This document shows positions 1 through 64,000 of a stretch of DNA of 64,000 nucleotides, piece after piece. The stretch's first letter is position 1. Each line of letters starts with the position of its first letter. Position numbers and translations under genes: made by a program. This stretch comes from Tragulus kanchil (taxonomy: Eukaryota; Chordata; Mammalia; Artiodactyla; Tragulidae): NCBI GenBank assembly GCA_022376925.1, contig JAIOJX010000004.1:175675501-175739500 (forward strand), in the 5' to 3' direction. Under the pieces are notes generated by a model. The model did not search any database and was not told the DNA's origin. It worked only from the letters and a program-made list of their open reading frames with translations.

Positions 1-650
1 GGCCCGTGACCTTGCAGCCTCTGCTCCTGTGAGTGGGCCTCACGACCCCACCTCGCCTGCTGGGAGAAACATAGTCTGGACGTTGCACACGACGCCCCGG
101 CTGCTTCTCGGAGCCGGCAGCGGCTGGGGCAGATTCTGGAGTCAAGTCCACTCTGCCGGCCAGTGTCCACGTGATGACATTGGTCTGTGTGATGTTCTCT
201 GTGCCTTGGTTTCCTCGCTGGTCAGATCACTATAGTAGGAGGACAAACTGCATGCCCGGGGCAGTGGCGAGAACTCGAGGACGGGATCACCCAACGCTGG
301 CTCTTCCAGAAGGTGGGGCTCCCCCAGCAGGCCAGGCGCCGGGTGGAACTGTGGCGCCTGGGACAGGAGGGGTGCATCAGGCTGAGCACAGGGGGAGGAA
401 TAATTAAGGACTGAATAGAGAATCTCTCCTCTCTCTGCGTGGGACTCTCTGTGGCTCCCCACTGTCCAAAGGGAGGAAAGCTCCTCCGCGATCTGGGCCC
501 CAGGTCCCTCACACGGGGCCTCCAGCGCTCCTTGGCTCGCCGTCCTCTCAGCTGGACCACACGGCTGCTCTGGACTCAGCACCGAGGGGTACCCGCCATC
601 CCTTCCTTCTGGTACCGTGGCTGAATTCACCTGATCACCACACCAGCCCA
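1..650. other. No gene seen; faint MIR trace
   Basis: GC-rich sequence without a recognisable exon. A degraded + strand MIR-like text (a cctcagttt-type pyrimidine stretch degraded to cttggtttcctcgctgg) lies at about 190-270. Open frames here are short and overlap on both strands without recognisable domains. Confidence 0.5.
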
Positions 651-654
651 TGCA

Positions 655-770
655 GGGTTATCATCCCGGTTTTAGAGGCAAAAACAGAGACTTCAGGGGA
701 TAGGGTATCTTGCCGCAGGTGCCAGAGCCTGGACTGGAGTCGGGGGTTGGACTCCTGCACCATCCACGGA
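655..770 (-). repeat. MIR SINE relic
   Basis: Reads as the antisense MIR core: a run like ttttagaggcaaaaacagag, followed by degraded gcc-rich text and ggactggagtc, corresponding to the usual 'ttttacagatgaggaaactgag ... cagagccgggattc' arrangement. Old and diverged. Confidence 0.55.
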
Positions 771-956
771 GCCCCAGACCACCGACTCCGTTCGGCCTTC
801 CTCCTCCTGTTTCCCCTCTCATTGCTAAAGCCAGAGCACCTGCCTTTAGGCAGAACGTCCGTCCCACCTCTGTCTGCGGAGACTGTCCAGGCGTGCCACC
901 TTGACCAAGAGGTCCCAGGTCACCCTCTAGTCATGTGATCTGACGTCACCCTCCAG

Positions 957-1145
957 GCATCAGGTGGCCAACGTACTGGAGCTTCAACTTCAGCATCAGT
1001 CCTTCCAGTGACTATTCAGGGTTGATGGCCTTTAGGATCGCCTGGCTTGATCTCCTTGCTGTCCAAGGGGCTCTCAAGAGGCTTCGAAAGCGTCAGTTCT
1101 TCAGCGCTCAGCCTTCTCTGTGGTCCACCTGTCACATCCATGCAT
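957..1145 (-). repeat. BovB LINE 3'-region fragment
   Basis: Antisense BovB text: caggtggcca, gtactggagcttcaact, gcatcagtccttccagtga, ttgatctccttgctgtccaa, ggctctcaagag, ggtccacctgtcacatcca. The same words occur in the longer fragment at 61.7-61.9 kb. RTE-type BovB is a ruminant and squamate LINE, so it supports a ruminant origin. It is 5'-truncated and not coding. Confidence 0.85.
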
Positions 1146-1390
1146 GACTGTCGACCTCCTGCTACTCCTCCACGTGCAGTCCCACCTTAGAACCTTTGCG
1201 CTTGCTGTTCCGTCCCCCGAGCGTCTCCTTTGGTTTTTACCCGACTCCCTCTTTCACTTCAGAGATCTGATCAAAGGTCCGCTGCTCAGAGTGAATGTCG
1301 ACATGGAGAGCTGGGAAGTGGGTCAGGCTGGGGGACCCAGACATCTGCCTCCTGGGCTCATCTGTTAGCTGGGCCTTGGTTACCTAGTGA

Positions 1391-1507
1391 ATTGGGGGGC
1401 CATGCAGCTTGGCTTGTGGGAAACTTAGTTCCCTGACCAGGGATTGAACCTGGGCCCCCTGCAGTGGAAGTACAGAGTCCTAACCACTGGACCCCCAGGG
1501 ATTCCCC
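1391..1507 (-). repeat. CHR-type tRNA-derived SINE
   Basis: Antisense tRNA-Glu-derived SINE. The complement of the B box and flank is clear (ttccctgaccagggattgaa, cctgcagtggaag, cctaaccactgga, ccagggattccc). Short copy without an obvious tail. Confidence 0.85.
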
Positions 1508-1769
1508 CAGCAGCAGCTTCTTGAAAAGCACAGCCTTGTGGGCAGGCCCGGTCTCTTGCCACCCCTGACACGGGCCTCCGGGAGGAGAGCTCGCATTTCT
1601 CTTTGTGATAACCTCTCTGCCTAAATCACAGTCCCGCCAGGCTGCGCTGAGAGCCTCCCTGTCCTCCAGAGCTTCCTGGCTGCCGGCTAGGAAATGGCTC
1701 AATGCCAGGACCCAGAGAGCCGCAGACTGTCACTCCAATGGGCTCCGTCTCAGCGCTCCAGGCAGGTGG

Positions 1770-1915
1770 TGCTTGTGGAGCACCTCCTGTGTGCTAGAAA
1801 CTGCCCTGATCTTGGCTCAGCTCTTGAAGTGGGCCTGAGATCTCACGTCGCAGGAGTGAAAACCAAGGCTCCAGGAGAAGCAGCAGGTCGGCTGAGCCCC
1901 ATCAAAGCTGGGGTT
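1770..1915 (-). repeat. MIR SINE relic
   Basis: Contains the antisense MIR words gagcacctcctgtgtgcta and gtgaaaaccaaggctccaggag, matching the MIR 3' end and core in order. Diverged. Confidence 0.6.
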
Positions 1916-2539
1916 CTATCCCGGGCATGAGGGTTCTCTGTATCCTGCGTTCCCCCGGGGGGAGCCTTGGAGGGAGCGTTGGCTTCTCATTCCTGGAGTG
2001 TGATGGACTCTGGGCTGTGCAGGAGACAGATCTAGGCTCTGACTCTGTCCTCAGGTGTTAGCATGTTCTGTTCCCCCTGCTCACCGTGTTCTTCCTGGCA
2101 CAGGCCTCTCTTCCCCAGGTATCCCTCTGCCTCATCTTACCCTCTGTCTGAAGCAGGGCAGTGTCACCGCTGTTCAAATCCTGCCCTGTCCCCAATGAAC
2201 TTGGAACGGAGAAACAGGCGAGCAGGGAATGGCACGGCACGGGCAGAGGGCAGAGGTCAGAGGTTGTGAGCCAGCCTTTGCGAGCCACATCTGCGGGGAG
2301 AGTGGCGCCGGCAGGGGCGGGGAGGCCTGGGCTGGGCTGCCCTGTCCGCACGCTGGGGGCTTGGCCCAGGCTGGCCTCCGTGCCCGGCCTGCCCATTTCT
2401 TTCTCCTCCTGTCCAAGTCTTTGTGCCTTTAAGTCCTTGCTCGCTGGAGTTCCCGGTCATCGCTTCCTGAGCCACGCCCCTCAGCACCTCCTTCCCTCAG
2501 CCCTCTGCAGGGAGCAGCCAGTGACCCGGCTCAGGCAGG
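1916..2539. other. No gene seen (unique GC-rich DNA)
   Basis: No exon, SINE or LINE that I can name. Frames of up to 149 codons on both strands overlap each other and follow GC richness, so they are not called as genes. Confidence 0.4.
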
Positions 2540-2720
2540 CGTGTGGCCTGAGTGAGTGCGTGTGGCGGTCAGGTCCTCATGGCCTGGCTCTGCCCTCGCC
2601 CACTGAGTGACCGCAGACGAGCGCCTTCCCGTCTCTGTTTTCTTCTCTGTAGGATGACAGGAGCCGCCCCTAAGTCGCAGGTTCTCCAGGGGATTAAAGG
2701 AGGTCGGGCTTACAAGGCAG
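2540..2720 (+). repeat. MIR SINE relic
   Basis: Sense MIR order: actgagtgaccgcagacgag (ctgtgtgaccttgggcaag in the family), then cttcccgtctctgttttctt and ctgtaggatgacagg, then ggggattaaagg. Old copy. Confidence 0.65.
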
Positions 2721-2934
2721 CAAACCACGCCGCCTCCGAAAGTCAGCCAGATGGGACATGCACGTCCGTGCACACCATGATTAGCATCTGTGAGTCTCTT
2801 GAGGGCAGGCCCTGGTGTCTGGTGTCCTGCTCACGGCAAGGCAGAGGCGGGGAGGGGGCTTGGAGACGACTTCTAGAACACATGGGCAGCCTGTGCCCCC
2901 GAGCACATGTGAGCTCTGATAAAACCACCCGTAA

Positions 2935-3107
2935 CCTAAATCATGACCATGTGTTGACTGCCTGTGTCGCCTTGTTTCGTCCTGACTACCCTTCAATGTG
3001 GGAATTGTTAGACCCACTTGACAGATAATATAATTGAGGCTTAGAGAGTTTAGGCCTGAAACTCAGAGAGTGAGCAGTTGAGCTGAGTTTCACATCTGAA
3101 TCCAGCT
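2935..3107 (-). repeat. MIR SINE relic (copy at 4073-4245)
   Basis: Antisense MIR: gggaattgttagacccactt, gacagataatataattgagg, then a degraded form of cagagaggttaagt. The second copy at offset 1138 is part of tandem duplication 1. Confidence 0.7.
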
Positions 3108-3215
3108 ATGTGTGTTTGTGCTCATCAGGTCTGGCTCCTTGAAACTCCATGGACTGTATGTGGCCTGCAGGCTTCTCTGTCCACGGAATTCTGCAGGCAA
3201 GGATACCTGAGTGTT
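3108..3215 (-). repeat. Diverged Bov-A type SINE fragment (copy at 4246-4353)
   Basis: Reads like an old antisense Bov-A unit: gtgctcatcaggtctggctc, actccatggactgtatgtgg, ggcttctctgtccacggaat, ggcaaggatacctgagtg. More diverged than the other Bov-tA copies in the window. Confidence 0.65.
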
Positions 3216-3669
3216 TTCTTGCTCTGTCGTCCTGCTAAGCCCTTTGCTGAATAATCTGGACGCCTCCTTCTCTCCCTTCTGGGCGCCCTTCCCCATCATC
3301 AGGGAGTCACTGGAGTGAAGGCATGAGGATTTGGGGAGCCATGGTGAGCTGTCTGCCCACGAGTCCTGTGTCTTATGTCACACGCACATACATTCATACA
3401 TGCACACGCACACGCTTGTCTCCGCCACGTCTCTGCAGCCGTGTCCGTGTAGAGTCTCTGTGAAGCACCTGAGTTGAGCTGTCTCTCTGCTCGTCGACTT
3501 GTTGGCCTCCGTCCCCGGGCTGGGTTCCCTGGCATTCCCATCGGCTCATCATTCCTGGGTTGGACGGGGCTTGAGGACTCCCACCCCAGGTTCAGTGTCC
3601 CCAGGGCGGTGGGGGTGGCAAGGAAAGAAGCAGCACACTCCGCCCAGTCTCAGCCCCGCCCCAGGGAAG

Positions 3670-3870
3670 CCTGGGACCTGGCTGGGGGCCCTGGGCAGCT
3701 CACACGACCTCTCTGAGCTCCAGCTCCCTCACTGGCCCGGTGACCCTCCAGCTCCCTCCACTCTGTCTCCTCAGCTAGGCCAGACTTGTGGCTCAAAAAG
3801 GGCGGTGGAAAAGAAAAAGTAGGAAAAAAAAAAAGATCAATACAAAAAAAAAAAAGACAGTGGACGTGGA
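3670..3870. repeat. MIR trace and A-rich tract (copy at 4808-5008)
   Basis: A weak sense MIR trace (cgacctctctgagctccagc) is followed by two A-runs at about 3826-3835 and 3845-3855 separated by gatcaatac. The A-rich stretch may be the tail of an old retroposon. The whole block is duplicated at offset 1138. Confidence 0.4.
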
Positions 3871-3887
3871 GGATTCCAGGGGAAGAG

Positions 3888-4078
3888 TGTGTGTGTGCTC
3901 AGTTGCTCAGTTGTGTCCGACTCTGTGCACCCCCCTTGACTGTAGCCCGCCAGGCTCCTCTGGCCATGGCAAGAATACTGGAGTGAAGAGCCATTTCCGC
4001 CTCCGGGGATCTTCCTGACGCAGGGATCGAACCCGTGTCTCCTGCAATGGCAGGCGGGTTCTTTACCACGGAGGCACC
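3888..4078 (-). repeat. Bov-tA SINE (complete copy at 5026-5222)
   Basis: Antisense Bov-tA: gctcagttgctcagttgtgt, ccgactctgtgcacc, gactgtagcccgccaggctc, caagaatactggagtgaag, gggatcgaacccgtgtctcc, ttctttaccacggaggcacc. The first copy is cut at the duplication junction; the second is complete. Confidence 0.92.
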
Positions 4079-5471
4079 TCATGACCATGTGTTGACTGCC
4101 TGTGTCGCCTTGTTTCGTCCTGACTACCCTTCAATGTGGGAATTGTTAGACCCACTTGACAGATAATATAATTGAGGCTTAGAGAGTTTAGGCCTGAAAC
4201 TCAGAGAGTGAGCAGTTGAGCTGAGTTTCACATCTGAATCCAGCTATGTGTGTTTGTGCTCATCAGGTCTGGCTCCTTGAAACTCCATGGACTGTATGTG
4301 GCCTGCAGGCTTCTCTGTCCACGGAATTCTGCAGGCAAGGATACCTGAGTGTTTTCTTGCTCTGTCGTCCTGCTAAGCCCTTTGCTGAATAATCTGGACG
4401 CCTCCTTCTCTCCCTTCTGGGCGCCCTTCCCCATCATCAGGGAGTCACTGGAGTGAAGGCATGAGGATTTGGGGAGCCATGGTGAGCTGTCTGCCCACGA
4501 GTCCTGTGTCTTATGTCACACGCACATACATTCATACATGCACACGCACACGCTTGTCTCCGCCACGTCTCTGCAGCCGTGTCCGTGTAGAGTCTCTGTG
4601 AAGCACCTGAGTTGAGCTGTCTCTCTGCTCGTCGACTTGTTGGCCTCCGTCCCCGGGCTGGGTTCCCTGGCATTCCCATCGGCTCATCATTCCTGGGTTG
4701 GACGGGGCTTGAGGACTCCCACCCCAGGTTCAGTGTCCCCAGGGCGGTGGGGGTGGCAAGGAAAGAAGCAGCACACTCCGCCCAGTCTCAGCCCCGCCCC
4801 AGGGAAGCCTGGGACCTGGCTGGGGGCCCTGGGCAGCTCACACGACCTCTCTGAGCTCCAGCTCCCTCACTGGCCCGGTGACCCTCCAGCTCCCTCCACT
4901 CTGTCTCCTCAGCTAGGCCAGACTTGTGGCTCAAAAAGGGCGGTGGAAAAGAAAAAGTAGGAAAAAAAAAAAGATCAATACAAAAAAAAAAAAGACAGTG
5001 GACGTGGAGGATTCCAGGGGAAGAGTGTGTGTGTGCTCAGTTGCTCAGTTGTGTCCGACTCTGTGCACCCCCCTTGACTGTAGCCCGCCAGGCTCCTCTG
5101 GCCATGGCAAGAATACTGGAGTGAAGAGCCATTTCCGCCTCCGGGGATCTTCCTGACGCAGGGATCGAACCCGTGTCTCCTGCAATGGCAGGCGGGTTCT
5201 TTACCACGGAGGCACCTGGGAAATTCCAAAGGGAAAGAACAGGAGAGGGTAAAGTGGTGGCTGGGGGTGGTGTTCAGAGGGGTCTCCGCTGCTGGGGTCC
5301 ATCTGAGCTCACTGGGGAAGGGCCTCCGTAAACCATGAGTGGTTCAGAACCAAGTGGGGGCTGGCCATCCCTGAATCATCTCCCCTGGAACGCAAATCCG
5401 GGAGCCCCTCCCCCAGAGGCCCTCACCTCAGCAGCCTCAGAGAGCGGGTGGGCAGCCCTCAGGCAGGCGAG

Positions 5472-5684
5472 GGGCTCTGTGTGCTGAGTCGTTTCAGTCC
5501 CGTCCCGCTCCATGCAGCCCTGTGCATTCCGGCGTCTCTGTCTGTGAGATTCTCCAGGCGAGAATATTGGACAGAGTTGCCATACCCTCCTCCAAGGGAT
5601 CTTCTGGACCCAGGGATCGAGCTGGACTTTCTTAAGCCCCCTACATTGGCAGACAGGTTCTTGTACTCCTAGCGCGCCACGAAG
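5472..5684 (-). repeat. Bov-tA SINE, diverged
   Basis: Antisense Bov-tA with more substitutions: gtgctgagtcgtttcagtcc, gagattctccaggcgagaat, ggatcttctggacccaggga, cattggcagacaggttcttg. Confidence 0.85.
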
Positions 5685-5887
5685 GGTTTTGGGGCTCTTC
5701 AAAGTGGCCATGTGTGGGCTAGAGCTGCCGGAAGCCAGGGGGCAAAGATTGCGATGGGGCCAGGGGGACCAGCGTGGGGGTGGAGCCTCAGGCAGGCCAG
5801 CTCCGCGAGGAGCAAGCCTGGACTCTGGGGAGCTCCACTCATTTGTTCTTTCGTTCTTTCATTTTGCACATTTAAAAAATATGTTTG

Positions 5888-6066
5888 TTTTTAATTTGAT
5901 GCAGTGGCTCTTACCTGCGGCACGCAGGATCCTCCATGTTTGTTGTGGCACGCGGGACTCTTAGTTGTGGCATGTGGGATCCAGTTTCCAGACCAGGGAC
6001 GGAGCCCACAGTCCCCTGCATCGGACCCCTGTCGAGTCCGAACCACTGGACCACCAGGGCAGGCCC
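5888..6066 (-). repeat. CHR-type SINE
   Basis: Antisense CHR text: tgtggcacgcgggactctta, gcatgtgggatccagtttcc, gaccagggacggagcccac, ccgaaccactggaccaccag. Two degenerate 'ttgtggc..c.cgggac' modules are visible, as expected for longer CHR members. Confidence 0.85.
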
Positions 6067-6171
6067 CTGCTCATGTTTGTTGAGCACCTCACTTGTGCCC
6101 TGCAGACCTCGTGCTCAGTGCTGGGCCAGGGGCAGCGGGCAAGACCCCTGCCCTCATGAGGATCACTTTCT

Positions 6172-6514
6172 TTCTTTTTTTTTTTTTAAATGGATTTCCC
6201 TTTTTTTCTTTCTCTCTTTCTTTTTTGGGGTTGTGGGGTGGGGAGGGGGGGGCGGGCCACTTCTAATCGTCTTTTCATTTGTCTATTTTCATTCATCTTT
6301 GTTCTTTGGTCCGTGTGGGCCTCCCATCGCAGTGGCCTCTGTTGTCACAGAGCACCGGCTCTGGGTGCATGCACTCCAGAGCTCCGGCTCGGTAATTGGA
6401 CACATAGGTCCAGCTGCTCCATGGCACGTGGGATCTTCCCAGGCCAGGGATTGAACCGGCGCCCCTTGCACTGCAAGGCGGTGTCCTTTCCCACTGGACC
6501 ACCAGGGAAGCCCC
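6172..6514 (-). repeat. CHR-type SINE with 12-bp target-site duplication
   Basis: Bounded by a perfect direct repeat ggatcactttct at 6160-6171 and 6515-6526. Between them lie a pyrimidine-rich tail (6172-6230), a G-rich stretch and an antisense CHR body: gcctctgttgtcacagagca, cggctctgggtgcatgcact, tggcacgtgggatcttccca, ccactggaccaccagggaag. The TSD marks retrotransposition into the ancient repeat. Confidence 0.93.
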
Positions 6515-6560
6515 GGATCACTTTCTAATGGAGAAATAATAGACCGAAAATAGAATAATG

Positions 6561-6856
6561 AAGGCCTTCCCTGGTGGTTCAGTGGTTAAGAATCCGCCTA
6601 CCAGTGCAGGGGACACGGGTTCGATTCCTGGTCCGGGAAGATCCCACATGCTGTGGGCCACCTGAGGCTGTGTGCCATAACTGTTGAGCCTGTACTCTGG
6701 AGCCTGAAAGCCACAGCCACAGATGCCTGCGTGCCCCAGAGCCCGTGCTCCACAACAAAAGAAGCCACTGCAACGAGAAGTCCGTGCACTACAATCAGAA
6801 GGGAGGCCCACTCACCACAACTAGAGAAGACCTAGCCCAGCTATAAATAAATAAGG
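6561..6856 (+). repeat. CHR-type SINE, full length
   Basis: Sense tRNA-Glu-derived head (ccttccctggtggttcagtg, ttaagaatccgcctaccagt, gggttcgattcctggtccgg), then the tandem 'cacaact/ agcctg' modules, ending in an ataaataaataa tail. It faces the antisense CHR at 6172-6514 only about 46 bp away. Confidence 0.93.
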
Positions 6857-6920
6857 TACTAAAACATTTCTCAAAAAGTAAAAATAAAACATGTGGTCCA
6901 GAGTGATAAGTGCTAAAAAG

Positions 6921-9222
6921 AAAAATGAAACAGGAAAGGGAAACAAGGGGTGGATGTCTTTTTCATGTATAAATAAGGCATCCAGGAAGGTCTAATTGAG
7001 AAAGTGACATTTGAGCAGAGATGGCAAGGAGGTGAGGAGGTGAGTCAGATGGCTCTCTGGGGGAGCGTGTTCCAGCCAGAGGGATCAGCCAGGGCAAAGG
7101 CCCGGCGCGGGGAGCGTGCCTGGCACTGCCGAGGAGCAGCAAGGAGGCCCGCGTGGCTGGAGGGGAGGGAGGGGGGGGGAGGCGATAGCAGATGAGCTCA
7201 GAGAGGAAATGGGGGCCAGATGGCGAGGCCGCCTGGACTCACCATTTAAAAGGATCCCTCTGGCTGCTGAGTGGAGAATCGAATGGGGGAGGGGCAAGGG
7301 CAGCACCAGGGAGACGGATAGGAGGCTGTTGAAAATAATCTAACAGGGTTTGCTGATGGACTGGATGTGGGAGAGAGAGGAGAGCACGCATGAGCGGGCA
7401 GTGGGATCCAGGATGGCTCCAGAGGGTTCTGGTGGAATGGCTGGAAAGGCGGGCTGGGCCCAGAGCTTGGCAGAGGCCAGAGACGCCGCGAGGGGTTGGG
7501 GTGGCTGATCCCCACACAGTCAGAGGCCCGTGGCCAAGAGGGGTCTCTGGCTTGGCAGCCCCTGGGGGATTACAAAACTGGAGATTTATGTGCCCTTGGG
7601 GGCTACATGGATCCCAGCTCAACCCTAGGAAGGGTCACCCTCCCTGCGCTCTGGCCTGGTGGCTGGGCCTAAGGTGGTCCATGGCCAACATGAAGCCTGT
7701 CCACGTATCCTTCCTGGCCATCCACCGCCCGCTGCGCTTACCCGCCCGCCTCCCTGCCCACCTCCATCCTTCCTCCCGCCCGTCCAGCCCCACCTCAGCA
7801 CCCCAACTGCCGGGTGCGGTCCCGGGCCCTGGGGCTGTGACCGCGAGCCCAGCCGACAGCTCTCGGCTCTGGTGGACTGGCATCTCACGTCCAGGCCTGA
7901 TACAGCTTCTCCATGGGCAGGATAAGACCACGGCATCCTCGTAACTTCTTTCCAACCGACAGTCACCCAGCAAGTTTGTGACTGCATGCCATCTGACTGC
8001 TAAACATTTCTAAGTCATTTCATACAAAGTCACCATCACTAAACAAACTTTGTTCAAATCATGCCTCTGGTTTGGGTTACAGAAAAAATGAAACAGGAAA
8101 GGAAACAAGGGGTGGATGTCTTTTCATGTATAAATAAGGCATCCAGATTTGGATCTTAGCTCAGGAGGTGAGGAGGTGAGTCAGATGGCTCTCTGGGGGA
8201 GCGTGTTCCAGCCAGAGGGATCAGCCAGGGCAAAGGCCCGGCGCGGGGAGCGTGCCTGGCACTGCCGAGGAGCAGCAAGGAGGCCCGCGTGGCTGGAGGG
8301 GAGGGAGGGAGGGGGAGGCGATAGCAGATGAGCTCAGAGAGGAAATGGGGGCCAGATGGCGAGGCCGCCTGGACTCACCATTTAAAAGGATCCCTCTGGC
8401 TGCTGAGTGGAGAATCGAATGGGGGAGGGGCAAGGGCAGCACCAGGGAGACGGATAGGAGGCTGTTGAAAATAATCTAACAGGGTTTGCTGATGGACTGG
8501 ATGTGGGAGAGAGAGGAGAGCACGCATGAGCGGGCAGTGGGATCCAGGATGGCTCCAGAGGGTTCTGGTGGAATGGCTGGAAAGGCGGGCTGGGCCCAGA
8601 GCTTGGCAGAGGCCAGAGACGCCGCGAGGGGTTGGGGTGGCTGATCCCCACACAGTCAGAGGCCCGTGGCCAAGAGGGGTCTCTGGCTTGGCAGCCCCTG
8701 GGGGATTACAAAACTGGAGATTTATGTGCCCTTGGGGGCTACATGGATCCCAGCTCAACCCTAGGAAGGGTCACCCTCCCTGCGCTCTGGCCTGGTGGCT
8801 GGGCCTAAGGTGGTCCATGGCCAACATGAAGCCTGTCCACGTATCCTTCCTGGCCATCCACCGCCCGCTGCGCTTACCCGCCCGCCTCCCTGCCCACCCT
8901 CCATCCTTCCTCCCGCCCGTCCAGCCCCACCTCAGCACCCCAACTGCCGGGTGCGGTCCCGGGCCCTGGGGCTGTGACCGCGAGCCCAGCCGACAGCTCT
9001 CGGCTCTGGTGGACTGGCATCTCACGTCCAGGCCTGATACAGCTTCTCCATGGGCAGGATAAGACCACGGCATCCTCGTAACTTCTTTCCAACCGACAGT
9101 CACCCAGCAAGTTTGTGACTGCATGCCATCTGACTGCTAAACATTTCTAAGTCATTTCATACAAAGTCACCATCACTAAACAAACTTTGTTCAAATCATG
9201 CCTCCTGGTTTGGGTTACAGAA
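6921..9222. repeat. Tandem duplication 2, unit about 1.14-1.16 kb x2
   Basis: Copy 1 is 6921-8083 and copy 2 is 8084-9222. The offset is 1163 at the first bases, dropping to 1136 by 7085/8221. The start of copy 2 is damaged: agggaaac becomes aggaaac, cttttt becomes ctttt, and a stretch of about 45 bp (6976-7023) is replaced by a shorter garbled one (8148-8160). Beyond that the copies match closely, with short homopolymer differences (for example at 7165-7178 versus 8301-8314, and 7761 versus 8897). Confidence 0.93.
7481..8083. other. No gene seen (copy at 8617-9222)
   Basis: Unique-looking DNA inside duplication 2. It contains a C-rich stretch at 7735-7800 and an AT-richer tail (tttcatacaaagtcaccatc). 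The 184-codon + strand frame through here is broken in the second copy by a one-base change in a CCNCC run, so it is not a constrained gene. Confidence 0.5.
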
Positions 9223-9734
9223 AAGACTAGCAAAATTGAGGGCTCCGTGCTGCCAAGACTCAGGGGTGGGAGGGTCCCAGGGAGGTGGTCTTTATACCCA
9301 GGCCCAGAGTGGGAGAGGCATTTGGGGGGGACGCACAGCATACCCAAACACACAGGGTGCGTGGAGTGGGGTGGGGATGGGGCGGAGACTGCAAACCCGG
9401 TGGGCTGGCCGTGGCGGGGCTCATAGGCTCTGGTGCAGAATCTGGCCTTTGTTCTGAGGGCAGTTGGGGAGCACTGGAGCTGAGGAACGACCCACCCTGT
9501 GCTGGAGGCGCCACGGAGGACGAATGAGAAAAGGCGAATGGTTTGCATCAGGGAGACCAGTGAGCAGGCTGGGACCTTGATCCGCAGGGATGCTGCGACC
9601 TGACCCAGGAGAGGGAGGGGTCAGAGGCGTGGACTAGGAACAGAGGCAACTGCAGATCTGGTAAACAGGGGTGGCCCTGCTTCCCGGGGATCCCGCAATC
9701 ATCATTTCCGCTAACGTCGCTCCAGACAGGCTCC
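9223..9734. other. No gene seen (unique GC-rich DNA)
   Basis: No recognisable repeat or exon apart from a degraded repeat-like text at 9420-9660. Overlapping short frames lie on both strands. Confidence 0.4.
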
Positions 9735-9914
9735 TGCAGCACGGCCCCACCTTGGGAAAGTCCGTATCCTCACCCAGTCCTCTGGGCCCCCAGTACCCGG
9801 CGCCACCCTGGACCCCGGCTCCCCTGCGTGGGTGCCACTTTGAGACTGGCTCCCCAGGCTTCCCCAGCTGTATCCTACAGCCTCGGGCTGGGCCCTGCCT
9901 CTTCGGGCCTGGAT

Positions 9915-10180
9915 TAAAGGCCATGGCTTCCTCCCGACCTTAGACCTCCGGCCTTGTCCCGCTGGGCCATCCCCTGCAGAATAACCACAGGGATCTTTCT
10001 AGAACGTGAGTCTGGCAAGGCCACCTCCTCCTCCTGGGTTTCTCGCGGCCCTGAGGAAGCCCGCTCAGCACAGGCCCTCCTTACCGCCTGCTCCCCTTGC
10101 CGCAGCCGATGCTTCCCAACACATCTGGCCTCAGACTGACGTGCTCGTTCCTGCTTCACTCGCTGGCTAGGGCTTACTGT
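9915..10180 (+). repeat. L2 LINE 3'-region relic (copy at 11005-11268)
   Basis: Sense L2 words in order: aaggccatggcttcctcc, ccttgtcccgctgggccatc, aaccacagggatctttctag, gaacgtgagtctggcaaggc, ggcctcagactgacgtgctc. Old and not coding. Confidence 0.6.
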
Positions 10181-10282
10181 GCACCCACCCCGTGCGGGCA
10201 CCTTGCTGGCACTGAAGGTTGGGCACTGTGTGAGAGAAGAGAAACTCAGTCACGGAGTCTGGGAACACTTAAGGGCTCTCTA

Positions 10283-10520
10283 GGGCTTCCCACGTGGTGC
10301 TATGGGTAAAGAACCTGCCTGGCAATGCAAGAGAGGTAAGAGATGGGGGGTCGGTCCCTGAGTGGGGAAGATCCCCTGGAGGAGGTCACAGCAACTCTTT
10401 CCAGTGTTATTGCCTGGAGCATCCCACGGGCAGAGGAGCCTGGCAGGCTATGGTCCATCGGGTCGCCAAGGGTCATACAGGACTGAAGTGACTTAGCACA
10501 CACACACACACACGCACACA
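10283..10520 (+). repeat. Bov-tA SINE with CA-repeat tail (copy at 11373-11610)
   Basis: Sense Bov-tA: gggcttcccacgtggtgcta, taaagaacctgcctggcaat, ggaagatcccctggaggagg, ggcagaggagcctggcaggc, gactgaagtgacttagcaca, then a (CA)n run. CA tails are a common fate of Bov-tA copies. Confidence 0.92.
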
Positions 10521-12493
10521 TGCACGCAAGCACACCCACACAAGGCCTCTCTAAGGACCAGACATCTGAGCTGCGATCCAGAGGATGAACAGGAAGGGTG
10601 AAGGGAGGAGTGTTTGCGGAAGAAGGAAAGGCTAGAGCTGAGGCCAGACACCAGAGGGGCATCAAGGCACCCACTGCCTGGTACCACACTTGTCCCAAGT
10701 TGGCAGCTTGGGAGGGCAGGGGCTGAGCCTGGACAGGTGGGGAGCCGACTTCTGGGTGACATGTGGGGTACTGAGTTGGCACGCCACCTTGGCGAAAGTC
10801 CAGTTTACCCCTCACCCAGTCCCCCCTGCAGCACGGCCCCACCTTGGGAAAGTCCGTATCCTCACCCAGTCCTCTGGGCCCCCAGTACCCGGCGCCACCC
10901 TGGACCCCGGCTCCCCTGCGTGGGTGCCACTTTGAGACTGGCTCCCCAGGCTTCCCCAGCTGTATCCTACAGCCTCGGGCTGGGCCCTGCCTCTTCGGGC
11001 CTGGATTAAAGGCCATGGCTTCCTCCCGACCTTAGACCTCCGGCCTTGTCCCGCTGGGCCATCCCCTGCAGAATAACCACAGGGATCTTTCTAGAACGTG
11101 AGTCTGGCAAGGCCACCTCCTCCTCCTGGGTTTCTCGGCCCTGAGGAAGCCCGCTCAGCACAGGCCCTCCTTACCGCCTGCTCCCCTTGCCGCAGCCGAT
11201 GCTTCCCAACACATCTGGCCTCAGACTGACGTGCTCGTTCCTGCTTCACTCGCTGGCTAGGGCTTACTGTGCACCCACCCCGTGCGGGCACCTTGCTGGC
11301 ACTGAAGGTTGGGCACTGTGTGAGAGAAGAGAAACTCAGTCACGGAGTCTGGGAACACTTAAGGGCTCTCTAGGGCTTCCCACGTGGTGCTATGGGTAAA
11401 GAACCTGCCTGGCAATGCAAGAGAGGTAAGAGATGGGGGGTCGGTCCCTGAGTGGGGAAGATCCCCTGGAGGAGGTCACAGCAACTCTTTCCAGTGTTAT
11501 TGCCTGGAGCATCCCACGGGCAGAGGAGCCTGGCAGGCTATGGTCCATCGGGTCGCCAAGGGTCATACAGGACTGAAGTGACTTAGCACACACACACACA
11601 CACGCACACATGCACGCAAGCACACCCACACAAGGCCTCTCTAAGGACCAGACATCTGAGCTGCGATCCAGAGGATGAACAGGAAGGGGTGAAGGGAGGA
11701 GTGTTTGCGGAAGAAGGAAAGGCTAGAGCTGAGGCCAGACACCAGAGGGGCATCAAGGCACCCACTGCCTGGTACCCCACACTTGTCCCAAGTTGGCAGC
11801 TTGGGAGGGGCAGGGGCTGAGCCTGGACAGGTGGGGGAGCCGACTTCTGGGTGACATGTGGGGTAGATTGAGGTGTGGGGCATTTTATCACTTAAAAAAT
11901 AACTTTATTGAGATATTTATCATTTTTTTAAAAAAGCTTTTTTGAGATATAACTCATATACATTAAATTCACCCTTTTAAACTGTATAATTCAATAGCTT
12001 TTAGTATATTTATAGAGCTGGGCAACCATGACCAGTATCTAATTCCAGAACAGCTCCATCACCCCCAAAGCAACTCGGTATCCACCAGCAGTCTCTACTC
12101 CTCCTCCTCCCAGCACCTGGCAGCCACTAATCTACTTTCTGTCTCTGAGGATTTGCCGGTTTCAGACATTTCCCATAAATGAAATCAGACAGCATGTGAC
12201 CTTTTGTGTCTGGCTTCTCTCACTTAGCATAATTTTCTTTTTTAAGATTCATTCATGTTGTAGCATGAATCAGTAAGTCATTCCTTTTTTATGGCCAAAT
12301 AATATTCCACCGAATAGCTAGACTATATTTCCACATTTGATTCATCCATTCATTCATTGGTGGGCAGTTGTTTCCATTTAGAGGCTATTATGAATAATGC
12401 TGCTAAAAACATTCTGTACAAATTGTTGTGTGGATATGTGTTTTCATTTCTCTTGGATACATATCTAGAGATGGAATTGCTGTGTTATATAGT

Positions 12494-12632
12494 GATTTTT
12501 TTTTTTTTTTTTAACTTCTTGGCTGCATGCAACAGGGCATGTGGGATCTTAAGTTCCCTGACCAGGGATGGAACATGCGCCCCCTGCAGTGGAAGCGCGG
12601 AGCCTTAACCACTGGGTCATCAGGGAAGTGGC
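12494..12632 (-). repeat. CHR-type SINE inside L1, with 8-bp TSD
   Basis: The T-run at about 12495-12512 is the antisense poly-A, followed by gggcatgtgggatcttaagt, tccctgaccagggatggaac, ccctgcagtggaagcgcgga and ccttaaccactgggtcatca. The direct repeat tatatagt at 12486-12493 and 12633-12640 is the target-site duplication. Confidence 0.95.
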
Positions 12633-12913
12633 TATATAGTAACTCTTTGTTTAACATTTTGAGGAGTAGCTACACTGTTTTCCACAGTGGCTGCACCATT
12701 TTACATTCCTACTGGCAGCGTATGAGGTCCCCTGTTTCTCCACATTCTCAGCAACACTTGTTGTTGCCTGTCTTGATTTCAGCCATCCAGTGGGTGAGAA
12801 ATGGTATCTCATTGTGATCTTGGCCAGTGACTGATGGCCGTTTACACATCTTCTTTAGAAAATGTCTGTGCATATTCTTTCCTCATTTTAAAGTTGGGTT
12901 ATTTGCCCTTTTA

Positions 12914-13038
12914 TTGTTTCGTTCGCTTGTCCGGCAGCACCATGTGGCTTGCGGGATCTTAGTTCCTCGACCAAGGATGGAACCTGGGCCCTGCAAGGAA
13001 CGCGCTGAGTCCTAGCCATGGGACAACCAGGGAGTTTC
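12914..13038 (-). repeat. CHR-type SINE inside L1, near-perfect TSD
   Basis: Antisense CHR head: catgtggcttgcgggatctt, agttcctcgaccaaggatgg, aacctgggccctgcaaggaa, gtcctagccatgggacaacc. Flanks tgccctttta (12904-12913) and tgccctctta (13039-13048) differ by one base and look like an aged TSD. Confidence 0.88.
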
Positions 13039-13368
13039 TGCCCTCTTACTGTTCTGTTGTAAGAGTTCTTTATGTTTCTTGATGCAAATCCCTCACTGTG
13101 AAAAGGAGATGGGACAGCAGGCCAGGGAGGCAAGCCTGGGCCTCCCCGATCTCCACAATCCCGTCCTGCAGGCTTTCTCCCAGCGCTCAGCGGGGGCCTC
13201 CGGTGTCAGCGTCCACTGCCGGCCCCCTCGAGTCCACTGCCATGACCCGCGTAGATGCCACGGGAGGAGCCTTCAAGGGGCTACCCTGCCTCTACCCATC
13301 GATCCCAAGCCCACAAGTTGGTTTTCACGTCAAGGAAATGAAAAACCGGCCAGTCCCTTCAGAGGTGA

Positions 13369-15592
13369 CCTCAGAGACACCACGACCTGTCCCTCTGTGA
13401 CACGGCCGCAGTCTCAGCTGCGACAGATCAGCCGCCTCTGAGGCCCCGAGGTCCAGCCCGTGGCCTGACGGGGCCCCCAGCCGATGGGCAGGCGGCAGGG
13501 GGACGTCGCGGGCCTGTCTGCGGGAGGGACGCCTGCCAGGATGGCCGCAGCCCCCTCGGGCCAGGCCCTCCCTCGCCCTGCTTATTTAAACTTTCTTGAA
13601 CTTTCCACACTTTGTAAGCTGAGCTCCTCCAACTTGGAGCATCAGGACAAATGGTGAAAAACACAAAATCCAACCACGGTTACTGGCTGATGCAGCTGAG
13701 GCCTCAGTGAGTTCCCTTCCCATGGCCGCCCAGGGCCGGGGGCTGGGCTGAACACACAGAACAGTGCTGGCTGGGCCGGTCCCGTGGGGGTCTCACCTCC
13801 CTCCACGCCCCTCCAGCCTGGGTGTTTGCCTGCCCGTAGCCCCCAGTCCCACGCCATTGGTTGGGACAATGTGTGTGTCTGGGTTGAGGGGCGGGTGGGA
13901 TTGGGAGGTTGACTCTAGGCCACTGCAAAGCCCCGGGGCGCAAGGTACAGAGAGGGCCAGGGGCCTGACAGCTCACGGAGAGACCCTTGACACCGCTGAG
14001 GCCCCTGAGTCCAGCATCCGGAAGCTGGGGAGGGAGCCACTAGGGGGAAGCTCCCAGCTTTCCTTCACGAGGGTGAGGATTTCAGAATGGCGATGACAGC
14101 ATGCGGGCAGTGCACAGAGCACAGAGGCCGGGCGCACTGAGGAGCTGACCGGTCAGGGCTCTCATCTCAGGGCTGGAAGAAAGCAGGTGGAAAGCCAGCT
14201 GATGTGGACCGCCCCTGGGCCCCTGCTGCCTGGCCCAGAGCCCACCTCCCCCGTGGTCCTCAGTGCTGCGGACCCACCGTCCTCCCCGCCCTTCCCTAAC
14301 CTCTGCCTTGGCCCTCAGTCTGGTTCCCAGACCTCTCCCCTCCAGCCGGGCTGGCTGCTCTCCCAGAGAACGCTTCTCGTCGTCGCAGGATTGGGCCTCA
14401 GGCTTGCTCCTCACCCCCGCGGCGCCCCAGCTGGGCCCGCCACCCACCACCTGCCACCCGCCCACGTGGAACCTGCCGGGCCTCAGAGACACCACGACCT
14501 GTCCCTCTGTGACACGGCCGCAGTCTCAGCTGCGACAGATCAGCCGCCTCTGAGGCCCCGAGGTCCAGCCCGTGGCCTGACGGGGCCCCCAGCCGATGGG
14601 CAGGCGGCAGGGGGACGTCGCGGGCCTGTCTGCGGGAGGGACGCCTGCCAGGATGGCCGCAGCCCCCTCGGGCCAGGCCCTCCCTCGCCCTGCTTATTTA
14701 AACTTTCTTGAACTTTCCACACTTTGTAAGCTGAGCTCCTCCAACTTGGAGCATCAGGACAAATGGTGAAAAACACAAAATCCAACCACGGTTACTGGCT
14801 GATGCAGCTGAGGCCTCAGTGAGTTCCCTTCCCATGGCCGCCCAGGGCCGGGGGCTGGGCTGAACACACAGAACAGTGCTGGCTGGGCCGGTCCCGTGGG
14901 GGTCTCACCTCCCTCCACGCCCCTCCAGCCTGGGTGTTTGCCTGCCCGTAGCCCCCAGTCCCACGCCATTGGTTGGGACAATGTGTGTGTCTGGGTTGAG
15001 GGGCGGGTGGGATTGGGAGGTTGACTCTAGGCCACTGCAAAGCCCCGGGGCGCAAGGTACAGAGAGGGCCAGGGGCCTGACAGCTCACGGAGAGACCCTT
15101 GACACCGCTGAGGCCCCTGAGTCCAGCATCCGGAAGCTGGGGAGGGAGCCACTAGGGGGAAGCTCCCAGCTTTCCTTCACGAGGGTGAGGATTTCAGAAT
15201 GGCGATGACAGCATGCGGGCAGTGCACAGAGCACAGAGGCCGGGCGCACTGAGGAGCTGACCGGTCAGGGCTCTCATCTCAGGGCTGGAAGAAAGCAGGT
15301 GGAAAGCCAGCTGATGTGGACCGCCCCTGGGCCCCTGCTGCCTGGCCCAGAGCCCACCTCCCCCGTGGTCCTCAGTGCTGCGGACCCACCGTCCTCCCCG
15401 CCCTTCCCTAACCTCTGCCTTGGCCCTCAGTCTGGTTCCCAGACCTCTCCCCTCCAGCCGGGCTGGCTGCTCTCCCAGAGAACGCTTCTCGTCGTCGCAG
15501 GATTGGGCCTCAGGCTTGCTCCTCACCCCCGCGGCGCCCCAGCTGGGCCCGCCACCCACCACCTGCCACCCGCCCACGTGGAAGCCCCTCTG
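13369..15592. repeat. Tandem duplication 4, unit 1112 bp x2
   Basis: 13369-14480 is repeated at 14481-15592 with constant offset 1112 and almost no difference until the last bases of copy 1 (cccacgtggaacctgccggg versus cccacgtggaagcccctctg). The unit begins in plain unique sequence (cctcagagacaccacgacc). Part of the window-wide series. Confidence 0.95.
13440..14480. other. No gene seen (copy at 14552-15592)
   Basis: Unique GC-rich DNA with a short AT-richer block (cttatttaaactttcttgaa at 13580-13600). Overlapping frames of 75-174 codons on both strands lack domains. The + strand frame ending at 14711 crosses the artificial junction. Confidence 0.45.
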
Positions 15593-15629
15593 CCTGCGCT
15601 GGCGGCGGCTTTGGCAGGCTCTGCCTCCC

Positions 15630-15785
15630 GAGGCCCCTCTGCTCGCTGATTACGAGGCAGCCGGTGGGCTCGGCTCGGGAGCCAGAGCGAGAGATTTATT
15701 GTGGTTTTTAGGGGGCGTTTAGGAGCCGATGTGATAATGTCTGTGAACGCACTTTGTAAACTGTAGCGGGGGAGTGCCACGCACA
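15630..15785. promoter_or_regulatory. Candidate conserved non-coding element
   Basis: A shift from GC-rich flanks to mixed sequence with clustered factor-like words: ctgattacg (GATTA, Otx/Pitx type) at about 15643, ttattgtggttttta with a RUNX-type TGTGGTTT at 15700-15707, and gtgataatgtctgtgaacgc. No SINE/LINE text and no frame. Conservation cannot be tested here. Confidence 0.35.
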
Positions 15786-16204
15786 CGTGAGGGGACTGTG
15801 GCTGGGGAGGGGGCGGCAGCCCAGCCCCCAGACGACATCCTGGGACTCAGCCTGGAATCCCAGTCCCCGGCGTGGAGAAGCCCCGCGGGGCTCTAGGGCG
15901 GCAGTCCCAGGCTGCCTCTGCTGGAACGGGGCCTTCCCGAGCCTGCGGGCCGTCTGTGTCACCAGGGAGCCCTGAAATGAGCTGTGAGCCAGAAAATTGC
16001 CCGGGTCCCTCCCTCACCCAAGAGGCAGTGACAGTGACATGCTTGCTGGCTGTGGAGTGGGGAGGACTCCCGCTTGCCGACCCCCGCGGTGGGGGCACTG
16101 AGCTAACAAGGGAGCAGCAGCCAGGCTGGGCTGTCTTCTGGGAAGCGAACTCAGCCGTCCCACCCTTCTTGCTAAATGCTGTCATCTGGCCATGCTTTTC
16201 TAGT
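15786..16204. other. No gene seen
   Basis: GC-rich unique DNA. Nothing beyond overlapping short frames; the T-richer end blends into an old repeat at 16205. Confidence 0.4.
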
Positions 16205-16440
16205 GGCGCATGTTTGTTGAGCACCTACTATGTGTTCAGCTCACGGAGCACACGGAGCAAGGATCAAGACCAACAAAAAATTCCCATCCTCACAGAGCTT
16301 GTGTGCAAAGACAGGCCATCCACAGGTGATTAAAGACAATTTAAAATACTGAGCGTTAAAAAAAAAAAATACTGAGAGTTACTACGGAGACACAAAGATG
16401 GGGGAGTCGGGCCGTGTTGAAGCTAGAGGGAGACGGGGGG
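16205..16440. repeat. Ancient interspersed repeat (mostly copied at 17391-17582)
   Basis: Text tttgttgagcacctactatg, ttcccatcctcacagagctt, gattaaagacaatttaaaat and agagttactacggagacaca resembles the same old unnamed mammalian element seen at 6-7.5 kb. An A-run sits at about 16360. Confidence 0.5.
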
Positions 16441-16554
16441 CCTCCTTAAGCCTCCCTTACCCTCCTCTCTGGGGGGCCTCTCTCGGTGACCCCCAGGACA
16501 ATCCTGGACCTTGAGGGACTCAGTCCTCCATCAGTCACTGCTACCAAAGCCTGT

Positions 16555-16775
16555 GGACTTCTCTGGTAGCTCAGATGGTAAAGGATCTGCCTACAATGCA
16601 GAAGACCTGGGTTCAATCTCTGGGTCAGGAAGATCTCCGTGGAGAAGAGAATGGCTACCCACTCCAGTATTCTCACCTGGAGATTCCCATGGACAGAGGA
16701 GCCTGGTGGGCTACAAATCCATGAGGTCACAAAGACGCAAACACGACTGAGCAACTAACCCTTTCGCTTTCACCA
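16555..16775 (+). repeat. Bov-tA SINE (copy at 17697-17917)
   Basis: Sense Bov-tA, well preserved: acttctctggtagctcagat, ggtaaaggatctgcctacaa, tgcagaagacctgggttcaa, gaagagaatggctacccact, ccagtattctcacctggaga, cacgactgagcaactaaccc. Confidence 0.95.
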
Positions 16776-16869
16776 GGGCCTGTAGGCTGGGCAGTCTTGT
16801 TCAGGTCAAAACTAGGCCTGCGGTCAAGAGGGGCTGCCCTGGGTCCCTAGCTTGGGTCTGGCTGCCTTT

Positions 16870-17150
16870 ATTAATCTTGAGAGTAGTGAGCAATGAGCTA
16901 ACGCTGTCCAAGTGTCCCCGATGCCTGGCAACGCTCTAAACATCAAGCCTGAGTTATCTTATTTAATCGACACCACGATCAGATAATGTGGGAACTGTCG
17001 TTCCTATTTTATAGACAAGGAAACCGAGGCCCAGCAAGGTTGTGCAACTTGCCTCAGGCCACACAGCTGGTACTGTGGAGCTAGGATGTGCACCCTGCAG
17101 AGCCCTTGCTTTTAACGGGTCTGCCTTCCTGGTCAAGGTCACACGCCTTG
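16870..17150 (-). repeat. MIR SINE, long copy (copy at 18012-18292)
   Basis: Nearly full-length antisense MIR: gatgcctggcaacgctctaa, gagttatcttatttaatcga, ttttatagacaaggaaaccg, aggcccagcaaggttgtgca, cttgcctcaggccacacagc, tggtactgtggagctaggat. One of the best MIRs in the window. Confidence 0.85.
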
Positions 17151-18529
17151 AACCTTATGACTGCCAGGCTGTGCTGAACGGTTCTACAGGCACTGGCCAT
17201 GTCAGTCCACTGCAGTCTCTTAGGTCAGTTGACCCGCCCCTACACTTTCTGCAGAGAGCACGTCGGAGGCCCAGAACGGGTGAATCACAGTGGGGAGGCT
17301 GGGAGCCCAGGATGCACACTCAGACCCACTCGCCTCGGAACCTAAGCACTCAACCTCCTGGCTCTCCCTCCTCCTCCGCCGTTCGCCCGGAGCACACGGA
17401 GCAAGGATCAAGACCAACAAAAAATTCCCATCCTCACAGAGCTTGTGTGCAAAGACAGGCCATCCACAGGTGATTAAAGACAATTTAAAATACTGAGCGT
17501 TAAAAAAAAAAAATACTGAGAGTTACTACGGAGACACAAAGATGGGGGAGTCGGGCCGTGTTGAAGCTAGAGGGAGACGGGGGGCCTCCTTAAGCCTCCC
17601 TTACCCTCCTCTCTGGGGGGCCTCTCGGTGACCCCCAGGACAATCCTGGACCTTGAGGGACTCAGTCCTCCATCAGTCACTGCTACCAAAGCCTGTGGAC
17701 TTCTCTGGTAGCTCAGATGGTAAAGGATCTGCCTACAATGCAGAAGACCTGGGTTCAATCTCTGGGTCAGGAAGATCTCCGTGGAGAAGAGAATGGCTAC
17801 CCACTCCAGTATTCTCACCTGGAGATTCCCATGGACAGAGGAGCCTGGTGGGCTACAAATCCATGAGGTCACAAAGACGCAAACACGACTGAGCAACTAA
17901 CCCTTTCGCTTTCACCAGGGCCTGTAGGCTGGGCAGTCTTGTTCAGGTCAAAACTAGGCCTGCGGTCAAGAGGGGCTGCCCTGGGTCCCTAGCTTGGGTC
18001 TGGCTGCCTTTATTAATCTTGAGAGTAGTGAGCAATGAGCTAACGCTGTCCAAGTGTCCCCGATGCCTGGCAACGCTCTAAACATCAAGCCTGAGTTATC
18101 TTATTTAATCGACACCACGATCAGATAATGTGGGAACTGTCGTTCCTATTTTATAGACAAGGAAACCGAGGCCCAGCAAGGTTGTGCAACTTGCCTCAGG
18201 CCACACAGCTGGTACTGTGGAGCTAGGATGTGCACCCTGCAGAGCCCTTGCTTTTAACGGGTCTGCCTTCCTGGTCAAGGTCACACGCCTTGAACCTTAT
18301 GACTGCCAGGCTGTGCTGAACGGTTCTACAGGCACTGGCCATGTCAGTCCACTGCAGTCTCTTAGGTCAGTTGACCCGCCCCTACACTTTCTGCAGAGAG
18401 CACGTCGGAGGCCCAGAACGGGTGAATCACAGTGGGGAGGCTGGGAGCCCAGGATGCACACTCAGACCCACTCGCCTCGGAACCTAAGCACTCAACCTCC
18501 TGGCTCTCCCTCCTCCTCCCCTGCCGTCT

Positions 18530-18914
18530 TGTTTGCGCCCCCCAAAGCCCACGGAGGCTGGGTCCTCCCCCTGTGTGCGGATGGGCATCCTGAGGCCCGG
18601 AAAGGTGTTCCTGGCTTGTACATAGTTGCTGGCTGTTGAGCCAGGCCTGTTTCCTGGCCCCTACCCTGAAAGGGCACCTGGTGAGGCCACTGTAGCCAGG
18701 GGGTGGCTGAGGAGCCCGCAGCAGCGTCCTGGGCATTTGCCGCGGTGTGCGGGGCTCTGCCAGGGAGGACTGCCCGGAGCCAGCTCGGCGATCCCAGTGC
18801 CGGCCTCTCCTTCACTGCAGAGCAGCCCCATCTCCTAGACGTCCCTTGAGGTATAGCTGAGGCGGGTCTCACTTCACCACGGGACAGGGGCCCTCGGGAG
18901 GACCCCAGAGGCTC
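18530..18914. other. No gene seen
   Basis: Unique GC-rich DNA after duplication 5, with no repeat family that I recognise. Confidence 0.4.
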
Positions 18915-19010
18915 CCGGCTCAGTGCCCCACAGCGGGTGACCTTGGCAAGGTCACCTTCTCTGAGCGTGTTCCTTCTCCGTGAAAGGGGATCTTAGTGTC
19001 TGGTTGGATC
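18915..19010 (+). repeat. MIR SINE relic
   Basis: Sense MIR: gggtgaccttggcaaggtca, ccttctctgagcgtgttcct, tctccgtgaaaggggatctt. Confidence 0.65.
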
Positions 19011-19374
19011 TGCGACAACTTCTAGAAGAATCTGTGGTGGATCCGGTGGCCGGAGCGGGGTGGCTCTCGCCGGCGCGCCCTGTCTTCTGCTCAGGAAGCA
19101 GTAGGATGAAGGGGCACCCGAGACGCTTGCCCAGGGGAGTCGTCACGGCGGCTCCAGCCCCGGAAGGCCCTCTGGGCGCCTCTGTTCCCACCAAGGGCAC
19201 TGGCCAGCTGCTGCCCTCAGACCCGTGGCCCCGCAGCCCGCGGTGCCGTCGCAAGTGCCAGAGAGGCACGGTGGGGCCCTCCCTGAGCTTCCTGGACACT
19301 GCTGCGGTGGGCTGCACCTTCAGGAGGGTCTGGTGCCAGTCTGAGGGCAGCAGCAAGCAGCAGAGGCCCTGACG

Positions 19375-19480
19375 CCTTGGCAGTGGGATTAAGGGCGAGA
19401 AAAATGAAGCGTGGAAATCATTAGTTTCCTTGGTTGGCCAGAGCCACTCCGAATGAACATTTGGGGCTTTTAAAATGAAC
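19375..19480. promoter_or_regulatory. Candidate conserved non-coding element (copy at about 20495-20595)
   Basis: Mixed-composition block in GC-rich surroundings with words such as gtgggattaagg, ggaaatcattagtttcctt and gaatgaacatttgg. No repeat text. Function not testable here. Confidence 0.25.
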
Positions 19481-20034
19481 CTCAGCTGCAGGGACCCGTG
19501 CCCTGTGCCCGCCATGGCCCAGGCGGCCTTGTGGAATCCCGGCCCCGGCCGTTCTTCTTTGCCTGCCGCTCAGCCAACACTTGCTGAGTGCCTACGGTGG
19601 GCCAGGCCCAGAGCCAGGACGGGAGGGAGACTCCAGCCAGAGCACAGCAGCCCTATGGTGAGAGCGCAGCCGCGGAGGCCACAGTGCCAGCCGGCAAGGA
19701 ATCAGGCCGGGCAGGCAGGCGCCACCCTCTCCTGGGGGCTGTGGGGCACGGGTGGCAGCAAGGGGCTGGGGGCCACTGGGTGTGTGGGGGGGTGTCAGGT
19801 CCAGGAGGCTTCCCAGAAGAGCGGCCTTAAGGGATGGGGTGGGTGTGGGATGGACGGGAACCTGCAAATGCGTGGGGGCGGGGTGAAAGGCCAGGTGCCA
19901 GCCTGAGAAGGGGCAGGCCTGGGGTGGGGGGGGCAGGCAGGTGGGCCTGGTGGGGACTGGGGCAACCTGCGGCTGGCGCCCATCCAGGCTGCCGCTAAGC
20001 GCCCTGCCAGGGACAGGTTTCCGACTGAGCCTCC
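19481..20034. other. No gene seen (copy at 20598-21155)
   Basis: GC-rich DNA. A 143-codon + strand frame (19475-19906) is present in both copies but shows no domain and lies in stop-poor sequence. It includes a MIR-like phrase (acttgctgagtgcctacggt at about 19578). Confidence 0.4.
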
Positions 20035-20140
20035 TCTTCTCCAAACTAAGCTGGAAATGTAGATTTTTCTGTGAAAATGACCGATTTTTAAACGATAGGA
20101 ATTCATTTTAATTAAAAATAAAAAATACTATGAGATCAGA
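20035..20140. promoter_or_regulatory. AT-rich block with MEF2-consensus site (copy at 21156-21262)
   Basis: Sharp AT-rich island upstream of the CpG island. ttttaattaaaa (20107-20118) is a perfect palindrome. ttaaaaataa (20112-20121) matches the MEF2 consensus YTAWWWWTAR exactly. gaccgatttttaaacgatag lies just upstream. May be a promoter-proximal element; no repeat family recognised. Confidence 0.4.
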
Positions 20141-21366
20141 GCGAGCCCGGCGTTGGCTGGCTTGGGCCCACGGGTCAAGAGTTTCTGCTCTCCATTGGAG
20201 GTGCTGATGCGGCGGGGCGTGGAGGTGGAGCGGGCTGCTTAGAAGTTGGGGGCCGGAGGGGTGGGGCTGGGCGGGTGGGCCGGGGAGGCGGGAGGTGTGA
20301 AGGGGCGGCGGGGAGGGCCGTGGAGGGCGGGGCCGGCGCACCCACCGGCGGTGCGTGGGGAACGGGCGTCTCCCCCGAGCGTCCGCGGCACGGTGGGGCC
20401 TCCTGAGCTTCCTGGACACTGCTGCGGTGGGCTGCACCTTCAGGAGGGTCTGGTGCCAGTCTGAGGGCAGCAGCAAGCAGCAGAGGCCCTGACGCCTTGG
20501 CAGTGGGATTAAGGCGAGAAAATGAAGCGTGGAAATCATTAGTTTCCTTGGTTGGCCAGAGCCACTCGAATGAACATTTGGGGCTTTTAAAATGAACCTC
20601 AGCTGCAGGGACCCGTGCCCTGTGCCCGCCATGGCCCAGGCGGCCTTGTGGAATCCCGGCCCCGGCCGTTCTTCTTTGCCTGCCGCTCAGCCAACACTTG
20701 CTGAGTGCCTACGGTGGGCCAGGCCCAGAGCCAGGACGGGAGGGAGACTCCAGCCAGAGCACAGCAGCCCTATGGTGAGAGCGCAGCCGCGGAGGCCACA
20801 GTGCCAGCCGGCAAGGAATCAGGCCGGGCAGGCAGGCGCCACCCTCTCCTGGGGGCTGTGGGGCACGGGTGGCAGCAAGGGGCTGGGGGCCACTGGGTGT
20901 GTGGGGGGGTGTCAGGTCCAGGAGGCTTCCCAGAAGAGCGGCCTTAAGGGATGGGGTGGGTGTGGGATGGACGGGAACCTGCAAATGCGTGGGGGCGGGG
21001 TGAAAGGCCAGGTGCCAGCCTGAGAAGGGGCAGGCCTGGGGTGGGGGGGGCAGGCAGGTGGGCCTGGTGGGGACTGGGGCAACCCGCGGGCTGGCGCTCC
21101 ATCCAGGCTGCCGCTAAGCGGCCCTGCCAGGGGACAGGTTTCCGACTGAGCCTCCTCTTCTCCAAACTAAGCTGGAAATGTAGATTTTTCTGTGAAAATG
21201 ACCGATTTTTAAACGATAGGAATTCATTTTAATTAAAAATAAAAAATACTATGAGATCAGAGCGAGCCCGGCGTTGGCTGGCTTGGGCCCACGGGTCAAG
21301 AGTTTCTGCTCTCCATTGGAGGTGCTGATGCGGCGGGGCGTGGAGGTGGAGCGGGCTGCTTAGAAG

Positions 21367-22180
21367 TTGGGGGGGCCGGAGGGGTGGGGCTGGGCAGGGT
21401 GGGCCGGGGAGGCGGGAGGTGTGAAGGGGCGGCGGGGAGGGCCGTGGAGGGCGGGGCCGGCGCACCCCACCGGCGGCGCCACTGCGTGGGGAACGGGCGC
21501 GGGTGGGCGGGGCTGGAGCGGCCCCCAGCCCGGCGCGCCGCGGCCGCCCGCCGCCTCCATCCGGGCCTCTCCCCACCTCCCGCCCGCCGCCCCGCCCGCG
21601 CCCTCCCCGCCGGCGCGCGCGGCTCCCGCCGCCCTCCTCCGCCCGCTCTGCCCGGCTCCTCCCGGGCCTCTTGTGCCATCGAGGGGCGCCGGGAATTGCA
21701 GCCAGTAAATCGCGTCCCACCACTCAGCGGCGGGGCCACCGCAGCGGCGCCGCCCGCGCCCGCCGGGAGCCCGCGCCGCCCGGGCGCCTCTCCAGGGCCC
21801 GCGAGGCCCGCCCCCGCCCGCGCGGCGCTGCGCAGGGCCTGCCCCGGGCCGGCCGGGGCGCGCGGGGCCCGCGCTGGAGGCGAGGACGCGGCGGCCGCGG
21901 GGCGCACGGCCCGGAGCGCGCGGCCCGCGCCCCCGCGCGCCCTGCCCGCGCCCGCGCCCCGCGCTCCGGAGCCCGGCCCCGCTGCCCGGGCTCTCCTGCG
22001 GGACCGATGCCGGCCCTCCGGCCGCCAGGGTAAGGGGGCGGCGCGGGCGCGGCGGGTTGAGGCAGGAGGGTGGGTGGGCGCCCGTCCCGGGGGGACCCGG
22101 TGCCCGCCCGGCACCAGCGTCTGGCACGTGGGGGCGTCTCGAGTTCCCTCCGGAGGCCGGGCAGGTGGCGAGAACGTGGG
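21367..22180 (+). promoter_or_regulatory. CpG island promoter, copy 1
   Basis: Dense CpG with many GC-box words (ggggcgggg type), long C/G runs, cgcgcg and ccgcgg, ending abruptly near 22180 where a MIR begins. This is typical of a housekeeping or developmental gene promoter with a GC-rich 5' UTR. A consensus splice donor on the + strand at 22030 gives direction. Some C-runs are one base shorter than in copy 2. Confidence 0.8.
22007..22029 (+). CDS. Candidate first coding exon end, MPALRPPG, copy 1
   Basis: An ATG at 22007 in the CpG island is followed by seven codons plus two bases, then GTAAGG at 22030, a good splice donor (exon ..CCAGG). The upstream region is GC-rich and would be the 5' UTR. 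The start context (accgATG) is not a strong Kozak match, so the exon could be wholly non-coding with translation starting further on. No downstream exon could be paired with it. I do not recognise the gene. Confidence 0.3.
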
Positions 22181-22186
22181 GGTGTG

Positions 22187-22415
22187 ATGCTCAAAGGCTG
22201 GCACTTCCTGCGTGCCTACTGTGCGCCGGGCGTGACCGGCTCCTCTGAAGGAGGGTGTTTGTCCCCATTGTACAGATGAGAAAGCAGAGGCTGGGAGAGG
22301 CCGCAGAGCTGGCGCAGAGTCCCCAGCTAGGGAAGCGGTTGAGCCAGCATATGACCCCTGGGCAGCTTGACGCCAAAGCTGGAGCTCTCCCCACTAGGGC
22401 ACGCACAGCCATGGG
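22187..22415 (-). repeat. MIR SINE (copy at 23289-23517)
   Basis: Antisense MIR just inside the presumed first intron: tgcctactgtgcgccgggcg, ccattgtacagatgagaaag, cagaggctgggagaggccgc, gagtccccagctagggaagc. Marks the downstream edge of the CpG island. Confidence 0.85.
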
Positions 22416-22489
22416 GCGAGGGTGTCCGTATTTCAAGAGTTTCTGCTCTCCATTGGGGAGGGGGGGGGTGAAGGGGGCCGGAGGTGGGC

Positions 22490-23282
22490 TGGGCGGTGGG
22501 CGGGAGGGCGGGAGGTGTGAAGGGGCGGCGGGGAGGGCCGTGGAGGGCGGGGCCGGCGCACCCCACCGGCGGCGCCACTGCGTGGGGAACGGGCGCGGGT
22601 GGGCGGGGCTGGAGCGGCCCCCAGCCCGGCGCGCCGCGGCCGCCCGCCGCCTCCATCCGGGCCTCTCCCCACCTCCCGCCCGCCGCCCCGCCCGCGCCCC
22701 TCCCCCGCCGGCGCGCGCGGCTCCCGCCGCCCCTCCTCCGCCCGCTCTGCCCGGCTCCCTCCCGGGCTCTCTTAAGTGCCATCGAGGGGCGCCGGGAATT
22801 GCAGCCAGTAAATCGCGTCCCACCACTCAGCGGCGGGGCCACCGCAGCGGCGCCGCCCGCGCCCGCCGGGAGCCCGCGCCGCCCGGGCGCCTCTCCAGGG
22901 CCCGCGAGGCCCGCCCCCGCCCGCGCGGCGCTGCGCAGGGCCTGCCCCGGCCGGCCGGGGCGCGCGGGGCCCGCGCTGGAGGCGAGGACGCGGCGGCCGC
23001 GGGGCGCACGGCCCGGAGCGCGCGGCCCGCGCCCCCGCGCGCCCTGCCCGCGCCCGCGCCCCGCGCTCCGGAGCCCGGCCCCGCTGCCCGGGCTCTCCTG
23101 CGGGACCGATGCCGGCCCTCCGGCCGCCAGGGTAAGGGGGCGGCGCGGGCGCGGCGGGTTGAGGCAGGAGGGTGGGTGGGCGCCCGTCCCGGGGGGACCC
23201 GGTGCCCGCCCGGCACCAGCGTCTGGCACGTGGGGGCGTCTCGAGTTCCCTCCGGAGGCCGGGCAGGTGGCGAGAACGTGGG
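22490..23282 (+). promoter_or_regulatory. CpG island promoter, copy 2
   Basis: Same island at offset about 1102. C-runs are longer here (gcccctcccccgcc at about 22696 versus gccctccccgcc at 21600; ctcttaagtgcc at 22770 versus ctcttgtgcc). One of the two versions contains read errors; the duplication itself is probably not real. Confidence 0.75.
23109..23131 (+). CDS. Candidate first coding exon end, MPALRPPG, copy 2
   Basis: Identical to the candidate at 22007 including the GTAAGG donor at 23132. Since the island duplication looks artificial, only one of the two exists. This copy has the cleaner downstream continuation (MIR, then unique DNA from 23536). Confidence 0.3.
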
Positions 23283-23639
23283 GGTGTGATGCTCAAAGGC
23301 TGGCACTTCCTGCGTGCCTACTGTGCGCCGGGCGTGACCGGCTCCTCTGAAGGAGGGTGTTTGTCCCCATTGTACAGATGAGAAAGCAGAGGCTGGGAGA
23401 GGCCGCAGAGCTGGCGCAGAGTCCCCAGCTAGGGAAGCGGTTGAGCCAGCATATGACCCCTGGGCAGCTTGACGCCAAAGCTGGAGCTCTCCCCACTAGG
23501 GCACGCACAGCCATGGGGCGAGGGTGTCCGTATTTCATTGTAGAAAAGAAGGAGAAACTCAGCCATTGTCCCCCCACCATAATGCAGACACTGTAAGCCT
23601 TCGGGTTCTTTATTTCAGCCTGGCTGGTTTTTTCCCCTT

Positions 23640-23835
23640 TCTTGAAGAATGCGTGCTTTGGGGTCCTTTAGACCCAGGTTCCGCCTTGACTCCCACACCT
23701 GGAAGCTAAGAAGCTTTGAGCAAGTCTGGTAGCTCTCTGGGCCTGGGTCTCCAGCCAGGGAAAATGGGGACACTCCCAGGGGTCCTGAGGGGATTCGATG
23801 AGACCTGGTGGTAGCCCTGAAGCCGGTGGGGAGAG
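23640..23835 (+). repeat. MIR SINE relic
   Basis: Sense MIR: tttggggtcctttagaccca, ggttccgccttgactccca, ctttgagcaagtctggtagc, tctctgggcctgggtctcca, aaaatggggacac, ggggattcgatgag. Confidence 0.75.
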
Positions 23836-24265
23836 GCCAGGGCCTGCGGGAAAGGGGAGTCCCTTCAGCAGGGGCTCATGGCGCATCTGCCAAGTGCAGA
23901 ACCAGCCAGGGCTCTGGCCCTGGGGAGGGTGGGCAGCCTGGCCCGTGCATGCTTCTCGCAGGCGGGCTCTGTCCAGCACTGGACTGCCTGCCTGCCTTCA
24001 CATGCTGCCTTTGCCATCCCCCAGCTTCCTCCTGGAGTGTCTGGGAGCAGGGACGGTCCCCTGGCTTCACCTTTGCCAAGGAAATGAATTGCAGCTGGGA
24101 GGAGGGGTCCAGCCCTGCTCCGAATTTTGCCCCCCCTGGGAACGCACATTTGGGTCCTGACTTCTCCCAAGCCCAGGCCCGGATGTGGGGAGCTTCTAGG
24201 ACCTTCCAGATTCACAAGTGTAGCATGAGGCCCTTACCATACCCCAGACTAAAGACATGGATGGC
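23836..24265. other. No gene seen
   Basis: GC-rich unique DNA with overlapping frames of up to 207 codons and no domain or splice pattern that I can support. Confidence 0.4.
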
Positions 24266-24269
24266 CAGT

Positions 24270-24312
24270 GTCAATCAATCACGACATGGGTACCAATCAA
24301 TCAGTACCCAAG
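24270..24312. promoter_or_regulatory. Paired PBX/HOX-type sites with inverted repeat
   Basis: atcaatca (complement TGATTGAT, the PBX-HOX composite word) occurs at 24274-24281 and 24296-24303, 22 bp apart. The second is enclosed in an inverted repeat gggtac (24288-24293) and gtaccc (24304-24309). Short and unproven. Confidence 0.3.
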
Positions 24313-24349
24313 CTGGAGACCCCCACCCCCACCCCACCAGACCTGTGGT

Positions 24350-24560
24350 CTCCTGGACCTTTCCCCGTCCGTCCATCTTGTCAACCACAAGGTTCCGCTG
24401 GTTTTACCCAAGCGGCTCTCTTTCCTTTTAACCTCTGACCTGGATATGCCCGCCTCTCTTCTCCAGCCTCAGCCACTGGTCTGGGGCACCATAGCCAACG
24501 CTGTCTTTCTAAAAGCAGCTCTGAGCTCCTGAACTCCTCAGCCATCCACAGACCTAAACT
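24350..24560 (+). repeat. Possible L2 relic
   Basis: Pyrimidine-rich text with L2-like phrases (ttttaacctctgacctgg, ctgtctttctaaaagcagct, gagctcctgaactcctcag). Highly diverged; the assignment is uncertain. Confidence 0.35.
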
Positions 24561-25299
24561 AGGCCAAACTCCCGAGCTATCTCTTGAGGCCGGGCTTCTC
24601 TGTGGTCGGCCCAGCTTCCGTCTGCAGCCTGACCCCCGTGAACCCGATGTCCTCTGATGGCAAAGCCCTGAGCACTCGGTTTCCCCTGATGCTGTCACGG
24701 TCCCATACCCAAGCAGCCTGTGTCCTCTGGCCTGTTGAGCTCCTGCTTATCCCCAGGGCCCCGCCGTGTCCTCCCCTCCTGGGCGTTCTTCTCGACCCCC
24801 CACTGTGGGGGATGCTATCAGTCCTCCCTCTCCCACCTCACTGGACATACATGGCCCTGAGCAGGTGGCATCTCACTTCCCAGCAGGCTGGGAGCTCTGG
24901 CCGGCTCAGTGATCTTTGAGGAACGAACGCTGGAGAGAGTGTCAGAAGCATATGAACCAGAGCTCCTTGGAGGGTCTCAGCCCCGCGGCAGTCGGTGAGG
25001 AGTGGGAAACCTCCCGCCTCCTTGGAGTCTCCTGCTGGGCACAGGGTGCCCTAGATTAAGGCACCAAGGACCAGGTGTGCCCTCGAGGACCTGCAGGCTT
25101 TGACCTTCAGCCGTCACATGCAGGGGCCAGAGTCCCACCTGGATTTGTTGGGGCAGGGACGGTGGGCACTCAGGTGGAGGGGCTTCCCTCCCTGTCCCTG
25201 GGGGCCCCAGCCCCCCGGCCGCCTCAGGCCCACCCCCACCATCCTCCCAGGGAACCGGGAGAGTTATGTCAGGCCCTCTGGCCAAGTGCCAGGGCTCCC

Positions 25300-25400
25300 C
25301 ACGGAACTATAAATTGACCTGTCGCGAGAGGGAAGAGATTAATGTCGGCCATCTTCATTAGCGCGTCCCCCGGGGTGACGGCGTCTGCCCTGAGCTGGCT
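25300..25400. promoter_or_regulatory. Candidate conserved non-coding element (copy at 26436-26536)
   Basis: Mixed sequence with ggaactataaattgacctgt, gaagagattaatgtcggcca (a CCAT/YY1-like core), tcttcattagcgcgtccccc and a following gctgattggag (inverted CCAAT). No repeat text and no sustained frame. Looks like a developmental enhancer fragment; conservation untested. Confidence 0.35.
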
Positions 25401-25559
25401 GATTGGAGAGGGTGTGAGGGAGGGAGGGGCTGGGGGGCCTTCACTCCCCCCAGGACGGCAAGGTGCAGGGGCCAGCGCCTGCCAGAGAGCCGCGGCCGCC
25501 GCCTCTGGGTAGAAGGGCCGTCCCTCTGGCCTCTGCTCCCGGCAGCAGGCGTGCGCTTT

Positions 25560-25700
25560 GATGGAGGACCTGTGTGCTAATTGGGAGCAGAGATGCGCGC
25601 CCTGCGGCTCCGCGGGGCTCCCGGGCTGACACCGCTGGCTCCTCGGCATCTGTGGGGCCTTCATTAGAGGCCTTTCCTGACCAGAGCGCAGCCCGCTGGG
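25560..25700. promoter_or_regulatory. Second candidate conserved block (copy at 26696-26836)
   Basis: Contains tgtgctaattgggagcagag, gatgcgcgccctgcggctcc and ccttcattagaggcctttcc: two homeodomain-type TAAT words in otherwise GC-rich DNA. A weaker candidate than the 25300 block. Confidence 0.25.
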
Positions 25701-27129
25701 GGCGGGGGGCTCCCCGCCTCCCCCTCCCTCTCCCCTCCCCTTCCCCTCTCCTTTACTGTGACGACGATGGGAAAGGAGGCAGCTTTGGTGCTTGGAATGG
25801 AGGATCAGGAAGGGAAGATCAGAGGATTCGAGACCCTTGCATCCTTGTGACCATGTGACCTGGGGTTAGGGCCCCAGCTGCTTGTGCCCTCAGCCACCTG
25901 CCCCTGGGATGGACCAGGTCGCGCCTGCTGGGGTGGGTGGGGCCCGATGAGGGAGCTGCGTGCACTGGTCTTTAAAATGAGGACAGGTCAGAGCCTGAGC
26001 AGGTGGCATCCACTTCCCAGCAGGCTGGGAGCTCTGGCCGGCTCAGTGATCTTTGAGGAACGAACGCTGGGGAGAGGGGCAGAAGCATAGGAACCAGAGC
26101 TCCTTGGAGGGTCTCAGCCCCGCGGCAGTCGGTGAGGAGTGGGAAACCTCCCGCCTCCTTGAGTCTCCTGCTGGGCACAGGGTGCCCTAGATTAAGGCAC
26201 CAAGGACCAGGTGTGCCCTCGAGGACCTGCAGGCTTTGACCTTCAGCCGTCACATGCAGGGGCCAGAGTCCCACCTGGATTTGTTGGGGCAGGGACGGTG
26301 GGCACTCAGGTGGAGGGGCTTCCCTCCCTGTCCCTGGGGGCCCCAGCCCCCCGGCCGCCTCAGGCCCACCCCCACCATCCTCCCAGGGAACCGGGAGAGT
26401 TATGTCAGGCCCTCTGGCCAAGTGCCAGGGCTCCCCACGGAACTATAAATTGACCTGTCGCGAGAGGGAAGAGATTAATGTCGGCCATCTTCATTAGCGC
26501 GTCCCCCGGGGTGACGGCGTCTGCCCTGAGCTGGCTGATTGGAGGGGGTGTGAGGGAGGGAGGGGCTGGGGGGCCTTCACTCCCCCCAGGACGGCAAGGT
26601 GCAGGGGCCAGCGCCTGCCAGAGAGCCGCGGCCGCCGCCTCTGGGTAGAAGGGCCGTCCCTCTGGCCTCTGCTCCCGGCAGCAGGCGTGCGCTTTGATGG
26701 AGGACCTGTGTGCTAATTGGGAGCAGAGATGCGCGCCCTGCGGCTCCGCGGGGCTCCCGGGCTGACACCGCTGGCTCCTCGGCATCTGTGGGGCCTTCAT
26801 TAGAGGCCTTTCCTGACCAGAGCGCAGCCCGCTGGGGGCGGGGGGCTCCCCGCCTCCCCCTCCCTCTCCCCTCCCCTTCCCCTCTCCTTTACTGTGACGA
26901 CGATGGGAAAGGAGGCAGCTTTGGTGCTTGGAATGGAGGATCAGGAAGGGAAGATCAGAGGGATTCGAGACCCTTGCATCCTTGTGACCATGTGACCTGG
27001 GGTTAGGCCCCCAGCTGCTTGTGCCCTCAGCCACCTGCCCCTGGGATGGACCAGGTCGCGCCTGCTGGGGTGGGTGGGGCCCGATGAGGGAGCTTGCGTG
27101 CACTGGTCTTTAAAAATGAGGACAGGTCA

Positions 27130-27508
27130 GAGCCTGGAACTGAGAGAAGTCAGAGCAGAGACTGAAGTCCAAGCTTCTGGGTCGGAATCGGTGGGCTCCC
27201 GCCCCCCGAGTCTCAGTGTCCTCGTCTGGCGGTGGCTGTGGGCCAGGCCTGGCCTCGAGGGCCAGGGGGAGGCCCTTTACAGAGACGGAGCCGGGGCGCT
27301 GGGTGGAGGCTGCCGAGGGAAGTGGCCGCAGCGGCAGGTCCAGGGCACGGGCTTGTTCACGGGTCACCCACGCCCTCACCCATTCATTCACGCCTTCATT
27401 CAGGACACGCCTCCTGCACTGCGGCCCTGGACCCACAGAGGGGCTCCGAAGTGGCTTCATCCTCTGGAACCCTCCCTAGGGAAATAAACCAAGGAGAGGC
27501 TGAGCTGC
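27130..27508. other. No gene seen
   Basis: GC-rich DNA with a degraded MIR/L2-end phrase (cccattcattcacgccttca at 27380). The 232-codon + frame that begins at 27232 runs on into the minisatellite and is not a gene. Confidence 0.4.
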
Positions 27509-27900
27509 TAGGACCCCTGGGAGTCTCCCCGAACCTGGGGTACCTGGACAGCTCCAGGGGACACCTACGAGGTGGGGATGGTGCAGGAACCCCGGAAGGG
27601 AGTCTCCCAAAACCTGGGGTACCTGGACGGCTCCAGGGGGCACCTGGGAGGTGGGGATGGTGCAGGAACCCCGGAAGGGAGTCTCCCAAAACCTGGGGTA
27701 CCTGGACGGCTCCAGGGGGCACCTGGGAGGTGGGGATGGTGCAGGAACCCCGGAAGGGAGTCTCCCAAAACCTGGGGTACCTGGACGGCTCCAGGGGGCA
27801 CCTGGGAGGTGGAGATGGTGCAGGAACCCCAGAAGGGAGTCTCCCAAAACCTGGGGTACCTGGACGGCTCCAGGGGGCCCCTGGGAGGTGGAGATGGTGC
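27509..27900. repeat. 79-bp minisatellite, about 4.9 copies
   Basis: The unit begins ggtggggatggtgcaggaac at 27571, 27650 and 27729, with a variant ggtggagatggtgc at 27808 and 27887; the period is 79. The first, partial unit is most diverged (cagctcc, acacctacga), the central units are nearly identical, and the last two share G-to-A and G-to-C variants. Since 79 is not a multiple of three and the unit lacks stops, all three + frames stay open. Confidence 0.97.
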
Positions 27901-28234
27901 CATGTTTCCCTGCAGCCCTCATTGCGCTAGACTCTGATGGGGGGCATCTGGCTAGTCACCAAGCTCCTTCTGGATGCCGGATACCCCAGCCAGGCCGTTG
28001 ACCAGAGTGGGAGCAGGGACCCAGACCCTCTCCTCGCACCCACTGCTGTTGCCCACTCCCGTCGCCCAGCCTTTCTGGTGCATCCAGCGGGGGTGGGGTG
28101 GCCCACGCGGTAGCCTTGTATCCCGGACCTCCGGTCTGTATCTGGGCGGGGTGCCGGGTTCACCTGGCGGACCGGGTGCCGGCTCTAGTCTGGAGATGGC
28201 AGCAGGGGGCAGGGCTGTCCCTCTGGGATTATTG
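27901..28234. other. No gene seen
   Basis: Unique GC-rich DNA. No repeat or exon recognised. Confidence 0.4.
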
Positions 28235-28400
28235 AACGGTGCCAGCCCTGCCACTCGGGAGCCTAGGGTCACTTTGTGAAGCACGGGACCTCCCCGCTCC
28301 AGGCCTCAGTTTCCTCATGCGGACCACAGGAATGACTCGGTGCTTTGTGCCAAGCTCACACCGGGCACAGAGCGGAGCACGGTCCGCACGGCTCCGTGGT
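28235..28400 (+). repeat. MIR SINE relic
   Basis: Sense MIR: gccactcgggagcctagggt, cactttgtgaagcacgggac, ggcctcagtttcctcatgcg, accacaggaatgactcggtg, tgccaagctcacaccgggca. Confidence 0.75.
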
Positions 28401-28529
28401 CACTTAAGCAGCTGCCCCAACCTCTGTTCGCTCCTCAGAGAACCCTGATGAAGTGGACTGCGGGCTTCTCTGAGGCCCCACATCTCTGTGTCAGCCCCCT
28501 GGGGGTACCCAGTCCCCACTGTGCACCTT

Positions 28530-28690
28530 GGTGTGTTTGAACCAGAAAGATGCGGTTCTGGAGTCGAAAACACCCGGCCCCAAGTGTTTGCTCTGCGACC
28601 GCTGGCTGTGTGGACTTGAGCTCGTCGCTTAACCTCTCTGTGCTTTGTGTTCTTGTGTGGAGTTGAAATGAGATGTAAACTGAAAACCAA
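28530..28690 (+). repeat. MIR SINE relic
   Basis: Sense MIR: gatgcggttctggagtcgaa, gctctgcgaccgctggctgt, gtggacttgagctcgtcgct, taacctctctgtgctttgtg, agttgaaatgagatgtaaac. Fairly well preserved. Confidence 0.8.
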
Positions 28691-29231
28691 GACTGCACTG
28701 GTCAGCGGGCGCCCGCCGAGGGGGGAGGGCGAGCATTGGCCCAGGAGCCCCAGCCCGGGTGCTGCTCCGGGCCCGCTGGGCTTGCACGGGGACTTTGGGC
28801 GAGACTCTCGGACGCACCTGTTGAGGGGGTCGTGGAGTCCTTCTGAGGATGGAAAGATGGGAGGCTGGGGAAGGGGCTGCTACCAGAAGGGCTCAGAGGG
28901 CCGGGGGCTTTCCTGGAACGACCCTGGTGTCCCCAGGGTGGACGACCTCCCGGGGCCCTCGCTTCTTGGCCAGCACGTGGGAGCAGACCACCTGCTCACC
29001 CTGATCCTTGGGTCTCTGGGGTGCTGTATTTCATCAGAATTCCGGCCATTCTGTGTGGCATGGCTCTGCATGGACTCCAGCCTCGTGTAACGTGAGATGG
29101 GTTGCCATAGGCTGTCCTCCGACTTCAGGATATGGAGAGGGCCCCCAAGAGCCACGTGGGGAAGGCTGGGCTGCAGGGGTGCCTATTGTTGCCGCTCTCC
29201 GTGCCCAGCCCGGCCCGCCTGGCAGCCTTGT
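28691..29231. other. No gene seen
   Basis: GC-rich unique DNA before duplication 9. Short overlapping frames only. Confidence 0.4.
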
Positions 29232-29274
29232 CGCGGGAGCTGGCAACATGGCTGTCTGCCTCCGCCTTCCCGAG

Positions 29275-29420
29275 CAGGCAGGAATCACTAACGCGTTAGC
29301 AGTTTCATTAAGCCTCTCGCCAGCCTCCCCGCCTCCCTCCCGGGCCTCCTCGGTAATTATTTTCCCAGCCCTTCCACTCGAAGCCCCTTAGCGAGCGCGT
29401 CGGGATTGGCCGAGGGGCCC
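29275..29420. promoter_or_regulatory. Candidate conserved non-coding element with CTAACGCGTTAG palindrome (copy at 30376-30520)
   Basis: ctaacgcgttag (29288-29299) is a perfect 12-bp palindrome. It is followed by agtttcattaagcctctcgc, ctcggtaattattttcccag (homeodomain TAATTA/TAATTATT type) and cgggattggccgagg (inverted CCAAT). The block is AT-richer than its flanks and free of repeat text. Confidence 0.4.
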
Positions 29421-29499
29421 CCGCCAGGCTGGGCTGCTGGGACTGGGCGCTGCAGGGCCACCCCGCCCCCCACCACAGGCACCCCCTCTTCTGCATTGC

Positions 29500-29600
29500 C
29501 ATGTAAGCTTTGTGTCCCCCTGAGGCTGCCGTGAAAATGCAGATATGCTGCCTGTCACGGGTGACGGTTAACCCGTTACTAGACGCCGGCACGTGGAGAC
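29500..29600. promoter_or_regulatory. Second candidate block with MYB-like palindrome (copy at 30601-30701)
   Basis: Contains gtgaaaatgcagatatgctg and gtgacggttaacccgttact, a near-palindrome centred on GTTAAC with MYB-type TAACGG/CCGTTA words on both sides. No repeat family recognised. Confidence 0.3.
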
Positions 29601-31239
29601 GCCGCCGCCGCCCTCCATTCAGGCAGGCAGCAAGGTCCCCAGGCGCCCGGGGCGGTCACCGAGTGGACACCCGGGAACCGGCTGTGAGGCAGGCGAGGTT
29701 CTGGGTCCTGCAGAGCTCTGGACACGCAGGGCCCTGGCCGACAGACAGAACCCACGGCCCGGGACGCGTGAGCCCGAGGGGAGGTGCGTCCAGAGCGGAT
29801 GGGCCCAGAGGTCCGGAACCCGCTGCCCCAGCCCGCATCTCAGCAATGATTGGTTGAGAAACGGGCATGTGGCCCGTCAGAGCCTGTCAGAGGCTTTCCT
29901 GGAACTTTGACCTAGAGGCTGTGGGGGAAGCTGGCTTGGCCTGTGTCCCTGAGCCTCGAAGGTGCTTTGTGAGATTTCTGGCCGCCCTCTTCCAGGACCA
30001 TGTCTGGGGTGAGGAGTCTCCAGGGAGGTCATTACATGGAGGCAGGGAGAGCTCAGGTGGAAGTGTGTATTCCTTCATGTGGGGCTCTGGATCCAGCTGT
30101 GCCTGAAACCGACCCCTACAGTTGTCAGTGACATACACAGACCTGTCCCCCTTTCTGCTCACACTCTCTTCTTGAGTTGATTTCTTCCTCTTACCACCAA
30201 AAGAGTCCTGCTGGATGGGAAAACCCCGGCAAGATTTTACAAAAGAGGTGACACTTTGAGTTGGGTTTTGAAGGATGAATAGGAGTTTGTACAGCAAAGA
30301 AGAGCACACAGCCGGAACAGTGGGGGTCAAAGACGCGGGAGCTGGCAACATGGCTGTCTGCCTCCGCCTTCCCGAGCAGGCAGGAATCACTAACGCGTTA
30401 GCAGTTTCATTAAGCCTCTCGCCAGCCTCCCGCCTCCCTCCCGGGCCTCCTCGGTAATTATTTTACTAGCCCTTACACTCGAAGCCCCTTAGCGAGCGCG
30501 TCGGGATTGGCCGAGGGGCCCCCGTCAGGCTGGGCTGTTGGGACTGGGCGCTGCAGGGCCACCACGCGCCCCACCACAGGCACCCCCTCTTCTGCATTGC
30601 CATGTAAGCTTTGTGTCCCCCTGAGGCTGCCGTGAAAATGCAGATATGCTGCCTGTCACGGGTGACGGTTAACCCGTTACTAGACGCCGGCACGTGGAGA
30701 CGCCGCCGCCGCCCTCCATTCAGGCAGGCAGCAAGGTCCCCAGGCGCCCGGGGCGGTCACCGAGTGGACACCCGGGAACCGGCTGTGAGGCAGGCGAGGT
30801 TCTGGGTCCTGCAGAGCTCTGGACACGCAGGGCCCTGGCCGACAGACAGAACCCACGGCCCGGGACGCGTGAGCCCGAGGGGAGGTGCGTCCAGAGCGGA
30901 TGGGCCCAGAGGTCCGGAACCCGCTGCCCCAGCCCGCATCTCAGCAATGATTGGTTGAGAAACGGGCATGTGGCCCGTCAGAGCCTGTCAGAGGCTTTCC
31001 TGGAACTTTGACCTAGAGGCTGTGGGGGAAGCTGGCTTGGCCTGTGTCCCTGAGCCTCGAAGGTGCTTTGTGAGATTTCTGGCCGCCCTCTTCCAGGACC
31101 ATGTCTGGGGTGAGGAGTCTCCAGGGAGGTCATTACATGGAGGCAGGGAGAGCTCAGGTGGAAGTGTGTATTCCTTCATGTGGGGCTCTGGATCCAGCTG
31201 TGCCTGAAACCGACCCCTACAGTTGTCAGTGACATACAC

Positions 31240-31760
31240 AGACCTGTCCCCCTTTCTGCTCACACTCTCTTCTTGAGTTGATTTCTTCCTCTTACCACCA
31301 AAAGAGTCCTGCTGGATGGGAAAACCCCGGCAAGATTTTACAAAAGAGGTGACACTTTGAGTTGGGTTTTGAAGGATGAATAGGAGTTTGTACAGCAAAG
31401 AAGAGCACACAGCCGGAACAGTGGGGGTCAAAGACGTGGAAATGTGAACGCGCAGGGTGTGGGGGACACCAAGTACTGCCTGTGGCACTAGGGCTTGTGA
31501 GCACAAAGGACGGGAAGGAGAAGGAGGTGAGGGATGGAAGCTGATGCCAGGCTATGAATGCCAGGGTGAGGAGGGGTATAGACTGAAGGCGTTGAGAACT
31601 GTGGGAGGGACAGGCAGGAGCAGGAGGCACGGGCTCGGGCAGGTCGGAGAAGGTGCCGTGGAGAGGATGAGGAAGCCTGCCGGCAGAGAGGGGGCAGCGA
31701 GGGCATCCTGGCACAGTGTGCGTCTAGGAGTCCGAGTGTGTGGGGGGAGCCCCAGAGCCA
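31240..31760. repeat. Ancient interspersed repeat (its first part also at 30140-30333)
   Basis: Text such as ggtgacactttgagttgggt, tttgaaggatgaataggagt and aagctgatgccaggctatga belongs to the same old unnamed element type as 6-7.5 kb. Diverged and non-coding. Confidence 0.45.
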
Positions 31761-33239
31761 CGGCTGGAGGAGCAGGCAGAGGTCCGCTCACGGGGGAACA
31801 CGGGGCTGCAGCATCCGGAGGGTCCCAGGAGCCCAAGGGGGTTAGGTCCAGCTGCCCCGTGGAGACTGGCCGTTCGTGGGCTCATTCCCCGAGCAGGTAC
31901 ACGGAGCGCTGACTGTGTGCCAGGCTCAGAGACCCAGGGAGTGGCCCTGCAGACGCAGCCGCAGGGCCGGGCCGCTCCCAGGCTGCCGGGAGGCAGGCAG
32001 TGAGCTGCAAGGCAGGTGCGTGAGACTGAAAGAGTCCAGCGCTGGTGATTGGAGTGCGGGTACCGCTGGCCAGGTGCTCTGGGGGAGGCTTCTCTGAGCA
32101 GAGACGTTTGAGCTTGGGCCTCAAGGCCGAGGAGGACCAGCCGTGGCGAGGCCCGGTGGAAGAGCGTCCCAGGCAGAGGCAGGTATGAAGGTCCTGGGGC
32201 AGGCCTGAGCATGGCCTTTCACGGAACAGAAAGGTAGGGGCAGGGGCTCTGTTCTCCCTGGGATAGGGATCGTTAGCAGGTCTCAAGAGCAGGGCTGGAG
32301 GCAGAGACAAAGGGAGGCGTGAGATGGCAGCGGGGCTGCAGCTGAGAGAGTCCCTGTGGTCTGAGGAGGTGGGTGAGAGGAGGCCAGGGAGGGCACCAGG
32401 CTCTGGCCTGAATGCCTGGGCCGGGGAGCGCAGGTTTGCGGAGGTGAGAAGCCTGGAGGAGGCTAAGCTGGGGACCGTCCAGGTGAAGGGATCCAGGGGC
32501 AGCGGAAGCTGACGCTGTCCAGGGGAGGGGCGGTGGGCGCCAAGGCCGGGCCCGGGCCTGGAGAGCGGGAGGATGTCCAGAGCGGTTTTTCCCACCTGGC
32601 AGCCCCAGCCGCGCCAGGGTGTGCCAGCTGGTGCCAGCCTGGGATGCGAGAGCCGTTTGCTGCCCTGAACACCACCAGTTCTTGCCGCCCCCAGCTGCCC
32701 AGCCCCCGTCGTCCCTGGCCGGAGCCCGTGGGTGACGTGGCCTGCTGTCCATCCGTGGCCATGCCACCCTATGCGGTGGGCGCTCCTCCAGGCGGCTCTG
32801 GCCCTTGGCGCCAGCCGGTCTGCTCCTCTGGAGGCGGCCGTGGTCATGGGGCCAAGGTCGCGGGCTGCAGCCTGCTTGGGGGCGCTGGCTCCCTGACCTG
32901 CAGGTGGGCACCAGGGATGTGCTCCTCGGACCTGTGGGCTACGGGGTTGGGCTGGCCCAGGCAGGACTGGAAACGGACCTGGGTGCTGGGAGAACTCTGC
33001 CCCAGGGCTGGAGCCCTGCCAAGAGCCCCCTGTCCCCCTCCGGGACCCTGCTGTCCGCCCCGTCTCACACTGTGCTCCTCTCTCACTCAGGGCAGAGCTT
33101 AGAGAGTCCCAGAGCCTGGTCTTTGTTGCTGTCGGGCGCTTGCCTCTACCGGGCCCTCTGTCTGGGACACGTCCCTGTCCCCTCCGCCCCCGTCTGGCGG
33201 GACATGCCCCTACTGTGTTCTCACAGCCCCTGGGCTTTG
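31761..33239. other. No gene seen; probable old repeat debris
   Basis: A phrase at 31900-32260 (gctgactgtgtgccaggctc, cccaggcagaggcaggtatg, aacagaaaggtaggggc) fits the same ancient repeat. The rest is GC-rich unique DNA. A 456-codon frame on the minus strand (31882-33252) has no domain, is rich in Pro/Ala/Arg/Gly as expected from GC-rich noise, and overlaps other long frames. Confidence 0.45.
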
Positions 33240-33620
33240 CCCTCTGCAACATTTATCCAGTGAAGGTATTCACTTCATAAGGACACGGAGGCCCTGCTGT
33301 GCACAGAGGGCGGTGCCGGGGGCGAGGCATGGGCCACGGTGCGCCTGCGAATGAAACAGACCTGGCCTCCACCTTCACAATACGGCAGGAGAGACGGTCA
33401 CCTAGAAAACAAGCCAAGACATGTCTGGCGCCGGGCTGCGGGCAGAGCTAGAAGAGCCGAGGGATGCTGGCGAGAGGGAGCGGGGGTCTAATGGAGCCAG
33501 AGTAATCAGCGAGGCTTTTAGCCGAGGCCTGAGGGCAGAGAGGTGGCCGGCTGCAGGAGGTGCAGGTGGAGGCCTCCCAGGTGGGGCTGTCTGCTTTCTT
33601 GTGTGTCTCTTCCTCTGCAT
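33240..33620. repeat. Ancient interspersed repeat
   Basis: tatccagtgaaggtattcac, atgaaacagacctggcctcc, gaaaacaagccaagacatgt and gtctaatggagccagagtaa follow the order of the old mammalian element seen elsewhere. Confidence 0.4.
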
Positions 33621-35589
33621 GGGAGCCCGCACAGAGCTGGGGTCTTGACTAGGGCTAAGCTGGGGGTCCCTGGGGCAGGGGTGGTCTACAGACCCCCGGG
33701 CCCAGATCCCAGGAACATAGGCAGAAGCCAAAGGCAGGTTCGGCTGTGGGCCTGGGACTGAGCAGTGGGGCTCTGCACCCAGCCAGGGCCTGAGCCCACG
33801 CCCAGGGTGGGTCCTGAGTCCTGTGGACTAGTGCACGTGAGGGGCTGACCGCCGCTCAGCAGCCTGCCAGCCTGGGGCTGCAGCCTGCTCTCCTTCGAGG
33901 CTGTGAGGCCCGCGTCCTGCCGTCGCTGAAGGTGAGCCTCCGTGTGCCCACCTGTGGCGTGGGCACGCCAGTGCCTCCCTCGTGAGGCTGCTCAAGAGGA
34001 GCGAGTCAGAGAGCTCTTAGTGCAGGGCCTAGCGCGGGACAGGCTCTGGGCTGTTGCCTTGACCACCAGGCCACCCTGGGCCCGTGCTGAGTGAGTCACG
34101 AAGCTGCTGGTAACAGAAGAGTGGCTGCTCCGATGGTGTTTGTCGCTGGACTGCCTGACCGAGCGAAGTAGCCGTGAGCGAGCGGGGAAGGCTGGGCGCA
34201 GACCTCACTGGCGTCCCCTCTGGGAGTCTGGGCCGTGCCTGGTGGGCTGGCCCCTGGGAGCCTCGCCATCTGGGATGGTGCCGGGACCCCACACCTCTTC
34301 CAGCCTCGGTTTCCATCTCTGAACAGTGGAGCTGGAAGTGATCCTGAACCCCGTGACCAGTCCCGAGGTGTGGACGGACTCCTGAGAAAATGATACGAAA
34401 AGGGCCCTGAGGATCGCTGAGCCCACGGGAGAGTTGGCAAGGATACTGTCGGATTTCCCGAGGCTGCCTGAGGTCTCTGGGGGGCCTGTGAGATGTTCCC
34501 ACTCCAGACAGGGAGCCCGGCGCCCCCCGACCTCCAGAGGCCCCTCCGGGGTCCAGGTGTTACCCCGAATCAGCTTCACGCAGGGCCTCCCAGAGCCCAC
34601 TCCCACGGGAGTCTGTGCTGAGCTCCGGCTCCCTGTCCCTCCGCCGGGGCTCCCACGGTCCCTGTGCCTGCCGCCCTGCGTCCCCGGGGCCCTGGGGGAG
34701 CCCCCGTGCTGGCCTGGCGCTTCTGCTGAGGGGAGGCCCTGTACGTGCCGGGCACATAGTTGGCGCTCAGAGGGGCCCACGGCGCGCCTGTGAGGGCGAG
34801 GACCTGGAGGCCCGGGCGTGGCCTCGGTCCTGGTGCCGACCCCCGTGCGTGGCCTTGGGCACCAGGCCGCTGGCGCAGTGGCCGCCGCGCAGAGCTGGGA
34901 GAGACACCTGAGCACAGTGCGTGCCGCCCTCTGAGTGTGCGCAGGCTTGTGACCGGGAGCAGAGGGGCTCACGGCAGCCCGGGTGTGGGGGGCTTACTCT
35001 TGTTCCCCTGCAGCCCTGCGCCCGAGGGAGGCCCTGGGCCCTAGCAGATGGGGAAACGGAGGCCCTCAGAGGGCGGAGGTGTGGAGCAGCCAGAGGCGTT
35101 GCTGCTTGGGTGTGCCCTGTGGCTGCCGGCCAAGCTCGTGCAGGGCAGGGATACCCCCGACCCCCTGAGCTCTCTGGACAGCGAGGCCGATCCTGCTCCC
35201 GCCCCTGCTTTGCAGATGCAGAGACAGACGAGAGAGGCAAGCATCAGGGCCAGGATGTGTTCTTCACTTTGTTTCTGGAGACATACCTTCGTTCAGGAAT
35301 GTGTGCAGAGCCTCAGTGTTCAGCATACACGTGTAGCCGTGTGCCCCCATCCAGGCCCAGAACGGGAACCTTCCCAGCACCCCTGTCGGTCGTCGCCCAG
35401 GGGCCCCCGACAGCGGCCCGCCTGGCGGTAATGGTGGGGACTGGCTTTGTCCAGCCCTGCGCTTCTCGTAAACAGAACCTCATGGGGTGCCCGCTCCACG
35501 TCTGCCTCCTAGGCCAGGTGTGACACCTGGGGGAACCGCCCGTGCTGTCGATCTGGACGAAGGTTGGCACGCAGGGATGGCGCCCTCAC
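33621..35589. other. No gene seen; MIR traces
   Basis: GC-rich DNA with weak MIR phrases: sense at about 33940-34040 (gtgtgcccacctgtggcgtg, gagagctcttagtgcagggc) and 34300-34350 (cagcctcggtttccatctct), antisense at about 35035-35075 (gcagatggggaaacggaggc). Long frames on both strands (for example 255 codons on the minus strand at 34205-34972) have no domain. Confidence 0.4.
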
Positions 35590-36190
35590 GCTGCCTCTGC
35601 CCACGCACCCAGGGATCACACCTGCTCGCCACCCTCTAGTGGCTCACGACGCCCTTGGCAGAAAGACCCGGGTCCTCCCAGAGCCGGCTCACGGCGGCTT
35701 CCACTCCTGCCGCGGCCTTCCGGCCTCGTCGATGGGTGGGCCTGTCGTCCTCAGAACCCTACCGCCCTTCCTAGCTCAGGGCCTTTTCACATGCTGTTCC
35801 TTCGTCCAGTGTGCCCTCAGCTTCCTTCCGGCCTCCCCAGGAGCGTCCCCTCCTCCAGCTTGCCTGCCTGGATTTCCCCTGAGCAGACGGGCCCTCCTGC
35901 TGGATGTCGTGAGGCTAGTTCTCGCATTTTCTTCCCGGCCCGTGCTGTGTGTAATGAATTGTCTGTTAAGCATTGGCGTCCCCCACTAGACAGTCAAGTC
36001 CGGGCAGCAGGGGTGGTGTCTGTTGGGTTCACGGCCGCGTCCCTGGCACTGTTCATTGATTCATCCGCCCATCTTTCTCGTCATCTGTTCATTCAGGAAA
36101 CGTGGAGCGCCTGCCCGGCTGCAGCCCCGTCGCGAGGATTTGTTGAATGAGTGAATGGATTGATGAATGAATGAATGAATGAATGAAGCC
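35590..36190 (+). repeat. L2 LINE 3' end with (GAAT)n tail
   Basis: Sense L2 order: caggtgtgacacctgg-type lead-in, ctagctcagggccttttcac, atgctgttccttcgtccagt, ctagacagtcaagtccgggc, ggtggtgtctgttgggttca, gtccctggcactgttcattg, then gatttgttgaatgagtgaat and a GAAT run at 36161-36187. This is the classic 3' end of L2. Confidence 0.8.
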
Positions 36191-36894
36191 CATACTCTTT
36201 TTATGACATTCCGCTCTCTCTGTTCTTGCCTCTCTGGGCCTCATTTTTTTCCACAGTTGCCAAATGAAGGCACCAGCCCCGCACCTTCCAGCCAAGCGCT
36301 GATTTTGAGGCTGTGGGGCAGATGGGCTGGTTTGGGTCGAGCCAAGCCAAGCGGGGCGGTGAGTGCAGGCTGCAGGGCAGCTCCTGCCCCGGACAGCAGT
36401 GCCTGCTCCCGCGCCTGGCCGGCTGCTTACCACACCTGCGTCACCAGTGCCCCGACGTCCCGGCTGGGGTGCAGGACTGCAGGCTCAGGTCTGTCGAGGG
36501 GCTTGCCAAGGCCAGGAAGCCTCCCCAGGCTGAGCTCCAGCGTGGCTGGCTGGGCCTGGAGAGGAGGGAGAATGGAGGCGTGCCCAGGTGTGGGGCAGTG
36601 GGTGCCGGTGCAGGGCGTGAGCCTGGCTGCACTCTGAACAGCCGGGTGCCCTTCCCTTGTGCGCGCAGGTTCCCCGGCTACAGAGAAAATGGGGGCAGCA
36701 CGATCGTCACACACCAGTGGGGCCTCGGAGGATCTAAGGTCTTGGGGAGCACAGGGCAGGTCTCTGTGAGGCCAGCCTCCTCCAGGGCCCCGCTGGACCG
36801 GCCTCGGCGGGGAGCCGGGCGGGAGACGCGCAGCGCGCGTGGCAGCTTGGCGCCTCGGCAGCTCGGCAGCCGGGCGGGCGGTGTCCTGGGGCCG
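36191..36894. other. No gene seen
   Basis: GC-rich unique DNA. A T-run and some MIR-like fragments near 36240 (ctctgggcctcatttttttc) are the only recognisable traces. Confidence 0.4.
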
Positions 36895-37060
36895 GGTTTG
36901 ATTAGTTCAGGTTGACAGTCGCGCTCCGCGGCGCTGCCAGGGGGGGAGCCCGTGATTACCCTAATGAAGCTTGAACGCAGTTTGTCATCCAAACAGCTGG
37001 TTCGGAGCCGCGCTGCTGCCAGCTGCCCAACTCAGCCGTGCAAATGCACGCCCCGCGCCG
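36895..37060. promoter_or_regulatory. Candidate conserved non-coding element
   Basis: Clustered factor-like words: tttgattagttcaggttgac followed by agtcgc (TGACAG, MEIS/TGIF type, spans the join), ccgtgattaccctaatgaag, gtttgtcatccaaacagctg (E-box CAGCTG) and gccgtgcaaatgcac (octamer-like). The AT-richer block is bounded by GC-rich DNA. No repeat text. Confidence 0.4.
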
Positions 37061-37420
37061 CCGAGCCGCGAGCGGCCCTGCCGCGGGGTGGCCGGGAGAG
37101 GAAGCCACGGCCCTGGTGGGCACTGGCGCTGTCCCGGGGAGTGGGTGGGCTGCCCGGGGGTAGGGGGCTGCCAGAGCCCTGGACAGGAAGCAGAGCCGTG
37201 GCTCAGGCTGCTTCAGAAGGCAGCCCCCGTCCCCGTCTGCAAAGCGGGTGCTCCTTAAGTCTTTAAGTGTCAAGAGTTCAGGCCAGCGAGTCACCTGCGG
37301 GAATTCTTCTCAGACCCTGAAGACTGAGTCAGAGACCTCGACGGGCACCGCAGCCCGCAGGTGAGGCCCCGTCATCCCGATGACCCAGTGTGGTCACTGG
37401 CGGCCTCGCTGGTGGTCACT
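37061..37420. other. No gene seen
   Basis: GC-rich sequence with nothing recognised. Confidence 0.4.
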
Positions 37421-37424
37421 GTGT

Positions 37425-37735
37425 TTCCTTCGTTCATTCATCGAATACTGATGAGAAACACTCATGGCAGTGGGCAGGCCAGTCACCGTCCTGCCTTCAC
37501 AGCGTTTGCACTGCAGTGGGAGAGACTCATGGGACCTGGACCTCATCTGGGGAGCCAGGGCGGACTTCCTGGAGGAGGTGGCAATCGGACCCAGACCAAC
37601 TGAGGAGAGAGCAGCACAGGGAATGTGTCCCAGACAGGTGGAACAGCATGCGCAGAGGCCCTGAGGTGGATGGGAGAAAATATGGGGCTGGGGAGGACTG
37701 TGGATCATCCGAAACAGGCTGAAGGCGTCAGTGCT
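37425..37735. repeat. Ancient interspersed repeat
   Basis: ttcattcatcgaatactgat, gtcaccgtcctgccttcaca, acttcctggaggaggtggca, aacagcatgcgcagaggccc and tgaggtggatgggagaaaat match the general order of the same old element. Confidence 0.5.
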
Positions 37736-37784
37736 TCCTGGGGAAATGGCGCAGCGCATGCCCAGTGCCGGGAAAGTTCACCTC

Positions 37785-37870
37785 TCATTTAACCGTTCTG
37801 ACAGCGTTGGAAGGAAGGATCGTGGGCCTGCATTACAGATAGGGACGCTGAGGCCCGCAGCATGGGGGTG
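37785..37870 (-). repeat. MIR fragment
   Basis: Antisense core: gcctgcattacagataggga, cgctgaggcccgcagc. Confidence 0.55.
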
Positions 37871-39124
37871 TGGCACCCTGGAGGCCTCTGCAGCCTCAGG
37901 TCTGCCTGGGGGTGCCCTGAGAGGCCTCAGGCCAAGATCTGTCAGCTCAGCGTGGGTTCGCGTCCACATGGGACCTAGATGACCTGTGCTGGGGCCCGGG
38001 GCCCTGTCCGGGACTCAAGCGCTTGCACGGCCCAGGCGGGCGGGCAGCCTGGGGCCTCCGCTGAATGGCAGGTGGGTCTCCGGGTCCTCTGGGTCAGGGT
38101 CTGCATTTGAACCTAGTGACTCCTGAGCCCACACTGTGTCTCCCGCCCGTGGAGCTGTTTCCAGGCGGCTTCAGGCTACTCTTGCTTGGATCAGAGGAGT
38201 GTCTGGGGGAGGGGGCCAGCCCTTGCTGCTTCCCAGTTTTCTCTGCCGTATCAACAGCCAGGCCCGTCCCTGCCCTCCTGCCTCTCTGCAGTGGCCTCCA
38301 GGGAGTCTGCTGTGGCCATCCTAGCCCCATCCTGTCCCTGGCTCCCTGCCGCCGCCACACGAAGCCACGTCCGGGCCCAGCGTTAACAGCCTCCCGGCCT
38401 CCTCCCCGCACCCCTCTCCTTCCTATGCCCCCTATGACGCAGCCTCTTCCTCCTGGAGAGGGGCCCGTGGGGCCCTGGGTCCTGCGTGGCCGCTCTCTGA
38501 GCCGGCGTGGGCCAGACGCACAGGTGCTCAGCCCCGGCGCTGGGCAGATGGGAGCAACAGAAGAACTGGGATGGGGGCCGGGGTCTGGCCTCACCGCAGG
38601 GAGGGAGGAATTCCCACGGCTCCGCTCGCCCCTTATCGCTGCTGCGCGGTGTCTCTGCCGCCGTGGCTGCCGCCGGCTGGGGAGGTGGTGGCTCTGGAGG
38701 AGGGCCGGTTTATCAGATCGCCGCCTCTCAGCCCTGGGAGACGCGGCGAGGCTCCTGCCCCGGCTCAGAGAGGGAGGTGAGGGTGCCACAGCGGGCACGT
38801 GGCGTGAGCCTGGCGTGGCGGAGGCCGGAGGGTGCAGGCGTGGGTGGAGCGGGCCCCAGCTCGGCCCGGGCCACACGCACGCGCTGCAGGCATCTGGGGC
38901 CGCGCGGACGGTGGGCAGGGAGGTGCGGGCTGCGCTCCAGCCTGGGCGCGGACCGACAGAGAGCACTGGCGCACTTGGGATGCCTCGTCTCCCGGCCGGC
39001 GCTTCTTTTCCTTCCCCTGCCCGGTGTGCCCTTCTCTGGCCAAGGCCCTGGTCAGGCACTTCCTCCAGGCTTGGGATCAGGCAGCAGTGAATATGAGTTC
39101 CGTGAGAATGAACACTGATGTTCC
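37871..39124. other. No gene seen (GC-rich)
   Basis: Overlapping long frames (341 codons + and 397 codons -) occupy the same bases, which both cannot be real. Neither shows a domain. A block at 38600-38770 has two GATA-type words (cccttatcgctgctg, ggtttatcagatcg) and may be regulatory, but that is weak. Confidence 0.4.
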
Positions 39125-39335
39125 CAAAGGTGTATAAGGCCCTTGCCATGTGCTGGGCCCACATGAAACATTTCACGTATACCGTCCCCTTGACCCCAGC
39201 CCACAGGCAGCTAAGAGAGTATTGTCCTTCTCCCCATGCAGGAGGAAACTGAGGCCCAGAGAGGTTAAGTGACTCGCCCAGGATCACACAGCCAGAGAAG
39301 GGAGTGAGCTGAGTTTGATCCTGGGCAGTCTGAAG
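39125..39335 (-). repeat. MIR SINE, well preserved
   Basis: Antisense MIR: ccttgccatgtgctgggccc, catttcacgtataccgtccc, ggaggaaactgaggcccaga, gaggttaagtgactcgccca, ggatcacacagccagagaag, gagtttgatcctgggcag. Confidence 0.88.
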
Positions 39336-39510
39336 CTAAGGATGGGGCAGTCTGAAGCAGAAGACAGGGGGTAGGAAAGGCGGCTGGACAGGTGACCAGG
39401 AGGGACTGTGGAGTGGGCCCTGTGCTTGAGAACGGGCCTGAGCCCGGTGGGTTGAGCGCTTCTGGGGTCTTGGGGCTGAGTGGCCTCCACGTGCACTCCA
39501 TGTGTCGCTG

Positions 39511-40099
39511 GGGGCCCAGCGTTATGATGGAGGAGATAGGCATTCAATGAGTAGAAGCAGGAACCTGTGGGTCTCGCTGAGGGAAATCCTGTGCAAGGAC
39601 CAGACCTCAGGGCCATCCAGCACCTGGATCCTGAAGGCCTCCTCACTGTTCTGCTGCAGGGACCCCATCTGAGACACCTCCTAGGGAGCCCAGGGCTCCG
39701 GGATACCTGCCCCCGCAGGATACCCTGGCCATTTGCCGAGAATCAGGTCCTGGAGACCTGGGTGGTAGGGACCGGTGGGCAGGACAGGCAGAGATGCAGT
39801 CTTCCTGCCAAGGGAGCAGCTCACAGCCTTGCCAGATCCGGTCTGGGGGTGGGGATGTGTCGGGGGAGGATATATTAGTTCACCTAAGAGAAGGTGGAGG
39901 CTGACCCAGCGACAGTAATGGCAGACTGGTTGCTCACAGATACGAGAATAACACTGCAGTGGAGACAAGGACTTCAAAGACTGTGGGTAACCAGGGAGGC
40001 CTCCTGAAGGAGGGGGCCCAGCGTTATGATGGAGGAGATAGGCATTCAATGAGTAGAAGCAGGAACCTGTGGGTCTCGCTGAGGGAAATCCTGTGCAAA
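39511..40099. repeat. Short direct repeat, 87 bp at spacing 502
   Basis: 39511-39597 (ggggcccagcgttatgatgg through aatcctgtgcaa) recurs at 40013-40099 without differences noticed. The sequence between is not repeated. After the repeat the two sites diverge at once (ggaccagacc versus aggccctgtgg). Either a short member of the assembly-duplication series or a real local duplication. Confidence 0.9.
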
Positions 40100-40178
40100 G
40101 GCCCTGTGGTCGGGAGCACCATACTGCCAAGGATGTAAAAGGCTGCCTGTGTGGTTGAAGCAAGATCTGGGGACGAGG

Positions 40179-40358
40179 GGAATTCCCTGGTGGCCCAGAT
40201 TCACTGCTCAAGAAAGGGGACCCAGGTTCCATCCCCGGTCGGGGAACGAGATCCCGCCTGCTGCAACCAGAGGTCTGCGTGCCGCCACTAAAGACCCCAC
40301 ATGCTACACCTCAGACCTGGTGCAACCAAATAAATAATAAAAATATTAAAAATAGAAT
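40179..40358 (+). repeat. CHR-type SINE
   Basis: Sense CHR: ggaattccctggtggcccag, ttcactgctcaagaaagggg, cccaggttccatccccggtc, atcccgcctgctgcaaccag, ending in aataaataataaaaat. Confidence 0.9.
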
Positions 40359-40489
40359 AAGTTGGGAAGCTTAGAAAACAGAGGTTCTGGGGGCAGGGAC
40401 GTGGCACCTTATGAAGCAGGACCCCCAGGGGTGCTTGAGGCTTGGGAGTGATCAAATCAGATGTTACATGCGCTGTGTTAGTGTCTAGA

Positions 40490-40660
40490 TCCAGAGTCCT
40501 CATCGCCCCAAATCTAGGCCTCTCAGGGCTCCCAACCCAGCCCCGCCACTTCCTCTGCATGTCCTCTAGGGTAAGGAAGGTACCTCTGTTTCCCCATCTA
40601 TAAAATGGGCTTGCAGCCGCTGTCAAAGCCTGGGTGTGAGGACGCAGTGTGGGAACAGAT
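40490..40660 (+). repeat. MIR SINE relic
   Basis: Sense MIR: tccagagtcctcatcgcccc, ccgccacttcctctgcatgt, ctctgtttccccatctataa, aatgggcttgcag, gtgaggacgcagtg. Confidence 0.7.
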
Positions 40661-41264
40661 GTGAGGTACCACCCCCTGGCCTTCGTCCTGAAGGTCCTCC
40701 CTAGGAAATGAGAGAGCCCTCCTCCCTCCCTTGTCTCCCAGGCCTCCCACTCGCCCTCTGAAGGGTGCTGGGGAGGCCTGTGCCCCCCACTTGTGGCTTC
40801 CGTCTCACAGATTGGGAACGAGTAAGTTCATGGCCAAGGTCAGAGGTTCCCTCCCTCGAGCAGAGTCTTCCAAGGACCTTGGCAGGTGCCCACCGCTCCC
40901 CACGTCTGAACCTTTAGCACGAGGTGTCTCCATGCCTGGAGAGGGTGTCAGGAGAGGCTGCGTCCGGCGGTGTTCTCACTGTGCCCCCGCACCCCCACCG
41001 TGGCCCCACTGCCCCGGTGCCAGCCTTGCCGGCAGATGCGGGGTGAACCCCGGCTTGGCTCTGCTGCCGCTCTGTGGCTCCGCCGCTCGCCTCTCAGCTG
41101 CGACCGTGCCTCTCGCCGCCTGCATCTGGCACACGGCGGTCATTTAACGCCCGCTCATTTCCTTCCCCTTCCTGACCTGAGGCCCTGGGAATCTGTTCCA
41201 GGCTGTAAGGAAAGACATGCACTTTCCAGACGGACTGAATGGCTGAGTGGCCGCTCGTGGATGG
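40661..41264. other. No gene seen
   Basis: GC-rich unique DNA with overlapping frames of about 100-138 codons and no domain. Confidence 0.4.
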
Positions 41265-41520
41265 AGCGGGGCCGGCTGTGCCCAGAGCTGCAGTTCTGGG
41301 AGCCCCTGGCTGTGTGACATTGGGCAAGTCGTGTGCCTTCTCTGGGTTCCTACGTAGAAGGTGAGCGAGACTGAGGAGGTCTGGTAGCGCCATCCGAGTG
41401 GGGCAGTGGGGCCGCTCTCTGCCATCTTAAAAGCTTGGTCCCAACCACAGAGGTGCTCTTACAGATGGGGAAATTGAGGCCCAGAGAGGTGAAGGGCAGA
41501 CCTGAGGAAGCCCCGCTGGG
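41265..41520. repeat. Two MIR fragments (+ then -)
   Basis: 41265-41370 is sense (tggctgtgtgacattgggca, agtcgtgtgccttctctggg). 41455-41520 is antisense (cttacagatggggaaattga, ggcccagagaggtgaagggc). They face each other across about 85 bp. Confidence 0.65.
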
Positions 41521-42003
41521 GCTGCCACCAGCTGCATGAGGCCCTGAGGTCAGTGCTCCTTCACTGGGCTGTGCTGGGGTGCAGTGCTGTCGCCTCTCCT
41601 GGCATTGGCTGACGGGGCACCAGCGCCTGCCCCCACCGAGAGCAGCGCGTCCAACGCACGTGGCTCCGTCTGTCCAAGGTGGCGCTGCAGAACCAACCGT
41701 GGCAGAACGCCCGTGTGTCACGTCTGCTGGGATGGGCTGCACGGCCTCGGGCCCCGGCGCGGTGGGAGGGAGGTGTCACCGTTTGGCTTCACCAGAAACA
41801 GACTCCAGAGCGTCTGTGCGGGAGGCTCGCTGGGAGCGCGCTCAGCACAGCGCTTGTGGGGGCCGCAGGATGCAGCTGGGCGGCGAGGCGGGGAGGTCCT
41901 GCGGGGCGCGCTGGTGCGGCGCTGGTGCGGCGCCGGCGAGGGGGCGTGCCTCGGGGCTGGGAGACTCCCTTCGGCTGAGGCACACGGCTGTGAAGTGCAA
42001 GTG
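41521..42003. other. No gene seen
   Basis: GC-rich DNA with no repeat or exon that I can support. Frames of up to 255 codons run into the following SINE, which rules them out as genes. Confidence 0.45.
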
Positions 42004-42200
42004 TCCATCGTTCAGTCGTGTCCAGCTCTTTGCAGCCCCACGGACTGTAGCCTGCCAGGCTCCTCCATTCAAAGCATTCTCCAGGGAAACACTGGAGTGC
42101 GTGGCCATCTCCTTCTTTGGGGGATCTTCCTGAACCCAGGGAGGGAACCTGGTCGCCTGCATTGCAGGTGGATTCTTTACCAGCTGAGCCACCAGGGAGA
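42004..42200 (-). repeat. Bov-tA SINE
   Basis: Antisense Bov-tA: atcgttcagtcgtgtccagc, cacggactgtagcctgccag, gctcctccattcaaagcatt, ctccagggaaacactggagt, gggggatcttcctgaaccca, ctttaccagctgagccacca. Confidence 0.95.
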
Positions 42201-42490
42201 TTATGCTGTGAGTCCCCAGCCGCCAGTACCCCTGGAAACTGGGGAAACCCTCACGGAGGCCCCGAAGGGAGGCTGGGTGACTCACCACGACAGGTACCCT
42301 GGGATGTCACCAGCCGGGCACCGCGCGGGTTCGTGTCTGGGACGGCAATAGCAGCTGCCCCGGCCCTTCTGTGGCTCTGACACCCCCCACCCCCAGCAGC
42401 CCTGCCAGAGGACCCTTGTTGCCACTCTCACCCTGAGAGGCCGAGGCTCACAGGCCCTCCCGGCCGTACGTGGCAGCGTTACCTGGGGAC

Positions 42491-42675
42491 GTCCCTGCTG
42501 GTCCAGCGGCTGAGACTCCAAGCTGCCAACGCAAGGGACCCAGGTTCAATCCCTGGTCAGGGAACTAGGTCCCACATGCCCAGCTAAAGGTAGTGCATGC
42601 ACAGTGCACACGGAAGATCCTGTGTGCCGAAACGAAGACCCAGCACAGCCAAATAAATTAAAAAAAAAAAAAAAA
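42491..42675 (+). repeat. CHR-type SINE (copy at 43563-43747)
   Basis: Sense CHR: gtccctgctggtccagcggc, tgagactccaagctgccaac, cccaggttcaatccctggtc, gaactaggtcccacatgccc, acgaagacccagcacagcca, then an A-run. Confidence 0.92.
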
Positions 42676-43387
42676 GATTGGGGTTCTGACCTGAACGTGC
42701 CCTCCACACCTCATGGCCTCTGCTTCCCACCACAGACCCCGGCCTGGGTGTCTGCTGTCCCTTCTGCCAGGCTCTCCCTCTTCTCCGTTCAGGGTCCTCT
42801 CGGCTTCTGCTCAAAGCCGTGGCGGGTGACCGTTCTCGTCCTTCTAGCTTTGAGGCCCTTTCCTCTGGTGCGAGCCCCTTGCTGAGGTTACCCACGCCCG
42901 GCTTTGTCCCCGGTCTGCAGTGTGGGCTCCGCGAGGGCAGGATGTGTTGCCTGCCCTGCCAAGACTGCCAGCACGTTCCCCGGCCGGTGGCCCTGCACGG
43001 ACACCAGCAGAACTGAGCGGCACCTTCAGCCCCGCTCGGCGCGCCGGCCCCCCCCGGCCCCGCCAGCCTGTCGCGGTCCCCCGCGGCGCGGCCCGGCGCC
43101 TGGCCCTGTCTCTCGGTGACGTCCACGGGGGAGGGTCAGTGTTTGCTGGGCAGGGGACAGCGGTGTTGCTGGGGCAGCGGGGAGCCTGGCCCCAGGGGCT
43201 CCGCTTGGTGGAGTGAGAGAATGGAGTCTGACGAGGGACCGGTCGGCCAGAGGGTCACCTTGGGGCCTTTCTCCAGGAGCTCTTCCTCCCAGGATCAGCC
43301 CGAGGCGTAGCTGCTGCTCTCCTGGGCTCCCAGGGTGGGAACAGTTGCCTGGTTGTCCTGAAACGCCCGGGGAGTGAGGGGGCCCCA
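42676..43387. other. No gene seen (copy at 43748-44459)
   Basis: Contains an L2-like phrase around 42760-42940 (cttctccgttcagggtcctc, gtgtgggctccgcgagggca). The rest is GC-rich unique DNA, with no gene. Confidence 0.4.
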
Positions 43388-44459
43388 GGGCACCGCGCGG
43401 GTTCGTGTCTGGGACGGCAATAGCAGCTGCCCCGGCCCTTCTGTGGCTCTGACACCCCCCACCCCCAGCAGCCCTGCCAGAGGACCCTTGTTGCCACTCT
43501 CACCCTGAGAGGCCGAGGCTCACAGGCCCTCCCGGCCGTACGTGGCAGCGTTACCTGGGGACGTCCCTGCTGGTCCAGCGGCTGAGACTCCAAGCTGCCA
43601 ACGCAAGGGACCCAGGTTCAATCCCTGGTCAGGGAACTAGGTCCCACATGCCCAGCTAAAGGTAGTGCATGCACAGTGCACACGGAAGATCCTGTGTGCC
43701 GAAACGAAGACCCAGCACAGCCAAAAAAATTAAAAAAAAAAAAAAAAGATTGGGGTTCTGACCTGAACGTGCCCTCCACACCTCATGGCCTCTGCTTCCC
43801 ACCACAGACCCCGGCCTGGGTGTCTGCTGTCCCTTCTGCCAGGCTCTCCCTCTTCTCCGTTCAGGGTCCTCTCGGCTTCTGCTCAAAGCCGTGGCGGGTG
43901 ACCGTTCTCGTCCTTCTAGCTTTGAGGCCCTTTCCTCTGGTGCGAGCCCCTTGCTGAGGTTACCCACGCCCGGCTTTGTCCCCGGTCTGCAGTGTGGGCT
44001 CCGCGAGGGCAGGATGTGTTGCCTGCCCTGCCAAGACTGCCAGCACGTTCCCCGGCCGGTGGCCCTGCACGGACACCAGCAGAACTGAGCGGCACCTTCA
44101 GCCCCGCTCGACGCGCCAGCCCCACCCAGCCCCGCCAGCCTGACGCGCTGCCACGAGGCGAGGCCTGGTGCCTGGCCCTGTCTCTCGGTGACGTCCACGG
44201 GGGAGGGTCAGTGTTTGCTGGGCAGGGGACAGCGGTGTTGCTGGGGCAGCGGGGAGCCTGGCCCCAGGGGCTCCGCTTGGTGGAGTGAGAGAATGGAGTC
44301 TGACGAGGGACCGGTCGGCCAGAGGGTCACCTTGGGGGCCTTTCTCCAGGAGCTCTTCCCTCCCAGGATCAGCCCGAGAGGCGTAGCTGCTGCTCTCCTG
44401 GGCTCCGAAGGGTGGGAACAGCCCCTTGCCTGGTCCTGTCCCTGAAACGCCCGAGGAGC

Positions 44460-44849
44460 CCAGTGATGGGGGGCGACTACCGATCTGTGGCTTCCTGGCG
44501 CGTGTCCGGCGGGGAGGAGCAGCGGAACGCTGGTCAGGAAGGGTCCGCGGAGGGGCCTGAGGGCTGGGCCGGGGCCTGCGCGGGGGCTGCCCCTGCAGAC
44601 GGGACTTCAGTTGACACCCGTTCATTCCTCTGCTCGGCGTCACTCCTGACCCGGCCCTTGTGGAGCCTGGGACCCAGAGAACCAGCCTGGGGTTCTGCTC
44701 TCACCTCGTCCGCCGTCATGCTGGTGACCGCGAGCCAGCCCTTTGGCCTCTCTGGGTCTTGAATAGGAATACTAGGCCTCTCCCGGAGGCCGGGAGATCG
44801 CACCAGCCGATGGCCATCGAAGGACGTGGGCAAACCCCACAGTTCGGCA
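44460..44849. other. No gene seen; faint MIR
   Basis: A degraded sense MIR trace at 44640-44775 (gctggtgaccgcgagccagc, cctctctgggtcttgaatag). Otherwise nothing recognised. Confidence 0.4.
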
Positions 44850-44995
44850 CAAATGCTGATGATTTTCTCAGTGCTGGATTGTTTTCTGTTATCACTACTC
44901 TTCGTCTCCCAACTTCCATTTCTCTCAGCGCCTTATCAGGCCTGGTGAAAATAATTAATGTTTATTTGTTGCTGTTGCTGGCTAATTCCTCCTCC
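44850..44995. promoter_or_regulatory. Candidate conserved non-coding element
   Basis: An AT-rich, repeat-free block between GC-rich flanks: gctgatgattttctcagtgc, ccttatcagg (GATA-type, 44931-44940), ataattaatg (homeodomain TAATTA at 44952-44957), tgtttatttg (forkhead-type, 44959-44968) and ggctaattcc. Three factor classes within about 40 bp suggest an enhancer core. Confidence 0.45.
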
Positions 44996-45044
44996 TCCCC
45001 CCACATCCTCCTCGTTTCCCCCGGTCCCTGCCGCTTCCTGTAAC

Positions 45045-45235
45045 AATCGTAACGATGGCAGCCCCTCCCGCAGCGCCTGCCCAGGAGCACACCGAGGCAT
45101 GCAGTCCTCACGTCCGCCTCCTGACGCCGACACCGTTATCACCCCCATTTCACAGATGAGGAAACTGAGGCTCAGAACTGGCTTTACACCCAGGCCCTGG
45201 CTGCGGGGTCTGTGCTCTGAACCACAGTGCCCACT
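45045..45235 (-). repeat. MIR SINE
   Basis: Antisense MIR: ccaggagcacaccgaggcat, gacaccgttatcacccccat, ttcacagatgaggaaactga, ggctcagaactggctttaca, gtgctctgaaccacagtgcc. Confidence 0.85.
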
Positions 45236-45274
45236 ATGCTTTCTCCATGAAGAAAACGTGGCTGCGCTTGCCGG

Positions 45275-45525
45275 GATGGCTGGAGCAGGAGAGCTGGTGC
45301 TGGTCTGGCCCCCTGGGCACCTTGCTCCTCTCTCACCTCCCCTGCCCTTCCTGTCTCTCCGTCATGGCTGGGCTTCTTCCTGCCTCTGGGCCTTTGCTTT
45401 TGCAGGACCCCTTGCCTCCAAGGCTCTGACTCCAGAACTGCGTGTGGTTCCGCTCAGCCGTCACCTCCTCGGAGAGTTCACCCCTGGCTGACCACGTGTC
45501 CTCAAAACCCAGCGGCTCTGGTCCA
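45275..45525 (+). repeat. L2 LINE 3'-region relic
   Basis: Sense L2: ctctgggcctttgcttttgc, aggaccccttgcctccaagg, cgctcagccgtcacctcctc, ggagagttcacccctggctg. Matches the L2 phrase order (ctttgcacacgctgttc ... cacctcctcagagaggcc). Confidence 0.65.
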
Positions 45526-46204
45526 AGGACCCACCCCCCGCTGATCCCTCCTCTGCTGCCACCCCAGCCGCCGGGAGCTCAGCCGGCCTCGGTTGGTGTG
45601 TCCAGTGGGGGGTTTCAGCCTCGAACCTGGAGGCCAGAGGAGACTCTGCTGGATGAATGATCCGAACCTGGCTCTAGAACGTACCGCGTTCACTCCCGCC
45701 AGCCACTCATTCATCCGCCGCCCATTCATCCAGTCCCTCCCTCATTCAGTCTTCCCCTCAGCGCTCCTTAGGAGTCTCGGCTGCTCCTGGGCTCTGTGCT
45801 GAGCCGATCCTTCACCTGTGAAGGAAAGAGCATCTGTCCTTCCCTCTCCCCAGCGTTCCCTGGCCCAGGTCAGGCCCTATCTCTCACGTCCCTGCCTGCG
45901 TCCTCCCAGGGAGACCCTGGGCCCTCCCTGGACGTTCGAGGTCATCGTGATCAGAGAGCTGGCCGCTGCTCTGGCGCCCCTCCCGCCCTCTGCGCCTGAC
46001 GGCTGCCCCCAACCCCCGCCCGCCAGACGGGCCTGCCCCCAGCCTCTCGAGGAGGTGAGCTGTGTGTCGGGACTCACTTCCCCGGGGTGTCCTGAGTGTC
46101 TGAGTGTTCACAGCAGCCCCTCGGTGCCTAGAATGCACCCGGACACACACGAAGCCCCCCATCACCCTTGATTTTTATTTTTTAAAATTTAAGTCTAGCT
46201 GATA
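45526..46204. other. No gene seen
   Basis: Unique DNA with a compositional mix. Phrases near 45650-45750 (catccgccgcccattcatcc) resemble the ends of old repeats. No exon. Confidence 0.4.
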
Positions 46205-46402
46205 AGGCAGCGCCGTGGTCAAGTATCTGCCGACCGTGCAGGAGACACGAGAGACGTGGGTTCGACTCCTGGGTTGGGAAGACCCCCGGAGTTGGAAATG
46301 GGAACCTGCTCCAGTATTCCTGCCTGGAGAATCCCATGGACGGAGGAGCCTGGCGGGCTGCGGTCCGTGGTGTTGCAGAGAGTGGGACACGACTGAGCAC
46401 CC
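46203..46402 (+). repeat. Bov-tA SINE
   Basis: Sense Bov-tA: aggcagcgccgtggtcaagt, gggttcgactcctgggttgg, ctgctccagtattcctgcct, ggagaatcccatggacggag, gtgggacacgactgagcacc. Confidence 0.93.
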
Positions 46403-46489
46403 ACGCCGCGTAGTTGGTCCGCTCCAGTGCGGTGCTGCTCTCCGCTGTCCAGCAAAGTGACTCTGTTAGACACACCTGTGCTTTCTTTT

Positions 46490-47105
46490 TTAATGTTCTT
46501 TTCCATTTTGACTTATCACAGGATATTGAATGTAGCTCCCTGTGCTATGCTGTAGGACCTCGGTTATCCATCCTGCATGAGAGAGGTGGCATCTGCTGAT
46601 CCCAGGGGCCCCGTCCTCCCTTTCCCCAGCCCCGCCCCACGGGCGGCCACAGCTCAGCGTGCTGCCTCTGAGGACCTGTTTCGGTCTTGTAGATGGGCTC
46701 GCTTGCGCTGCAGTTTAGATGCCACGTATGAGTGCTGCCACAGGGGATTCGTCTCTCTGACTCACTTGACCCAGTGTGGTCGTCTCTGCTTGTGGCCGTG
46801 GTGCTGCCCAGGGCATGCTTTCCTTCTTTCCGTGGCTGCGTAGTATTCCATGGTGTGCAGATGTGTGTGTGTGTGTGTGTATACCTCTTCCCTATGCATT
46901 CTCTCTCGTTGGACATTTAGGTTGTCTCCATGTTTTGGTTATTGTGAATAGTGTGAGCTCAGGGGTGCGTGTAGCTTATTGAATTACAGCTTTGTCCAGG
47001 GACGCACCCAGGAGTGGGTTTTCTGGATCACGTGGGAGTTCTAGTTTTAGTTTCTGAGGAACCTCTGCACTGTTTTCCGTAGTGGCTGCCCTCCGTCAGT
47101 CTTTG
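46490..47105 (-). repeat. L1 LINE 3'-region fragment, antisense
   Basis: Antisense L1: cttatcacaggatattgaat, gtagctccctgtgctatgct, gtaggacctcggttatccat, gtagtattccatggtgtgca, ttggacatttaggttgtctc, ggttattgtgaatagtgtga, gtgggttttctggatcacgt. A (TG)n microsatellite at 46862-46880 has grown inside it. Confidence 0.9.
46862..46880. repeat. (TG)n microsatellite
   Basis: A run of about nine TG units inside the L1 fragment where the family usually has a TATA-rich stretch. Confidence 0.9.
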
Positions 47106-47174
47106 CTAAGTATTAGGAGGACTGAATTCTTTATGCCATTTCCCTCACTTAGATGCCATTCTCTTGTGTTCTGT

Positions 47175-47280
47175 GATTCCTCAGGTTCTTTTTTTTATTA
47201 TTTTTAATTTTTAGCAAATTTTGGCCGCGCTGAGCCTTTGTTGCAGCGTGTGGGCTTTCTCTAGTGGCTGCGCACCTTCA
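47175..47280 (-). repeat. CHR-type SINE fragment
   Basis: A T-rich tail at 47189-47215, then tttggccgcgctgagccttt, gttgcagcgtgtgggctttc and tctagtggctgcgc, the 3' part of an antisense CHR element, truncated. Confidence 0.75.
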
Positions 47281-47304
47281 GATTCATTTTGAATTGGAAG
47301 GGAA

Positions 47305-47530
47305 AATGATAATGATAGCGATAATAATTGCTTATATTTATGGAGCACTCGCTACGTGCTGGGCATTGTTGTGAGTATTTTTCGTGCGTGAATCCATCCA
47401 GTTGTCCCAGGCCTGGGAGGCAGGTGTCAGTGGCTCCTTTTCACGAGGAAGCGGGCGCTTTGTGCTGTCCCTGAGCCCGAGGTCTCAGGCCTCCGGAGTG
47501 GGAGGGCAGGACGTAAACCCAGCAGGGCGC
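47305..47530 (-). repeat. MIR SINE
   Basis: Antisense MIR: taataattgcttatatttat, ggagcactcgctacgtgctg, ggcattgttgtgagtatttt, gtccctgagcccgaggtctc, gggcaggacgtaaacccagc. Confidence 0.8.
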
Positions 47531-47944
47531 CGGAGCCTGTTTGCTTGAACCAGTCGTTACAGAGAGCAGTCTGTCCTGCTGAAGGAGGGACAGGCGGTCA
47601 GGGGAGCTGCCCCGTGGCACTTGGCTCTGTGGAGAGGACAAGGGTGTCAGGCTGCGTGTGCGTCCTGACCCGCAGGTGAGCTGGCCTTAGACACTGGGGC
47701 GGGGGCGGGGCCTCACGGCCGGAGCACATGGGGAGCCCCGCTCAGGGCCGTGGGGCGCTGCTCCCTCCTGGCCCGTGCTGATACTACCCCGTGTCCCCCG
47801 AGGGGCCGTGGCCTGAGTGGGGTGCCCCGGTGCTCGCTGGCACCGCAGGACCGTCTGTCTGAAGCCTCTGTCCGTCCGCTTCGGGTCAGGGCGCCCCTGC
47901 CCCCTGTCTGCCTCTGCACGAGAAGGCCTTAAATCCATTCCCGC
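47531..47944. other. No gene seen
   Basis: GC-rich unique DNA with an L2-end-like phrase near 47870-47920. No exon. Confidence 0.4.
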
Positions 47945-48090
47945 CCTCGCTCCTGAATTGCTTGTGTGGTTTTTACAGTTGCTTGGGGAACTGTAAGTCT
48001 GCGTTGCCTGACTCCTGTGTATTTAAATTCTCAGCCATAATGTTGTATTAACTCATTTTTTGCGGTTTCCTGGGAGCCCGTGTGTGCATT
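47945..48090. promoter_or_regulatory. Candidate conserved non-coding element
   Basis: AT-richer, repeat-free block: gaattgcttgtgtggttttt (RUNX-type TGTGGTTT), cagttgcttggggaactgta, gtatttaaattctcagccat, aatgttgtattaactcattt, tttgcggtttcc. Flanks are GC-rich on both sides. Confidence 0.35.
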
Positions 48091-48679
48091 ACTGGGGCGG
48101 TGGGGGAGAGGGAACGGCCTCGCACGGGGACAGACAGCCGTGAGCGTGGCTGATCCTGGGGCCTAACCGGGGTGGGCAGGGGCGCTTCGTGCGCCTCCAG
48201 GAGAGGCCTTCTCTGCCCGCCAGTCCAGAGGAGCCCCCCAAAGCTGCAGAGACCCCCATGAGGCTGGTGAACTGTAGATCCCGGTTAGGAGTGGCCCCGG
48301 GCCCGGGTGAGGCCCACGGGTCACGTGTCCATCGTTCTTTACCTCCAAGCGTGTCCGTCCTCCGCCGCGTCCCTCGGCTGACACGTGCCAGGCACCTGCT
48401 GCGCCCCTGGCCTTTAGATGCGGCAGACTCCCGGCTGGCCTCCCGAGATGGTCTGCTGGGTGACGGATACTGACCGGACAGGCAGGTGGTGCTGGGGACC
48501 GGGGTGGCCTGGAGAGCAGAGCAGAACGGGGCGGGGGGATGGGTCCTCCCTGGGGTCGGGGAGGTCACCTGGGGCCTGGGGAGGAGCGCAGAGACCCAGA
48601 GGAGGTCGGGAACCAGCCGAGTGGCTCTGTGGTGCTCGCCGTCGCGGTTGCTGACCGTGCCTGACCAAGGCCTCGCTCT
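48091..48679. other. No gene seen
   Basis: GC-rich unique DNA. No repeat or exon recognised. Confidence 0.4.
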
Positions 48680-48795
48680 GCACGCAACTGCTCATCCAGC
48701 CGGCGCGACAAGGCCATGGGGTCACGAGCCCATTCTACAGACGGGGCCCACAGTCAGCCACTGCTAAGTGGCGAGGCTGGCCTCCACTGTAGGTC
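48680..48795 (-). repeat. MIR fragment
   Basis: Antisense: ttctacagacggggcccaca, gtcagccactgctaagtggc, gaggctggcctccactgtag. Confidence 0.65.
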
Positions 48796-48829
48796 TTCCA
48801 GCGCCATCGTCTGTGTTCCAGCCACTGTG

Positions 48830-49340
48830 TTCCACAGCGTTCTGGCAGGAAGGGCCTTGCAGACGGATGGGACAGTACACGCAAAGGTTCAGGGGCCAGA
48901 ACGTGGATCGTGAGTGAGCAGAGCGGCCAGAACGCCGGTGTGGCTACAGCAGTGACTGGGTGTGAGTCGAAGATGGGGAGGATGGAGAAGCTGAGGGGCT
49001 TGATCTTGACCAACTGGGGGCTCACTGTGCTCCCTTGTCTCTTATTCTCGAATCAGGACCGCCGTGGGAGAGGGCAGAGGGGGATGGTAGACCGGAAAGG
49101 GCAGAATGCTGCAGCAGGGCAGGATCTCGGGGCTCCCGTGGGGCAGAATGAGCCGGAGGGAAACTCTTGGCGGGAGGGGCTGGGATGGGGGAGAGGGAAG
49201 CTTCCTGGGAAAGGCCCGGCTGTTGAGCTGCACCGCAGCCCTGTTCTGGCATCGAACAGCAGGACTGCTCAGCCGACTCCCTTGCCTGCCTCCGCCTGGC
49301 GTGAGGAAGGGGCTTCACGCTCAGCCCTGGTGGTTTATTT
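48830..49340. repeat. Probable ancient repeat then unique DNA (copy at 49915-50424)
   Basis: Start resembles the old element type (aaggttcaggggccagaacg, gtggctacagcagtgactgg, gatggagaagctgaggggct). After about 49040 it becomes unique GC-rich DNA. The 165-180-codon + frames here have no domain. Confidence 0.4.
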
Positions 49341-49344
49341 AGTT

Positions 49345-49440
49345 GTCCACTCACTGACTCAGTTTCTTCATCCAGAATATGGGAGTCCTGGTACTTGTGA
49401 GAACTAGATAGGACAATTGTAATGTCTGGTGCTGGTGGAA
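49345..49440 (+). repeat. MIR fragment (copy at 50428-50523)
   Basis: Sense: cactgactcagtttcttcat, ccagaatatgggagtcctgg, gagaactagataggacaatt. Confidence 0.6.
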
Positions 49441-49501
49441 AGTTACAACGCTGCTTACTGACCGCCTGCAGTCGCATTCCATTCTCTGGGCTCAAATTGT
49501 T

Positions 49502-49728
49502 GTTGGTCAGTCTCTTAGTCGTGTCTGGCCCTTGGTGACCCCAGGGACTGCAGCACGCCAGGCTTCTCTGTCCTTCACCATCGCCCGGAGTTTGCTCAAA
49601 CTCATGCCTATCGAATCGGTGATGCCGTCCAGCCATCTCGTCCTCGGTCGTCCCCTTCTCCCGCCTTTGGTCTTTCCCAGCATCAGGGTCTTTTCCGATG
49701 ACTTGCTTGGCTCAGATCATGTCCCCAT
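49502..49728 (-). repeat. BovB LINE 3' end (copies at 50585-50811 and 51746-51953)
   Basis: Antisense BovB 3' end: gttggtcagtctcttagtcg, ctgtccttcaccatcgcccg, gagtttgctcaaactcatgc, cgatgccgtccagccatctc-type text, ggtctttcccagcatcaggg, tcttttccgatgacttgctt. On the minus strand it still encodes the tail of the BovB reverse-transcriptase ORF (words RRGRPRTRWLDGIT and KDREAWRAAV are visible at 51720-51860). Present three times through two overlapping duplications. Confidence 0.93.
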
Positions 49729-49734
49729 TTTTTG

Positions 49735-49895
49735 TGCAGGTGAGGCTGTTTCTTTTTGGTTACATTCACTAGTTTATCATTTAGATTCCATATGTGAGTG
49801 ATATCCCACAGCATTTGTCTTCCTCCAGCTTATTTCACTAAGCATAATACCCCACCCCAAGTCCATTCATGTTGTTGCAAATGGCAAGTTTTCAA
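49735..49895 (-). repeat. L1 fragment, cut by duplication junction (fuller copies at 50818-51160 and 51962-52304)
   Basis: Antisense L1: cactagtttatcatttagat, tccatatgtgagtgatatcc, cagcttatttcactaagcat, attcatgttgttgcaaatgg. In the longer copies it continues with ctttttatggctgagtaata, gacagacacttaggttgcat and ttgggaataatgctgctacg, then stops. Confidence 0.9.
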
Positions 49896-50600
49896 CTGTG
49901 TTCCAGCCACTGTGTTCCACAGCGTTCTGGCAGGAAGGGCCTTGCAGACGGATGGGACAGTACACGCAAAGGTTCAGGGCCAGAACGTGGATCGTGAGTG
50001 AGCAGAGCGGCCAGAACGCCGGTGTGGCTACAGCAGTGACTGGGTGTGAGTCGAAGATGGGGAGGATGGAGAAGCTGAGGGGCTTGATCTTGACCAACTG
50101 GGGGCTCACTGTGCTCCCTTGTCTCTTATTCTCGAATCAGGACCGCCGTGGGAGAGGGCAGAGGGGGATGGTAGACCGGAAAGGGCAGAATGCTGCAGCA
50201 GGGCAGGATCTCGGGGCTCCCGTGGGGCAGAATGAGCCGGAGGGAAACTCTTGGCGGGAGGGGCTGGGATGGGGGAGAGGGAAGCTTCCTGGGAAAGGCC
50301 CGGCTGTTGAGCTGCACCGCAGCCCTGTTCTGGCATCGAACAGCAGGACTGCTCAGCCGACTCCCTTGCCTGCCTCCGCCTGGCGTGAGGAAGGGGCTTC
50401 ACGCTCAGCCCTGGTGGTTTATTTAGTTGTCCACCACTGACTCAGTTTCGTCATCCAGAATATGGGAGTCCTGGTACTTGTGAGAACTAGATAGGACAAT
50501 TGTAATGTCTGGTGCTGGTGGAAAGTTACAACGCTGCTTACTGACCGCCTGCAGTCGCATTCCATTCTCTGGGCTCAAATTGTTGTTGGTCAGTCTCTTA

Positions 50601-52889
50601 GTCGTGTCTGGCCCTTGGTGACCCCAGGGACTGCAGCACGCCAGGCTTCTCTGTCCTTCACCATCGCCCGGAGTTTGCTCAAACTCATGCCTATCGAATC
50701 GGTGATGCCGTCCAGCCATCTCGTCCTCGGTCGTCCCCTTCTCCCGCCTTTGGTCTTTCCCAGCATCAGGGTCTTTTCCGATGACTTGCTTGGCTCAGAT
50801 CATGTCCCCATTTTTTGTGCAGGTGAGGCTGTTTCTTTTTGGTTACATTCACTAGTTTATCATTTAGATTCCATATGTGAGTGATATCCCACAGCATTTG
50901 TCTTCCTCCAGCTTATTTCACTAAGCATAATACCCCCACCCCCAAGTCCATTCATGTTGTTGCAAATGGCAAGTTTTCAATTCTTTTTATGGCTGAGTAA
51001 TATTCCGGTGTGTGTGTGTATACATTATATATATTTATATATTTGTTATATCTTCTTTATCCACTCATATGTCGACAGACACTTAGGTTGCATCCTTATT
51101 TTGGCTCTTGGGAATAATGCTGCTACGAACCTTGGAGTGCATATACATTTTTAAATTTTATACAGAGGAAATTGAAGGTCAGAAATGGAAGTAACTTGCT
51201 CAGAGCCCCTCTGGGTCCTCATGTGCTCAGACTCAGAGTGGGAAGGAGAGAGAGAGACCTGGAATTGGGGCCCTGCCCCTGTCTACACACACAGCGAGGC
51301 CCCCATGGCCTTCCAGGTCTGCCCAGGCAGGAGTGAGCCTGGACACTGTGGGAGGTGGGCCCAGCCCTCAGGTCTCCCTGACTGTGGGACACAAGGTCAG
51401 GGCTGGAGGAGCATCCACGACGACCGTCATTCATGCCGTGCTTGCTGCGTGGAATGCCCTGCCCCCTAGCCAAGTGCTCACCCTTTATGTCTCAGTTCAG
51501 ACCAGCGCCTCCTCCTGGAAGCCTTCTCTGACGTAGTCCCCAAAGATCACACACCAGCAGGGTGCCCCATAACCCTGCACTCATGTCACTCAGCATGGAC
51601 CTTGCTGGTGCTATCATCTGTCCGCCTCCACCCAGCCTGGGGCTCCTGGCTTGTGGGCTGTGTCCCAGCCCTCTTGTACCCCAGTGTCTCTCACTAGGGC
51701 TGTGGAACACAGTGGGCTGGGCCTCGTGTTTGCTTTTCCCTCCCAGTCGTGTCTGGCCCTTGGTGACCCAGGGACTGCAGCACGCCAGGCTTCTCTGTCC
51801 TTCACCATCGCCCGGAGTTTGCTCAAACTCATGCCTATCGAATCGGTGATGCCGTCCAGCCATCTCGTCCTCGGTCGTCCCCTTCTCCCGCCTTTGGTCT
51901 TTCCCAGCATCAGGGTCTTTTCCGATGACTTGCTTGGCTCAGATCATGTCCCCATTTTTTGTGCAGGTGAGGCTGTTTCTTTTTGGTTACATTCACTAGT
52001 TTATCATTTAGATTCCATATGTGAGTGATATCCCACAGCATTTGTCTTCCTCCAGCTTATTTCACTAAGCATAATCCCCCCACCCCCAAGTCCATTCATG
52101 TTGTTGCAAATGGCAAGTTTTCAATTCTTTTTATGGCTGAGTAATATTCCGGTGTGTGTGTGTATACATTATATATATTTATATATTTGTTATATCTTCT
52201 TTATCCACTCATATGTCGACAGACACTTAGGTTGCATCCTTATTTTGGCTCTTGGGAATAATGCTGCTACGAACCTTGGAGTGCATATACATTTTTAAAT
52301 TTTATACAGAGGAAATTGAAGGTCAGAAATGGAAGTAACTTGCTCAGAGCCCCTCTGGGTCCTCATGTGCTCAGACTCAGAGTGGGAAGGAGAGAGAGAG
52401 ACCTGGAATTGGGGCCCTGCCCCTGTCTACACACACAGCGAGGCCCCCATGGCCTTCCAGGTCTGCCCAGGCAGGAGTGAGCCTGGACACTGTGGGAGGT
52501 GGGCCCAGCCCTCAGGTCTCCCTGACTGTGGGACACAAGGTCAGGGCTGGAGGAGCATCCACGACGACCGTCATTCATGCCGTGCTTGCTGCGTGGAATG
52601 CCCTGCCCCCTAGCCAAGTGCTCACCCTTTATGTCTCAGTTCAGACCAGCGCCTCCTCCTGGAAGCCTTCTCTGACGTAGTCCCCAAAGATCACACACCA
52701 GCAGGGTGCCCCCATAACCCTGCACTCATGTCACTCAGCATGGACCTTGCTGGTGCTATCATCTGTCCGCCTCCACCCAGCCTGGGGGCTCCTGGCTTGT
52801 GGGCTGTGTCCCAGCCCTCTTGTACCCCCAGTGTCTCTCATAGGGCGTGGCATGGAGCTGCTGTCAGGGAAGGCCTGTGGAACACAGTG
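50601..52889. repeat. Tandem duplication 12, unit about 1145 bp x2
   Basis: 50601-51745 is repeated from 51746 (gtcgtgtctggcccttggtg); the offset is 1145, then 1144 after gaccccaggg becomes gacccaggg. Copy 1 loses about 45 bases near its end (cactagggctgtggaacaca versus tcatagggcgtggcatggag...ggcctgtggaacaca) and ends with garbled tcgtgtttgcttttccctcc. It overlaps duplication 11. Confidence 0.95.
51420..51690 (+). repeat. L2 LINE 3'-region relic (copy at 52564-52830)
   Basis: Sense L2: gtgcttgctgcgtggaatgc, cctttatgtctcagttcaga, tcctcctggaagccttctct, gacgtagtccccaaagatca, cactcatgtcactcagcatg. Confidence 0.75.
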
Positions 52890-53452
52890 GGCTGGGCCTC
52901 AGGCCAGAGGAATGGCAGGGGCCTGAACCTTGTTGGGCAGGTGCCATCCCTGGCTGACATCATGGCCCAAGGCCCCCGCTGGCCACACAGCGGCCGTGGG
53001 GTATCCTGTGCACTCGGGCCTGGGGGCGGCCGATGCACCTTTCTCGGGACCGCTTCTGAGCAGCAGACCCTGGCAGCACCCAAGACAGCAGTGCCCCCCA
53101 AGCCCTGGGGTCTCCAAGTAAAGCTGGTCACCTGCAGGCCGGCGGCCCAGCCTGGAGCTGTTCCTCACCCGAGCCTCCTGATGAAGGCGTGGCCTGGCAG
53201 TACCTGGGCCAGCACCAGGTCTGAGCCCACTTTCCAGAATTGCCGCTGAGTGCCAGCCTCGGCTTTCCCTCTCAGTGAGGCAAGCTCTTCTCTCCTCCCG
53301 GTCATCCCCCTGCTTCCCGAGTGGATCTACCGTTCTGCGCCGGCGCCACGCTGCCCCTCCTTCCCCCTCTTTTCTCTTCTCACAGGCCAAGGGAAGTGGA
53401 GGGTGTGATTGTGTATTTTAGCCAATTGTTCCCCGTGTGCCCCAGTCTCTTT
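52890..53452. other. No gene seen
   Basis: GC-rich unique DNA upstream of the regulatory cluster at 53453. No exon or repeat assigned. Confidence 0.4.
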
Positions 53453-53660
53453 GGGGTGGGGATGGGGGGGAGGGGGGAGTAAGTAAATTATATATTGAAC
53501 TCCTAACTGGAGCTGAGGCCTTGTGGTTTCCATGGCAACCAGGCTGGAAATAGCTCGGCGTGACATCAGCACGGTACAGGTATAGCCGGATCCAGCCGTT
53601 CCCCAAACAAGCTGGCAAGGGGAGCAAGGGATGTGCGGCTAATTAGCATATGCAAATCAG
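53453..53660 (+). promoter_or_regulatory. Dense regulatory cluster: G-run, X-box, homeodomain and octamer sites
   Basis: In order: a G4-type run (53453-53477, four G-tracts), gtttccatggcaac (53526-53539), one mismatch from the RFX X-box palindrome, tgacatca (53561-53568, one mismatch from CRE), taatta (53640-53645) and the exact octamer atgcaaat (53650-53657). No repeat text. It lies directly upstream of a candidate exon with a consensus donor, so it may be a promoter. TATA box not seen. Confidence 0.5.
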
Positions 53661-53709
53661 GCCTGGCAAGCAGGGTGGGGCCCGGGATGCCCCCGCAGGG
53701 CCCTGAGCC

Positions 53710-53729
53710 ATGGCCCCGGCCTCTGGCAG
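53710..53729 (+). CDS. Candidate first coding exon end, MAPASGR-type
   Basis: ATG at 53710 (gagccATGG, good Kozak with G at +4), six codons and two bases, then a consensus donor CAG|GTAAGC at 53730. The 5' UTR would begin somewhere in the regulatory cluster above. Same strand as the CpG-island exon, so it could be an alternative first exon of the same gene. No acceptor or following exon identified; the gene is not recognised. Confidence 0.3.
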
Positions 53730-53730
53730 G

Positions 53731-54149
53731 TAAGCGGGCTGGGGCTGGGGCTGGTGATGGGGTCAGGGCCCGAGCCTCGCCTGGCACATGCCCTGTGCTG
53801 GGGCTGGTAGGGGCCTCCTGTGTGGAGTCCGGGCCTGCCTGCCCCACGGGGCTCTGGGGGCGTGGCCAGCGGGCCTGCTGGGATGGGCGGGCCCTGCTAT
53901 TCCCGGGCCCTGGTGGGCTCTGGCTCCTCTTGGCTTATGGATGTCTTTGGAGCAAGATACTTAATTGGGCCCTGCTGGCGCCGCCATTTTTCTTTTCAGG
54001 TCTGTGAAGGACGGGGTCACCCTGTGCCCACTTGGCACCCCCACCTCCAGACTGTGGGAAAGGCCGTAGACCCCAAGTGCTCCACGGCTGTGTCCAGCAC
54101 CCCGTTTCCTGCCCAGACCTGATGGGGAGAAGACAGCCGAGCTTTTCAT
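53731..54149. other. Presumed intron or unique DNA
   Basis: GC-rich sequence after the donor. A cgccatttttcttttcaggt phrase (53980-54000) resembles a polypyrimidine tract plus AG acceptor followed by ctgtgaaggacggggtcacc, but no supported exon follows. Confidence 0.3.
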
Positions 54150-54290
54150 GTGTGGCTTCACGCACTCCCCATAGGTCTCTAGGCCTCTCTGAGCCTCAGT
54201 TCCCCCCTCCGTGAAACGGGGGTGTGGTTTCCCTGCCTACCACCTTGCACCGTGCTGAGGAGCTAATGAGGTGACCGGGCTGGAGGAAGG
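54150..54290 (+). repeat. MIR SINE relic
   Basis: Sense MIR: gtctctaggcctctctgagc, ctcagttcccccctccgtga, aacgggggtgtggtttccct, tgctgaggagctaatgaggt. Confidence 0.7.
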
Positions 54291-54375
54291 GTGTGGGTGA
54301 GCTCGATGGGCGTGTTTGGAGGAAGAGAAAATTTTCTGTCCTCTCAGTTCATCTCAAGGCTCTGCCCCCCACCAC

Positions 54376-54428
54376 GGACACACAGACACACAGACACACA
54401 CACACACACACACACGCACGCACGCACA
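54376..54428. repeat. (CA)n microsatellite
   Basis: Compound run: (acacag)n, then (ac) about 12 times, then (gcac) units. Likely polymorphic. Confidence 0.95.
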
Positions 54429-55599
54429 TTCTGGTGAGACTTGAGAAGTTGCAGTAAATTTCTGGGCGAGGTGAAATACTGCCACCTTCATTGTGGTGAT
54501 TTCCACACAAGGGCTCTTGGCTGAACTGCTGACATTCGAGCTGGGCGTGCTCTGTGGCTAAATGAGAAAATTTATTCATTCAGCAAATGCTGAGGGTGTG
54601 CCGGGGCGGTGAGTCAGGCCGGGCCAGCCGTGAGGAGCGCTCCGTGGGGTGGGCAGACGTGACGCCAGTGCTCCCTGGTGCTCCCTGGAACTGGGGGTCT
54701 GGGAAGGTGCTGGTGGGTGTAGGGACTGCGAGGCCTTCAGGCCAAGTCAGCGGCCCCTTGGCAGTGAAGGCGGGGGAGGCCATTCCAGGGAGGGCCGGGG
54801 CCGGGCACAGGCTCAGCAGTCAGGAGGGACGCCTACCTTTGGTTCACGTGCTGGCCCCAGAGGGATGGGAAGCCAAGGATCTTGGGTCCTGGGGGCAGTG
54901 ACAGCCCTGGATGGCACTTGAGCAGGGTGCTGATAGGATCCCATCCTGGTTTAAAAAAGAAAAGATGGGCCGAGAGGGCGGGGTGTGAGGTGGGAGTAGG
55001 CAGGGTGCATCCCCGTCGCTCTGGGAGCCCCCGTGGCCAAGAGTTGCTCCTTCCATGGGCGAAGGACCAGAACAGAGGGTCTGTCTTTGGGCCTCGGTTT
55101 CCTCATCTGGCCAGTGGGGGCAGTTAGCAGTAGGCTGTGAAAGCTGTTAGCGCAGCAGACGCGAGCCTCTGTGCATCAGGGCCCCAGGAGTGGTGGGGAG
55201 CGGTGGGCGGGAAAAGCCACAGCCCCGGGTATTTTGGAAGGAGGTCCAGCAGAGCTGGGCAGGGTGCCGATGCCTGGCTTGGACCGAGGTTTTCACGGGT
55301 TGTGTTCTGCCCTCAGGATGACGACTTTTGTGTATTTGAAGGGAGAAAATCTTGCCGGGCAACCGGGGGCTCCTGCCCGCCAGTGAGGAGGATTCCCAGC
55401 CAAGGGGTTAATCTGGGGGTCAGTCTGTGTTTCCTGAGGGGCTGCGGTGTCCCTCGGCTGGGGTGGGTGGAACAAGGGCCCCCTGAGTCCGGAGGTCTGA
55501 GCTGAGGTGGGTACCCCATGTCCTTCCAGACTTCGCACGCTCACAGGCTCAGCATTCGGGAGCCCCTGCCGGGGGTCTCCTCATCACCACCCTGACCCC
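54429..55599. other. No gene seen; old repeat traces
   Basis: The phrase at 54565-54800 (tttattcattcagcaaatgc, tgagggtgtgccgg, ctggtgggtgtagggactgc) fits the old interspersed element. 55085-55125 is a sense MIR trace (ggcctcggtttcctcatctg). Nothing else recognised. Confidence 0.4.
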
Positions 55600-55990
55600 T
55601 GAAGCCTGCGGGTCACTTTGCAGCCTCTGTCCTGTCTCTCCTCAGTGACCTTTTTGCACACAAATGTGGCCTGGTCCCTCCCATCCCAGATGCTGCCTGG
55701 GCCCCTGGCACTCGGACAGGGGATGAAATCCGAGGCCCTCCCTTTGTGTGATTCTTGTCTCCGTAGTTTGGCGCGCTTGGTACCTTCTGCCTGGACACCC
55801 CCTCTCCTCTGCCCGCCTGCCTGCCTCTGCTCCGGGTCAGGAGGGCTGGGGGGTGGGCTCAGGCCCAGGTGGGACTGTTCCTCCTGCCGTTTCCCGCTGC
55901 CAGTCTGTCCCTCCCTCTCTGGGTGAGAGCCTGGACGGCCAGACTCACTCTGGACGGCCAGACCCCGACGCCCTCCCTGTCCATTTGGCA
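55600..55990 (+). repeat. Possible L2 relic
   Basis: L2-like order: ttgcagcctctgtcctgtct, ggatgaaatccgaggccctc, ttggtaccttctgcctggac. Diverged. Confidence 0.4.
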
Positions 55991-56319
55991 GCTCTCTTCT
56001 CAAGATGCTGGTGTGGTATCGTCTGAAGCTTTCTAGAATTGTCATTTATTTGCTCATTAGTTCAGCATTCGCTGGGTACTTGCCCTGTGCCTGCATGTAC
56101 ACAAATGAATACAAAGGGGCACAAGCAGGACCCTGCCTCTCACCTAGAGGAGGCAGGGCTCCCGGGGTGTGGGGCTCCTGGGTGCGGACCCCGCTGGCTG
56201 CCCTTCCTGCCTGGGAGCTGCGGGCCGCCGGCCTGGGGAACAGCTGGGCCAGGTGCAGATGCCTGCCTGCCTGGCCGCCCGCCGACCCGCCCCGGGAGGC
56301 ATCGCTGCCTGGGATTTGA
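55991..56319. other. No gene seen
   Basis: Contains cattagttcagcattcgctg and ggtacttgccctgtgcctgc, the 5' part of an old interspersed repeat. Otherwise GC-rich. Confidence 0.4.
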
Positions 56320-56490
56320 GCTCCTCCGAGGGCTTGCATCGGCCGTGGGGAAATCACTTTCTGACAGCGGTCATCAATTTTGCTGAGAGCCCCTCGGCGC
56401 TCCAGCAGCCTGTCCCCGGCAGCGGCAGCTGGTCCGTGTCAAGCCCCTCCGTGTCCTGATGACAGAAGCGATTCGCATTAGGCATCTGCC
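56320..56490. promoter_or_regulatory. Candidate conserved non-coding element
   Basis: Repeat-free: ggaaatcactttctgacagc, ggtcatcaattttgctgaga, cctgatgacagaagcgattc and gcattaggcatctgccc, with two TGACAG (MEIS/TGIF-type) words and two ATCA-type words. Confidence 0.35.
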
Positions 56491-56621
56491 CCGGAGCACG
56501 CATCCAGGAGAGAGTGTTCTGGCCAGTTTCAGATGCGCACCGCGTCGCCTCCAAGTCTGTCTAGGTCCTTGGGTGAGTGTGGCTTCTCCCCGCATGCTGA
56601 GGTGGCCCTGTGGGGCCCCTG

Positions 56622-56815
56622 GGCTTCCCAGGTGGCTCAGGGGTAAAGAATCCGCCTGCAGGGCCGGACAGGCAGGTTCCATCCCTGGATTGGGAAGACT
56701 GGAGTTGGAAATGGCAACCCGCTCCAGTATTCTTACCCGGACAGAGGAGCTTGGTGAGCTGCAGTCTGTGGGGTCGTAAAAGAGTCGGACACAACTTCTC
56801 GACAAAGCAGCAACA
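56622..56815 (+). repeat. Bov-tA SINE
   Basis: Sense Bov-tA: ggcttcccaggtggctcagg, taaagaatccgcctgcaggg, ggttccatccctggattggg, ccgctccagtattcttaccc, gagtcggacacaacttctcg. Confidence 0.95.
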
Positions 56816-56959
56816 AGAACCAGGTGCCGTGGGGTCCTTGGCTGCGCCAGACCCGGCAAGAGCCCAGGGCCCCTCAGGAACGGCGGCCCTACTGCCCTGT
56901 TTCCTCCTCGCTGCAGACGGTGTTCAAGGTGCAGAGGGTGCTGACCCTGCCCTGGCCTG

Positions 56960-57330
56960 GGAGGGTGACCTTGTAGCGGAGAGGTCAAGGTCAGGAAGGA
57001 GGAAGAGCATTTCAGGAAGAGGGAACGGCTGTGGGTGAGACGAAGCTTGCTGTGCTCCCAGGACAGAATTCTGCCTGCGCCGCTGGGAACCTCAGGAGTT
57101 GTCCAGGGTGAGGGCCGGGGTCCTCTCAGAGCCCTGAAAGTGCCCCAGGAAGCAGGAAGAAGTCTGGCCGATGATGAAGGATACCCTGGAGAGGGGGAGG
57201 TGGTGTGGGGAGTAAACCACGAAGGGCAGCAGGATTCTGCCAGGTGGTGGTAGACCCAAGGAGGGGCCTTCCAGGAGGCAGGAGCAGCGTGAATGAGGTT
57301 CAGACGGTGGGGAGAGCGCGTGCTGAGAGG
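56960..57330. repeat. Ancient interspersed repeat (copy at 58106-58474)
   Basis: ggaagaggaagagcatttca, ggatacaccctggagagg-type text, gcagcaggattctgccaggt and gaatgaggttcagacggtgg follow the same old element. Confidence 0.4.
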
Positions 57331-57524
57331 CCCTGTGCGCGGTGGAGGGCTCCTCTCTGACTTGGGGGGAGAGAGGGTGCCATATTGGACTGGGTGATCG
57401 GAGGCCACCTGGGAAGCCTTTGGTGGCTCACCTAGCCGATCGCGTACCATCAGGCCAGGAGGTCCGGAGCACGGGTGTGGGCGTCCTGCCAAGTGCCAGG
57501 GTGTCCACCCACATCCCAGCGGCC

Positions 57525-57650
57525 GCCCCGACTCATCACAGGCCTGCCAAGTGCCAGGCCCCGGAGACGCTCCGGAACCACCTGCAGGTGGGCATTGTCA
57601 CCCGCTCTCCCAGGTGGCAAAGCTGAGGCCCGGAGAAGGGGCTTGTCCGG
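57525..57650 (-). repeat. MIR fragment (copy at 58669-58794)
   Basis: Antisense: aagtgccaggccccggagac, aggtgggcattgtcacccgc, caggtggcaaagctgaggcc, cggagaaggggcttgtcc. Confidence 0.6.
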
Positions 57651-58053
57651 GGGGCGTGTGTGGTGGTGGTGGGAGTCAGGCAGGGGAGCCTCAGCTGGGA
57701 AGCTTGCGAGAACCTGGCTTGCCCGAGCAGGCCTGGACAGGGCATGATGGCCCACCCCTGACCCCCGTGCCCTGAGCTGTGTGGATGTGCGCCCCGAGGC
57801 CTGGGCGTCGCCATGCGAGGCGCGGGTGTGCGAGGGTGGCAGCCAGGAGCCTGGCGCGTCCTGCCCTCGCCTGCAGCTCAGACACGGGAAGGGAGAGGAG
57901 ACGCTCTGTGAGCTCCCAGGCATCTGCAGCTTCCTGGCTTTTCACGGCCGGGGTGACCATCTGCCCCTTTCAGATGAGGACCCCGAGGCGCGGAGCAGCA
58001 GCAGGAGGAGTGGGGCTTCGCAGCTCCTGGGGCTGAGCTGGGGAAGCCACGGG
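57651..58053. other. No gene seen (copy at 58795-59197)
   Basis: GC-rich unique DNA. Frames of 85-157 codons occur in both copies and on both strands, with no domain. Confidence 0.45.
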
Positions 58054-59322
58054 CCCCCCGCTAGGAGTGGGGCCGCATCGAGGGTGCTGACCCTGCCCTG
58101 GCCTGGGAGGGTGACCTTGTAGCGGAGAGGTCAAGGTCAGGAAGGAGGAAGAGCATTTCAGGAAGAGGGAACGGCTGTGGGTGAGACAGCTTGCTGTGCT
58201 CCCAGGACAGAATTCTGCCTGCGCCGCTGGGAACCTCAGGAGTTGTCCAGGGTGAGGGCCGGGGTCCTCTCAGAGCCCTGAAAGTGCCCCAGGAAGCAGG
58301 AAGAAGTCTGGCCGATGATGAAGGATACCCTGGAGAGGGGGAGGTGGTGTGGGGAGTAAACCACGAAGGGCAGCAGGATTCTGCCAGGTGGTGGTAGACC
58401 CAAGGAGGGGCCTTCCAGGAGGCAGGAGCAGCGTGAATGAGGTTCAGACGGTGGGGAGAGCGCGTGCTGAGAGGCCCTGTGCGCGGTGGAGGGCTCCTCT
58501 CTGACTTGGGGGGAGAGAGGGTGCCATATTGGACTGGGTGATCGGAGGCCACCTGGGAAGCCTTTGGTGGCTCACCTAGCCGATCGCGTACCATCAGGCC
58601 AGGAGGTCCGGAGCACGGGTGTGGACGTCCTGCCAAGTGCCAGGGTGTCCACCCACATCCCAGCGGCCGCCCCGACTCATCACAGGCCTGCCAAGTGCCA
58701 GGCCCCGGAGACGCTCCGGAACCACCTGCAGGTGGGCATTGTCACCCGCTCTCCCAGGTGGCAAAGCTGAGGCCCGGAGAAGGGGCTTGTCCGGGGGGCG
58801 TGTGTGGTGGTGGTGGGAGTCAGGCAGGGGAGCCTCAGCTGGGAAGCTTGCGAGAACCTGGCTTGCCCGAGCAGGCCTGGACAGGGCATGATGGCCCACC
58901 CCTGACCCCCGTGCCCTGAGCTGTGTGGATGTGCGCCCCGAGGCCTGGGCGTCGCCATGCGAGGCGCGGGTGTGCGAGGGTGGCAGCCAGGAGCCTGGCG
59001 CGTCCTGCCCTCGCCTGCAGCTCAGACACGGGAAGGGAGAGGAGACGCTCTGTGAGCTCCCAGGCATCTGCAGCTTCCTGGCTTTTCACGGCCGGGGTGA
59101 CCATCTGCCCCTTTCAGATGAGGACCCCGAGGCGCGGAGCAGCAGCAGGAGGAGTGGGGCTTCGCAGCTCCTGGGGCTGAGCTGGGGAAGCCACGGGCTG
59201 TCTGTCCCCCGGCGCGCCCTGCGGGACGGTGATGAGGATGGTGGCGGCCGTGCACGGGGGCTGTCGTCTTGGGCTTCGATCTCGACACTTGTTTCGCCAG
59301 GTCACAGACCTTCCAGGGTCGA

Positions 59323-59545
59323 AGGCCTCCCCGGGTGGCTCAGATGGTAACGAATCAACCTACAGTGCAGGAGACCTGAGTTCAGTCCCTGGGTCGGGAA
59401 GATCCCCTGGAGAAGGGACTGATCACTCACCCCAGTCTTCTTGCCTGGAGAATGCCACGGACAGAGGAGCCTGGCGGGCCGCAGTCCGTGGGGTCAAAAA
59501 GAGCTGGACATGACTGAGTGACAAACGCACACACACACACACAAG
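59323..59545 (+). repeat. Bov-tA SINE with CA tail (copy at 60412-60635)
   Basis: Sense Bov-tA: ggcctccccgggtggctcag, tgcaggagacctgagttcag, ggaagatcccctggagaagg, gaatgccacggacagaggag, ctggacatgactgagtgaca, then (CA)n at 59527-59542. Confidence 0.95.
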
Positions 59546-60076
59546 CCCTAGTCACCTGCACCCGCCCTCACGGCCCCTTCAAGGATTCTTCTAAGATGTG
59601 GGCCCACCGGCCCTGGCTTTGTCAGACCCCCATTAATAAGGTCCGATCCAGCCAAGGGATCCGCTCTCCTGCCGCCGTGCCCATGTGAATCCCACTCCCA
59701 GCAGAGGTTGGCCAGACCAGGCAGAGCCATGGCTGCGATTGCTGACCTGGGGCCTGGCTAGCAGCCTGCTGACTGGCAGGAAACAGGGATCGTCGAGTCC
59801 TTGATGCTTTATCCCCCCGTCACTGGCTCATTCAGTCACTCACGACAGGCACCTTCTAGGCATCTGAGAGTCTCCATTTTCTCTGTGGCCTCTGCCTGGT
59901 AGAGTGCCAACTATAGCGTATATACCCTGTGAGTTACATACCATCTCTACAGGGTGACTGCAAAATCCTAGGAAGGTTTTTTCCCAACGTTCAGGGTCTC
60001 CCTCCCTTGGTCTGTGCCAGTTGGCAAAAATTTTACCATTAATGACTCATTCCTTTGGCGTAACTATTGCCCTGAT
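59546..60076. other. No gene seen (copy at 60636-61165)
   Basis: Mixed-composition DNA. A stretch with tttcccaacgttcagggtct and gtatataccctgtgagttac has no recognised family. Confidence 0.4.
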
Positions 60077-60140
60077 CCTGGTGGGCTGCTATCCATAGAG
60101 TTGCACAGAATTGGACACAACTGAAGACTTAGCATGCACA
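60077..60140 (+). repeat. Bov-tA 3' fragment (copy at 61166-61229)
   Basis: Sense 3' part: ctggtgggctgctatccata, gagttgcacagaattggaca, caactgaagacttagcatgc. Confidence 0.85.
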
Positions 60141-61300
60141 GCACTCACCTTGGCCTGTCCAGGCTCCTCTTCTGAGATGCAAACCCTTGGAGTCTCAGTA
60201 CCCTTTTCAGGAGGAGCCCCGAGGCGAGCAGCAGCAGGAGGAGTGGGGCTTCGCAGCTCCTGGGGCTGAGCTGGGGAAGCCACGGGCTGTCTGTCCCCCG
60301 GCGCGCCCTGCGGGACGGTGATGAGGATGGTGGCGGCCGTGCACGGGGGCTGTCGTCTTGGGCTTCGATCTCGACACTTGTTTCGCCAGGTCACAGACCT
60401 TCCAGGGTCGAAGGCCTCCCCGGGTGGCTCAGATGGTAACGAATCAACCTACAGTGCAGGAGACCTGAGTTCAGTCCCTGGGTCGGGAAGATCCCCTGGA
60501 GAAGGGACTGATCACTCACCCCAGTCTTCTTGCCTGGAGAATGCCACGGACAGAGGAGCCTGGCGGGCCCGCAGTCCGTGGGGTCAAAAAGAGCTGGACA
60601 TGACTGAGTGACAAACGCACACACACACACACAAGCCCTAGTCACCTGCACCCGCCCTCACGGCCCCTTCAAGGATTCTTCTAAGATGTGGGCCCACCGG
60701 CCCTGGCTTTGTCAGACCCCCATTAATAAGGTCCGATCCAGCCAAGGGATCCGCTCTCCTGCCGCCGTGCCCATGTGAATCCCACTCCCAGCAGAGGTTG
60801 GCCAGACCAGGCAGAGCCATGGCTGCGATTGCTGACCTGGGGCCTGGCTAGCAGCCTGCTGACTGGCAGGAAACAGGGATCGTCGAGTCCTTGATGCTTT
60901 ATCCCCCCGTCACTGGCTCATTCAGTCACTCACGACAGGCACCTTCTAGGCATCTGAGAGTCTCCATTTTCTCTGTGGCCTCTGCCTGGTAGAGTGCCAA
61001 CTATAGCGTATATACCCTGTGAGTTACATACCATCTCTACAGGGTGACTGCAAAATCCTAGGAAGGTTTTTTCCCAACGTTCAGGGTCTCCCTCCCTTGG
61101 TCTGTGCCAGTTGGCAAAAATTTTACCATTAATGACTCATTCCTTTGGCGTAACTATTGCCCTGATCCTGGTGGGCTGCTATCCATAGAGTTGCACAGAA
61201 TTGGACACAACTGAAGACTTAGCATGCACAGCACTCACCTTGGCCTGTCCAGGCTCCTCTTCTGAGATGCAAACCCTTGGAGTCTCAGTACCCTTTTCAG

Positions 61301-61469
61301 GGAGGAGACCCTTTTGAGTCCCAGTTTCTGGACAATCCATGTTCCTAAGAGACTGACACCATCTTGAACATACAAGGCTGTGGCTCACAGGGTCACAGGA
61401 GGAAGAGGGGAAAGAGGCAGCGTCAGGACAGGTGGCTGGTCCTGTGCACCTGCTAGGGGCCTGGAATTA
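61301..61469. other. Unique DNA
   Basis: A short stretch between duplication 14 and the BovB fragment; no feature recognised. Confidence 0.4.
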
Positions 61470-62000
61470 CTTCTGTTGTCGTTCAGTCGCTCAGTCATGT
61501 CTTGACTCCTTGCGACCCCATGGATTGCAGCCCACCAGGCTTCCCTGTCTTTCACCATCTCCCGGAGCTTTCTCAAATTCATGTCTGTTGCGCCGATGAT
61601 GCCGTACAACCGGTTTGTCCTCTGTCGTCCCCTTCTCCTTTTGTCTTCTATTTTTCCCAACATCAGGGGCTTTTCCAGTGAGTCATCTCTTCACATCAGG
61701 TGGCCAAAGTATTGGAGCTTCGGCATCAGTCCTTCCAGTGAATATTTTGTTCAATGAATAACTGTCCACCCTCCAGGCTTGCCTTCCTTTAGGACTGCCT
61801 GGTTTGATCTCCTTGCAGTCTAGGGGACTCTCAAGGGTCTTCTCCAGCACCACAGTTCGAAAACGTCAGTTTTTGGCACTCCGCCTTCTTTATGGTCCAC
61901 CTCTCACCTCTGTACATGACTACTGGAAAAACCATAGCTTTGACTAGATGGACCTTTGTCGGCAAAATGATGTCTCTGCTTTTTAATATGCTGTCTAGGA
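61470..62000 (-). repeat. BovB LINE 3' fragment, longest in window
   Basis: Antisense BovB: gttgtcgttcagtcgctcag, tctttcaccatctcccggag, gtcatctcttcacatcaggt, gtattggagcttcggcatca, ggtttgatctccttgcagtc, catgactactggaaaaacca, gatggacctttgtcggcaaa. On the minus strand 61500-61663 keeps part of the reverse-transcriptase tail (RRGRQRTN, VKDREAWWAAIHG visible), followed upstream by frame breaks. 5'-truncated and inactive. Confidence 0.95.
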
Positions 62001-62221
62001 TTACGTATTCTTGCTCTTATCTCGGCCCTGGGTTGAAGATATTTTTGTTCCTGCTTCGGGGAGCCAGCTGAAGCGCCCCTAAGGTTTCTCAGCTGGCCTT
62101 GGGTCTGCGTGGCTCCCATCCACACTCTTTCCTGCCCCTCGCTCCTGCCCAGGGCGTGATCATGTGACCTGGAAGGGCACCAAGGGCAGCTCCTCTGGGC
62201 TCCCAGCTGCAGCAGGGGCCC
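62001..62221. other. No gene seen
   Basis: Unique DNA; nothing recognised. Confidence 0.4.
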
Positions 62222-62654
62222 GATCCTCCTAGTGTGTGAAAGGCCGTCACTCCGGAATCTGCTCTGAGCCTTGCACTGACCCTCTGGGGCAGAAATGTCC
62301 CCATTTCTCTGAGGAGGAGACAGGCACAAAGAGTCTGGGGCCTCACATGTGGCCCTCCAGCAGAGGGGTGTGAGGGCCAGTGCCCCCGCTCCTACGGAAC
62401 ACCACCCAGTGCCTCCTCCACCCGCTGTGTCGGGGGCAGTGAGGGTCTCAGCTGGCCTTGGTGCCGGGAGATGAGGCCTTCAGACGGCCCGCTCTGCCGC
62501 CCTGACCACAGGCCCCGTGGCTGGCCTGCGGGGCCTCCGGCGCAGGGCCCCGCCCGCCTGCCGCCCCTGCCCCGCCAACTGCCCTCGCTCACGTGCCCAC
62601 CTTCCCGAGGGGAGGGGTCTGCGGACGCGGCTCTGGCCAGCCCCGGGTCAGCCG

Positions 62655-62790
62655 GGCACTCCTAATTGTCCGCCCTCCAGGCCGTATTTTCTCCAGTATT
62701 GATGAGCCACTGTCACCAGGGCACAGCCAGAAGCGCAGCGAAACCCAAGACGGATCGGGTCCCCCGCTCATCAATCTCCCCGCGGCCACT
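62655..62790. promoter_or_regulatory. Candidate conserved non-coding element (copy at 63776-63911)
   Basis: ctcctaattgtccgccctcc, gtattttctccagtattgat, gagccactgtcaccagggca and cgctcatcaatctccccgcg. Homeodomain and ATCAAT-type words without repeat text, next to a CpG-rich stretch. Confidence 0.3.
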
Positions 62791-62974
62791 CTGCTGCGGG
62801 GGGAGGGCGGCCGCGTGGGCCGGGCCGTGGGGGGTGCCAGGCTCGCCGTGTGGTCTTCTTAAACCACAAATCTACCTGCTGGGTAGATTCACTGCTCCCT
62901 GTGAGGGAATTTGCAGGGTGACCAGGACCTGGCAATCTTCCGTTCTCAGGTTCCCAGCCTGGCGGCTCATGGCC

Positions 62975-63240
62975 TGAGGGATAAAAGCCAAACTGTGCCC
63001 TAAGCCGCCAGGCCCTGTGTTCCAGGGGCCCCAGCATCGGGTCCAGCAGTGCAGGCCACACCCCTTCCCGTCCCTGCTGGTCCTTCTGCCTGGAGCGCCG
63101 TCTTCACGCTCTGTTCCCTGCTGTCGGCCTGTGTTAAGGTCTGGCTGAAACACCCCTGCTCGGAGCTCCTGCCCACACGGGGCTGGATTCCTGTTGCTGT
63201 CGGGGGTCTCTCAGCACCACTCAGCTCTCCAGCCAACCCT
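62975..63240 (+). repeat. L2 LINE 3'-region relic
   Basis: Sense L2: ggataaaagccaaactgtgc, ccttctgcctggagcgccgt, cttcacgctctgttccctgc, gtgttaaggtctggctgaaa, cacccctgctcggagctcc. Confidence 0.7.
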
Positions 63241-64000
63241 CCCGACCGCTGGAACCAATGGATTACTTCTGAGAATCTCTGTTCCTGTCCTGTCTTCCCG
63301 ACTGCAGTGTCAGCCCTGTGGCCGCAGGACCGGGTTCGTCTTGTTTTCCCAGATCCTCCTAGTGTGTGAAAGGCCGTCACTCCGGAATCTGCTCTGAGCC
63401 TTGCAGTGGGCAGAAATGTCCCCATTTCTCTGAGGAGGAGACAGGCACAAAGAGTCTGGGGCCTCACATGTGGCCCTCCAGCAGAGGTGTGTGAGGGCCA
63501 GTGCCCCCGCTCCTACGGAACACCACCCAGTGCCTCCTCCACCCGCTGTGTCGGGGGCAGTGAGGGTCTCAGCTGGCCTTGGTGCCGGGAGATGAGGCCT
63601 TCAGACGGCCCGCTCTGCCGCCCTGACCACAGGCCCCGTGGCTGGCCTGCGGGGCCTCCGGCGCAGGGCCCCGCCCGCCTGCCGCCCCTGCCCCGCCAAC
63701 TGCCCTCGCTCACGTGCCCACCTTCCCGAGGGGAGGGGTCTGCGGACGCGGCTCTGGCCAGCCCCGGGTCAGCCGGGCACTCCTAATTGTCCGCCCTCCA
63801 GGCCGTATTTTCTCCAGTATTGATGAGCCACTGTCACCAGGGCACAGCCAGAAGCGCAGCGAAACCCAAGACGGATCGGGTCCCCCGCTCATCAATCTCC
63901 CCGCGGCCACTCTGCTGCGGGGGGAGGGCGGCCGCGTGGGCCGGGCCGTGGGGGGTGCCAGGCTCGCCGTGTGGTCTTCTTAAACCACAAATCTACCTGC

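Follow-up and report, generated by a model that had tools for sequence, protein, structure and literature searches.

Near-identical 1.1-kb tandem pairs throughout the sampled Tragulus kanchil assembly are very probably an assembly artefact

False adjacent duplications have been described in genome assemblies before. Kelley and Salzberg (2010, PMC2864568) report duplicated overlapping contigs in whole-genome shotgun assemblies and ascribe the duplication to haplotype divergence; the largest figure given for mis-assembled cases in one genome is 13,159 (13.7 Mb). Homotype false duplication, as presented by Ko et al. (2022, PMC9516828), is ascribed to read errors preventing collapse, and the share given for such cases is 0.4-2.7% of earlier assemblies. 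An assembler with a fixed-size anchor is also known: in Redbean, as described in PMC7730629, reads are cut into segments of 1024 bases, and these segments become vertices. A dog assembly made with wtdbg2/wtpoa-cns from Canu-corrected reads is reported to contain less duplicated sequence than other dog assemblies (PMC8228171). Among the matches listed in our literature searches, no prior report of the artefact described below was found, which does not in itself prove that there is none.

Paired stretches in the window

The window is the whole stretch of 64,000 bases that was analysed (assembly GCA_022376925.1, contig JAIOJX010000004.1, positions 175,675,501 to 175,739,500 of the forward strand). 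Exact k-mer diagonals and self-BLAST recovered 15 head-to-tail pairs in it, the same number as an earlier, sequence-only reading had noticed. The offsets listed in that reading agree with ours within a few bases, except for the seventh pair, for which 1137 was given and 1096-1102 is measured. The pairs, with their start-to-start offsets in bases and window coordinates on the forward strand, are the following:

Pair 1, 2941-5217: copy 1 2941-4079, copy 2 4079-5217; offset 1138; identical copies.
Pair 2, 6921-9224: copy 1 6921-8086, copy 2 8084-9224; offset 1163, dropping to 1136-1138; copy 2 begins with a degraded, shortened version (about 8084-8162).
Pair 3, 9733-11865: copy 1 9733-10770, spacer of 54 bases, copy 2 10825-11865; offset 1092; 4 of 5 differences are G/C-run deletions towards the 3' end of copy 1.
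Pair 4, 13369-15583: copy 1 13369-14471, spacer of 9 bases, copy 2 14481-15583; offset 1112; identical copies.
Pair 5, 16244-18519: copy 1 16244-17377, spacer of 10 bases, copy 2 17388-18519; offset 1144.
Pair 6, 19265-21476: copy 1 19265-20351, spacer of 35 bases, copy 2 20387-21476; offset 1122; copy 2 has deletions at its 5' end, copy 1 in its 3' part.
Pair 7, 21411-23537: copy 1 21411-22435, spacer of 71 bases, copy 2 22507-23537; offset 1096 at the start, 1096-1102 overall; overlaps the end of pair 6; an exception to the general pattern of differences, with 6 of 7 being copy-1 deletions in the first half.
Pair 8, 24856-27136: copy 1 24856-25997, copy 2 25994-27136; offset 1138.
Pair 9, 29232-31436: copy 1 29232-30335, copy 2 30334-31436; offset 1102; 7 substitutions, clustered.
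Pair 10, 42316-44421: copy 1 42316-43344, spacer of 43 bases, copy 2 43388-44421; offset 1072; the sequence just before copy 2 resembles that after copy 2.
Pair 11, 48811-50980: copy 1 48811-49895, copy 2 49896-50980; offset 1085.
Pair 12, 50600-52840: copy 1 50600-51693, spacer of 51 bases, copy 2 51745-52840; offset 1145; the sequence just before copy 2 resembles that after copy 2; about 381 bases are shared with pair 11 and therefore occur three times.
Pair 13, 56934-59198: copy 1 56934-58054, spacer of 25 bases, copy 2 58080-59198; offset 1146.
Pair 14, 59137-61301: copy 1 59137-60211, spacer of 14 bases, copy 2 60226-61301; offset 1089; overlaps pair 13 by 62 bases.
Pair 15, 62222-64000: copy 1 from 62222, copy 2 from 63352; offset 1130; truncated by the window end.

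The 15 offsets range from 1072 to 1163, with a mean of 1118 and an SD of 28. By self-BLAST, the main aligned piece has an identity of 98.2-100% in every pair, and pair 2 has a separate 65-base piece at its start with an identity of 96.9%. Pairs 1 and 4 are identical, and the remaining 13 pairs contain 1-17 difference events each. Near-identical pairs of such length are not expected from chance. Redundant bases make up 16,774 of the 64,000.

The unit sequences are unrelated to each other, as had been claimed before, apart from dispersed repeats and short overlaps of neighbours: different units have only repeat-like stretches of 67-78% identity and these overlaps in common. The other window repeats found by self-BLAST with an identity above 88% and a length above 60 bases are third copies at the overlaps of neighbouring pairs, a 79-base minisatellite at 27519-27900, and a single 87-base pair at 39510/40012. 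The window contains no N bases.

Of 221 open frames of at least 110 codons, ten were scanned against Pfam, and none of these ten gave a match at E 0.1. The frame 17015-17470, which is doubled by pair 5, showed one weak PDB match (E 0.017), and a homologue search with it found nothing at E 0.001. Neither this search nor the Pfam scan of 10 of the 221 frames identified a gene in the window.

Occurrence in the sampled assembly

The assembly to which the window belongs comprises 3.167 Gb in 32 contigs, 16 of which are chromosome-sized, suggesting a low chromosome number. SINE-like peptides point to a ruminant, in line with the earlier reading. Outside the window, 20 randomly placed 10-kb stretches and 5 further ones of the same length were sampled, 25 in all. 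Such pairs were found in 18 of the 20 random stretches and in all 5 of the others; the doubling is thus not local to the window but present throughout the sampled genome. The 45 complete pairs from the 25 stretches have offsets of 1038-1170, with a mean of 1111 and an SD of 28.5. Like the 15 pairs of the window, they consist of near-identical copies in the same orientation which abut or nearly abut and contain no element of their own.

In total, 71 near-identical chains were detected in the 25 stretches. Sixty of them lie at an offset of 1000-1250, and five at 2150-2300 look like harmonics of overlapping neighbours. Five more, at 300-600, are all in one locus (L027), and one is near 3400 (locus L022). 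None of the 71 chains has an offset of 600-1000 or 1250-2150. Extra copies account for about 24% (24.5%) of the sequence of the 20 random stretches, and the density is approximately one site per 4 kb. A dependence on base composition was rejected, since the number of pairs does not correlate significantly with GC in the 25 stretches (Spearman -0.26, p 0.22) and GC in the window is 0.617 in duplicated and 0.611 in other sequence.

The doubling can also be seen in exons. Matches to PF04998 were found at three RNA polymerase largest-subunit-like loci, and 7 of the 11 distinct exon matches are doubled, with copies 1.05-1.14 kb apart. All three loci are affected, and two of the seven doubled matches were seen in the sequence as complete 1.1-kb pairs (L051 and L055). 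The other 4 of the 11 matches are single, which is expected under an artefact because only some overlaps would be left unmerged. A plausible exon structure at these loci, as expected of essential genes under true tandem segmental duplication, was not found with 7 of the 11 matches doubled.

Junction errors and the origin of the pairs

The differences between the copies have a general polarity: deletions of copy 1 crowd to its 3' end and those of copy 2 to its 5' end, in each case on the side of the junction. Outside the window, copy 1 is the shorter one 5 times in the first half and 36 times in the second, and copy 2 is the shorter one 34 and 3 times, respectively (Fisher p 4e-13). In the window, the corresponding numbers are 7 and 22 for copy 1 and 12 and 0 for copy 2 (Fisher p 6e-6). 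Scored by pair, the polarity fails in 2 of 12 informative window pairs and in 5 of 31 outside (1 tie). Among 31 spacers tested, 13 match the sequence after copy 2 and 8 match the sequence before copy 1, none matching both, while 10 have no match to either flank above the cut-off. By these matches, 21 of the 31 are degraded continuations of one piece or the other, never of both. Sequence shared across a junction never exceeds 6 bases. This, the unrelated units, and the continuation of a flank in two thirds of the tested spacers led us to reject a mobile element or target-site process.

Transitions (39) do not outnumber transversions (46; p 1e-4 against a 2:1 ratio), and 64 of 90 substitutions have a neighbour within 60 bases; for these reasons, the substitutions look like errors rather than alleles. 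After removal of the extra copies, the spacing of neighbouring duplications varies from 704 to 11,982 bases with no period visible by eye. Spacings under 700 bases are absent (0 of 37 against 5.7 expected), as if anchors were allowed to overlap only partially; neighbouring duplications can overlap each other.

The constant size across the assembly, the junction-facing errors, the degraded continuations, and the doubled RNA polymerase exons lead us to regard the pairs as an artefact present throughout the sampled assembly and not as real duplications of DNA, with a probability of about 0.97. The chromosomes would have been written as a chain of separately built consensus pieces of long reads, with adjoining pieces sharing about 1.1 kb since both include the same fixed-size anchor, a graph node. 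If such pieces were not aligned and merged, both would be written in full and the shared node would appear twice, head to tail. Few reads would support the pieces where they meet, at the end of the first and the start of the second, giving run-length deletions and short degraded tails at the junction. The long-read origin of the pieces and the poor coverage of their ends are inferred. The sequence-only reading had already proposed that an overlap or anchor of a fixed size, about 1.1 kb, was kept twice, and the unit size, the junction-facing errors, the spacers, and the doubled exons all support this.

As for the anchor, we lean slightly towards a 1024-base node, from an assembler of the wtdbg/wtdbg2 (Redbean) type that would have failed to merge node overlaps at its consensus step. 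In wtdbg2, bins are 256 bases long, the overlap between nodes is restricted, and neighbouring units are merged by the consensus tool through alignment of their shared node. An assembler of this kind, with graph nodes of 1024 bases, fits both the unit size and the lower limit of about 700 bases on the spacing. Set against a node of that length, a unit mean of 1111-1118 with an SD of 28 requires bin jitter to add about 90 bases. In a toy model of 256-base-binned 1024-base nodes, overlaps come to 1079-1165 with an SD of 15-40 at support cut-offs of 0.3-0.4; the model's parameters are free, and other cut-offs give 1024-1230. Since the dog wtdbg2 assembly is reported to have less duplicated sequence than others, an unusual run, or another fixed-anchor tool, would be needed here.

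Overlaps left unmerged by some other fixed-overlap step, either fixed polishing or consensus chunks or windows, or a different fixed-anchor assembler, are an unlikely though not negligible source, equally compatible with the fixed size and the junction-facing errors. Fixed chunks, however, should be regularly spaced, and the wide range of spacings has no evident period.

Gap filling, in which a long-read filler joined contigs and an anchoring flank of about 1.1 kb was left in the sequence, would likewise yield a fixed size and noisy junction sequence, and the window is free of N. We consider it rather improbable. Outside the window, junction-side deletions are in one copy only in 20 of 45 pairs, as a filler might leave them (copy 1 in 11, copy 2 in 9), but in both copies in 7 and in neither in 18; in the window, both copies have them in 5 of 14 complete pairs and neither in 3. 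A filler copy should be noisy along its full length, whereas the deletions are concentrated on the junction side, in either copy. Spacings between joins down to 704 bases and mutually overlapping overlaps would be odd for it, and about one join per 4 kb would require a very fragmented draft. N runs do not settle the matter: those at L014 and L016 are identical in both copies and look like masking, but either masking or gaps could explain a 68-base run in L017 and the stretch L034, which is N throughout. An overlap kept twice at the joins, as suggested earlier, is supported, and gap filling is the less likely version of it, because length differences occur about equally at the junction side of either copy and joins are close and overlapping. 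A noisy filler between clean contigs accounts for this less well than two equal consensus pieces with a graph node in common.

Side-by-side assembly of two haplotypes (heterotype false duplication) is a known source of false adjacent duplications (PMC2864568, PMC9516828), but a very improbable one here: the length of allelic bubbles is not fixed, the copies are identical in 9 of 59 pairs from the window and outside, the length differences face the junction, and the mostly clustered substitutions with an excess of transversions are not allele-like. A real process acting across the genome, in which any sequence is duplicated in place in units of about 1.1 kb at a density of about one site per 4 kb, the unprecedented alternative mentioned in the earlier reading, agrees with the sequence as assembled, but can practically be dismissed, as it would have to account for recent tandem copies forming about 24% of the random sample and for doubled exons at each of the three RNA polymerase loci, and length differences lie mostly at junction-facing ends.

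Consequences and comparison with described false duplications

The unmerged overlaps would have no biological significance and are a matter of data quality. The chromosome-scale assembly appears to carry about 0.78 Gb of false sequence (the 24.5% of the 20 random 10-kb stretches, extrapolated to 3.167 Gb), and gene models, copy-number calls, repeat content, genome size, and alignments based on it would be wrong. Other long-read assemblies can be checked cheaply for the same failure by scanning for tandem pairs of 1.0-1.2 kb.

As in the duplicated overlapping contigs of Kelley and Salzberg (2010, PMC2864568), the overlapping ends of neighbours were apparently both kept, resulting in a false adjacent duplication; in contrast to the cases described there, the unit has a fixed size, the copies lie end to end or almost so, and redundant sequence makes up about a quarter of the sampled assembly. 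With the homotype false duplication of Ko et al. (2022, PMC9516828), the pairs share a false duplicate without haplotype difference, but their proportion is about 24% and their unit is fixed at 1.1 kb. The wtdbg2/Redbean node, as described in PMC7730629, is similar in being a fixed anchor of about 1 kb that adjoining layout pieces could share; it differs in that the units here average 1111-1118 bases, the additional 90 or so being ascribed to 256-base binning on the basis of the toy model.

Tandem pairs in the window and over the assembly

Shared 24-mers and self-BLAST revealed 15 head-to-tail near-identical pairs in the window (copy 1 upstream, copy 2 downstream), which confirms that the assembled sequence contains the tandem pairs of about 1.1 kb described in the sequence-only reading. 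Their start-to-start offsets range from 1072 to 1163 (mean 1118, SD 28) and agree to a few bases with those listed previously for all pairs but pair 7, for which 1096–1102 was measured instead of 1137. Similarity between different units consists of repeat-like stretches with 67–78% identity and of overlaps between neighbouring units, which amount to 62, 66 and 381 bases; certain stretches of the window are therefore in triplicate. Minus the extra copies, the window comprises 47,226 bases. No N is present in its 64,000 bases.

Two other repeats were found in the window by self-BLAST. A minisatellite at 27519–27900 has 79-base units in about 4.8 copies that are 93–97% alike, and an exact 87-base direct repeat (39510–39596 and 40012–40098, 502 bases apart) is unlike the 1.1-kb kind. 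ARAGORN reported six tRNA-like hits, which are probably tRNA-derived repeats:

1428–1501, the only hit reaching the threshold of Rfam
12553–12626, below the threshold
16560–16632 and 17702–17774, one hit doubled by pair 5, below the threshold
42492–42565 and 43564–43637, one hit doubled by pair 10, below the threshold

The window (G000:C3:175675501-175739500) belongs to an assembly of 3,167,203,957 bases in 32 contigs, of which 16 are 73–297 Mb long and the remaining 16 do not exceed 10.7 Mb. Dispersed-repeat matches elsewhere (40 of 3508 candidates scored) included eight tandem pairs, 1084–1176 apart. Twenty 10-kb stretches were sampled at random over the 15 contigs with such a match, up to the positions then known, and landed on nine contigs; five more, at round coordinates, were taken from five other contigs, one of which (C7) is outside the 15. 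K-mer chaining, with chains counted at offsets of 300–4000 bases, detected at least one pair in 18 of the 20 random stretches and in all five extra ones. Offsets of 1000–1250 account for 60 of the 71 chains in these 25 stretches, and none fall at 600–1000 or 1250–2150. Five chains at 2150–2300, spread over five loci, are taken as harmonics of overlapping neighbours. Another five, at 300–600, are all in locus L027 (G000:C32:76694988-76704987), whose five tandem pairs with offsets of 315–505 bases are unlike the 1.1-kb pairs and are perhaps satellite sequence. The last chain, near 3400, is in locus L022 (G000:C3:124094735-124104734), where 1–5347 holds two near-identical copies at an offset of about 3.4 kb, beside a 1.15-kb pair.

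The 45 complete pairs outside the window, drawn from chains with offsets of 950–1300, have a mean offset of 1111 (SD 28.5, range 1038–1170). Redundant bases make up 48,976 of the 200,000 in the random set; extrapolated, the assembly minus redundancy would be roughly 2.39 Gb. Four fetched loci contain runs of N; recurrence in identical form in both copies makes the runs of L014 and L016 look like masking:

L014, 7882–8085 and 8993–9196, both copies, equal length, same internal place
L016, 6679–6755 and 7782–7858, both copies, equal length, same internal place
L017, 5745–5812, 68 bases
L034, 1–100, wholly N, 100 bases

Differences between the copies and their spacers

Length differences were counted in the complete pairs from chaining, with each copy split into halves. 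In the window, copy 1 is the shorter one 7 times in the first half and 22 times in the second, against 12 times and 0 times for copy 2 (Fisher p = 6e-6); beyond the window, the counts are 5 and 36 for copy 1 and 34 and 3 for copy 2 (p = 4e-13). The expected polarity is seen in 10 of 12 informative window pairs (2 opposite) and in 25 of 31 outside (5 opposite, 1 tie). Among the window pairs, the weighty exception is pair 7, whose copy 1 carries six deletions in the first half. Junction-side deletions affect copy 1 only in 2, copy 2 only in 4, both in 5 and neither in 3 of the 14 complete window pairs; for the 45 outside pairs, the numbers are 11, 9, 7 and 18. Runs of at least two equal bases contain 36 of the 46 one-base length differences counted outside the window. 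Such junction-facing errors would be expected where two long-read consensus pieces have low coverage at their ends.

The substitutions (39 transitions versus 46 transversions) are clustered, 64 of 90 having a neighbour at most 60 bases away, and their pattern is unlike allelic variation. Two clusters have the appearance of local consensus error: one in pair 9 (29366–29467), with C in copy 1 and another base in copy 2, and one in pair 10 (43039–43097), where copy 1 mostly has G or C.

Spacers of 20–120 bases between the copies were compared by alignment with the sequences that follow copy 2 and precede copy 1, a match being z > 4. Among the 59 complete pairs, 31 spacers were tested; in the rest, the spacer was shorter, longer or absent, or the flank was too small. 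Thirteen match the sequence after copy 2, eight that before copy 1, ten neither and none of the 31 both. Seven of them are from the window, and three of these match (pairs 2, 10 and 12). The pair 2 spacer (taken as 8087–8162) nearly reproduces part of the approximately 100 bases before 7027, apart from run-length deletions. Each piece can thus extend slightly beyond the shared anchor in degraded form.

Doubled exons and the origin of the copies

The RNA polymerase domain PF04998 gave 18 matches at three loci (contigs C6, C17 and C26), presumably encoding the largest subunit of each of the three nuclear polymerases. Manual grouping by locus and by position in the model reduces them to 11 distinct exon matches; four are single, and seven are doubled with starts 1.05–1.14 kb apart (three on C6, three on C17, one on C26). 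The doubled C26 exon sits within a complete 1.08-kb pair (locus L051), and one doubled C6 exon within a complete 1.11-kb pair (L055). Stop codons within some C6 and C26 matches are put down to extension of the match into introns. As doubled exons at each of the three loci should disrupt essential genes, it is very unlikely that the 1.1-kb copies are real duplications. The tandem pairs of the window are almost certainly not biology but an unusually extensive assembly artefact, and the value of the finding lies in cautioning about the quality of this assembly and others like it.

The proposal that a fixed-size overlap was kept twice gains support from the fixed size, the errors at the facing ends and the partial overlap of units. 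Spacing between neighbouring duplications is irregular (704 to 11,982 bases), with a floor near 700 (0 of 37 spacings are smaller, against 5.7 predicted for random placement). Together, these five features favour a series of consensus pieces chained through shared fixed-size anchors that were left unmerged.

The assembler wtdbg2 uses 256-base bins and tolerates an overlap of about one bin between neighbouring nodes; where two adjacent units have a node in common, wtpoa-cns should align and merge it. A toy model with a 256-base phase error gave overlaps of 1079–1165 (SD 15–40) at support cut-offs of 0.3–0.4, and of 1024–1230 across every cut-off tried, the model having free parameters; the observed offsets have means of 1111–1118 and an SD of 28. 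In Redbean/wtdbg2, 1024-base segments cut from the reads serve as the graph vertices (PMC7730629), the consensus comes from a second program, wtpoa-cns (PMC12037172), and a published wtdbg2 dog assembly is reported to have less, not more, duplicated sequence than other dog assemblies (PMC8228171). The lower duplication in dog and the free parameters leave the fit short of proof, but a 1024-base wtdbg2 node as the anchor would be consistent with the observed pairs.
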